A stretch of 35,195 nt of DNA from the IMG/VR virus record IMGVR_UViG_3300029954_000047, positions 1 through 35,195 of that record; one strand, written 5' to 3'. This DNA is from a virus. The notes under the pieces were generated by a model. The model had not been told where the DNA came from. It searched no databases and saw only the letters and a program-made list of their open reading frames with translations. The translations under genes were made by a program, and so were the position numbers. Shown here piece by piece: positions 1-35,195 of the stretch; the stretch's first letter is position 1, and every line of letters begins with the position of its first letter.

Positions 1-21
1 CAGTGACGATGGAGAGAATAC

Positions 22-225
22 ATGAACAATGTCGCTTATAGGGTCGAGGGAGGAAAGCTGTTGATCTCGATCGACATCTCGGCTACGGCGGTTTTCGATG
101 CCAAGCCGTCATCGACCGGCAAAACACGGCTGCTGGCGAGCACGCATGGTGCGGTGGCATTGCCTCCGATCCAGGGCCACGCGGCCACGGTTTCGCTTAA
201 CCTGATGCTCAAGAGCGCGGCATGA
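22..225 (+). CDS. Small hypothetical protein (67 aa)
   Basis: Short protein of unknown function and family. A GGAGAG Shine-Dalgarno lies about 6 bases before the ATG, which supports the start. The residues suggest a small beta-rich fold: an N-terminal stretch of alternating hydrophobics (KLLISIDISATAVF) and a C-terminal one (AATVSLNLML), with no Cys motif, signal peptide or membrane helix. Its TGA overlaps the ATG of the next gene (ATGA), so the two are probably translationally coupled and belong to the plus-strand run that continues to 825. The promoter must lie left of the window edge. Confidence 0.65.
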   Translation: MNNVAYRVEGGKLLISIDISATAVFDAKPSSTGKTRLLASTHGAVALPPIQGHAATVSLNLMLKSAA

Positions 226-422
226 ACGTCCGCCTTGCGACCGAACACCGCTTCGACTTGAATCGGCATGAGCGGACTGTTCTGGCTGTGTTCGAGGAGT
301 TTTGCGACAGGTCTCGGATTGACCGGCACATTCCGGGCGAGCGCCAGATCACGCGGGCGGAATGGGACGAAGCGGCGCGCAGCCTTCGGGCTCGCGGCAT
401 GTCAGTGACGGAGGACTCTTGA
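222..422 (+). CDS. Small hypothetical protein (66 aa)
   Basis: Unrecognised small, charged, mainly helical protein with many Arg and Glu residues. The start overlaps the preceding stop by four bases (ATGA), the commonest junction style in this genome. The centre (TVLAVFEEFCDRSRI) reads as one amphipathic helix, followed by a second helix around EWDEAARSLRARGM. No catalytic or metal-binding motif is visible. It ends one base before the ATG of the DUF6876 gene, and the SD for that gene (GGAGG) lies inside its last codons. Confidence 0.65.
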   Translation: MNVRLATEHRFDLNRHERTVLAVFEEFCDRSRIDRHIPGERQITRAEWDEAARSLRARGMSVTEDS

Positions 423-423
423 A

Positions 424-825
424 ATGGAGCACGACGAGCTTTTGAACGGTCTGGCCTATTGCACGGGCACGACGAGTTACACCAGGCATGGACTTCTGAA
501 AACGATGCTGATGACAGATGGCGCGCTGCTGGTCGCGGACGGCGGTGGGGCTTACTGGCTGATGGACGTGATCGCGTCGCATCTGGCGACCAACCGGAAG
601 CTGCTTCGCGAGCACTTCCAAGTTTGGAAGTTCAAGCGGGACGGAGAGGGCGGTGTCGTGACGGCAACGACTGGCGAAGACGACGGCGTCGGGCTGATCC
701 GCCAGGAGATTCCCTGCAGCGACTTTCCGCTGCCGGAAATCATGTTATTCCTGGTTCGGGCGCCGGAGTTTGACGACAAGGAGCGCGGGAAGCACTGGGT
801 GCTGATGTTGCCAAGCGAATACTGA
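424..825 (+). CDS. DUF6876 family protein
   Basis: I recognise the DUF6876 pattern from memory of the family: an N-terminal 'TGT..YTRH' segment, then 'LMTDGALLVADGGGAYWLMDVIASH', then 'FQVWKFK', a D/G-rich turn, 'IPCSDFPLPEIMLFLV' and the C-terminal 'VLMLPSEY'. The family is found in phages, plasmids and other mobile elements of Proteobacteria; its biochemical role is unknown. The 133-aa length is normal for a complete member. The GGAGG SD at about 405-409 is spaced slightly long. It is the last gene of the first small operon; an 85-bp gap with a hairpin follows before the clamp-like gene. Confidence 0.85.
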   Translation: MEHDELLNGLAYCTGTTSYTRHGLLKTMLMTDGALLVADGGGAYWLMDVIASHLATNRKLLREHFQVWKFKRDGEGGVVTATTGEDDGVGLIRQEIPCSDFPLPEIMLFLVRAPEFDDKERGKHWVLMLPSEY

Positions 826-850
826 GTCTTCAAGCGACGTTACCGCTTTG

Positions 851-866
851 CCCCCGCTCTTGGGGG
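851..866 (+). repeat. Hairpin repeat, divergent copy
   Basis: Five C, a six-base loop GCTCTT, five G, then TCACG. It resembles the dispersed C5-N4-G5-TTCGGA hairpins seen elsewhere but has a longer loop and lacks the TTCGGA tail. It sits between the DUF6876 gene and the clamp-like gene, about 45 bases before the chosen ATG at 911. Confidence 0.5.
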
Positions 867-910
867 TCACGTCTGGCAATTATTGCAGGCGTAACTTGGA
901 GACTTGGAAT

Positions 911-2176
911 ATGGCTAAGAAAACCGCAACCTTGAGGTCGCGACAAATCGCGATAAAATCGGCTACCGTTGAAAGCCTCGACGGCGTTGCCGCGAAGAAG
1001 GTTCCGCAGCCTGAAACGTTGGCGGTTCCAGTGGCGCTGCTACTGGCTGCCGAGTCCATCGCGGCGAAAGCCGACAAGAACAAGGCGTACATCCAGGGCG
1101 TGCTTGTCCACCAGCTCGAAGCTGGCGCCGGGCGGATTGTCGGGACGGATGGCTTCCGGCTCTTCGTCGGCAGCTTCGGGGTTCCGTCCAAGCCGCCAAG
1201 CTGGCTCAAGGAGGGGATCATGTTGCCGCGTGACGATTTGAAGTCCCGCATCGCGATGATTTCCAAGGTCGGCGACAGCAACGTGGTGGCTCTGACGCAC
1301 ACCAAGGGCGATACCAAGGTGTTTCTGTCCGATCCCGAGCGGACCATGATCTTCTCGTTGACCGGAGCGCCTGTGGACACTTTCCCGAGCTATTCGGGCG
1401 TGTTCCGGTCGGCGTCTTTCTCGGACATGGACGAGGATGGGGAGATGAAGGCGAAGCGTGAATGGGAGCCGGTCGGTTTCAATTCGCGCCATCTGAAACA
1501 CTGCGGCGAGCTGGCGAAGATCCTTGAAGCCGGTATGGCGAAGGAAGCGCGTGCCAAGAACGGCATGGTGATCCGGGTGTTCGACCATGGGGAGCCGGGA
1601 GCGCCAAGGATTTTCGACTTCCTTGGTTACCCGGGCGCGGTGCTCGTGATTACGGAAACGGTGGTCACGCAGACGGTGCTGCCGCTGGCTACGGCCACCA
1701 TCCTGGCGCCGGCGGTCAAGCCGACGGTGGCAGCCTTGCGGGCGCATGAGACGCGCAACAGGGTATGGGCGGCGGCAGCCACGGACGAGGCGACGCGGTC
1801 GGGGTTTGTGACCAAGGCGGACCAGTTCGCGGCGCGGATTGCGGCCATCATGGCGCGGGCACCGGACTTGCCCGCGCTGGCCGGTCCAAAGGCGGAAGCG
1901 GTGGCTACAGACGAGCCGGCGGTTGACGGGGCGGATGCCAAGCCGGCGAAGCCCGAGGAAGCCGCGGAGCCTGGCGAGGAGCCGCAGGCGGAGGCCGAGA
2001 AGGAGCGGATGAAGAAGATGCTCGAAGGCATGGCCGCTGAGATTGAGCGGACGCAGGAACTGGCGAAGGCCAAGGCGGCGGATTTGCCTCTTCCGCCCGC
2101 CACACGTGCGGAGAAGGCCGCTGCCACGCGCCGGAGGCGGGCGAAGGCCGAGACGATGGCGGCGGCCGCGGAGTAG
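911..2176 (+). CDS. DnaN-like sliding-clamp-fold protein with acidic/basic tail
   Basis: A probable phage relative of the DNA polymerase III beta clamp. From the ATG at 911 (421 aa; SD-like GGAG about 10 bases upstream) residues 38-165 read like clamp domain 1. They include a 'GVLVH' strand, 'VGTDGFRL' at 77-84 (compare the clamp ATDGHRL motif) and 'DTFPSYSGVF' at 156-165 (compare the GEFPNY motif). Residues 188-250 resemble the start and end of another clamp domain ('VGFNSRHLKHCGELAKIL', then 'YPGAVLVI', compare the C-terminal YVVMP). Only about two domain equivalents are visible, against three in bacterial DnaN. Residues about 300-421 are Ala/Glu/Lys/Arg-rich, low complexity and probably unstructured or coiled. 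An upstream start at 848 would run through the hairpin and is less likely. Family assignment is by motif only. Confidence 0.7.
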   Translation: MAKKTATLRSRQIAIKSATVESLDGVAAKKVPQPETLAVPVALLLAAESIAAKADKNKAYIQGVLVHQLEAGAGRIVGTDGFRLFVGSFGVPSKPPSWLKEGIMLPRDDLKSRIAMISKVGDSNVVALTHTKGDTKVFLSDPERTMIFSLTGAPVDTFPSYSGVFRSASFSDMDEDGEMKAKREWEPVGFNSRHLKHCGELAKILEAGMAKEARAKNGMVIRVFDHGEPGAPRIFDFLGYPGAVLVITETVVTQTVLPLATATILAPAVKPTVAALRAHETRNRVWAAAATDEATRSGFVTKADQFAARIAAIMARAPDLPALAGPKAEAVATDEPAVDGADAKPAKPEEAAEPGEEPQAEAEKERMKKMLEGMAAEIERTQELAKAKAADLPLPPATRAEKAAATRRRRAKAETMAAAAE

Positions 2177-2189
2177 CTCCCCCCATCGA

Positions 2190-2224
2190 AGGGCGCGGCA
2201 TGGTGGAGAAAGCCATGCCGCGCC
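2190..2224 (+). terminator. Strong stem-loop after the clamp-like gene
   Basis: A perfect 13-bp inverted repeat (GGGCGCGGCATGG at 2190-2202, its complement at 2212-2224) closes a 9-base loop. Three more pairs follow after one mismatch. It starts 13 bases after the stop of the clamp-like gene. No T-tract follows, so it is not a textbook intrinsic terminator; it could terminate, process or protect the transcript. Confidence 0.6.
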
Positions 2225-2229
2225 CCTCG

Positions 2230-2259
2230 CTTCTGCGGGTGGCAGATCGAGACATATAG
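2230..2259 (+). promoter_or_regulatory. Possible sigma70-type promoter
   Basis: TTCTGC and TATAGT separated by 18 bases lie just downstream of the 2190-2224 hairpin and 34 bases before the next gene. The -10 matches the consensus at 5 of 6 positions; the -35 is poor. Position is the main argument. Confidence 0.3.
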
Positions 2260-2292
2260 TGGTGCCACACGCCAGGATAAAGGCTCCAAAGA

Positions 2293-3183
2293 ATGACGGT
2301 TATCGGCACGGGCATAAGTTGGACCAACAGCACATGGAACCCGACCACGGGATGTACCCGCGTGAGTCCCGGGTGCGACAACTGCTATGCCGAGGCGATG
2401 TTCGCTCGCGGAATGAGCTTCAAGCATGCCTTCAATGACGTCACGCTGCATCCCGACCGGCTCTCTCATGTCCGCAAGTTCCGGCCGGTCCGCGTCCAAG
2501 ATGGGTCTCTGGAGCCACACAAGGTTTTCGTCAACTCGATGTCGGACCTGATGCACGACGCCATCCCGGACGGGTTCGTGACCCAGGTGTTCGACGCCAT
2601 GGAGAACAACCCGGCGACGGTTTTTCAGGTTTTGACGAAAAGGCCCATCCGGGCTCGCAAATACCTCGTGAACCGCTACGGGAACCGCGGACTGCCGGCG
2701 AACATCTGGATCGGCGTCAGTGTGGAGGACAACCGCGTGGCGGGACGGCTGAAGATCATGCGCTCGCTCAAGGAGCAGGTTGGCACGGATCATACGACGT
2801 TTTTTGCGTCGGTCGAGCCCATCATCGGGCCACTCGACGAGTGCGACTTTACCGGGATCGACTGGATCATCCTGGGCGGCGAGAGCGGACATGGAGCGCG
2901 GCGCATGGAGCGTCCGTGGCTGCTGGCCGGCTTGGAGCGGGCGCACCAGGCAGGCTCAGCGATCTGGCTGAAGCAGCACGGCACGATCGCGAGCCACCCG
3001 AACATCGACCTGACGCCGCCGGGGCCGTGGGCGGCGCGGTTCAATTGGCTTCGGACGAACGGCTTCGAGGTTCTGCCCGAGGAAAAAGGCGGTGCGACGT
3101 GTGACAAGCAGATCTGGCGGGAGATGCCGCCGGCCTATCACGCGATGGCTGCCGCGCTGAATCGGTCCGCGGCGCTTATTTGA
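2293..3183 (+). CDS. DUF5131 / phage Gp37-Gp68 family protein (radical-SAM-like Cys cluster)
   Basis: A 296-aa protein that opens with 'ISWTNSTWNPTTGCTRVSPG', the hallmark of the phage Gp37/Gp68 family (DUF5131). Three cysteines, C21, C28 and C31 (C-x6-C-x2-C, ending in 'GCDNCYAE'), probably bind an iron-sulfur cluster as in distantly related radical SAM TIM-barrel proteins. Later family signatures are 'NSMSDLMHDAIPDGFV', 'FQVLTKRP', 'IWIGVSVEDN', 'FASVEPIIGPL' and 'WIILGGESGHGARRM'. The family is widespread in phages and mobile elements; substrate and reaction are not established. The SD is weak. It stands alone after a hairpin and possible promoter, so it may be a separate transcription unit. 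A long antisense frame across this region is a shadow. Confidence 0.92.
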   Translation: MTVIGTGISWTNSTWNPTTGCTRVSPGCDNCYAEAMFARGMSFKHAFNDVTLHPDRLSHVRKFRPVRVQDGSLEPHKVFVNSMSDLMHDAIPDGFVTQVFDAMENNPATVFQVLTKRPIRARKYLVNRYGNRGLPANIWIGVSVEDNRVAGRLKIMRSLKEQVGTDHTTFFASVEPIIGPLDECDFTGIDWIILGGESGHGARRMERPWLLAGLERAHQAGSAIWLKQHGTIASHPNIDLTPPGPWAARFNWLRTNGFEVLPEEKGGATCDKQIWREMPPAYHAMAAALNRSAALI

Positions 3184-3187
3184 GGCA

Positions 3188-3249
3188 GCCGGCAGGAGGG
3201 GGTATCGTTCCGCCTCCTGACGCATGCCGCAAAAGCATGCCGTGCCGGC
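3188..3249 (+). repeat. Nested inverted repeats in intergenic gap
   Basis: An outer pair GCCGGCA (3188-3194) / TGCCGGC (3243-3249) encloses an AGGAGG/CCTCCT pair and an inner GCATGC...GCATGC hairpin (3222-3227 / 3235-3240, loop CGCAAAA). A TGACGCA box (3218-3224) sits between the inner hairpins, the same box found next to other hairpins in this genome. This is the only notable content of the 100-bp gap between 3183 and 3284. Confidence 0.45.
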
Positions 3250-3283
3250 GGTTCCGGCGAATTGCATTTGGAGAGATGCAACG

Positions 3284-4066
3284 ATGGCTAGAAAGACTGC
3301 CACGAAAGCGTGGATCGCCGCCAAAGCGCCACGCGCCAGGAAGCCGGCGGCATTCAAGCTGCCGGTCGTGCCGGCCGCGCCGCCTGCGCCGGTTCCGGTG
3401 CCGATGAGCGAGGAAGAAATCCTGCGGGCTATCCGGCACACCTGCGACAAGTTCGATGCGGAGATGGCCAAGCCGCGCGGCATGGAGGTTGCGATGGCCA
3501 GTCTCGGCTACACGCGAAGGGAATCACCCGATCGGTTCACCGACTTTTACAGGACGCTCCGGGGCCTTCTCGAAGACCTGGGCAAGATCGTGCCGGACGA
3601 CCGGCTGGACTCGCTTTCGATCGACGAGATGGTGGAGGAGATGCTTACCACGCCTTTGGGAGAGGTGCCTAGCTGGTCGCGGCCGGGCACGTTCCTTGAA
3701 TGGCTTGGGCCGATTCCGCTGGTCTGCGAATGGGGCGGACTCCCCCGAGCGTATGCGTGCATCAAGCCGGCAACGCCAACGCAGATCATTCCCGATCCGC
3801 TCTACATCGGAACCTGCATCTCGCCGGACGCGCGCACGGTCCGCGACCATTTCCGCCTTGGCCTCGCGGAGCTGGGGGAAGCCTCGACGTGGAAGAAAGG
3901 CAAGCTGATTTCGACCTTCGACCTGCAGCAAGTCAGGGGATGGCAGGCCGAGGAAGCGGGAAAATACCTTGCCGAGCACGAATGGCTTCGCAAGGCGCTG
4001 GCCCGCGGTCCGGTTGATCCCGTGGCGCTGCCGGACACGATCCTGAGCGTCCAGCTTCCGCTCTAA
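3284..4066 (+). CDS. Hypothetical protein (260 aa)
   Basis: Unknown family. The ATG at 3284 is preferred over 3224 because GGAGAG lies 8 bases upstream and the longer frame would translate the nested hairpins. The N-terminus (MARKTATKAWIAAKAPRARK) is basic, then a Pro/Ala linker to about residue 40, like the basic start of the clamp-like protein (MAKKTATLRSRQ). The body is mixed alpha/beta with 'YTRRESPDRFTDFYRTLRGLL', then a Trp/Pro-rich part ('FLEWLGPIPLVCEWGG'), 'DPLYIGTCISPDARTVRDHF' and a helical C-terminus. No catalytic motif is recognised. It is the last gene of the left plus-strand block and converges on the methyltransferase gene. Confidence 0.75.
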   Translation: MARKTATKAWIAAKAPRARKPAAFKLPVVPAAPPAPVPVPMSEEEILRAIRHTCDKFDAEMAKPRGMEVAMASLGYTRRESPDRFTDFYRTLRGLLEDLGKIVPDDRLDSLSIDEMVEEMLTTPLGEVPSWSRPGTFLEWLGPIPLVCEWGGLPRAYACIKPATPTQIIPDPLYIGTCISPDARTVRDHFRLGLAELGEASTWKKGKLISTFDLQQVRGWQAEEAGKYLAEHEWLRKALARGPVDPVALPDTILSVQLPL

Positions 4067-4075
4067 AAAGGAGTG

Positions 4076-4160
4076 CCCCCCCATGGGGGTTCGGAGACGA
4101 AAGCCCACCACGCGCCTCCTCCGCCATCCTAATAGACAGCCCCCGATTGGGGGTTCGGAG
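4076..4160 (+). repeat. Two hairpin repeats at a convergent gene junction
   Basis: Two copies of the dispersed hairpin: one at 4076-4094 (C7-AT-G5-TTCGG) and one at 4140-4158 (C5-GATT-G5-TTCGG), both followed by AGAC. They are 64 bases apart and fill most of the 97-bp gap between two convergent genes. No T-tract follows either. Confidence 0.85.
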
Positions 4161-4163
4161 ACA

Positions 4164-4778
4164 TCAATCTGACGTCAGAACTAATCCCATGTAAGACACG
4201 CGCGAGCCCTTGTTGCCGTCCGCCTGCCAGCGGGATTTGATTTTCGCGTGCATGCGCCGGCAGACTTCCCGCAGCGCCCGCTCGATGATCTCTTCCCGCG
4301 CCGCGCCCATGCCCGGCATGTGGTATTTGATCCGCGCCAGCTTGGCAAAAGCCTTGCTGACGCCGCCCATGTTCATCTTCAGGCCGAGCCCTTCGGTCAG
4401 CACCATGCCGAGGACTTCGCCGGGCTGCAGCGGCCGCCGAGCCGCAAGGATCGTCACCTGCTCCCAGGGCGAGCCATAGGAGTCGAAGTCGAAGACGTTG
4501 AACTGGCCGAGGTCAATCGCGCGCATGACGCGCCGGTTGTCGCCGACATACGCAAGCCGGCCATCCTTGAACCAATCGGTGTCGCATCCTGTGTACCCAG
4601 CCGCTTTGCACCAGACTTCCCGGTGCATCGTGCCTTCGCCTGCGAACGCATCGAAGACCCGGGCCTTGTCGGCACCGATCGCCTCAAGCACCCGCTCGCG
4701 GACGCCCACCTTCGCCTTGGAGGCTGAGTGCGAATTGTCTCGCTTGCCGTAGCGCAATAGGTCGCCCGAGATGTCCAT
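4164..4778 (-). CDS. SAM-dependent methyltransferase-like protein
   Basis: A 204-aa Rossmann-type methyltransferase by motif. Residues 41-49 'VFDAFAGEG' form SAM motif I (D43, G47, G49) and 'GYTGCDTDWF' at 61-70 looks like motif II with an acidic residue after the strand. 'VFDFDSYGSPWEQV' at about 95-108 is motif IV. The D-x-D-x-YGSP form of motif IV recalls the tRNA guanine-N2 methyltransferase Trm1 (D-P-F/Y-G-S-P) more than the DPPY/NPPY of adenine-N6 DNA methylases, so the target could be RNA. That is inference. The second of two adjacent ATGs (4776-4778) has the better spacing from AGGAGG; the first (4781) overlaps the GcrA-like stop. It is the last gene of its minus-strand operon. Confidence 0.75.
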   Translation of the reverse strand: MDISGDLLRYGKRDNSHSASKAKVGVRERVLEAIGADKARVFDAFAGEGTMHREVWCKAAGYTGCDTDWFKDGRLAYVGDNRRVMRAIDLGQFNVFDFDSYGSPWEQVTILAARRPLQPGEVLGMVLTEGLGLKMNMGGVSKAFAKLARIKYHMPGMGAAREEIIERALREVCRRMHAKIKSRWQADGNKGSRVSYMGLVLTSD

Positions 4779-5068
4779 CATGACCTCCTGGGATATGGCG
4801 CCGGAATGCCCGGTGCTGGTCCCCGCATGGCGGCCGCCAGCCTGGCGAGGCGGGCACGGGTCGCCAGTGCCGCGACGGCGGCCATGTGACCGTCGGGCCG
4901 GTGCTGGCCGAGGCGGCAGGCCTGGTTGCGCAGCTGTCGGGCGTTGACCGGCGGTCCCCGGGTCTTCGCGTTGATCTCGTCAGCGATCGCGTGCGTGCTG
5001 CGGCCGGTCTCCCAGTGACTGACGACCAGCGCGTTGCGCTCAGGAGTCCACAGCCCGCGCTTCGTCAC
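4778..5068 (-). CDS. GcrA-like DNA-binding protein
   Basis: A 96-aa protein whose first 60 residues follow the GcrA N-terminal helix-turn-helix pattern: 'LWTPERNALVVSHWETGRST' then 'IADEINAKTRGPPVNARQLR' and 'NQACRLG' (compare W-t-e-r, L-w-a-e-G-l-s-a-s-q-I-A, and the R-n-A-V-i-g-K-x-h-R-L-G recognition helix). In Alphaproteobacteria GcrA works with CcrM-dependent GANTC methylation to activate sigma70 promoters; phage versions are known as putative regulators. The C-terminal 35 residues are Ala/Arg/Pro-rich and lack an obvious sigma-binding domain. The start is GTG with no strong SD, so the exact N-terminus is uncertain. Its TGA overlaps the first ATG of the methyltransferase gene. Confidence 0.7.
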   Translation of the reverse strand: MTKRGLWTPERNALVVSHWETGRSTHAIADEINAKTRGPPVNARQLRNQACRLGQHRPDGHMAAVAALATRARLARLAAAMRGPAPGIPAPYPRRS

Positions 5069-5108
5069 GGGAATCGCCGGCCCGTGGGTTTCATGCGGCC
5101 GGAGCGGC

Positions 5109-5327
5109 TCATCCCCGCACCGCCTTCAGCTCGGCGCGGGCGATGTCCACGGCGCACCCGACGCGCATTCCGGCCATCATTTTGTCGTCTGTCGTATCCG
5201 CGTCCTGTATTGCAATGGCCAATCGCTCCAGCGCCTCAGCCAGCGCGTCACGCTGGGCCGTCAGGCACTCGACCATCGCATTCGCGTTGACGATCGCCGT
5301 CAGCAGTTCGGCCGGGTCAATCCTCAT
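5109..5327 (-). CDS. Small hypothetical protein (72 aa)
   Basis: Unknown helical protein beginning MRIDPAELLTAIVNANAMVE, with heptad-like hydrophobic spacing through 'QRDALAEALERLAIAIQDA'. The ATG at 5325-5327 overlaps the upstream stop (ATGA), which decides this start over the one at 5372 that would lie inside the upstream gene. It belongs to a run of very small genes between the ParB-like and GcrA-like genes. Confidence 0.65.
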   Translation of the reverse strand: MRIDPAELLTAIVNANAMVECLTAQRDALAEALERLAIAIQDADTTDDKMMAGMRVGCAVDIARAELKAVRG

Positions 5328-5683
5328 GGCACGATCTCGGCCATGGCCGCATCCAGCACGCCACGAAACCACAGCATTGAATCGCGCTCGTGCTCAAGCC
5401 ATTCGACGCGCGCTGCCAACTCGTCACGCTGCGCAAGAGCCGCTGAAAGTTGCGCTGCCAGTTCCACGTTGCGCTCGTTTGCAGCGTCCAAATCGTCTGA
5501 CAGGTCGTCGTTTTCGTCTGCCAGAATATCGAACGCAATCCACAGTTGCTCGATAGTCATGTCAACTTCGATCGTCTCCGCATGGTCTGGATGCATGAAT
5601 TCCACAAGCGCCGTTACGCCTGCTATGTAGTCACTCGCTGCCAGCCGTTCGGCCGCGTTAGTCAGCAATATCCAGTCAACCAT
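5324..5683 (-). CDS. Coiled-coil hypothetical protein (119 aa)
   Basis: The N-terminus (VDWILLTNAAERLAASDYIA) is followed by an acidic stretch and then a long predicted coiled coil from about residue 50 to 100 ('IADENDDLSDDLDAANERNV', 'LAAQLSAALAQRDELAARVE'). No enzymatic motif is seen. It may be a scaffold or oligomerisation protein. A GAGGAGG element lies about 15 bases before the ATG, rather far, and the stop overlaps the following gene. Confidence 0.7.
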   Translation of the reverse strand: MVDWILLTNAAERLAASDYIAGVTALVEFMHPDHAETIEVDMTIEQLWIAFDILADENDDLSDDLDAANERNVELAAQLSAALAQRDELAARVEWLEHERDSMLWFRGVLDAAMAEIVP

Positions 5684-5725
5684 GTTTCGTTCACGCCCCT
5701 CCTCAGATCTGGCATGGCCGCGTCA

Positions 5726-5926
5726 TCAGTTGGCCGCCGGGAGCATGATGCCGCAGGCCAGGTTCCAGCAGCGCCAGCATGTGTGCGCCGGTGATTGCGG
5801 CTTGCCGTCGTCGCCGGTCGCACGGTAGCCCCTCGGCCCGTTGCATGTGAAACACCGCGCCTCGCTGTCATGCCGGCAGCGGGGCGGCTCATGCTCTCGC
5901 ATGCAGTCGAAACACACCTCACTCAC
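5726..5926 (-). CDS. Small Cys-rich zinc-ribbon-like protein (66 aa)
   Basis: Six paired cysteines (CFDC, CFTC, CWRC) plus further Cys and His residues suggest one or two bound zinc ions. The spacing CxxC...C.H...CxxC...HxCxxC fits a small treble-clef or zinc-ribbon protein. The start is GTG in a GTGA overlap with the upstream stop, which rules for this frame over a competing frame at 5662-5922 that has none of these pairs. Function is unknown; small zinc proteins of this kind are frequent in phage early regions. Confidence 0.7.
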   Translation of the reverse strand: MSEVCFDCMREHEPPRCRHDSEARCFTCNGPRGYRATGDDGKPQSPAHTCWRCWNLACGIMLPAAN

Positions 5927-6129
5927 GCCATCGCCTCGTGGATTTCCACATCGGTCGCGCCGGCCAGTATGGCTTCCTGCACGGCCGCTTCAAACAGCGC
6001 GTCCCATTCCTCATGTGACGTGCGGACCTGGCCAGATGATGAGCCTAAGCTCTCGAAGAACTTTCGTTCGGCCTCATGCGCATTGCGAAGTCGGCGGAGC
6101 CGTGCCAGCGTCTTTTCCTTGTCTTCCAA
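5923..6129 (-). CDS. Small hypothetical protein (68 aa)
   Basis: Charged helical protein (EDKEKTLARLRRLRNAHEAE) ending in an acidic, Ala-rich tail. I prefer the TTG start at 6129, one base after the upstream stop, because the longer frame to 6210 would overlap the upstream gene by 80 bases. A GGAAG element lies about 10 bases upstream. No family is recognised. Confidence 0.55.
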   Translation of the reverse strand: MEDKEKTLARLRRLRNAHEAERKFFESLGSSSGQVRTSHEEWDALFEAAVQEAILAGATDVEIHEAMA

Positions 6130-6130
6130 G

Positions 6131-6343
6131 TCACATCTTCCGTTGGAGGGCGAAGTTGAAAACCCGATCGACGATGGCAACGCTGAGCAAGTAAGCGCCT
6201 GTCTCGTCAACCTCCTTCACAGGGACAGTGACTTCGCCGCCCAGCCGGCGGACGAACGCAATCAGAAGCTGGTCTTTGAAATCGTCCAATAGCTGGGCAT
6301 GGTGCGGATTGTCCGCCCTCGCGAGGTCGATGCCGCTGCCCAC
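6131..6343 (-). CDS. Small hypothetical protein (70 aa)
   Basis: Unknown. The GTG start at 6341-6343 is chosen because GGGGAG lies 8 bases upstream and it follows the preceding stop by one base. The sequence has a helical N-half ('HAQLLDDFKDQLLIAFVRRL') and a beta-rich C-half ('EVTVPVKEVDETGAYLLSVA'). Nothing indicates an active site. Confidence 0.6.
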   Translation of the reverse strand: MGSGIDLARADNPHHAQLLDDFKDQLLIAFVRRLGGEVTVPVKEVDETGAYLLSVAIVDRVFNFALQRKM

Positions 6344-6344
6344 A

Positions 6345-6674
6345 TCACTTCTCCCCGAGGCGCGAGCGATAGCTCGCAATGATGCAATCGACCTGCCAGT
6401 AGAGGCCGGTGAGCGTGACATCCGGCACGCAGGTTGGCGCGCAACGACGGACCAGACTCCCCAGGCTGTCGATGATCCGCTCGCGTTCCTCGAATAGCTC
6501 TCGAATTAAGGCGCGAAAGTAGGGGTCCGCCAGCCCGCCGGCGGCCTTGCGCGCGAAATGCCGGATCGTGCGGTCCGGCGCGCTCGCCAGATCAAATCCG
6601 ACACCGGCCGGCGTCGCCCCCGCGACATCGGCATCATGCTCGCGAAACGCTTTCGCCAGACTTCTATGGTCCAT
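6345..6674 (-). CDS. Hypothetical protein (109 aa)
   Basis: Helical protein of unknown family starting MDHRSLAKAFREHDADVAGA. The ATG overlaps the TAA of the ParB-like gene, with GGAGG just upstream in that gene's last codons; the longer frame to 6791 is rejected. The middle ('DPYFRALIRELFEERERIID') suggests long amphipathic helices. The C-terminal half holds three Cys residues (C-x3-C and one later), too few for a clear zinc site. Confidence 0.65.
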   Translation of the reverse strand: MDHRSLAKAFREHDADVAGATPAGVGFDLASAPDRTIRHFARKAAGGLADPYFRALIRELFEERERIIDSLGSLVRRCAPTCVPDVTLTGLYWQVDCIIASYRSRLGEK

Positions 6675-7270
6675 TATGCGTCCTCCACCGTGCCAATCTC
6701 GATTTTCACGCCAGGATATTCGGCGAGCAGGTCTTTCATGCGCTGGAGAACGGCAGCCTGTTCGCCGAGCGGCCCGCGGACAGACACCCAAAAATGGTCG
6801 GTCACCGTCTGCGTCTCGACTTCATAAACCTCAAGCTCTCCATCCTCGAAACCCTCAAGCAGCTTGTTGGCTTCCTCGACGCTGTAGCCGGTGGCCAACC
6901 AGTCGCCCTCGCCAATCTCGGCCATGAGTTCCGCGACGCGGCGGTTGTCCAGCTCCGAGAGATCCTGCAGCCGATCGTCGGCGAGCATCACTCGGTCGGC
7001 GGTGGCCTGGTCGACGTCCCACAGGACCACGTTGATCTCGGTCCAGCCCAGCCGGCGCGCGGCGGTGTGGACGCCATGCCCGGCGATGAGCATGTGGTTG
7101 GCCTTGCGCGCGAGCAGCGGGCGCGTCTGTCCGTCCCGGCGCAGCGACGCCATGAGGCGGTTGATCTGTTCCTCGGGATGCTTGCGCGGATTGCGCGGGT
7201 TCGGGCGCAGCTCGCCGATCGGCGCTGTGGTCTGCTGCGCGATCTGCTGCTGCTTCGGAGGCTTGCTCAC
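6674..7270 (-). CDS. ParB/Spo0J-like nuclease-domain protein
   Basis: A 198-aa protein with an N-terminal ParB/Srx fold domain: 'IGELRPNPRNPRKHPEEQIN', 'RLMASLRRDGQTRPLLARKA' and 'LIAGHGVHTAARRLGW' match box I, the central helix and the G-H/E-G-R-x-x-A-A box (residues about 14-75). The next segment ('VMLADDRLQDLSELDNRRVA') resembles phage ParB-like proteins that lie near DNA methylases or terminases. No separate DNA-binding HTH is evident, so it is not a full partition ParB; phage members can be CTPase/nuclease-like or regulatory. The GTG start is in a GTGA overlap with the upstream stop. Confidence 0.85.
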   Translation of the reverse strand: MSKPPKQQQIAQQTTAPIGELRPNPRNPRKHPEEQINRLMASLRRDGQTRPLLARKANHMLIAGHGVHTAARRLGWTEINVVLWDVDQATADRVMLADDRLQDLSELDNRRVAELMAEIGEGDWLATGYSVEEANKLLEGFEDGELEVYEVETQTVTDHFWVSVRGPLGEQAAVLQRMKDLLAEYPGVKIEIGTVEDA

Positions 7271-7767
7271 GCGGCGGCCTCGTGCCGTCCGAAGAAGTGG
7301 TCGGCGAGGGTATCGAGCCCGGAGGCCACATGGGCCGCGGCGCTGGCCCGGCGGATGCGCCTGCGGAGCGCCAGTCCGTCCACCGTGCCGCCGAGGCATA
7401 CCCAGGCAGTGGCGGCCCGCTGGTCGGCGTCAAGCCGCTCCAGCGCCTCCCTGGCTTCCCTGGTTGCGCCAATCTGGCCCGTCGAGATTGCGGCGCGGAG
7501 ATATGGCGCAACGTGGACCTCGCTGCCGCCCGAGCATACCGACGGCTCCATGCGCTCCAACAAATTGCGCAGTTCCTCGCCCGCATCATAACCGCGGCCC
7601 GTTATGCCTCCGCAATGGTAGAGCGTCCAGAGCGGATCAACGCGCCGGGCGCGGCGGACCACCTGGTTCGGGCATCGCGGGTCCGCCCCATACTCCCAGA
7701 CGATGCCGCCGTCGCCCCTGCAGACGGCGCCCGGCGGTTCCTGCCGCCGGGGTTGCCGCCGCGCCAT
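7267..7767 (-). CDS. DUF6456-like protein (166 aa)
   Basis: The region 'DPLWTLYHCGGITGRGYDAG' followed by 'EELRNLLERMEP', and the C-terminal 'SGLDTLADHFFGR', follow the pattern of alphaproteobacterial DUF6456 proteins (P-L-x-L...l-i-t-x-x-q-x-x-A-G-e-x-L-R; a closing x-L-x-x-L-A-x-H-Y-G). These proteins look like sigma-region-4-type helix-turn-helix domains, and the segment 'LALRRRIRRASAAAHVASGL' would be the equivalent HTH. The role is probably DNA binding. The ATG sits in a TGATG overlap with the upstream stop. This assignment is from memory of the family and needs a profile search. Confidence 0.6.
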   Translation of the reverse strand: MARRQPRRQEPPGAVCRGDGGIVWEYGADPRCPNQVVRRARRVDPLWTLYHCGGITGRGYDAGEELRNLLERMEPSVCSGGSEVHVAPYLRAAISTGQIGATREAREALERLDADQRAATAWVCLGGTVDGLALRRRIRRASAAAHVASGLDTLADHFFGRHEAAA

Positions 7768-8078
7768 CAGGCGGCCGGAGGCGCCGGTGGCGCAGCCGGG
7801 TCTGCCGCGGCAAGCGCCGGCGAGACGGGGGGAGGCGCCGGCGCGGTGCCGGCGAGCGCGGCGGTGATCTGCGCCGCCGCCCCGCCAAGCGATGCGTGAA
7901 GCTCCGCGAGCTCCGACAGTTGTTCGGGTGTCGCGCCCGCCTCCACCGCCGCGGCCACGGCAGTCGCTATCAGCGTCGAGACGGCCGCCGGTGTTGCGGC
8001 GACCTCGGCCTGAAGGGCCGCGTTGTCGGAGATGAGCTGCTTGATCGCGCTGTCGAATGTCGCCGTCATGGTGTTCAC
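7767..8078 (-). CDS. Ala/Pro-rich hypothetical protein (103 aa)
   Basis: The first 75 residues are Ala-rich helices with 'FDSAIKQLISDNAALQAEVA'; the last 25 are a Pro/Ala tail. Similar short proteins occur in phage genomes without a known role. Two starts are possible: GTG at 8078 and ATG at 8069, the latter about 7 bases after AAAGGG. It is the first gene after the repeat-rich 344-bp intergenic region, so its leader carries the hairpins and a purine-rich (GAAAA)3 stretch. Confidence 0.65.
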   Translation of the reverse strand: MNTMTATFDSAIKQLISDNAALQAEVAATPAAVSTLIATAVAAAVEAGATPEQLSELAELHASLGGAAAQITAALAGTAPAPPPVSPALAAADPAAPPAPPAA

Positions 8079-8096
8079 CCTTTCTTTTCTTTTCTT

Positions 8097-8178
8097 TTCG
8101 AACCCCCAGTGCGGGGCGCTGCGTCAGGCCGGTTGTTCAACCGCGCCGCCGATCTTTCCGAACCCCCGTGTGGGGGGC
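8097..8178 (-). repeat. Two hairpin repeats, minus orientation
   Basis: Read on the minus strand: GCCCCGCACTGGGGGTTCGA at 8099-8118 and a C5-ACAC-G5-TTCGGAAAG copy at 8154-8176. Each is preceded on the same strand by TGACGCAGC (boxes at 8120-8126 and 8182-8188), the same box-plus-hairpin order as in the plus-strand copies at 16381 and 17100. Confidence 0.8.
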
Positions 8179-8345
8179 CGCTGCGTCATATGCGTCATAT
8201 GCTGCGTCACAAACCGCCTTCGGACCGGGGATGGTGCGTCATAAAGTGCGCCCTTTAGGGCGCTTTGTGACGCAGCCGTCCTCCGGCGGCCTTTCGGTGC
8301 GTCATAAAATGCGTCACAAACCGAAGCCGACGACCGGGTTTTCCT

Positions 8346-8419
8346 TTCCGAACCCGCAACGCCAGGGGGCGCCGGCTGTGCCGGCTTCCGAAACAATTCT
8401 TGCATTTTCCAACCCCCGC
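8346..8419 (-). repeat. Degenerate hairpin repeats, minus orientation
   Basis: At 8346-8369 the minus strand reads CCCCTGGCGTTGCGGGTTCG followed by GAAAGG: the tail is conserved but the stem is partly lost and the loop changed. At 8406-8416 only the right half remains (GGGGGTTGGAAAATG). Between them GCCGGC-ACA-GCCGGC (8371-8385) forms another small hairpin. Confidence 0.55.
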
Positions 8420-8422
8420 CCA

Positions 8423-9673
8423 TCACACTACGGTCCCAGGCCGTTTGAGATCGTCAACCACCAAACCGAGCCGGTCGCGGCGCTGCTCCGGGTCCCGGTA
8501 GGGCGTCTCCCGCAAAACGCCGGACTTGATCCAAACCCCGATCATCCTGGCCGCCACAACATCGGTCACGCCAAACAGGTCCACCAGCACCTTGCCGGCC
8601 CACCTGGCTCCGTCGCCTCGCCTTGACGAGGTGTATCGGACACCATCGCGCGGCCCGGCGGCGATCCGGTCGAGCCCCTCGTTGCATTGGATGACGGTCA
8701 GATCTCCGAACACCGAAGGAGGCTCCCAACTGACAATCGCGGCCACGCTGTCGCCATGCGGATAAATCGCGGTGCCGTTGTGCAGATCGACTTGCGCAAG
8801 CTCATACCATGACGCCTTGCAGGCCCGGACGCTCATGTTCGCCTTGGCGTTGTCCAGCCGGACGTAGTGGCCGGACTCGTCCTTCTCGATGCCAAGCTCG
8901 GCGGCGTCGGTCTCCGACATAGGGCTCATCAGCAGGCCGACGCGCGCGGAATCGGTCAGCGCCTTCGCGCCACGTGCGGAGTCGATCCCGTCGGCCGGCC
9001 CTTTGCGGAGATGGTGGACGAGCAGGATGGCGCATCCGGTTGCGCGTGCGACCGAGCGCCACGCCTTCGCCGCACGGATCATCTGCGGGTTGGAGTTTTC
9101 CTCAAGCTCGTGGGTCTCCGCGAACGGATCGACGGCCAGCGCGCCGAGTTGGTGATCGTTGATGGCGCGGATCAGAGCCTCGACGTCTGGATGCACGATC
9201 TCCGAGCCGTCGTCGGCGACCCTCGCGATCGACAGTTCCCGCTCGTCGCCGGAGTTGAGCCAGAAGTGTCCCTGCAGCTCGTCCTTGCCGATGTTGTGTC
9301 TGATCTGGAACGCGGCCATGCGGCGCTCCAGCTCGTCCAGAGGGTCTTCGAGGTTGATGTAGGCGGTGTTCACCCGCTCGAAGATGTGCTGGTCAAGCAG
9401 CCGGCGCCCGGCCGCGAGCGACGCCATCACGCCCATGGCGTAGAGGGATTTGCCGGTGCCACCCGGCGCCACGAGGAGCGACAAAAATCCGCGCAGGAGC
9501 TGCGTGCCATAGAGCCAGGGGCGCGGCGGAAGCGTGCTGGCGATTGGCAGGCGGGCGGCCCGCAACAGGAATGGACTGTCGCTGTCAACGACCTTGAGAT
9601 GCCCGCGACGCTTGCTCCTGCCGAGAAGCTCGTCGTCGGAGGGCGGCGGATCACGCGGCGAATCGCTTGCCAT
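8423..9673 (-). CDS. RepA-like AAA ATPase (AAA_25, replicative-helicase-like)
   Basis: A 416-aa RecA-fold ATPase of the RepA/AAA_25 group. Walker A is 'LVAPGGTGKSLYAMG' (P-loop at about 69-76), then 'TAYINLEDPLDELERRMAAF' typical of hexameric RepA-type helicases, Walker B-like 'LGALAVDPFAETH', and 'ATGCAILLVHHLRKGP' (sensor strand with HH). Further on, 'ARGAKALTDSARVGLLMSPM' and 'DNAKANMS' are also characteristic. Such proteins act as replicative helicases of plasmids such as RSF1010 and of many phages. The ATG at 9671-9673 has GGAGG 7 bases upstream and overlaps the previous gene by 23 bases; the longer frame to 9727 is not supported. The tandem repeats just downstream make a replication role attractive. 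Confidence 0.88.
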   Translation of the reverse strand: MASDSPRDPPPSDDELLGRSKRRGHLKVVDSDSPFLLRAARLPIASTLPPRPWLYGTQLLRGFLSLLVAPGGTGKSLYAMGVMASLAAGRRLLDQHIFERVNTAYINLEDPLDELERRMAAFQIRHNIGKDELQGHFWLNSGDERELSIARVADDGSEIVHPDVEALIRAINDHQLGALAVDPFAETHELEENSNPQMIRAAKAWRSVARATGCAILLVHHLRKGPADGIDSARGAKALTDSARVGLLMSPMSETDAAELGIEKDESGHYVRLDNAKANMSVRACKASWYELAQVDLHNGTAIYPHGDSVAAIVSWEPPSVFGDLTVIQCNEGLDRIAAGPRDGVRYTSSRRGDGARWAGKVLVDLFGVTDVVAARMIGVWIKSGVLRETPYRDPEQRRDRLGLVVDDLKRPGTVV

Positions 9674-10118
9674 ACCGCGACCTCCTGTAGGGAGCCGCTG
9701 CGCGGATGATCTCGCCGGACCGCTCAAGCAGCAGCTCGCGCGGAAGCAGGGTGCCGAACTGCCCGTTCACGGCCTGGGCTTCGGCGACGATCTGGGGGGT
9801 GGCGGCGTCGGCCCGGCCAAGCGGCCACATCCGGGACTTCAGCGTGGCGAGCATGCGGCGCGCATGCTCGCATGCGTCCCGCCACTCCGCCTTGCCGGCC
9901 AAGGCTCCGTCCTCGAAGGGGTAGCCGCAGATTTGGGCGTGCTGGGTGACCGCCAGATAGACTTCGCACTGGTGCGTGTATGGCTCGTCGGCATCGTCGC
10001 CGGCCAGGTGCCACGCGGCCAGCATCCGGGCGTAGCCCCTGATCCACTCGCGGAGATACCGCACGCGGGCAACGGAAGAGGCGTCGGCGCCAGGCGGCGG
10101 TTTGGGATGCGGCGTCAT
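9651..10118 (-). CDS. Hypothetical protein (155 aa)
   Basis: Unrecognised helical protein with many Trp, His and Arg residues ('YLREWIRGYARMLAAWHLAG', 'WRDACEHARRMLATLKSRMW'). The ATG is in an ATGA overlap with the upstream gene, and its 3' end overlaps the RepA-like start by 23 bases. Its place next to the helicase suggests a replication accessory role, but nothing in the sequence proves it. Confidence 0.7.
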   Translation of the reverse strand: MTPHPKPPPGADASSVARVRYLREWIRGYARMLAAWHLAGDDADEPYTHQCEVYLAVTQHAQICGYPFEDGALAGKAEWRDACEHARRMLATLKSRMWPLGRADAATPQIVAEAQAVNGQFGTLLPRELLLERSGEIIRAAAPYRRSRYGKRFAA

Positions 10119-10327
10119 GACGGCGGGCCAATCCGGGCGATCTGGCGCAGCGCGTTGGCAAGCCCGGAGACCTCGTCCTCGATCTCGGTATCACTCAGGC
10201 GCTCGGCGGCCGAGAACCGCGCGAACGCATCCACGGCGTTGCGCTGTGCGGCGATCCAGCGCCGGTTTACCGGGGAGGGATAAAAAACCTCATGGGGGAG
10301 CGGGCGCCGGAGCGGTGGCAGTTCCAT
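10115..10327 (-). CDS. Small hypothetical protein (70 aa)
   Basis: The N-terminus is Pro-rich (MELPPLRRPLPHEVFYPSP), followed by two helices ('WIAAQRNAVDAFARFSAAER', 'DTEIEDEVSGLANALRQIAR'). It ends in an ATGA overlap with the next gene. The family is unknown. Confidence 0.65.
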   Translation of the reverse strand: MELPPLRRPLPHEVFYPSPVNRRWIAAQRNAVDAFARFSAAERLSDTEIEDEVSGLANALRQIARIGPPS

Positions 10328-10330
10328 TGG

Positions 10331-10423
10331 TCACCACCGGCCGAGGTTCGCGACAGCGACGCTGCCGGGCACATGGAGCAGCGACGCGATGCGGGGCGGA
10401 TCTCTGGTGATGGGCGGGATCAC
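10331..10423 (-). CDS. Possible 30-aa protein between RuvC-like and 70-aa genes
   Basis: A frame starting GTG at 10421-10423 in a GTGA overlap with the RuvC-like stop, preceded by a strong GGGAGG SD 8 bases upstream. It reads IPPITRDPPRIASLLHVPGS then VAVANLGRW after the start residue and stops 3 bases before the next ATG. Without it there would be a 93-bp gap in an otherwise gapless operon. The coupling and SD favour translation; the product may be a true microprotein or may just keep ribosomes loaded for the next gene. Confidence 0.5.
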   Translation of the reverse strand: MIPPITRDPPRIASLLHVPGSVAVANLGRW

Positions 10424-10944
10424 GCGGCGATCCTCCCGCGCAGCTTGAGGATCGAGGCCCGATGCTGCCAGACGATCAATGCGTCGGCGCAATTGTCATC
10501 CGGGACTTCCTTCCAGCCCCGCCACGAGCAATATCGCAGCACGGCGGCCTTGGCCTCTTTGCGCGGCAGGTTGCCGACGCCGATGACGGCTTTTCTTGCT
10601 GTGCAGCAATGGACGCGCTGGACGCGGACGGAGTGCCGGTAAGCGGTGGCTTCGACGATGCCGGCCAGGGCGAATTGCTGGAACGACGCCTCCTCGTTCC
10701 TGGTGCCCCTGGCTGTGGCAGCCATTGCCCGATCCAAGGGGGCTTCGACGGCGACTTCGGACGGGCGGAACATCTCCAGCGCGTCGTCGAGCTCGTTTTC
10801 AAGCGCGGCAAAGCCGGCGCCCCAGCTAATGTGCGTCGGCAAATGCCACGTACCGTACGCCGGCCGGTCGACCTCCGGGCAGCCGTATGCCCAGCCCGTG
10901 ACGTAGGACAGGTCCAAGGCCAACACGCCCCCGGGCGCTGACAT
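10420..10944 (-). CDS. RuvC-like Holliday junction resolvase
   Basis: A 174-aa RNase H-fold nuclease of the RuvC superfamily. The acidic residues fall where expected: D11 in 'VLALDLSYVTGWAYG', E67 in 'SEVAVEAPLDRA', and D150/D154 in 'VPDDNCADALIVW', after a 'RKEAKAAVLRYCSWRGW' segment typical of phage RuvC proteins. It would cleave branched DNA during recombination or before packaging. The size matches family members. The ATG forms a TGATG overlap with the GapR/RMF-like gene. With the RecE-like nuclease and Sak4-like ATPase across the divergent region, it completes a recombination set. Confidence 0.9.
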   Translation of the reverse strand: MSAPGGVLALDLSYVTGWAYGCPEVDRPAYGTWHLPTHISWGAGFAALENELDDALEMFRPSEVAVEAPLDRAMAATARGTRNEEASFQQFALAGIVEATAYRHSVRVQRVHCCTARKAVIGVGNLPRKEAKAAVLRYCSWRGWKEVPDDNCADALIVWQHRASILKLRGRIAA

Positions 10945-11696
10945 CAGCTCAGGCCGAAGGCGCCTTCCGGGGCTTTGCCGTTGGCGCGGTTCCTGCTCCC
11001 AGGGGGCCGGCCGCGACGCTTGCTTTCAGGGGGAGCCGCCTGCTCTTCTTCGCAGAAGATCTCATCGACGACAGCTTGCTGCAGCTTGTCGGACCGCGCC
11101 TTTCTCGGGTTGGCTTGCTTGGCGTTCGCTCCGAGCTTGGCGGCGATGGCGGCCTGCCCGCGCATGAAGCCGCGGTCGAACTCGACAAACAGAGCGGTGC
11201 CGGTGGCGTAAGGGTTGTCGTCGACGCGGCTCTTGCCCTGCTTGCCGGCGGTGAACCCGGCCTCGCCGGCGGCCCACGCCCGCTGTTCGGCGGACGCGTC
11301 GTCCGATGGCGGCTCGTTCTTGTCTCCGACCCCCCTGACGGGGGCGATTCCGCCGTCGAGATCTGCGAGCGCCGCCGTCTGCGGGAACAAACTGAACTGC
11401 GATCCGAGGGGCATCTCGAGCCAGGACGCGTACTGTATGGCCCGGCGCAGTTGCCCCTCCGCTTCGTCGTTGTCCAGCACCAGCAGCTTCTGCACCAGCT
11501 TGAAGGAGGCCAGGTCAACGCCCGACTCCTTCGCTTCCTTCTTGGCCCTCGCCAACTCCGCGCCGGCATTCCTGTGCGCCGTCGCGAGATCAGAGATTTG
11601 CCGAAAGTGCTTCAGAAACGTGTCCGGGCGCAGGTTTCCGAGGGGCAGGCTTTGCGCGCCGTTGGCGGCGTGGTTTCCGGCGTGTGGGTGTGGCAT
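10944..11696 (-). CDS. GapR-like / RMF-like / AT-hook fusion protein (250 aa)
   Basis: Three recognisable parts. Residues 25-95 ('FLKHFRQISDLATAHRNAGA', then 'AKKEAKESGVDLASFKLVQK') resemble the GapR/DUF2312 coiled-coil DNA-binding family. Residues 138-186 ('AWAAGEAGFTAGKQGKSRVD', 'NPYATGTALFVEFDRGFMRG') match the ribosome modulation factor pattern A-x3-G-x2-A-G-x2-G...N-P-Y...W/F-x2-G. Residues 227-234 (KRRGRPPG) form an AT-hook core. A hairpin-repeat copy codes for residues 118-126 in the linker. The ATG at 11694-11696 follows GGAGG by 7 bases; it overlaps the repressor gene by 107 bases in another frame. It is likely a DNA-binding or host-takeover protein; whether the RMF part binds ribosomes is unknown. 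Confidence 0.75.
   Translation of the reverse strand: MPHPHAGNHAANGAQSLPLGNLRPDTFLKHFRQISDLATAHRNAGAELARAKKEAKESGVDLASFKLVQKLLVLDNDEAEGQLRRAIQYASWLEMPLGSQFSLFPQTAALADLDGGIAPVRGVGDKNEPPSDDASAEQRAWAAGEAGFTAGKQGKSRVDDNPYATGTALFVEFDRGFMRGQAAIAAKLGANAKQANPRKARSDKLQQAVVDEIFCEEEQAAPPESKRRGRPPGSRNRANGKAPEGAFGLS
11322..11345 (-). repeat. Hairpin repeat copy inside a coding sequence
   Basis: On the minus strand: CGCCCCCGTCAGGGGGGTCG followed by GAGAC. It keeps the C5-N-G5 stem and the GGAGAC tail of the 4.1-kb copies. It is read in frame as A-P-V-R-G-V-G-D in the linker between the GapR-like and RMF-like parts. Confidence 0.65.
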
Positions 11697-11946
11697 TTGT
11701 CGCCTCCGTAAGCGCGTTTGGGTACAGGCGTGGAAGTTTGAAGTCAGGCGGAGGCTCCCAAAGGTCCGGGCGCAGCGCATGGCGCGGGATGCCGAGCGCC
11801 CGTTCAATGGCGACGGCGTTTTCGGCCATCATCACCCGGTCGCCGGCGATCCAATAGTTGATCGTTTGGCGCGGCATGCCGAGCACGCGCGCAACCGCCC
11901 GAGGTGTCAGACCATACCTGGTGAAAACATCCGCCAGATCCACCAT
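11590..11946 (-). CDS. Cro/YdaS-like HTH repressor
   Basis: A 118-aa protein with an N-terminal helix-turn-helix: 'MVDLADVFTRYGLTPRAVAR', 'VLGMPRQTINYWIAGDRVMM', then 'AIERALGIPRHALRPDLWEP'. The ending R-P-D-L-W/y-P is characteristic of YdaS/Cro-type phage and antitoxin regulators. Residues 75-118 are a basic Arg/Lys/Pro tail. The ATG at 11944-11946 starts the conserved region; a longer frame to 12087 would cover the operator. The SD is weak and a TGTGACGCACA dyad lies 9-19 bases before the start, so autorepression is plausible. It is first in the leftward operon and divergent from the recombination genes, the usual site of an immunity or Cro-type repressor. Confidence 0.8.
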   Translation of the reverse strand: MVDLADVFTRYGLTPRAVARVLGMPRQTINYWIAGDRVMMAENAVAIERALGIPRHALRPDLWEPPPDFKLPRLYPNALTEATNATPTRRKPRRQRRAKPAPRKPAPGHVSEALSANL

Positions 11947-12318
11947 GGCAGTGATGTGACGCACAAATCTCCGTGCCGCGCAAGCGGATTGCCGAATATG
12001 GAACGACAACAGCCGTTGTCGTTGGCGCAACGGCATAACATACACGTGACGATATGCGACTTGACTTCGGCAACGAGCCTGGTTCATGCAAATGCAACAT
12101 GGTGATCTGACAACAGGCCGCCAGATTTACTTGCGGGAGCGCGCGGCGGCGCCCGCCGTATCTGCGCGGACTGATCCGCGTCGGCGTTACGTTGCATAAA
12201 GCTGCTGGGATAGACAAAGGAACGCCGCCGTGAAGCGAGGCGGCGGAAACAAACCGGCGGAAAACCTAAGATGTGTCCGACAACGGATCAAGCCTCTTGC
12301 GGATCGGGAGAACGCGGC
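11947..12318. promoter_or_regulatory. Divergent early control region
   Basis: A 372-bp non-coding stretch between the repressor gene (minus) and the RecE-like gene (plus). It holds TGTGACGCACA (11955-11965) and a perfect dyad with 9-bp arms (12002-12023). Next come an overlapping GTTGGCGCAAC (12021-12031), GACAAC half-sites near 12107 and 12287, and a TTGACT at about 12059. A GCGGCGG-rich hairpin lies near 12229-12245. Weak plus-strand promoter candidate: TTGCAT near 12191 with GATAGA about 16 bases on. Promoter positions are tentative. Confidence 0.6.
12002..12023. promoter_or_regulatory. Probable repressor operator (9-bp perfect arms)
   Basis: AACGACAAC, a 4-base spacer AGCC, then the exact complement GTTGTCGTT. 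GTTGGCGCAAC overlaps its right end. It lies 56 bases upstream of the repressor ATG and faces both early operons, the expected place for a Cro/CI-type operator. No biochemical evidence. Confidence 0.6.
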
Positions 12319-13260
12319 ATGCAACCGGGACAGATGGGACAAGGCATCCACTCGATCGAAGACGCGGCGTACCATGCGGACCCCGCGCCTTCACCGTCGC
12401 TGTCAAGAAGTCTCGCCAAGCTGTTGATTGATACTTCGCCAGCGCATGTTTTTGCGAATTGCTCGCGACTGAACGGATCAGTCTACCGGCGGACGCGGGC
12501 GTCAGATGAGGCCGAAATAGGGTCAGCAGTACATGCGCTGTTTTTGAAGGGGCAAGATGAAATCTCCGTGATCAACTTCCCGACCTACCAGACCAAAGAA
12601 GCGAAGGCTCTCCGCGACGCGGCGTTGCTTGACGGAAAAATACCGTTGAAGCAGCACGACTATGAAAGCGTTTTGCGCATCGTTGACGCGCTTGAAAGGT
12701 TTCGCGCACGGACGGGCGCATTCACCAAGGGCGCTCCCGAGCAGACGTTGCTTTGGCAGGAGGAAGGCGGACACTACGCCCGCGCAAAGCCCGACTGGCT
12801 GCCCGATGATGCCGGCGCTCCAATGTGGGACCTCAAGACCACAGATGGCACGGCCACTGCGCAGGCGTGGACAAGGGCCGGGTTCGACAAAGGGTGCGAC
12901 TACCAGGAGGCCCACTATACAAGAGGAGCGGAGATGCTCCGTGGGGAGCCGCCGGACGGCATGCTGTTCTGCATTGTTGAACAGAATCCACCCTACGGCA
13001 TTCGCGTGTTCCAGCTCTCTGCCGAGGCGCGGGATATTGGCCAGGAGAAGATCGCCGAAGCACGGGAGCTGTGGGGCGCCTGCCTCTCAAGCGGAGTGTG
13101 GCCGGGCTACCCGGACGAGATAGTGCAAATCGACGCGCCGGGGTATCTCCGCTACGCCTGGGAGAACCGGATGGCTCTCAAGAGAATGGCAGCCGATGCC
13201 GCGTCGCTGCGCGAGACGGCCACCGCCAGGCTGATCGGGGCCGGGAGCTTCGGCGGGTGA
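12319..13260 (+). CDS. RecE-like PD-(D/E)XK exonuclease (DUF3799 type)
   Basis: A 313-aa nuclease with RecB/RecE-type motifs in order: 'EAEIGSAVHALFL' (G-x2-x-H, H72), 'PEQTLLWQ' (E141), 'RAKPDWLPDD' (D159) and 'WDLKTTDG' (D171-x-K173), then a Q-x-x-x-Y region ('YQEAHYTRG'). This is the arrangement of putative exodeoxyribonuclease 8 proteins (DUF3799, PDDEXK superfamily). It would resect double-stranded ends to give ssDNA for annealing. The ATG at 12319 has GGGAG 8 bases upstream; an ATG at 12271 lacks a good SD. It is the first gene of the rightward operon, overlapping the Sak4-like start (GTGA). Confidence 0.85.
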   Translation: MQPGQMGQGIHSIEDAAYHADPAPSPSLSRSLAKLLIDTSPAHVFANCSRLNGSVYRRTRASDEAEIGSAVHALFLKGQDEISVINFPTYQTKEAKALRDAALLDGKIPLKQHDYESVLRIVDALERFRARTGAFTKGAPEQTLLWQEEGGHYARAKPDWLPDDAGAPMWDLKTTDGTATAQAWTRAGFDKGCDYQEAHYTRGAEMLRGEPPDGMLFCIVEQNPPYGIRVFQLSAEARDIGQEKIAEARELWGACLSSGVWPGYPDEIVQIDAPGYLRYAWENRMALKRMAADAASLRETATARLIGAGSFGG

Positions 13261-14333
13261 GCAATCCCGACGCCGAGCTGGTCTTCGCCCCTGCCAGGCC
13301 GGGCCGGGAGAACTGGCTGGTCGCCATCGCCGGCCCGAGCGGCAGCGGCAAGACATTCTCCGCGCTGCGGCTCGCGCGCGGCATCGCCGGACCGGGCGGC
13401 ACAATCGGGCTCGTTGACACCGAAAACAAACGGTCCCTGTTCTACGCACGGGATTTCGGGTTCGAGCGCGCCTTCATCGAGCCGCCATACCGGCCGGAAA
13501 AATACGTTCGTGGCGCAGAGCTTTCGCGCAAGGCCGGGCACTCCGTACTCATCATCGACAGCATGTCGCACGAGCACAGCGGCATCGGCGGCATGATCGA
13601 ATGGCACGAGGAAGAGCTGCAGCGGATGGCCGGCGAGGACTGGAGCAAGCGTGAGAAGATGACCATGGCCGCGTGGATCAAGCCAAAGGCTTCGCACAAG
13701 GCGATGATGGCCCGGCTGCTCGCCCTGAATACGATGGTGATCTTTTGTTTGCGTGCGGAACGGAAAATCGAGATAGTCAAAAACGACAAGGGCAAGCTCG
13801 TTCCCGTGGATATCGGATTTCAGCCGATCTGCGGCAAGGACTTCATGTACGACATGACGATCTCGATGATGCTGTCGGAGGAGAGCCCCGGCGTGCCGAC
13901 ACTGACAAAAGCCAACGGGAGGCACAGGGAGCTTTTCATTCCCGGAAAGCAGCTGGACGAGGCAGCCGGCGCCCGCATCGCGGCATACGCCCGCGGAGAC
14001 GCGCAACAGCCCGTTCCGGCAGCGGCTCCCGCGCAGGCTCCCGGAAAGCATGCCGGCCCACCCACGCCTGCGCCGGACCTGGTGCCCGAGCCGACGTCTC
14101 CCAAGCCAGCCAGGCGGCCGACCGTCAGTCAGGTTGCGACCGATCTGCTTAACCGCTTCCGCAACACCATGAGCGCCGAAGAACACCGCGAGATAGCCGA
14201 AGACCAGGTCGTGCACGAGCGTCTGAAGTGGCTGCACAAAAACCACCCGGCACTCTGGGACTCGGTCAACGAGGCGCTGATCGACAGCATCCAGCGCCAT
14301 TCGCGGGAGGCGGTAAATGAGCCAGTGGACTGA
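13257..14333 (+). CDS. Sak4-like RecA-fold ATPase
   Basis: A 358-aa AAA_24/RecA-like ATPase. Walker A 'GPSGSGKT' is at 26-33, Walker B-like 'SVLIIDSMSHEHSG' around 100, followed by 'WIKPKASHKAMMARLLALNT' and 'MVIFCLRAERKIEI'. 'GFQPICGKDFMYDMTISMML' is typical of phage Sak4-type proteins, which help the phage single-strand annealing system. The C-terminal third has a Pro/Ala linker (about 250-290), then a helical domain. The GTG start in a GTGA overlap with the nuclease gene is chosen; a longer frame from 13071 lies inside that gene. Together the two genes form the classic exonuclease/annealing-helper pair; no separate SSB or annealase is visible in the window. Confidence 0.85.
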   Translation: MSNPDAELVFAPARPGRENWLVAIAGPSGSGKTFSALRLARGIAGPGGTIGLVDTENKRSLFYARDFGFERAFIEPPYRPEKYVRGAELSRKAGHSVLIIDSMSHEHSGIGGMIEWHEEELQRMAGEDWSKREKMTMAAWIKPKASHKAMMARLLALNTMVIFCLRAERKIEIVKNDKGKLVPVDIGFQPICGKDFMYDMTISMMLSEESPGVPTLTKANGRHRELFIPGKQLDEAAGARIAAYARGDAQQPVPAAAPAQAPGKHAGPPTPAPDLVPEPTSPKPARRPTVSQVATDLLNRFRNTMSAEEHREIAEDQVVHERLKWLHKNHPALWDSVNEALIDSIQRHSREAVNEPVD

Positions 14334-14556
14334 CGGGCGCGACGCCAGCCGCACGTTCCGCGCCATGATGGCGTTCGACCTGTGGCTGCGCCGGTTCCCA
14401 CGACCCGGGGAGAGGCGACTGACCAGGAGCCAGCGCGAGGCGAGGTCGCCATGGTTGGGGATGGCGGCTTTCTTCGTTGCCGCGACGGCGCTGACGGCCG
14501 CACTGGTCGCCATGCCGATGTTCATGTGCCTGGGAGCCGGCGCGATGGCGCCATGA
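14317..14556 (+). CDS. Small membrane protein (79 aa)
   Basis: A basic N-terminal half ('LWLRRFPRPGERRLTRSQRE') precedes one long hydrophobic segment, 'WLGMAAFFVAATALTAALVA' then 'MPMFMCLGAG', long enough for one membrane helix or a tight hairpin. GGGAGG lies 7 bases before the ATG, and the start overlaps the Sak4-like gene by 17 bases. Function is unknown; it is too far from the lysis cassette to call a holin. Confidence 0.65.
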   Translation: MSQWTDGRDASRTFRAMMAFDLWLRRFPRPGERRLTRSQREARSPWLGMAAFFVAATALTAALVAMPMFMCLGAGAMAP

Positions 14557-14572
14557 CATTGGAGAGGGGAAA

Positions 14573-14893
14573 ATGTCTCAGGAAACAACGAGGCCGCTGC
14601 CGAGGCCGCTGCCGAGTCTCGACTGGAACCGCGTCACCTGGTCAGCGCCGGATGAGAGGCCGATCCGGCGTATCGCAAAGGGAAGCACGCCGCGGCGCCC
14701 GGTCCTAGCGTACGTGGGGGTGTTGTTTGGCGCGGATGGACGGACGGGTTCCGCTTTCACCTGGCGGGTGTGCTCCTATTGCGGCGACGATCTCGACGAA
14801 GACGAGGTGGCTCTTATGACTTTCGGGGCAGACACACGCACGGCCATTTTCTGCGAGATGTGCCAGGTGCGGCATTGGGCGGGAGCATTATGA
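14573..14893 (+). CDS. Zinc-finger-like hypothetical protein (106 aa)
   Basis: The N-terminal 50 residues are Pro/Arg-rich, then 'FTWRVCSYCGDDLDEDEVAL' and 'AIFCEMCQVRHW' supply two CxxC pairs about 30 residues apart, a likely zinc-ribbon. SD GGAGAGGGG sits 5 bases before the ATG. The stop overlaps the next ATG. Role unknown. Confidence 0.7.
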   Translation: MSQETTRPLPRPLPSLDWNRVTWSAPDERPIRRIAKGSTPRRPVLAYVGVLFGADGRTGSAFTWRVCSYCGDDLDEDEVALMTFGADTRTAIFCEMCQVRHWAGAL

Positions 14894-15099
14894 ACCGCGC
14901 CCTGAAACCCGGCGGACCCGTCGGCATCCTCGTGGACGCTTTCTGCGCGGTCGCGGCGCTCGCCGAGCCAAGCCCGGAAGTCGCGCGGCTGGTCGCGACC
15001 ATTGGGCAGATCGCCGACGAACCCACCCTGAAGCTCTGCGAGAGCTTCCAGTTGAGGAAACAGATCAATGCAGTCCGAAACCTCTCCGCCCGCCGCTGA
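14890..15099 (+). CDS. Small hypothetical protein (69 aa)
   Basis: Hydrophobic-helical N-terminus ('GILVDAFCAVAALAEPSPEV') and a helical C-terminus. The ATG lies in an ATGA overlap with the preceding zinc-finger gene, which decides this start over the longer frame from 14770. Family not recognised. Confidence 0.6.
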   Translation: MNRALKPGGPVGILVDAFCAVAALAEPSPEVARLVATIGQIADEPTLKLCESFQLRKQINAVRNLSARR

Positions 15100-15256
15100 C
15101 AGCCGGAAGGAGCCCATGCCGCCGTTCGCGCATGTGGCCATCACGGATCTGATCGGGCTGCTCCACGGAATGACCTCCGACCAACTATTCCTCCTGCTCT
15201 CTGCCGCCCGGGGCATGATTCAGCAAAACCGCAAACGCCAGGGGTCGGGAAAATAA
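15068..15256 (+). CDS. Small hypothetical protein (62 aa)
   Basis: Pro/Ser-rich start then one helix pair ('AITDLIGLLHGMTSDQLFLL', 'LSAARGMIQQNRKR'). GAGG lies 9 bases before the ATG, inside the previous gene, which it overlaps by 32 bases. No family recognised. Confidence 0.6.
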   Translation: MQSETSPPAADSRKEPMPPFAHVAITDLIGLLHGMTSDQLFLLLSAARGMIQQNRKRQGSGK

Positions 15257-15271
15257 TGAGGGAGGCCGCGC

Positions 15272-15682
15272 ATGACGGTTCTCGTTCTCGGCATCGAGCA
15301 GCAAGCCGCCCTGGTGGCGCTACGCGCCCGCGCCTCCAATGAAATCCTTGACGCCCGCGAGGTGATGGCCGCGGTCAAGACCCGGGAGGGAGACGCCATT
15401 CACCGGCGGCGGATGGAAAAGCTGACCATCGAGATACCGGCCGCCTACGTGGTCACCTTTTCGATCGAACGCCAGCCAACGGTCGGGCTGTGCCGCCACG
15501 CCAGCGTCTCGGTCCGCCGGTCGTGCCGCGCGCCCGGTCCGCAAGCCGTGTGGCTGATCGCGAAGGAGCTGGGCTTCCGGGGCTCACTCACGGACTGCCG
15601 GATCTGGCCTGAGCTGCTTCAGGATGGCCGAGTGGCCGCCAACCTTGTGCAGCCCTTGCAGCCGGCGGAGCAGCCGGCATGA
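15272..15682 (+). CDS. Hypothetical protein (136 aa)
   Basis: Unknown. GGGAGG lies 7 bases before the ATG. An N-terminal helical half ('QQAALVALRARASNEILDAR') is followed by a beta-strand-rich half ('IEIPAAYVVTFSIERQPTVG', 'ASVSVRRSCRAPGPQAVWLI'). A C-terminal helix reads 'IWPELLQDGRVAANLVQPLQ'. Three Cys are present but not in CxxC pairs. The stop overlaps the next start (ATGA). Confidence 0.65.
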   Translation: MTVLVLGIEQQAALVALRARASNEILDAREVMAAVKTREGDAIHRRRMEKLTIEIPAAYVVTFSIERQPTVGLCRHASVSVRRSCRAPGPQAVWLIAKELGFRGSLTDCRIWPELLQDGRVAANLVQPLQPAEQPA

Positions 15683-15978
15683 GAAACGGCGCCGTGATTC
15701 GCATCGAAGCCGATGCCGCAGGCTATCCCTGCCAGGGGCGAGGCCAATACCTCTCGCGGTTCGATCCCGAGGCGCGGCGCGGAAGGGGGAAAATCACCAC
15801 AACCGCGGATCCCACGCGCGCCATGATCTTCAGCACGCACGAGGAGGCGCTGGCCTGCTGGCGGCGCCAGAGCACGGTGCGGCCGCTGCGGGATGACTTG
15901 GAGCCCAACAGGCCGCTCACGGCGTTCACCATTTCCATCCTTAGCGTGGCCGATGCGCTGCAGGGTATGCCCTGGTGA
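15679..15978 (+). CDS. Hypothetical protein (99 aa)
   Basis: Mixed alpha/beta small protein ('AVIRIEADAAGYPCQGRGQY', 'ARRGRGKITTTADPTRAMIF', 'STHEEALACWRRQSTVRPLR'). The Y-L-x-x-F...G...T-x-D-P-x-x-A-x-x-F...A-x-x-x-W pattern looks like a compact domain that recurs in phage early proteins, but I cannot name it. Linked by ATGA to the gene before and GTGA to the gene after. Confidence 0.65.
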   Translation: MRNGAVIRIEADAAGYPCQGRGQYLSRFDPEARRGRGKITTTADPTRAMIFSTHEEALACWRRQSTVRPLRDDLEPNRPLTAFTISILSVADALQGMPW

Positions 15979-16310
15979 GCCGCCCGCAGAAGGCCTTCCT
16001 GCCCGCGGGCGACGGGCCGGCAGACGAGGCAGACGAGGCAGAGCAGGCTCAGTGGCGCGTGGCGTGGTTCGATTCCGGGTGCCGCGCCCGCTATCGGGAC
16101 TCCCGGTCCCAACGCGACTTTCCAAACGGCATCGACCTGAATCCCCGGTGGGACCCCAACACAACCTGCCGTGTCGTGCTGCCATACCCCACAACCGGAA
16201 TGGGTTATTACACCGTCGTCTGCAACATATGCGGGGTCACCAAGACCATCGCCACCAACGGACAACGGGATGATCCGCGCAGCGCACGGATAGCGTGCAG
16301 GCGGCTGTGA
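15975..16310 (+). CDS. Hypothetical protein with CxxC knuckle (111 aa)
   Basis: The N-half is acidic and low complexity. The C-half 'CRVVLPYPTTGMGYYTVVCN' then 'ICGVTKTIATNGQRDDPRSA' resembles a conserved domain in alphaproteobacterial phage proteins that ends with V-x-C-x-x-C-G...T...G-R-x-D-D-P-R-S. A single CxxC plus C109-type residues could bind zinc. The GTG start overlaps the preceding stop. Role unknown. Confidence 0.7.
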   Translation: MSRPQKAFLPAGDGPADEADEAEQAQWRVAWFDSGCRARYRDSRSQRDFPNGIDLNPRWDPNTTCRVVLPYPTTGMGYYTVVCNICGVTKTIATNGQRDDPRSARIACRRL

Positions 16311-16650
16311 CCGGCAACCGCATCAGGAAATATTTTTCAGGACCAGTTGCTTATCGCACCGTTCCTGGGCAAGCTATCCCTGACGCAGCCCCCGCATGGG
16401 GGTTCGGAAACCTCCGAGTCCGGGGCGCACGGAGTGACACAGGCCCCGCATGGGGGTTCGGAAATGTAACAGAGAGCTTTGGGCCACCCAGCCGCGACGA
16501 ACGGCTGAATGGCCCGCAACACAGACAAACGGGAACGCCAATTCCCCGATAGTCGCCGGCCTTTGGAGATTTTGCAAGAGGCAACTCTGCGAAAAAGTCG
16601 GTCTGTGTCGCGGTGCTGGGTGGCCCTTGGCTCAAGCCAGGAGCCGGCGC
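16311..16650 (+). other. Intergenic region carrying two hairpin repeats
   Basis: A 340-bp stretch I judge non-coding. It contains a TGACGCA box (16381-16387), hairpin copies at 16389-16410 and 16444-16464, and little else. Frames through it translate the repeats as PAWGFGN, and no SD supports them. The right end supplies the SD (AGGAG) for the winged-helix gene. Confidence 0.6.
16389..16464 (+). repeat. Two near-consensus hairpin repeats
   Basis: CCCCCGCATGGGGGTTCGGA at 16389-16408 (then AA) and a copy one C shorter at 16444-16462. The first is preceded directly by TGACGCAG; the second has lost that box. Confidence 0.9.
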
Positions 16651-17202
16651 GTGGAAAAAAAGTGGAATGACATGGTCGAGGCCGAGGCCGCGGAGAGCCG
16701 CCGGCTGGGCTTGCAGATGTCCCGGGCGCTGGTCGCCCTGCATCATTTTGATGGACCGGAGGGCTGTTTTCCGGCTCTGAAAACGATTGCCGGGGCCGCT
16801 GACGTTTCGGTCGGGACCGTGCTGGAGGCCATCAGGCGTGCCGAGGAGATGGGCTACCTGGTCGTGGTCAGGAGCCAGACGGAGATGGTAGCCAGGGGCT
16901 CTCGTGTGGTGCCCGTCCGCCGCCCGAACAGGTACTTTTTCCGTCTCCCGGAGGCCGCGGTGCCACACAAGGATGCCGGCCTCGAGTGGCGTGCGGCATG
17001 GCGGGCGGCATGGTGGGCGGCCAAAAACGCCCGCCGGCGTCCTGATTCCAGTCTCCGTTGTGTAAACACGGTACCTAACTCTTTTCCTTTTGAATCGGAT
17101 GACGCAGCCCCCGCATGGGGGTTCGGAAAGTTTTGCATGCCGTCGGCCGGCCTGGCGGCGCTGCGCGTTGCCCGGGCCGCCGCTCTGGGCGTCTCGGGGT
17201 GA
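16651..17202 (+). CDS. Winged-helix DNA-binding protein with repeat-encoded tail
   Basis: A 183-aa protein from a GTG that follows AGGAG by 7 bases. An N-terminal basic helix (WNDMVEAEAAESRRLGLQMS) is followed by a MarR/GntR-like winged helix: 'ALVALHHFDGPEGCFPALKT', 'IAGAADVSVGTVLEAIRRAE', 'EMGYLVVVRSQT', then a wing 'GSRVVPVRRPNRYFF'. Such proteins in phage early regions are often replication initiators or regulators. Near the C-terminus a hairpin repeat (17108-17130) is translated in frame as DDAAPAWGFGK, so the last 45 residues are probably a late addition. A longer frame from 16450 reads through an upstream repeat and is not favoured. Confidence 0.7.
   Translation: MEKKWNDMVEAEAAESRRLGLQMSRALVALHHFDGPEGCFPALKTIAGAADVSVGTVLEAIRRAEEMGYLVVVRSQTEMVARGSRVVPVRRPNRYFFRLPEAAVPHKDAGLEWRAAWRAAWWAAKNARRRPDSSLRCVNTVPNSFPFESDDAAPAWGFGKFCMPSAGLAALRVARAAALGVSG
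17108..17130 (+). repeat. Consensus hairpin repeat inside the winged-helix gene
   Basis: C5-GCAT-G5-TTCGGAAAG preceded by TGACGCAG (17100-17107), matching the 16.4-kb copy over about 30 bases. It is read in frame within the C-terminal tail of the winged-helix protein. Confidence 0.9.
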
Positions 17203-17207
17203 AACAG

Positions 17208-17230
17208 CCCCCGGCATGGGGGTTCGGAAA
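17208..17230 (+). repeat. Hairpin repeat after the winged-helix gene
   Basis: C5-GGCAT-G5-TTCGGAAA with one extra loop base. It starts 6 bases after the winged-helix stop. A small AGCA tandem repeat follows at about 17232-17246. Confidence 0.85.
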
Positions 17231-17345
17231 ATAGCAAGCAAGCAAGCGGCTCAGGAACAAGGAAGGCAGCACGGACCGGACACACACATTGACCAAGGTG
17301 CCGCAAGAAGCCGATTCTGCCCAGGCAGACAGGGGAGACTGTGTC

Positions 17346-17801
17346 GTGAGCGAGGGGGATGGGGAGGATTATGGGCCTTTCCCGGAGCGGGTGAAGTGCG
17401 GCTATCGGCCTGCGTCTCCCATGGAGATGGACGCCTTGTCGTTGGAGTGGGCCAGCGAGACAGCCGGCCGCCGGTTTTACGAAGTCATTCGCGCCACCAT
17501 AGAGACTTTCGTTAGCGAGGCGGTTCTGCCGCGCCCCTCCAACCTTCTTTCCGCCGACCAGGCGCGGTATGAGGCGGCGGCCTCGATGTTGGACTGTGCG
17601 GTCCAGGTCGCCGAGGACATTATGGGGAACAAGGACGCGTGGGACCTTTTCGGCGAGATACTCGCCGGGATGGAAGCTCCCCCGCCGGAGGGAACGCCGA
17701 AACCCACGCCCGGAGGCCCATATGGAGACCGGCTAGCCGAAAAGTTGCGCCTCCAGCGCCAGCGCCAGAAAGCCGCCCGGAAGGCGTCCCGCCGCTCCTG
17801 A
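17346..17801 (+). CDS. Hypothetical protein (151 aa)
   Basis: Acidic N-terminus, helical centre ('SLEWASETAGRRFYEVIRAT', 'ARYEAAASMLDCAVQVAEDI') and a Pro-rich then Arg/Lys-rich C-terminus. The GTG at 17346 follows GGGGAG by 9 bases; a TTG at 17289 would give 170 aa without a good SD. Family unknown. Hairpin repeats flank the gene on both sides. Confidence 0.65.
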   Translation: MSEGDGEDYGPFPERVKCGYRPASPMEMDALSLEWASETAGRRFYEVIRATIETFVSEAVLPRPSNLLSADQARYEAAASMLDCAVQVAEDIMGNKDAWDLFGEILAGMEAPPPEGTPKPTPGGPYGDRLAEKLRLQRQRQKAARKASRRS

Positions 17802-17831
17802 CGTCTCCGGAGGCGTAGGGCCGCTGCACAG

Positions 17832-17877
17832 CCCCCGCATGGGGGTTCGGAAAGACGAACGTGGGGGTTCGGAAAGG
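17832..17877 (+). repeat. Hairpin repeat plus adjacent half copy
   Basis: A full consensus copy (17832-17853) is followed within 4 bases by a right half, GTGGGGGTTCGGAAAGG (17861-17877). The tandem half copy suggests local duplication. Confidence 0.85.
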
Positions 17878-17885
17878 GTGGGGGG

Positions 17886-17985
17886 GGTTATCCTGTGCGC
17901 TTGCGGATTGGATTGCCCGGCGGTATATCGGGTGGGCCGCCGGGGCAATCCTGGCGGATAACCTCGGTTATTTGGAGAGATAACC
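17886..17985 (+). promoter_or_regulatory. Operator-like box cluster upstream of the RHH-like gene
   Basis: GGTTATCC (17886-17893) and GGATAACC (17956-17963) bracket a 14-bp inverted repeat: GGATTGCCCGGCGG at 17910-17923 and its complement with one extra G at 17937-17951. GGTTAT (17966-17971) and GATAACC (17979-17985) follow, the last abutting the ATG. The layout suggests autoregulation by the RHH-like protein, or a partition-type site. Confidence 0.6.
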
Positions 17986-18516
17986 ATGGATAGCCATTCC
18001 GAAAAGAAGACGATAGTCAACGTGAAAGGCGTGTCGCTCGCCACCTGGGAAGCCGCCAAAAAGGCCGCCAATTTGTCCGGCGAGACCATGGGCGCGTGGC
18101 TTAACCGCTGGATTGCCCATGCCGTGGAGCAGGAGGCGGGCGGGCGGATATTTCCGCCGCTCCCAGCCGATAATCCGGGGCAATCCAAGGGAAATCCGGG
18201 CACAGGTTATCCGGTGGCCCACCTGGGAAATCCGTCGCTCGCGGTCGCCTTCCTGAAGGAGCTGGCGCCGGTCGCGGCGGCGCTAGGGGAGAAGCTGTCC
18301 CGGCAGGCCGCCATCGACGTGTCGGCTGCGGTCTCCCTGTTCGCGCGCGAGGCTCAGGGCAAGCCGCCGCGGAACCGGAAGAGGCAGAGCGTCCCCCCGC
18401 ATGAAGGGTTGGGAAAGGAAAGGGTTGGCGGATTAGCCGACGGATTAGAATCGCCGGATTCTGGTCAAGCCATCTCGCGGAATGAGACGTTTGAGGAAAG
18501 TGTGGTGGTTGCATGA
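17986..18516 (+). CDS. Ribbon-helix-helix-like DNA-binding protein (176 aa)
   Basis: Residues 8-50 ('TIVNVKGVSLATWEAAKKAA', 'NLSGETMGAWLNRWIAHAVE') fit a ribbon-helix-helix/Arc-type domain: a beta strand, then two helices with the G-E-T-M-G-x-W-L pattern common in alphaproteobacterial phage and plasmid proteins. The middle is Pro/Gly-rich and its DNA repeats the upstream box sequences. Then comes a helical part ('SLAVAFLKELAPVAAALGEK') and a basic, low-complexity C-terminus where a degenerate hairpin repeat is translated as SVPPHEGLGK. GGAGAG lies 7 bases before the ATG. Likely an autoregulated DNA-binding protein; a partition role is possible but no ParA is seen. Confidence 0.7.
   Translation: MDSHSEKKTIVNVKGVSLATWEAAKKAANLSGETMGAWLNRWIAHAVEQEAGGRIFPPLPADNPGQSKGNPGTGYPVAHLGNPSLAVAFLKELAPVAAALGEKLSRQAAIDVSAAVSLFAREAQGKPPRNRKRQSVPPHEGLGKERVGGLADGLESPDSGQAISRNETFEESVVVA
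18391..18418 (+). repeat. Degenerate hairpin repeat inside the RHH-like gene
   Basis: GTCCCCCCGCATGAAGGGTT then GGGAAAGG: the left arm and GCAT loop are intact, the right arm is damaged. It is read in frame as SVPPHEGLGK. Confidence 0.6.
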
Positions 18517-18523
18517 GCGGCGT

Positions 18524-18540
18524 CCCCCGCATGGGGGGAG
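18524..18540 (+). repeat. Hairpin repeat at the second convergent junction
   Basis: C5-GCAT-G6 starting 8 bases after the RHH-like stop; the TTCGGA tail is replaced by AGG. It is the main feature of the 66-bp gap between the convergent genes ending at 18516 and 18583. Confidence 0.8.
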
Positions 18541-18582
18541 GCCCGGCTCACACCCGATGGCGCAGGAGGCCGGACAAACCGA

Positions 18583-18813
18583 TTACCATTCCGAAAACGT
18601 GACGCCCAAATCCTCCAGCAGTTTCGACACGCGCATCAGCTCCTCGATGAGAAGGTTGCGCGCCGAAGGGCCTGGCAGCCTTATTGCAAGAATGCAATCG
18701 TCTCCCAAAACCAGTTCGGCCAGGATATGTTCGTTGAGATAGCCGAGAAGCGCCATGACAGCTTCGCGGCGCTCCACCAACCGGCAGGCGTCTTTGGTCT
18801 CGGTTACAGTCAC
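18583..18813 (-). CDS. Small hypothetical protein downstream of endolysin (76 aa)
   Basis: Helical protein ('RLVERREAVMALLGYLNEHI', 'ELMRVSKLLEDLGVTFSEW') with no membrane segment. Its GTG start is in a GTGA overlap with the endolysin stop, so it is the last gene of the long rightward-originating tail/lysis operon. Unknown family; it could be a lysis accessory or an unrelated late gene. Confidence 0.65.
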   Translation of the reverse strand: MTVTETKDACRLVERREAVMALLGYLNEHILAELVLGDDCILAIRLPGPSARNLLIEELMRVSKLLEDLGVTFSEW

Positions 18814-19391
18814 GCCGCGCCTCCGATATGGCTGAACGCCCTGGCCCTCTGCCAGCCGAACTCGAACGACAAATCGGTCGCGTTGCCCTCGGCGATCTCG
18901 ATATACCGCACGGACTGAAGGGCCGCGACGACGTTCAGCAACACGGTGCGGCCGCCGGCGCCGCGGGCATTGAGGAACGCCTTGAGCGCATCCCTCGTCA
19001 TCGCGCCGCAGACGCCATCGGCATCGACGGGAGAGGCCGCGGTTCCGCGCAGCGCGTTCAACGCCCGCTGCAGGAATTTGCCCGCGGTCGGCGAGCCCAT
19101 ATTGATCCCGGCGTCCAGGAGCTTTTCGCCCAGCACCGGGAAGATGGCTCCGATCTGGTCGAACATCGGCTGGGTCCAGAACCGCTTGCGGTAGATTTCC
19201 ACCGCCCCATCCAGCGTCAGATCCTTCATGGCGCCCTGGAAGCCGAACGCCCGCGCGACCGCGATGGTCACCCCGAAATTCGTCTCCCCGCCAGCGTCTC
19301 GGCTGTCGTTGGTATAGCCGCCTTCCTCCGTCGAGATGATCTTGCGGATAACGGTGTCGAAGTCGGCCGGGGCTGCCGCTGTGCCGGACAT
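18810..19391 (-). CDS. GH108 family endolysin
   Basis: A 193-aa peptidoglycan hydrolase of glycoside hydrolase family 108. The N-terminal signature 'ISTEEGGYTNDSRDAGGETN' then 'FGVT' contains the catalytic Glu (E23, just before GGY). It is followed by 'AVEIYRKRFWTQPMFDQI' and 'LLDAGINMGSPTAGKFLQRA'. The C-terminus 'VDADGVCGAMTRDALKAFLN' is the peptidoglycan-binding part usual in the family. It has no signal peptide, so release depends on the holin. The ATG at 19389-19391 follows AGGAG by 7 bases and overlaps the holin stop. Confidence 0.92.
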   Translation of the reverse strand: MSGTAAAPADFDTVIRKIISTEEGGYTNDSRDAGGETNFGVTIAVARAFGFQGAMKDLTLDGAVEIYRKRFWTQPMFDQIGAIFPVLGEKLLDAGINMGSPTAGKFLQRALNALRGTAASPVDADGVCGAMTRDALKAFLNARGAGGRTVLLNVVAALQSVRYIEIAEGNATDLSFEFGWQRARAFSHIGGAA

Positions 19392-20194
19392 CACTCTGCT
19401 CCTGCCATGCCGGGCTGCGGAAGTTTCGTGGGATCGCGCTCGACCAGCGCCTCCACGCTCTCGAGCACCGGGGTCGCGAGCCGTGCGGCCTGGGATGCGA
19501 GCAGCGCTGCGATCTGTGGCGGGACGGAAGCGGCGAGGGTGCGGGCGACGCCCTGCGGCACGCTGTCGGCCAGCGCCTGCACCTGGTCGCGGGAGCCCAC
19601 CGACGATCCGAGCCAGAAGGATTCGACGCGCGAAAAGCCGGTGATCAATGCCGTCACGATCATCATCGCGAAGGTCATTTTCGCGGGCGCCAGCTCGTCC
19701 GGCCCGAAAAGCAGGTAGAGCACCAGGCCGGTCAGCGCCGCGATGATGAGCGATGAGATAATCAGGGCTCCGTTCGCGTTTGCCCCCCTGGCCTGGATCA
19801 TGGTGCCTCGGGCGTTGGCGGCGTCGGCTGCCTGGGTCTCGAACTGCGCCAGGGCGTCGTCGAGCTGCACCTTCTGCGCGGCGAGCCGCTGGCCCTCGGC
19901 CTGCACGGCGATCTGCGCTAGCTGAGCCTGGAGGATAGCCTGCTGGGCGGGCGAAAGGGCATTGACGTCGGCCTGGGTGGGCTGCTCCACCCCCGTTGCC
20001 GCTGCCACCGCCGCCACAACGGTTTTGGCTACTGCCTCACCGTTGCTGCCCAGCAAGTTGGGTGCGAGTGTGCCAAGGATTTCCGGCGCGATGGCTCCGA
20101 TCAGACCACCGGCAATGGCCCCGATCGGCCCGAGGGCCAAGCCTGCCGCGGCTCCCTTGCCCGCGTTGGAGATAATGCTAAGGAAATCTGTCAA
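19391..20194 (-). CDS. GTA-type 3TM holin-like membrane protein (267 aa)
   Basis: Two clear membrane segments in the centre: 'GALIISSLIIAALTGLVLYL' then LFG, and 'MTFAMMIVTALITGFSRVES' then 'FWLGSSVGSRDQ'. A glycine-rich, moderately hydrophobic N-terminus ('GAAAGLALGPIGAIAGGLIG') may be the third. The F-W-x-G-S-S-x-G-S motif after the last helix is characteristic of the GTA holin 3TM family. The Ala/Gln-rich middle (residues 60-130) looks like an amphipathic coiled region, and the C-terminus is a long tail. The protein is longer than most holins. Start TTG in a TTGA overlap. Directly upstream of the endolysin, as expected. Confidence 0.8.
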   Translation of the reverse strand: MTDFLSIISNAGKGAAAGLALGPIGAIAGGLIGAIAPEILGTLAPNLLGSNGEAVAKTVVAAVAAATGVEQPTQADVNALSPAQQAILQAQLAQIAVQAEGQRLAAQKVQLDDALAQFETQAADAANARGTMIQARGANANGALIISSLIIAALTGLVLYLLFGPDELAPAKMTFAMMIVTALITGFSRVESFWLGSSVGSRDQVQALADSVPQGVARTLAASVPPQIAALLASQAARLATPVLESVEALVERDPTKLPQPGMAGAE

Positions 20195-20586
20195 GGCTTC
20201 GCTCTTCGCAAAAGGATTTCCTGGACCGTGCCCAGTTGGGTGGCCAGCGAACCGTCCGCCTTTTCCGAGCGCGTCACCTCGGCTCCGAGCGAACTTTCCA
20301 GAAGGCGCAAGCGTTCGGACATTTCGGACCGGAGCCGGGCGTCAAAATCGGCTGCCTTGGCCTCGTCGCGGGTCTGGATATCGCGTATGGCCGCGGCTTC
20401 TGCGGTGACGTCGGCGGTCCAGCGCACGACGCCATAAGCCACGGTGGCTGCTACAATAAGGGACGTGAGCGCGGGCCAGGAGAATTTCAGGGCGCTTGTG
20501 GCGACTTCGGCCACGCGGTCGCTGGCGCGCCTTCCCTTGGAAATTGCGCGCGCGGTCTCCGGGAACTCTACGGCAACGTCGGACAT
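20191..20586 (-). CDS. Single-TM coiled-coil protein of the lysis cassette (131 aa)
   Basis: The N-terminus is cytoplasmic-looking and basic, one membrane helix ('FSWPALTSLIVAATVAYGVV') lies near residues 36-55, followed by a charged coiled coil ('AIRDIQTRDEAKAADFDARL', 'LRLLESSLGAEVTRSEKADG'). The topology resembles an i-spanin or an accessory holin, but no lipoprotein partner is seen. The ATG at 20584-20586 follows GAGAG; a longer frame to 20754 would cover a perfect hairpin and probable control sites and is rejected. Confidence 0.7.
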   Translation of the reverse strand: MSDVAVEFPETARAISKGRRASDRVAEVATSALKFSWPALTSLIVAATVAYGVVRWTADVTAEAAAIRDIQTRDEAKAADFDARLRSEMSERLRLLESSLGAEVTRSEKADGSLATQLGTVQEILLRRAKP

Positions 20587-20772
20587 TCGTTCTCTCGCCA
20601 GCAGCGGGGAGGTTTCCCGTGCGTTATGGCGGAACAGTCTGAAGAAACCGTTTCCTGTCTCAGGCAGTGAAAAGTCACTGGCGACAACAGCGTGTTTTGC
20701 AGACGGCGTTGTTCTTGCGGGATAATGTGGAATCGAAGTTGCGATTGGCGACAACGCTGTGCCGAAAAATAA
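20587..20772 (-). promoter_or_regulatory. Control region ahead of the lysis genes
   Basis: A 186-bp gap inside the otherwise gapless late operon. It holds a perfect hairpin CAGTGA-AAAG-TCACTG (20665-20680), CGACAAC at 20682 and 20749, and GTTGTTC at 20708. These half-sites match the arms of the dyad at 12002. An AATCG/CGATT inverted repeat lies near 20732-20746. It may carry a separate lysis promoter; no convincing -35/-10 pair could be fixed. Confidence 0.45.
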
Positions 20773-21081
20773 TCATGCGACGGTGACTGTGACCGCGCCG
20801 CCGGATATCGAGACAAGGGTAACCTGGAAAAGCGGCGCGGGGACGTTGATCTGGGTCAGGCCGGCCTCGGTGATCGGGCTGCCGATCGCATGCCATAGCG
20901 TGCCGTCCAGCGACTGCTGCGGCTGCAGGGCGAAGACGGGCGTTCCTGTGGTCGCCGCCACCTGCAGGAGTATGTCCGTGCGCCGCGCGTCTGTCTTGCG
21001 ATAATCCGGGTCGGTGAGCAGGATGCCCGGCCCTGGCGCCGAGGCGTTGCGCATCACGACGAAGGGGGTTTTGATGTTCAT
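20773..21081 (-). CDS. Small tail-associated hypothetical protein (102 aa)
   Basis: Beta-rich protein ('ILLTDPDYRKTDARRTDILL', 'WHAIGSPITEAGLTQINVPA', ending 'LVSISGGAVTVTVA'). The ATG at 21079-21081 follows GGAGA by 6 bases, 11 bases after the adhesin stop. It is the last gene of the tail-fibre group. It could be a fibre cap or receptor-binding accessory; no family recognised. Confidence 0.65.
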   Translation of the reverse strand: MNIKTPFVVMRNASAPGPGILLTDPDYRKTDARRTDILLQVAATTGTPVFALQPQQSLDGTLWHAIGSPITEAGLTQINVPAPLFQVTLVSISGGAVTVTVA

Positions 21082-21092
21082 TGGGTTCTCCT

Positions 21093-23285
21093 TCACTGCA
21101 TCCAGACTTGGGAAGTTTCCGCGGCCCCTCGCGCAGGAGGCGGCGGGGGAGCGTTGGCCAACCAGACTTCCGCGCCAACCTGGGTCGCGGCGAGAGTGGC
21201 TATTCCGGCAAGCCATACCTCGGCGCCAACCTGGGTAACCTGAAGCGGGACGGGCGACCCCGGCGCAGTGCTTGCGGGCACGAGCGCGGCCAGCACGCAC
21301 GCTCCATCCCCAGGGACAGCCGGCCCCCAGGCTATGGTTGCGCCAGAAAGCACCGAGGGCTCCGGCATCGAGCAAAATCCGGCAAACGAATACCAGATCG
21401 CGCCATAGTTGTTCACGATCGCAATGCTGGTGAAGCCTGTGGCCGTTTCCGAAGACCCGGACCACGGGCTGCGCGTGCCGCCAGCAAAGATCAGCATCTC
21501 GCCGGCCGCCGCAGTCGAGATTCCGCTGAACGATGCGGTTATGCCGCTTCCGGCCATGGTCGCGGGAAGGCCGGCCGTCATGTCCCACGGGGCTGACGTG
21601 TTGGCTCCGTTGACCGCGAAAACGCAAAGCGAGGCATCGTCGAAATTGAAGTCATAGGTGACAGTGACGGTCGCGCCGGAAAGCTCGGCCGAAGCCGGCG
21701 CCCACCAGATCTCCATGTCTGCCCCGGCGCCGCTTGCGGCGGCCAGCTTGGCGAACGTCAGCCCGGCGGCTGTGACCCCTGTGACCGCAGGGGCGGTGAT
21801 CCACTCGGCGAATGCCGCGACGACGATGACATCATTAGGCAGCGACGTGGTGATGGCGGCGGAAACGCTGGCGCTTCGTGAAGCCGTGGCGGTGACCACG
21901 CCATCGAACGTGAGTGTTGCCATAGTTGCGCCATTCAGCAGCCAGACCTCGGCGCCAACCTGGGTCACATTGAGCGCGGTGCCGCTGCCTCCGCCACCAC
22001 CACCGGACACATCGAAGGTCTGGGACGATCCGGCGGTCCATGTGGCGGCCGTGAAGGTCTGCACACTGGCCCAGCCAGCGCCGTCGTTCGAGCACTGCAG
22101 TGTCCATGTGGCGGCGCCCTGCCCGGCATAACCGTCAGACCGGCAGGTGATGGCGACTTCGGCGACGGCGAGGCTGTTGCCTGCGCCGTAGTCATACTGC
22201 CACCAGCCCGGTCCGTTGGCGTTGCTGCACCAGAACGTGGAGGTGTTGTTGTCACAGGCGTTGGCGGCGACATAACTGCTGTTGGTGTCGAAGGCCGATG
22301 CCGTGCCGCCGGAGAACAGCAGCGCGGTTCCCGCCGTCGTGCGGAACTGCACCTCGGCAAGGTTGCAAGCCGACGCTCCGCCCTGCTGCGTCGCGATATA
22401 AATCCGCCAGAAACGGAATGCCGCCCCGTAGGACCAGACAGGCGGCGCGGTGAACGTCTGTGCTGTTCCGGCGCCCCATGCGCCGGCTGTGCCGGTGAAC
22501 AGCGTCGTCCACGCCGATCCGTCATCCGAATACTGCAGCGTGGGATCTGACGGACCCTGGTTGGCATAGGCGTCATTCCTCGGTGTCAACGCCATTGCCG
22601 CGACCGCAACCGACGCCCCGCTGCCGAAGTCATAGCCCCACCAGCCCGGCAGAGCCGTGCTCCCCCACCAGGTGCTTGTGTTGCCATCAAGCAGGTTGGA
22701 CGGAGGATTGCCACCGGTGCTGTAGTCACCGCCAGTGCAGACCGTGCCTCCGGTCAGCAGGTTCGGGCCCCCGGCAACAGCCTGTAAGCTGATTTCCGAA
22801 AGGGCGATGAGGCTCCCGTACACGGACGCGGTTGCGTAGAGCCGCCAATAGCGGTGGCCCGCCGCCGCCACGGTGAAGCTCTGGGTCTGCCCGTTGGTCC
22901 ACGTTGGGGCGGTGAACGATTCAGCTGTTGTCCAGGTGCTGTTGTCGTCAGAATACTGGACATCGAAAGCATTCGGGTTGCAGGCGCTGTTGCCGTCGTT
23001 ACGGGTTGTCAGGGTGACGTACCCGACGTTGACCGCTGATCCCGCTCCGAAATCATACCCCCACCAGGCCGGAACGGCGGAGTTGGCCGACCACATCGTG
23101 GACGGGTTACCATCGCAGGCACAAGAGGGGAGGTATCTCGAATCATAGTAGGACGAGGCCGAGGCGGTCCCTCCGCCGATCAGGTTCGTTCCGCCAGCGG
23201 CAGCCGACATCACGACTTCCGCCAGCACAGGGTAGCTTCCGCCTGACCCTGTGATGTTAATTCGCCAGTAGCGGTGACCAGACAT
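21093..23285 (-). CDS. Tail adhesin with repeated discoidin-like (F5/8 type C) domains
   Basis: A 730-aa protein. About residues 1-430 hold three discoidin-like units, each with a pattern such as 'GGTASASSYYDSRYLPSCAC', 'DGNPSTMWSA', 'WWGYDFGAGSAVNVGYVTLT', a Y-S-D-D-x-S-x-W-T-T strand and 'HRYWRI/L'. These domains usually bind carbohydrate. A Gly-rich linker ('SGGGGGGSG') leads to a beta-rich C-half (about 440-690) and then short repeats of TQVGAEVWL (three copies, two near the end) and a related SQVWMQ end. Likely a receptor-binding fibre or tip protein. The ATG at 23285 is in a TGATG overlap with the upstream gene; the 23339 start lies inside it. Confidence 0.85.
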   Translation of the reverse strand: MSGHRYWRINITGSGGSYPVLAEVVMSAAAGGTNLIGGGTASASSYYDSRYLPSCACDGNPSTMWSANSAVPAWWGYDFGAGSAVNVGYVTLTTRNDGNSACNPNAFDVQYSDDNSTWTTAESFTAPTWTNGQTQSFTVAAAGHRYWRLYATASVYGSLIALSEISLQAVAGGPNLLTGGTVCTGGDYSTGGNPPSNLLDGNTSTWWGSTALPGWWGYDFGSGASVAVAAMALTPRNDAYANQGPSDPTLQYSDDGSAWTTLFTGTAGAWGAGTAQTFTAPPVWSYGAAFRFWRIYIATQQGGASACNLAEVQFRTTAGTALLFSGGTASAFDTNSSYVAANACDNNTSTFWCSNANGPGWWQYDYGAGNSLAVAEVAITCRSDGYAGQGAATWTLQCSNDGAGWASVQTFTAATWTAGSSQTFDVSGGGGGGSGTALNVTQVGAEVWLLNGATMATLTFDGVVTATASRSASVSAAITTSLPNDVIVVAAFAEWITAPAVTGVTAAGLTFAKLAAASGAGADMEIWWAPASAELSGATVTVTYDFNFDDASLCVFAVNGANTSAPWDMTAGLPATMAGSGITASFSGISTAAAGEMLIFAGGTRSPWSGSSETATGFTSIAIVNNYGAIWYSFAGFCSMPEPSVLSGATIAWGPAVPGDGACVLAALVPASTAPGSPVPLQVTQVGAEVWLAGIATLAATQVGAEVWLANAPPPPPARGAAETSQVWMQ

Positions 23286-24337
23286 CAGGAAATGACCTTG
23301 ATCCCGACATGCGCCGAGTTGACCGTGGTCACGGTCCACGCCGCCCCGGTCGGATCAACCGGCAGGAACCCCTGCAGCACTCCCCAGCCGCTGCCGGGCG
23401 ATCCGCTGGCAACCGTCGTGTCTGCGCTGCCGTTTGCAATTAATTGCACGCCTGCGGTCCGCTCACCGGAACCGCCTTTCTCGACAACGGCAAAGTAGTT
23501 CACGCCAACGATGCCAGCGGTCGTCAGCCCGAGCGGCGACAGGCTGTAAAGATCTTCCTGGCCGACGGTGGCGCTGGAAACGTAAGTGGACTGTGCCTCC
23601 TGTGCCGTTCCGACCAGGGCGTAATTCCCCGCACCTCCGGTCGGTGTCGGCGCGAACTGCGTCTGCACGGCTCCAGTCGGAACTTGTTGGACAGCCCGCA
23701 AATCTCCCAGCCAGCCGTTTGGCGCCGCGCCCGAACCGGAGGACAGGAACAGGTCGTCGAGCTGGAACGGGCTGCCGCCCTCGGCGGCGAGCGAGATGGC
23801 ATTGGCATAGCTGTTCCCGGAGCCGGCCTGCGTGTTGACGTTGGTCAGGGTGCACACCGGCGTCGTGCTGCCGTCCTTCCTGAGCTGCACGCTTCCTGCC
23901 GTCGTGCTGAAAACAACGCAGAACTGGTAGCTGTCCCATGTGTCGTAGGCAAACACGCCGGAATACGTGCCTAGGTTGGTCCCGTCGATGCCTCCCGACT
24001 TGACGTAGACCGTTCCGTCGCCCTGGAAGACCAGGCTGCATTGGGCGTTGGTGCCGTCAAGAAACTCCAGCGCCATCCGAAACCCCGAATAGCCGGATGT
24101 GGAGCCGGACACGGTTCTCGACTTGAGTCTGATCGAGCCATAGACCGTGCTCTCGTTCGAGCCGGTGGTGAAGGACGCTGTTCCGATGACGCCGGTATTG
24201 TATGCGGCGACGGCCTGTCCCGATTCAAAGGCGGTGTTCGTCGCAGGCAGCAGGGAGCTGAAATTGTTGACCTGCCACCGCTGCGAAATGTCGCTGACGG
24301 AGCTGTAGAAGTCAAAAGAGTCTCCCAGAAGAAACAT
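23285..24337 (-). CDS. LamG/concanavalin-like tail protein (350 aa)
   Basis: Beta-rich phage tail protein. It opens 'DSFDFYSSVSDISQRWQVNN' (the D-x-F-D-x-Y...R-W start seen in phage tail-tip proteins), followed by 'ALEFLDGTNAQCSLVFQGDG' and 'QLDDLFLSSGSGAAPNGWLG', typical of concanavalin-like lectin folds ending with a metal-site-like D-D-L-F/Y. The C-terminus ('NGSADTTVASG...VGIKVIS') is conserved in related tail proteins. It probably decorates the tail tip or fibre. The 16-bp palindromic core shared with 29204 occurs in its coding sequence at 23433-23448. Confidence 0.75.
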   Translation of the reverse strand: MFLLGDSFDFYSSVSDISQRWQVNNFSSLLPATNTAFESGQAVAAYNTGVIGTASFTTGSNESTVYGSIRLKSRTVSGSTSGYSGFRMALEFLDGTNAQCSLVFQGDGTVYVKSGGIDGTNLGTYSGVFAYDTWDSYQFCVVFSTTAGSVQLRKDGSTTPVCTLTNVNTQAGSGNSYANAISLAAEGGSPFQLDDLFLSSGSGAAPNGWLGDLRAVQQVPTGAVQTQFAPTPTGGAGNYALVGTAQEAQSTYVSSATVGQEDLYSLSPLGLTTAGIVGVNYFAVVEKGGSGERTAGVQLIANGSADTTVASGSPGSGWGVLQGFLPVDPTGAAWTVTTVNSAHVGIKVIS

Positions 24338-24342
24338 TTGGA

Positions 24343-24621
24343 TTACGTCTCCTTCGGCTTGCGTTCGGTGCGACGTTTCCGTCTGACCTCCGACGACCGC
24401 GCCTTGAGCCTGAGAAAGAGGGCGTCGAGATAGTGCAGCACGGCGTCATCTCCAATGCGCGCCAGGCTGCCTCTGATCGACTCCTCCTCCTCCGCCATCT
24501 CCTTGGCGACACGGGCAAGCGCGTGGAGGTCGTCGGCTCCCAGCTTGTCTGCGAGCGCCCAGATTTTCCCGACCGCACTCTGCACTTCCGGCGGCCAATG
24601 CTTTTCGGGCTTGTAAGGCAT
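24343..24621 (-). CDS. Helical hypothetical protein between fibre genes (92 aa)
   Basis: Charged helical protein ('PEVQSAVGKIWALADKLGAD', 'LARVAKEMAEEEESIRGSLA', basic tail 'RSSEVRRKRRTERKPKET'). It differs in composition from the beta-rich, Thr/Ser/Gly-rich neighbours. The ATG at 24619-24621 is in a TGATG overlap with the upstream gene. Could be a fibre chaperone or assembly protein, judged only by its place; no family recognised. Confidence 0.65.
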   Translation of the reverse strand: MPYKPEKHWPPEVQSAVGKIWALADKLGADDLHALARVAKEMAEEEESIRGSLARIGDDAVLHYLDALFLRLKARSSEVRRKRRTERKPKET

Positions 24622-25592
24622 CACTGCCTGATGCCGACCATAATGAATCCGACGTCGCCCAGGCCCGCATCGACGGCCGGCGCGGACGCGACAAGGATGT
24701 CTCCCGCCAGCAGGTTCACCGCAGCGGTTGGCCCGTCAAGCGTGGGCACCACGGACGATGTTCCGAAGGTCACCGTGCCGATCGGCACCGTCACGCCGCC
24801 CCGGATATAGCTCACCGTGAACACCGTCGCGGCGGTGACCCCGTGGGCGCGGCAGATTGCGGCCGAACCCGTCCACCCGGCCGGGATCTGCACGGGGTCG
24901 GGCAGCGGCAGATACCAGTAGTTCGTGGAGGCGGACGGGTTGCCGGCGACCGACAGGACAAAATCAGCATGCCACGCGGACCCGGGCAGAGACACCCAGG
25001 ACGGGGCCGCTCCTGTGCCGCCTGACTTCAGAACCTGTCCGGCCGTGCCGGGCGCCAGCGCCAGCCATGCCGTCGCATCGCGGTAGAGTAAGGTGCCCTC
25101 GGCCGCGCCAATCGTATCGAGGATGGCGCCGATTGTGGTGCCTGCGGCCGGCGCGGCAGCCCCGGACAGGTTTGCCATGACGGCACCGTTGGCGATGCTC
25201 GCAGCGGTCACCACCACGCTGATCGTGTAGCAGTTGGTGCCGTCGCACAGGATCAGCGACATGCTGGCCGGCGCGGCGGACACCGAAGTCCCGGATGCGC
25301 CCTGCACCGCCACGGCGAACGTCCCGGTGTTGTTCACGAGGAACAGCCGCGGGACAAGCGGCACAGTCAGGACGGCGCCCGATGTCTGGCCGGAACAGGT
25401 AAAACTGATCGCACTGGCGAACTGCGCGGCCGATAGCGTGGCCGCGTTTCCCGTGGCAAGGCTCACAGCCAGGGTGGCGTTGGTGGCGTTCTCCAGCGCG
25501 AGGAAGCCGTCGTTGATTGTGATCTCTTTTTGGTTCTGGTTAGCAGCGACCTGCTGGATTCCCAAAATCGGCGTTGCCGTGGAGCCGGACAT
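24621..25592 (-). CDS. Tail fibre-like protein (323 aa)
   Basis: The N-terminus 'TPILGIQQVAANQNQKEITI' then 'NDGFLALENATNATL' follows a conserved opening of phage fibre/needle proteins (q-x-q-K-e-x-T-x-N-x-a). The middle is Ala/Gly/Ser/Thr-rich with 'GTLLYRDATAWLALAPGTAG' then 'QVLKSGGTGAAPSWVSL', a motif very common in phage fibres. The C-terminal 110 residues are a compact beta domain ('FTVSYIRGGVTVPIGTVTFG', 'GFIMVGIRQ'). It probably forms the proximal part of the fibre. Confidence 0.8.
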   Translation of the reverse strand: MSGSTATPILGIQQVAANQNQKEITINDGFLALENATNATLAVSLATGNAATLSAAQFASAISFTCSGQTSGAVLTVPLVPRLFLVNNTGTFAVAVQGASGTSVSAAPASMSLILCDGTNCYTISVVVTAASIANGAVMANLSGAAAPAAGTTIGAILDTIGAAEGTLLYRDATAWLALAPGTAGQVLKSGGTGAAPSWVSLPGSAWHADFVLSVAGNPSASTNYWYLPLPDPVQIPAGWTGSAAICRAHGVTAATVFTVSYIRGGVTVPIGTVTFGTSSVVPTLDGPTAAVNLLAGDILVASAPAVDAGLGDVGFIMVGIRQ

Positions 25593-25602
25593 CCCCTGAT
25601 CC

Positions 25603-26742
25603 TCAATATGGCGGAAGGTCGCAGGCGCCGGGCAGCCCGTGCCCGACAGTGGCGCTGTTCTGGAAGACGACGAGATGCAGCGTTGACGTGGAGGGAACGA
25701 AACCGTCCGCCGCCATCTCGGCCGCAGTGTAGAGCAGTGCCGGCACCGTCAGCCCCAGGAAGGAGCGGACGAAGCTGGCGGGCGTCACACGGTTTGCGGC
25801 CACTCCATTATACGGCGCGGCCAGGATGTAGGCGTCGTAGCTCTCGGACTGCTCGCAGAGCGGGACCGAACTCAAACCGTCCTGAAGCTGCCCGCCCATC
25901 CGCGTGCGCCGGAACCACCCCACGGCAAGGTCGGGGCCGCTCGGCTGCCGCTGGAAGTTGACCGGGGCATAGGGCTTCCTGTCCATGCCGAGAAACGTGA
26001 AGCTGACCGCCGCCACTGAATCCAGCGTTGTGGAAGGCGGCTGCAGTTTGAAATACTCCGGCGCCCCGATACGGGCCAGCGCCAGCACATCCATGCTCCA
26101 ACTCGTATCGAGGATGATGATCTTCTCTCCGGCCACATGCGTTCCGCACGCCCACTCCGTTCCCCGCCGGCCCCGCGTGAAGGTCGATAGCGTGATTGTG
26201 CCGTCGTTGTTGTAGCTCGCGTTCCTGAACTGGATGATCTCCTGGCCGACCAAAGCCGCGTTGGCTCCGTTGACGAAATCAAGCCAGCTTACCGATTCCA
26301 GGTCGAGGGTCGTGGTAACCATCGCTATTGTAAGCTGGCTGGTGTTGTCGGTGGCGAACGGGGTTACGGTTGGCGGCAGCGCATTCAGGCAGGTGCCCCA
26401 CGAGGCTGTATTGGAGAGCACGTCAACCGCGTTGTAGCTTGTGCCGTCGGCCGACATCTGGAGCGTGGACCTGCTGATCTGGCCGTAGGCGCAAGCGCAG
26501 TAATACGCCACGAACCCGGCTCCTCCGGTATCGTCCTGGTCTCGGAGCAGCGGAAGATTGGCCAGGTAGAGGGATGCGTAGGCGCCCGGCTCTTTCGCCG
26601 CCTGCACATACGGATTGGGCCGCGACTGGACCGTTGTTGACTGGGCATAAGGGCTTCCGGCCGCGTTCCATGACGGGATGGGAGCGGGCGTTGGCGCGGC
26701 CGGCAGCGGGCCAGGGGGAGTGGGGGCGGTGATTCCCGACAC
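25603..26742 (-). CDS. C-terminal segment of GTA-type baseplate megatron (gp15-like), separate gene
   Basis: A 379-aa protein corresponding to the C-terminal part of the GTA gp15/host-specificity family: 'LANLPLLRDQDDTGGAGFVA', 'SADGTSYNAVDVLSNTASWG', 'NGANAALVGQEIIQFRNASY' and 'LSTFTRGRRGTEWACGTHVA' follow that family's C-terminal pattern. A Pro/Ala stretch opens it. The GTG at 26740-26742 lies 4 bases after the stop of the preceding segment with no good SD, so translation probably restarts after termination. In the GTA this region is in the same polypeptide as the two upstream genes. Confidence 0.75.
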   Translation of the reverse strand: MSGITAPTPPGPLPAAPTPAPIPSWNAAGSPYAQSTTVQSRPNPYVQAAKEPGAYASLYLANLPLLRDQDDTGGAGFVAYYCACAYGQISRSTLQMSADGTSYNAVDVLSNTASWGTCLNALPPTVTPFATDNTSQLTIAMVTTTLDLESVSWLDFVNGANAALVGQEIIQFRNASYNNDGTITLSTFTRGRRGTEWACGTHVAGEKIIILDTSWSMDVLALARIGAPEYFKLQPPSTTLDSVAAVSFTFLGMDRKPYAPVNFQRQPSGPDLAVGWFRRTRMGGQLQDGLSSVPLCEQSESYDAYILAAPYNGVAANRVTPASFVRSFLGLTVPALLYTAAEMAADGFVPSTSTLHLVVFQNSATVGHGLPGACDLPPY

Positions 26743-26746
26743 CGGC

Positions 26747-28513
26747 TCAGCCCGTGTACGTCGTCTGGTCGAGACCTGTGAACGTGGCCTTGACCGTGTA
26801 ATCGGCGCCAAGGTCTATCGACGCCACCCGCACCGTGTAGGCGAAGCCATTGTTGAGTGAGACCACCACCACGTCGGCGGGATCTAGGAAAAGCCAGTCC
26901 AGGCCGAGCACGGTGGAGAAGGTGTCGCGCTCCGCCCAGCAGGTCCAGAGGGCGGTCTGCGCAATCAGTTGCGCGTCGGACAGCCCCATCACGATCGGCA
27001 GGGATATCGTCTGCCGCTGCCGCGTTTTCACCGTTGCCACAGGGGCATTCGTGCGCTTGGAATACGCGACGTTAGGCAGGCATTCGTTGTTGAAATCGCT
27101 GAAGTTGACCAGGATCGTCACCGGAAGATCCTGGTCCTGACTGCGGGCGTGCTCCCAATAGTTGCCTTCCTCCGCGTTGCCGGCGGAAGCCAGGTCGGCT
27201 TGATAGAGCTGGCCGTAATAGAGCGGAGGCCCTCCGCGCGTCACGAACTTGACGGCGTAATCGGACTCGATGACATCGAAGAAAAACGCCTGCTGTAGCT
27301 CCTTGATCGCGTCGGCTCCGGTCTTGATGCCGTCGAAAACGTAGCCGGCGACCGTAACATTGGCAAGCTCCGTCACGTTGATCTGGTCCGACGTCAGCCC
27401 ACAGCGCAGGCAGATGTCAGTGACAATCGACTGTAGCGGGCAGCCGTTGGCGAACGCCAGCCCGAAGAACGCTTGCGTCGGCGGGCTGCCAACCCAGATC
27501 GCCGAGTTTGACGCCGAGTTGTATATCGGATCGAACCAATAAGCGTTGGCGGGGATGCCGTCGGTTCGGTAACCGCTGAAGATCACCTGGGCAGACCGCG
27601 TGTCGATGACAGTCCACCAACCGGGCGTAGACCATCCTAGAGTGCCGTTGACATAGCTCTGCGGGTCTAGGGCCGGGGAGCCGCCGGTGAACGTCCAGAC
27701 AACTCCTGTAGCCCGGCTCCATTTGCGCATACCTGCGCCACCGCCACCAAGCGACCCGGATATTATGATCGTGTTGTCGGCGGTGTCGTAGACCGCACCG
27801 TTGTAACCCCCCCCTCCTGGGATCGACCCGATGTGGTCAACCTGGATGCTGCTGGCGCCAAAGCACGTGACGAGATAGATCTCGAACGTGGTGCCGTCCA
27901 CTTCGTCCCAGTTGATGACATAGGCTTCCGTGTAGGTCGGATACTGCGCCCCGAGCACGGCGGCGGATCGCGCCCACAAGAGGTCATTGTAGATAAACGG
28001 AGCGGCGCCGATGAGCGGGGATGCGCTTGTCGCCAGCGCGTCCACTAGCCAAGGGTCTCGGGAGACCCCCGAGGGGATCTCAAGCCGCGCCGCCGGGGCG
28101 CCATAGACATATTGAATCTCGCTTTCGCACCAGAGGACGCCAAGGGCGCCATGCAGCAGCGACAGGCACAGCAGATACTCGCCGGAACCGCTTACCGGAA
28201 CCACGAGAAGCTGGGAGGACCACTGGAACGATGTCTTGGTGTTCGTCAGTTCGGAACTGTATTCCCCCCACGTGCCGGTGACCAGCCCGGCGTCGGTGTC
28301 GTAGCGGAAAATCTTGCAGGTGTTTCCGGCGAAGGGTTGGATATAGATTGCGCCGCCTGGGGAAACTGCGGCGGTCTCCGAGCCAAGGCTGAAATAGGAT
28401 GGCACATTCAGACGCCCGATCTGCGCCATGGACGCGATCGAGTAAACATCGAAGCGCGAGTTGTCTGCGTCGGAGACGTAGACAACGCCTTTGGCCCAGT
28501 CAATGAGGGCCAT
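26747..28513 (-). CDS. Middle segment of GTA-type baseplate megatron with propeller-like N-terminus
   Basis: A 588-aa protein. Residues about 330-588 carry the Phage-tail_3-type region of GTA gp15: 'QSIVTDICLRCGLTSDQINV', 'AIKELQQAFFFDVIESDYAV', 'DQDLPVTILVNFSDFNNECL' and 'DAQLIAQTALWTCWAERDTF' then 'VASIDLGADYTVKATFTG'. Residues 1-320 do not look like the TIM-barrel glycosidase usual there. They read as repeated four-strand blades: 'GVVYVSDADNSRFDVYSIAS', 'AAVSPGGAIYIQPFAGNTCK', 'GAVYDTADNTIIISGSLGGG', suggesting a beta-propeller. The ATG is 3 bases after the previous stop (TAG-CGC-ATG). Confidence 0.8.
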   Translation of the reverse strand: MALIDWAKGVVYVSDADNSRFDVYSIASMAQIGRLNVPSYFSLGSETAAVSPGGAIYIQPFAGNTCKIFRYDTDAGLVTGTWGEYSSELTNTKTSFQWSSQLLVVPVSGSGEYLLCLSLLHGALGVLWCESEIQYVYGAPAARLEIPSGVSRDPWLVDALATSASPLIGAAPFIYNDLLWARSAAVLGAQYPTYTEAYVINWDEVDGTTFEIYLVTCFGASSIQVDHIGSIPGGGGYNGAVYDTADNTIIISGSLGGGGAGMRKWSRATGVVWTFTGGSPALDPQSYVNGTLGWSTPGWWTVIDTRSAQVIFSGYRTDGIPANAYWFDPIYNSASNSAIWVGSPPTQAFFGLAFANGCPLQSIVTDICLRCGLTSDQINVTELANVTVAGYVFDGIKTGADAIKELQQAFFFDVIESDYAVKFVTRGGPPLYYGQLYQADLASAGNAEEGNYWEHARSQDQDLPVTILVNFSDFNNECLPNVAYSKRTNAPVATVKTRQRQTISLPIVMGLSDAQLIAQTALWTCWAERDTFSTVLGLDWLFLDPADVVVVSLNNGFAYTVRVASIDLGADYTVKATFTGLDQTTYTG

Positions 28514-28516
28514 GCG

Positions 28517-29191
28517 CTAGCCTCCGAACGCCGTGTAGGTCAGCTCAGGGAGATAACCCTGTGGCGTGGTGCATATTTCTGCCGAAATCTGCGGAATGCG
28601 GTAACCAAACCGGGAAAGGTCCACATCCTGAAACATCAGGTAGCAGATGCCGCGGAACGCCGGGGCCGCGTCGGAAGCGCCTGGCACGTTCTTGCTGACC
28701 CAATCCACCACAAGCGGATCGGCGACTTGCGTTTCCGAGCCTGGATAGAAATAGAATTGCGTGTTGTGGTACTGCAGGTTCCAGGCAACGCTGGCGCTGT
28801 AGAGTATCTGCCCGTCAGCCCAAATGTTGATGAGCTGGCCAGGACCTTCGCAGAACGCGTAGGCGAACGAGCACTGCGTGGTTGGGGCGGACGTAAGCTG
28901 CGAGATCAGGCTGCCCTTTCCTGATTTGACATTTTTGTTCTTCAACGGCCCGCACCAGATCATCTGGCCAGCGCAACGGGCAGACCCATAAACGATGGGA
29001 ATCGGCGAACCCCACGAGGAGTTCGCTCCGACGTTTGGCGTAGCGTTGGCGTTGCCTTTTTTGTGGTCAAGCGTGTTTTGCAGCAACGTGCCGGCGACAG
29101 CGCCAAGCGTGCTGCCGAGCATCCCGCCGAGAGGGCCGCCAAAATAAGAGCCGATATAGTTGCCTGCGACGGTCAATGCCATCTGCGCCAT
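28517..29191 (-). CDS. N-terminal segment of GTA-type baseplate megatron
   Basis: A 224-aa protein with the N-terminal signatures of gp15-like tail proteins. These are a Gly-rich hydrophobic opening ('IGSYFGGPLGGMLGSTLGAV'), 'SWGSPIPIVYGSARCAGQMI' then W, 'CSFAYAFCEGPGQLINIWAD' then GQILYS, 'FYPGSETQVADPLVVDWV' and 'APAFRGICYLMFQDVDLSRF' then 'GYRIPQISAEI'. The gene stops where the full-length family continues. AAGGAGG lies 8 bases before the ATG, right beside an 18-bp palindrome. Confidence 0.85.
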   Translation of the reverse strand: MAQMALTVAGNYIGSYFGGPLGGMLGSTLGAVAGTLLQNTLDHKKGNANATPNVGANSSWGSPIPIVYGSARCAGQMIWCGPLKNKNVKSGKGSLISQLTSAPTTQCSFAYAFCEGPGQLINIWADGQILYSASVAWNLQYHNTQFYFYPGSETQVADPLVVDWVSKNVPGASDAAPAFRGICYLMFQDVDLSRFGYRIPQISAEICTTPQGYLPELTYTAFGG

Positions 29192-29203
29192 GGCTCAGCC
29201 TCC

Positions 29204-29221
29204 TTTGCAATTAATTGCAAA
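29204..29221. promoter_or_regulatory. 18-bp perfect AT-rich palindrome
   Basis: TTTGCAATTAATTGCAAA is its own complement. It lies in the 39-bp gap between the peptidase and baseplate genes, directly before the SD of the baseplate gene. Its 16-base core recurs at 23433-23448. Could be a protein-binding site or an RNA hairpin that tunes translation. Confidence 0.6.
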
Positions 29222-29230
29222 TGGTTCACG

Positions 29231-29653
29231 TCAGTCCTGCAGCCCCGGAAACGCGCCGGCCTCGACCAGCAACAGGGAGTCCCGGCCCCGCATAATCGGG
29301 TCCTCGCTTACCTTGTGGGCTACCATGGCGGCGTGTATCACCGTAGGGATGCCGTCGCGCATCGCCATGATGCCGACGTGACACGGCAGCTTGGCCTGCC
29401 TGAACACGCCGACAACCCCAATATGGCTCTCATCGGCACGGACGAAGACGAGCTGCCTGCGGAGATGGTCGAGCAGGGCTACCGAAGATGGATCACGTGG
29501 GTAGTCCGTGCGGTCATCCACCGAGATTCCGAAAGCCCTCGCCACGCACACAATCAGTCCAATGCAGTCAACACCGGACCGGCTTCGCCCCTGATGGCGC
29601 CACCTTGTCCCCAGCCAGCGCCGGCTCTCCGCAATCACGTCTTCCCGTGTCAT
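29231..29653 (-). CDS. NlpC/P60 cell-wall peptidase of the tail (GTA gp14-like)
   Basis: A 140-aa peptidase. 'WLGTRWRHQGRSRSGVDCIG' holds the catalytic Cys (C30) in the W-x-H-Q-G-R-s...D-C-x-G-L motif specific to GTA and phage tail NlpC/P60 proteins; the catalytic His is H92 in 'KLPCHVGIM'. 'TVIHAAMVAHKV' supplies further His residues. It would cleave peptide bonds in peptidoglycan during DNA injection. The ATG is in a TGATG overlap with the DUF2163 gene. Gene order matches the GTA. Confidence 0.9.
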   Translation of the reverse strand: MTREDVIAESRRWLGTRWRHQGRSRSGVDCIGLIVCVARAFGISVDDRTDYPRDPSSVALLDHLRRQLVFVRADESHIGVVGVFRQAKLPCHVGIMAMRDGIPTVIHAAMVAHKVSEDPIMRGRDSLLLVEAGAFPGLQD

Positions 29654-30840
29654 CACGAATCCGGGTATTTCATCATCTGGTCGAGCCCGGGGAGATCCGG
29701 CTCGCCGCGGAAGTTCGGCATGTTGTTGTATCGGTAGCGGCATGTCTCCCTGGTCTTGTCGCAGCCGGGCTGGTATCGGAATGTGTCGCCGGGCGCTATG
29801 GGATAGGGCATCGACATGAAGAGCTGCATATAGCCCGAGGCGTAGTCAAACGTCTTGATTTCCATGCTGCTTCCGGCGTTAGGCCCGGTCAGCCACGTGC
29901 AGAGTCCTCCCGCCAGGTAGGCATCGCCGGCCGAACCTGCGCCGGCGAAGTTGGATATCTGAACGACTCCGTTGGGGTCGTTCGCCTTTGTGATGTTGCC
30001 GGTCTCCGTCGGCACCGTCTTGCTGATGATGACGCTATGGACGTTGTCCACCGAAAACCACTCGGTCGCGGTTGCCGGAAAACCCGAGGCGTGCGCGCCG
30101 TTGATGGAGCTGGCGAGCAGCTTGACCCAATCAGTGGAATTGAGCGTGTAGCTTGCCATGCAATAATAGTTGAAGGCTCCAACCTGCACATTGACGGCCA
30201 TGCCGACGGTGCCCTCGCCGGTGAACGTGACGGTGGCCATGGTCTCGTCCTGGCCAGGGGTATAGCTTACACCCGTCACGAATGCCGAGTTGTAGTTCCA
30301 TGACGATACGACAGTGCCGTTACCCGTGTACGCTGCAAGGTTCACCCCGCACTTGGGGTCCCCAAGGTCAGCCCGGCACAGCGGCGAATAGACATCGCCG
30401 ATCACAGTCGTCAGCGCCTTGTTCAAACCCTGCAGTTCTACCGAGAACGAGCCTGTCGGATGCACCACTACCTCGCCCAGCCAGCCGCTGCGCAACTTTA
30501 GCGGCCCCATCGCTTCCGGGGCCGCCCAGTTAACCAAAAAGATCTGCACCTCGGCGTGGTCAAACAGGCCGAGGATAAGGTCTTTCTCGGAAATTTCGGC
30601 GTTGTCCAGGATGCCGATCACCTGCATGTTGTCCACCGCCATCGTGTCGTTCGCCGACACCGCGGAGCGCATGAACCCGGTGGCCGCCAGATAGGTGTCG
30701 CCACGAAACTGGATATCGGTGTCGTGGTCGGTGAATGCGAACACCCTGCCGTCTTTCCGCGTGATAAGGACGCACGTGCAGACCGAGGTGACCCTGCCGG
30801 AAAGGTGAGCGCGCAGGCTGGAATTTACCCCCTTGGGCAT
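29653..30840 (-). CDS. DUF2163 baseplate hub protein (GTA gp13-like)
   Basis: A 395-aa protein. N-terminal signatures: 'TSVCTCVLITRKDGRVFAFT' then DHD, 'AVDNMQVIGILDNAEISEKD', 'FDHAEVQIFLVNWAAPEAMG' and 'PLCRADLGDPKCGVNL'. C-terminal: 'CTWLTGPNAGSSMEIKTFDY', 'PIAPGDTFRYQPGCDKTRET' then 'CRYRYNNMPNFRGEPDLPG'. Conserved Cys pairs are present (PLCRADLGDPKC; GCDKTRETC), and a related hub is metal-cluster-bearing in the GTA. About 100 extra residues lie between the two halves, compared with the usual 290-300 aa. The ATG is in a TGATG overlap. Confidence 0.92.
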   Translation of the reverse strand: MPKGVNSSLRAHLSGRVTSVCTCVLITRKDGRVFAFTDHDTDIQFRGDTYLAATGFMRSAVSANDTMAVDNMQVIGILDNAEISEKDLILGLFDHAEVQIFLVNWAAPEAMGPLKLRSGWLGEVVVHPTGSFSVELQGLNKALTTVIGDVYSPLCRADLGDPKCGVNLAAYTGNGTVVSSWNYNSAFVTGVSYTPGQDETMATVTFTGEGTVGMAVNVQVGAFNYYCMASYTLNSTDWVKLLASSINGAHASGFPATATEWFSVDNVHSVIISKTVPTETGNITKANDPNGVVQISNFAGAGSAGDAYLAGGLCTWLTGPNAGSSMEIKTFDYASGYMQLFMSMPYPIAPGDTFRYQPGCDKTRETCRYRYNNMPNFRGEPDLPGLDQMMKYPDS

Positions 30841-31466
30841 CAGTCGGCCGCCAGCAGCTCTACGAGGGTGATGCCGCCCCAATTGAACTCGCCAAACTCC
30901 TCGATCGTGACCTTCATTTCGTCGTTGTCGAAGCGGACAGGAACATCGAACTGGCATGCGACCCAGAGCGGGGCTCCGCTGGTCGCCGCGATGGCGCCGC
31001 CCACGGCAACAATTCCGGTCGTTGTATCAACGGAGAAATCCGTGGTTGGCTCTCCATTGCACCAAACCTGGACGGTGCCGGCCACGGGCTTGAGAATCGT
31101 CCGCACATAGGAAGCTGCGGAGTCCTCATAGAATTTGACAATCTGGAAGTTTGTCGTCGATCCGTCGGTTGCGCCCAGCCACCCCGCTCCCACTCCGTCG
31201 TTCGGAACCTGGAAATCCTCCCACGCCTTGAAGCGGAACCCATAGGCACGTCCATTCCTGGCATAAAAAAAAGCTAGGAGCGCATTGAGGTCTTCCTGGG
31301 TCTTTACTCCCTGCGTGCAGTCCCACGTGCCGCGCGCTTGGGACCAGTCAATGTTTCGCCTCTCGTACCCGCTGCTCAATGTAAGGATTGTTGTGTGGAA
31401 TTTCGGCCCGCCAACGACGCCATAGGCAATCTGAGGCGGAAATTGAACCTCGTGGAACGCCGCCAC
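30840..31466 (-). CDS. DUF2460 distal tail protein (GTA gp12-like)
   Basis: A 208-aa protein with 'FHEVQFPPQIAYGVVGGPKF', 'YERRNIDWSQARGTWDC', 'LLAFFYARNGRAYGFRFKAW' then EDF, and the C-terminal 'FDVPVRFDNDEMKVTIEEFG'. This pattern defines DUF2460, the distal tail protein joining tube and baseplate. The start is GTG, with GGAGG-type SD sequence about 10 bases upstream and 3 bases after the tape-measure stop. Confidence 0.93.
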   Translation of the reverse strand: MAAFHEVQFPPQIAYGVVGGPKFHTTILTLSSGYERRNIDWSQARGTWDCTQGVKTQEDLNALLAFFYARNGRAYGFRFKAWEDFQVPNDGVGAGWLGATDGSTTNFQIVKFYEDSAASYVRTILKPVAGTVQVWCNGEPTTDFSVDTTTGIVAVGGAIAATSGAPLWVACQFDVPVRFDNDEMKVTIEEFGEFNWGGITLVELLAAD

Positions 31467-31469
31467 AGG

Positions 31470-34400
31470 CTAGCCTCCCCTCCGGTTCTGCTTCCAAAGG
31501 GCACTCTGCGCTTTGGCATAGAGCTGGCCCTGGGACGCCTTGAAGCTGTCGGCGTTTGGCGTGTTGATGTGGAAGTTGACCGTTGGCTGCTGTATCTGGC
31601 GAGCCGAGTTGGAGTTCGCGGGAGTGGTCAGCGCCCGGTTCTGCTGGGCCGTCAGCACGCGCTCGCCACGCTGCAGGATTGCCGGGAACTCATCGCCCGC
31701 GAGGCCGGAGTGGTAGCGCGAGGCGTTTGCGAAAACGGCAGGATCAACCAAGTTCCAGGACGGAAACAAGGGGACGACGCCGCCGGTATGGACACCTCCA
31801 ACAAGCATTCCTGATCCGCCCGACGCCGTGGACGCTATGTCGGTCGCCGACGCGGTCACAGCGCCGCCAGATCCGCTCCAACTGCCGCCACCGCCACCGC
31901 TACCGCTGAACAAGTCTCCGACCAGGGATGCGCCCTTGGTCAACAGGCTGCCCATAACGCCGCCCTGGCCGTTCTGGCCAGTCAGCGTGGGCCGGTCGCC
32001 GCCGAACAGCGCATTCATGAGCGGGTTGATCACCGCCAACTTCATCAGCTCCTTTTCCACCTCCTTCACCATCGTCGCCATGGTGTCGCGGAAGCGCATT
32101 CCGGCGGTCTCGCCCTTTTTGAACGCGGTGGTCATCGCGTCGCCCATGGTGTTGAACAGCTCCCCGGTGAATTGCGCGGCCTCCCCGGCATCGCGGATTT
32201 GCTGGGCGGTCTGGGCACCCTGGGCAGCCACCTCGGCCGCCTTGTTGACCGCGTCCGCCTGCGGTCCTGCCGGGGCAGTTTCGCCGGGCGAGAGATTGAG
32301 TTTTTGACGTTCCTTCAGGATGGCCAGTTCCTTCGCGCGCGCCTCTGCCGTGGCATAGATCAGCTTGGCTTCCAGCCTGAGACGCTCCAGCTCGTCATCC
32401 ATGCCCTTGATATCGCGCGCGGCCGAAACGTCGTGTTCTGCCGTGGTCACGGCATCCAACGTCGCTTTGGCCTCAGCCATCGCGGCATTCTGCGCCTCGA
32501 TTCCCGGCAGCGCGGTCTTGCGCGCGATGTCCTCGGACTTGTGCTGGTTTGCCGCATATTCCGCCGCCTGGCCGCCCTTCTCGATGATTGGGACCATCCT
32601 CTCCAGGTTGCGCGCCTCGCGCTCCAGCGCGCCCATCTCGGAGGCGGCGGCGTTGCGGGCGTGAGCGACCGTCGCGAGGTTCAGGGCAGCCACGGTTTCA
32701 TTCAGCGCCCGATTGTACTCCGTGCTGCCCTCCACGCCCTTGGTGCGGGCGTAGGTGACCGCCTTCTCGAGATTTACCTGCATCTCCAATGCCAGGGCGT
32801 TGCCCTTTTGCAGCGGCAGCAGGGCCGCCAGGTCGGCGGCCTCTCGCTTCAGGGCGTCGGTATGCTCGGCGTTGTCCAGGCCATACTTCGCCATGGTTAC
32901 CCGGTTGAGCGCGGCAACCTCGTCATCGCGTGCCTTGACGTATGCCGCGTCGCCGACCTCTCCGTACTGGCGGGCATCCTCCGCGGCCCTGTCGGCGTTG
33001 GCCTGCAACTCCACCGCCGCGGCGCCTTCCTTCACCAACGCGGTGCGGCCCGCTATGGCCGCGCCCTCGCGTACGACCTTTTGCGTGTTGTCGTTCGCCG
33101 CGGTCGCCAGCTTTGTCCGTTCGGCGGCCAGCTCCGCGCCCATTGCGGTGACGTCGATGTTCATCTCATCGCCCGTCGTCTCGCGCGCTTTGATCCGATA
33201 TTTGTTCACGATGTCGGCAAACTGGCGGGCCGCGCCGGCCTCGGCGGTGAGCGGCCTGACCGCATCCTCGGCGGCGCGGGCAAGGAGCTGCTGCGGCTGC
33301 AACAGGTCGGTGTGCGCCCCCTTCAGCTTCACCAGCGCCTCGTTCCAGAGGGTGATCTGTTTGATTATCTTATCGACCTCTTCCTGATTGCCCGTGGCGT
33401 TGGCGTCGAGAAGCCGCTTTCTCGCGTCCTCGATGCCGGCGACTTCGGTCGCCTGTTTCGCCTCGTTTTCAGTCAGGAGCTTGCTGAGCACGCCGGCGGC
33501 GTCGCGCTCCTTCTGTGCGGCGTCAATCCTGTCCTGGGAAGTCTGCCTGACGCCATACACGTCACCTTCCGGCGAGGGCGGACCGAGGTATTGCGGACCG
33601 ATGCCCGGCGAGGCGCCTGGCTGCCTCTCCATCTTCGTGAGGTATTCGGAGGTCTCTTTTTTCAGCAGCGGGCTGCCGACCTTGTCGGGACCGGCGTTGT
33701 AGCCGATCTCCACCGAGCGGATATCGTGACGGAACTGCGTGTAAAGGTCCTGCAGAATGAGCAGGCCCATACGCCGGTTGTCTTCCTCTTTCGTGATGTC
33801 GTAGTGCGTGCCGTGGGCCTCGTTGTAGCCTGCAGCTGTCGCCGGCATCACTTGCATCTCGCCCAACGCGCCCGCGCTGCTTTTCAGCACGCCGCCATGT
33901 ACGTTGAACTGCGATCCGCCGCTTTCCACCCCGGCGATTTTGATCGAAAGGTCAGCGACTGCGGGCGCGATGTTCTCCAACGCGCGGGCCGACGCGAACA
34001 ATTTCTCCTGCGCGGCATCGGAAATCGGACGCCCTTGCCCAGCGCCGGCGCTTTCGCCAACACCCTCGGGCAGCGGAGCCACAGCGGCGCGTCCCGTGGC
34101 CCAGTTAACGCCGGCGGCGATGGCGTCGAAATACCATTTGATGCTCAGGATATCGTCAGTCATGGCATGGACCTGATCCACCATGGCCGCGTTGACGGTG
34201 GCGCCAAAGCCCTGCTCGCCGGAACGCGCGGCATGGTCGGCTCCGGTGATGGCCTTCGCCAGATCGCTGAAAGCCTGCTCCAGCGGGGTCACCCGTTCCG
34301 TGGCGCCCCCAACGGCCTTCTGCAGCGCCACCATAAATTCGGCGAAAGCCCTGGTCCGGTCTCCGCTTTCAACGAGCAGCTTGATATGGTCCACGAGAGT

Positions 34401-35195
34401 CTGGTCGAACGGGCGGAATCCCTTGTCGCTCAGGATTTGCGCTTCCTGGCCGGCATCTTTCATGGCGCCGGCGAGTGCCTTGGCTTCTTCGGGGAGTGAG
34501 GTGCCCAGGCTCATGGCGAGGTCGTTCGCCGCTTTGGTGAGGGCTTCCAGATCCTTCTGGCTGCCGTGGAACTGCGGCGCGCCACCGAGCGCGGCCGTCG
34601 CCGCGCGGGCGTCGGTCGTCGAGATGCCGGGGGTGACCGCCGCGATGTGGTAGGCGGCGTCGGTGGCCTCGTTCGCCATGTCCCGGAAGTCGTTCCGGCG
34701 CGCGGCCATCATGTCCATCATTTCGTTGAGCCGGCGCGACGTCACCTCCGCATAGACGCCCAGCGCAACTACGGAGGCGGACACTGCGGCAAAGCCAATG
34801 ATCGCCAGCCCGACCGGCGACGTGATGGCCTTCCAGGCAAGCTCCGCGATCTTGTCGAGTTCGCCCATGCGCTCTGCCAGGACCATCAACGAGCCGGGAA
34901 TGCGGTTGAAGTTCCCGGTGACAACCTCGTGGCCGAGAACCATAAACTCGCGCGCCGTGCCAGCCGTGGCGAGCTGCAGTTTGCCCTGCTCCTCGGTGGA
35001 TTTCTCCAAATCCTCAATGGACTTGGAAAATTCCTTGCTGGCCTTCGCCCTCGCTGCCGTCGCCACTTCTTCGGTGATGGCTCCGCTGTTTGCCAGTTTG
35101 GAGATGTCGGACCTTTTCTTTTCCGCCGCCTGGTAGATGGCAAATTCGGGGTCATATTGGGCACGCAGCCTGTCTTCCTTCGCTTGCGCTTCGGC
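31470..35195 (-). CDS. Tail tape-measure protein with SLT lysozyme domain (5' end beyond window)
   Basis: The frame is open to the window edge, so the start is missing; 1241 residues are visible. A hydrophobic segment 'AITSPVGLAIIGFAAVSASV' lies near residues 120-145. A lytic transglycosylase (SLT) domain lies at about 410-520: 'IKIAGVESGGSQFNVHGG' with the catalytic Glu near residue 424, 'SSAGALGEMQVMPATAAGYN', 'SVEIGYNAGPDKVG'. Long coiled Ala/Glu/Lys regions make up the middle (520-1040). The C-terminus has 'KGETAGMRFRDTMATMVKEV', the lambda gpH-like C-terminal pattern, a Gly-rich linker and 'GLAGDEFPAILQRGERVLTA'. It sets tail length and probably helps DNA injection through peptidoglycan. 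Large antisense frames over it are shadows. Confidence 0.95.
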   Translation of the reverse strand, partial: AEAQAKEDRLRAQYDPEFAIYQAAEKKRSDISKLANSGAITEEVATAARAKASKEFSKSIEDLEKSTEEQGKLQLATAGTAREFMVLGHEVVTGNFNRIPGSLMVLAERMGELDKIAELAWKAITSPVGLAIIGFAAVSASVVALGVYAEVTSRRLNEMMDMMAARRNDFRDMANEATDAAYHIAAVTPGISTTDARAATAALGGAPQFHGSQKDLEALTKAANDLAMSLGTSLPEEAKALAGAMKDAGQEAQILSDKGFRPFDQTLVDHIKLLVESGDRTRAFAEFMVALQKAVGGATERVTPLEQAFSDLAKAITGADHAARSGEQGFGATVNAAMVDQVHAMTDDILSIKWYFDAIAAGVNWATGRAAVAPLPEGVGESAGAGQGRPISDAAQEKLFASARALENIAPAVADLSIKIAGVESGGSQFNVHGGVLKSSAGALGEMQVMPATAAGYNEAHGTHYDITKEEDNRRMGLLILQDLYTQFRHDIRSVEIGYNAGPDKVGSPLLKKETSEYLTKMERQPGASPGIGPQYLGPPSPEGDVYGVRQTSQDRIDAAQKERDAAGVLSKLLTENEAKQATEVAGIEDARKRLLDANATGNQEEVDKIIKQITLWNEALVKLKGAHTDLLQPQQLLARAAEDAVRPLTAEAGAARQFADIVNKYRIKARETTGDEMNIDVTAMGAELAAERTKLATAANDNTQKVVREGAAIAGRTALVKEGAAAVELQANADRAAEDARQYGEVGDAAYVKARDDEVAALNRVTMAKYGLDNAEHTDALKREAADLAALLPLQKGNALALEMQVNLEKAVTYARTKGVEGSTEYNRALNETVAALNLATVAHARNAAASEMGALEREARNLERMVPIIEKGGQAAEYAANQHKSEDIARKTALPGIEAQNAAMAEAKATLDAVTTAEHDVSAARDIKGMDDELERLRLEAKLIYATAEARAKELAILKERQKLNLSPGETAPAGPQADAVNKAAEVAAQGAQTAQQIRDAGEAAQFTGELFNTMGDAMTTAFKKGETAGMRFRDTMATMVKEVEKELMKLAVINPLMNALFGGDRPTLTGQNGQGGVMGSLLTKGASLVGDLFSGSGGGGGSWSGSGGAVTASATDIASTASGGSGMLVGGVHTGGVVPLFPSWNLVDPAVFANASRYHSGLAGDEFPAILQRGERVLTAQQNRALTTPANSNSARQIQQPTVNFHINTPNADSFKASQGQLYAKAQSALWKQNRRGG

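Follow-up and report, generated by a model that had tools for sequence, protein, structure and literature searches.

Dispersed intergenic repeats that are private to a phage are best described in mycobacteriophages, where stoperators, sites at which the bound phage immunity repressor stops elongation, revealed an unusual form of prophage silencing. In the Cluster A mycobacteriophages (L5 type), stoperators are short (13-bp) asymmetric repressor sites that recur in many copies in the short gaps between genes within a single group of phages, with an orientation that correlates with transcription (PMC9283540). The SAS and ESAS elements of the Cluster K mycobacteriophages are restricted to the non-structural half of the genome, where 11 to 19 copies lie mostly in one orientation; host genomes have few or none of them, about half come with an inverted repeat for which RNA pairing is unsupported, and the SAS are found 3 to 7 bp upstream of start codons and include AGGAG (PMC3203893). 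A third type, the 17-bp dyad TGTTCGG-NNN-CCGAACA of the Cluster O mycobacteriophages (Corndog), is symmetric with no meaningful orientation, combines invariant arms with a variable center, and is found in >30 copies between and inside ORFs (PMC4351075). A further comparison is offered by the GTAG/CGTC REPs, 20- to 40-bp palindromes that occupy mostly gaps, many of them downstream of genes, with some inside genes, and whose dimers are mostly HH or TT (PMC3733652).

We analyzed a window of 35,195 bases (64% GC) that constitutes a whole virus record and is probably a fragment of a phage genome; no capsid, portal, or terminase genes were identified among the proteins of the window scanned. It carries a family of short hairpins with a TTCGGA tail. 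Like the stoperators, this family is an asymmetric site repeated in short gaps and oriented with transcription, but its sites combine a C5/G5 palindrome with a tail, no repressor was identified, and the host is probably an alphaproteobacterium. Like SAS/ESAS, it lies in the non-structural half in one orientation and in similar copy number, with no multi-copy counterpart in the host-family genomes searched, whereas its copies stand after stop codons or in mid-gap and not at starts. The likeness to the Corndog dyad, also a repeated phage dyad and one that has the word GTTCGG in common with it, is looser than the other two, the present family being asymmetric with C/G arms. By its defining features, the family belongs to none of these three types. 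A REP/MITE-like identity had been suggested in a first-pass annotation of this DNA, and the repeats do resemble the GTAG/CGTC REPs in being short palindromes that are mostly in gaps and sometimes inside genes. Identity as a host-type REP is not supported: there is no constant GTAG/CGTC tag (GACG, the reversed form of CGTC, is found at 3 nt from the stem in two of the nine core copies only and at a greater distance in two others), all five pairs are head-to-tail, the RAYT/Y1 transposase domain PF01797 is absent from the window (a fragment; an enzyme supplied by the host could also work in trans), and no multi-copy family was found in the 347 genomes of the probable host family that were searched. 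The copies also differ from intrinsic terminators in that their GC stem is followed by only TT, with no U-tract. A directional hairpin-plus-tail set with a defined 22-nt sequence in a probable Acetobacteraceae phage would extend the described cases beyond mycobacteriophages.

The phage fragment and its hairpin repeats

Gene ends were derived from ORFs, GC3, and family hits, with no gene finder. The early genes lie on the plus strand from 0 to 4.07 kb, on the minus strand from 4.16 to 11.8 kb, and on the plus strand from 12.3 to 18.5 kb, and the minus strand from 18.8 to 35 kb carries tail and lysis-type genes. Among the early genes are those for a DUF5131 protein (2293-3183) and a ParB-like/methyltransferase-associated protein (6674-7399). 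Because similar tail proteins come from Caulobacter and Rhodobacter phages and the nearest helicase relatives come from Acetobacteraceae and Rhodospirillales genomes, the host probably belongs to the Acetobacteraceae/Rhodospirillales group, with Acetobacteraceae as the probable family. Two other samples hold a tail protein 100% identical to that at 25606-26811 (L019, IMGVR 3300045776_000101, and L020, 3300030020_000797), and this identity indicates that the phage of the window, or one very close to it, is present there again; both contigs end before the early region. Searches of viral contigs with the exonuclease, initiator-like, and Sak4-like proteins recovered no relatives, and no close relative covering the early region of the window was found.

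This phage contains a dispersed, directional, mostly intergenic hairpin repeat family. With up to three mismatches allowed, its consensus matched the window 8 times, versus 0 times in 100 dinucleotide shuffles, and a gapped hairpin-plus-TTCG pattern gave 17 overlapping matches against 0.14 expected. A weight matrix, made from most of the nine copies that it then scores, gave these copies scores of 20.7 to 36.6, the best shuffle score being 15.2. A covariance model built from the nine core copies recovered two copies outside its training set, at 11318-11352(-) (E = 3.5e-6) and 8340-8383(-) (E = 3.4e-5), together with weak matches to a stem-only copy at 18524 (E = 0.004) and a degenerate one at 18384 (E = 0.055). 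The shuffle controls and the two unseen copies confirm that the family noticed in the first-pass annotation is real. It comprises nine copies with a 22-nt core, two degenerate copies (11.3 and 8.34 kb), and three fragments (17.86, 18.39, and 18.52 kb), as follows.

4073-4098, plus strand: core copy CCCCCCCATGGGGGTTCGGAGA, 9 nt past the stop of ORF 3224-4066; convergent genes on either side
4137-4162, plus strand: core copy CCCCCGATTGGGGGTTCGGAGA, second in a head-to-tail pair; convergent genes on either side
8094-8119, minus strand: core copy CCCCGCACTGGGGGTTCGAAAA, adjoining an outer TGACGCA repeat; upstream of ORF 7770-8078(-)
8154-8179, minus strand: core copy CCCCCACACGGGGGTTCGGAAA, adjoining an outer TGACGCA repeat
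8340-8383, minus strand: degenerate copy with intact tail GGGTTCGGAAAGG and degraded stem, past the helicase stop
11318-11352, minus strand: degenerate copy CCCCCGTCAGGGGGGTCGGAGAC, within ORF 10944-11807(-)
16381-16415, plus strand: consensus copy with TGACGCAG directly 5'
16435-16469, plus strand: core copy with TGACACAG 5' of it
17100-17134, plus strand: consensus copy with TGACGCAG directly 5', within the 3' end of a winged-helix (replication-initiator-like) ORF
17200-17235, plus strand: core copy directly after or overlapping the TGA stop of the initiator-like ORF
17824-17858, plus strand: consensus copy past the stop of ORF 17289-17801
17863-17876, plus strand: half copy GGGGGTTCGGAAAG without the 5' arm, 22 nt beyond the 17824 copy
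18384-18421, plus strand: degenerate copy (weak match), within ORF 17986-18516
18524-18537, plus strand: stem only, CCCCCGCATGGGGG, 8 nt past the stop of ORF 17986-18516; convergent genes

A hairpin at 0.85 kb (851-866), previously listed as a copy, was rejected as a member; its C5/G5 stem is followed by TCACGTC and lacks the TTCGGA tail, and it is absent from the covariance-model matches.

The core of the nine copies reads C5-N4-G5-TTCGGARA, with C or G at the fifth position of the 5' arm [CCCC(C/G)-N4-GGGGG-TTCGGARA], and the span from C5 to G5 is 14 nt in nearly all copies. The alignment was anchored on GGGGGTTCG, which forces the G run and TTCG; unforced, yet constant in 9/9 copies, are CCC at 5'-arm positions 2 to 4 and the two A's of the tail. 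Mean pairwise identity is 0.88 in the 5' arm, 0.60 in the loop, and 0.96 in TTCGGA, and it is 0.35 over the 8 nt upstream and 0.29 over the 9 nt downstream. Since the flanks are unrelated among copies, the conserved unit is limited to about 22 nt, and the unit of about 30 bp that had been proposed from the presence of TGACGCAG directly before the stem is not supported. This word does abut the stem at 16.38 and 17.10 kb, but at 8.13 and 8.19 kb it stands 2 to 3 nt further upstream, and only a subset of the copies (4/10) have it at 0 to 3 nt upstream at all.

Stem-preserving substitutions, which the first-pass annotation had named as a test of the family, are absent: there are no two-sided changes in 50 cells, 94% of which are paired, and the invariant stem pairs are neutral evidence on pairing. 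Predicted fold energies are ordinary relative to shuffles (best z, -1.8), so neither covariation nor energy gives an argument for RNA structure. The constant sequence of the stem and tail beside a freer loop points instead to sequence-specific recognition of the site rather than to a generic hairpin. A tRNA-like T-arm reading of GGGGGTTCGGA was discarded, as ARAGORN detects no tRNA.

Placement and distribution of the copies

Eleven of the 14 copies are intergenic, whereas gaps account for 15.9% of the first 19 kb (p of about 4e-7 when counted by copy and 3e-4 by cluster, with gene ends taken from ORFs and GC3 only). The remaining three, at 11.3, 17.1, and 18.39 kb, are inside predicted ORFs, and no homologues of the proteins concerned were found among the compared loci. 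Every scored copy is on the strand of the local gene, so the agreement of tail direction with local transcription, earlier reported for most copies, extends to all of them. A sign test gives 8/8 with p of about 0.008 when sites are counted separately and is not significant when they are counted as four regions, the 16- to 18.5-kb copies being taken as one event. Five head-to-tail pairs (4.07/4.14, 8.17/8.11, 16.39/16.44, 17.11/17.21, and 17.83/17.86 kb) have spacings of 22 to 101 nt. Copies follow stop codons at 4.07, 17.2, 17.8, and 18.52 kb and occur at both convergent junctions (4.07-4.16 and 18.52-18.58 kb). The tail module is indeed free of copies, as had been observed, but this carries little weight as evidence of restriction to early regions because the late half is nearly gapless, with 207 intergenic bases in 16,195 versus 3027 in the first 19 kb.

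The exact consensus was not found in 84,980 species genomes, and a looser pattern gave one single match in 347 genomes of the Acetobacteraceae, the family to which the nearest helicase relative (L036, titled Acetobacteraceae) belongs. The covariance model, applied to 100 genomes from the order, recovered scattered weak single matches, at most two per genome. Neither set thus contains a multi-copy family, contrary to what a host-type REP element would lead one to expect. On 49 related loci, the model scored well only in contigs fetched by the pattern itself, and these loci hold no multi-copy counterpart. Four viral contigs (L009 to L012, of which L009 and L011 resemble each other) and L069 have one clear copy each but are otherwise unrelated and were treated as chance or generic GC hairpins. 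BLAST searches of phages and plasmids with the 31-nt unit gave only partial, chance-level matches, and the papers found to contain the sequence were unrelated. Rfam gave 0 matches above the gathering score, in agreement with the earlier failure to match the hairpin to a named family. Within the reach of these data, and in collections that may lack close relatives, the repeat family is confined to this phage lineage.

The TGACGCA array beside the helicase

Two of the copies adjoin an array of short repeats next to a helicase gene.

8423-9727, minus strand: AAA_25 helicase, homologue of RSF1010 RepA (PDB code 1g8y; E = 2.5e-25)
8120-8316, minus strand: array of eight TGACGCA repeats in both orientations; putative replication origin

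The eight words fall within 410 nt directly downstream of the helicase, where other 410-nt windows of the record have at most three of any one comparable word, and the array is centered on an inverted pair, TGCGTCA...TGACGCA, around a hairpin, GCGCCC-TAAA-GGGCGC. Relatives among viral and bacterial contigs repeat another word of the same shape at the same place, namely, TGGCGCA or TGGCGCG in many Acetobacteraceae and Rhodospirillales, TGTGGCA in a Sphingomonas, and TGGAGCA or TGCGGCA elsewhere. The repeat is of a TGNNGCA type whose two central bases differ between lineages (L036 to L065, downstream of the helicase match). Many relatives also have a central inverted repeat with the array words as arms around a GC hairpin (e.g., TGTGCGCCATTCCCCCCC-TTCAG-GGGGGGGAATGGCGCACA in L065), the stem sequences of which differ while pairing is kept. 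Two (L052 and L054) have neither array nor inverted repeat, and a few more do not rise above shuffle level.

RSF1010-like origin logic involves RepC, RepB', and ssi sites, an ssi site being a single-strand hairpin used by a dedicated primase. By comparison with it, the array beside the helicase is probably a replication origin, and the conserved TGNNGCA-type arrays around a cruciform beside RSF1010-RepA-like helicases would constitute a family of candidate origins in alphaproteobacterial genomes. Relatives retain the array and cruciform but lack the TTCGGA hairpin, which is no part of the conserved helicase/array module. On the minus strand, a (GAAAA)n run (8079-8108) separates the last hairpin from the start of ORF 7770-8078 and immediately precedes a possible ribosome-binding site. 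In L016 (2403-2781), about 17 to 19 tandem 15-nt repeats probably belong to a pentapeptide-repeat gene. AlphaFold models of the initiator-like protein (mean pLDDT, 42) and of a 287-aa protein (mean pLDDT, 46) were not usable.

Possible roles of the repeat

We tentatively favor the explanation that the family is private to the phage and serves, at the ends of early genes, as a recognition site that is read in the sense direction and acts on early transcripts or on their synthesis. Recognition, by a factor that the phage or its host encodes, would take place at one of two levels: on nascent RNA, where the C5/G5 hairpin and its UUCGGA tail would be read, or on DNA in front of the RNA polymerase, where the same sequence would be. 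Its effect would be to alter, at the boundaries of genes, how early transcripts are elongated or what becomes of their 3' ends. The likeness to phage-private regulatory repeats lies in the many copies, the single orientation, the location in gaps, the sharp core, and the absence from the host-family genomes searched. Against the recognition-site reading, we count the three copies inside ORFs, the ordinary fold energies, and the reduction to four independent orientation points if the 16- to 18.5-kb copies are one event.

A functionless REP/MITE-like or copy-paste repeat, multiplied within the phage lineage and tolerated in gaps, could account for the degenerate or fragmentary copies that lack an arm or tail (8.34, 17.86, 18.39, and 18.52 kb), for the perfect copy inside an ORF whose frame is unbroken, and for the confinement to a single genome. 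We nevertheless consider it less likely than the favored explanation, since the core is conserved while the loop and flanks are not (among copies that cannot be dated), every copy is in sense orientation, the pairs have a head-to-tail arrangement in contrast to REP dimers, most of which are HH or TT, and neither a Y1 transposase nor a target-site duplication was seen in the window. That the copies are plain 3'-end hairpins, which stabilize transcripts or end them without a U-tract and need no special recognition, would suit the strong C5/G5 stem and the sites just past stops (4.07, 17.2, 17.8, and 18.52 kb) and at both convergent junctions. This is improbable in view of the sense direction, in which only TT and no T-run follows the stem and in which a terminator scan lists no copy; the stem, moreover, lacks compensatory variation, and the tail is conserved as much as the stem.

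There is a similarly low probability that the hairpin is an ssi-like or initiator-binding site for RSF1010-RepA-like replication, with extra copies near an initiator-like gene. Two copies directly adjoin the array, at its outer repeats, beside a helicase homologous to RSF1010 RepA, four of ten have TGACGCAG 0 to 3 nt upstream, and those at 16.38-16.44 and 17.10-17.20 kb flank the winged-helix, replication-initiator-like ORF. However, six of the ten are without the iteron, no primase was identified in the window, relatives keep the array and cruciform without the hairpin, and orientation tracks transcription and not the side of the array, the 4.1- and 16- to 18-kb copies, which flank it on opposite sides, sharing a strand. 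A further reading, which we hold to be quite improbable, is that the hairpin and its UUCGGA tail form an RNA-level tag that was assembled from origin-adjacent sequence. A factor encoded by the phage would read this tag where genes of the early operons end and would serve in antitermination, in processing, or in protection. If true, this would tie control of early transcripts to the origin in an Acetobacteraceae phage.
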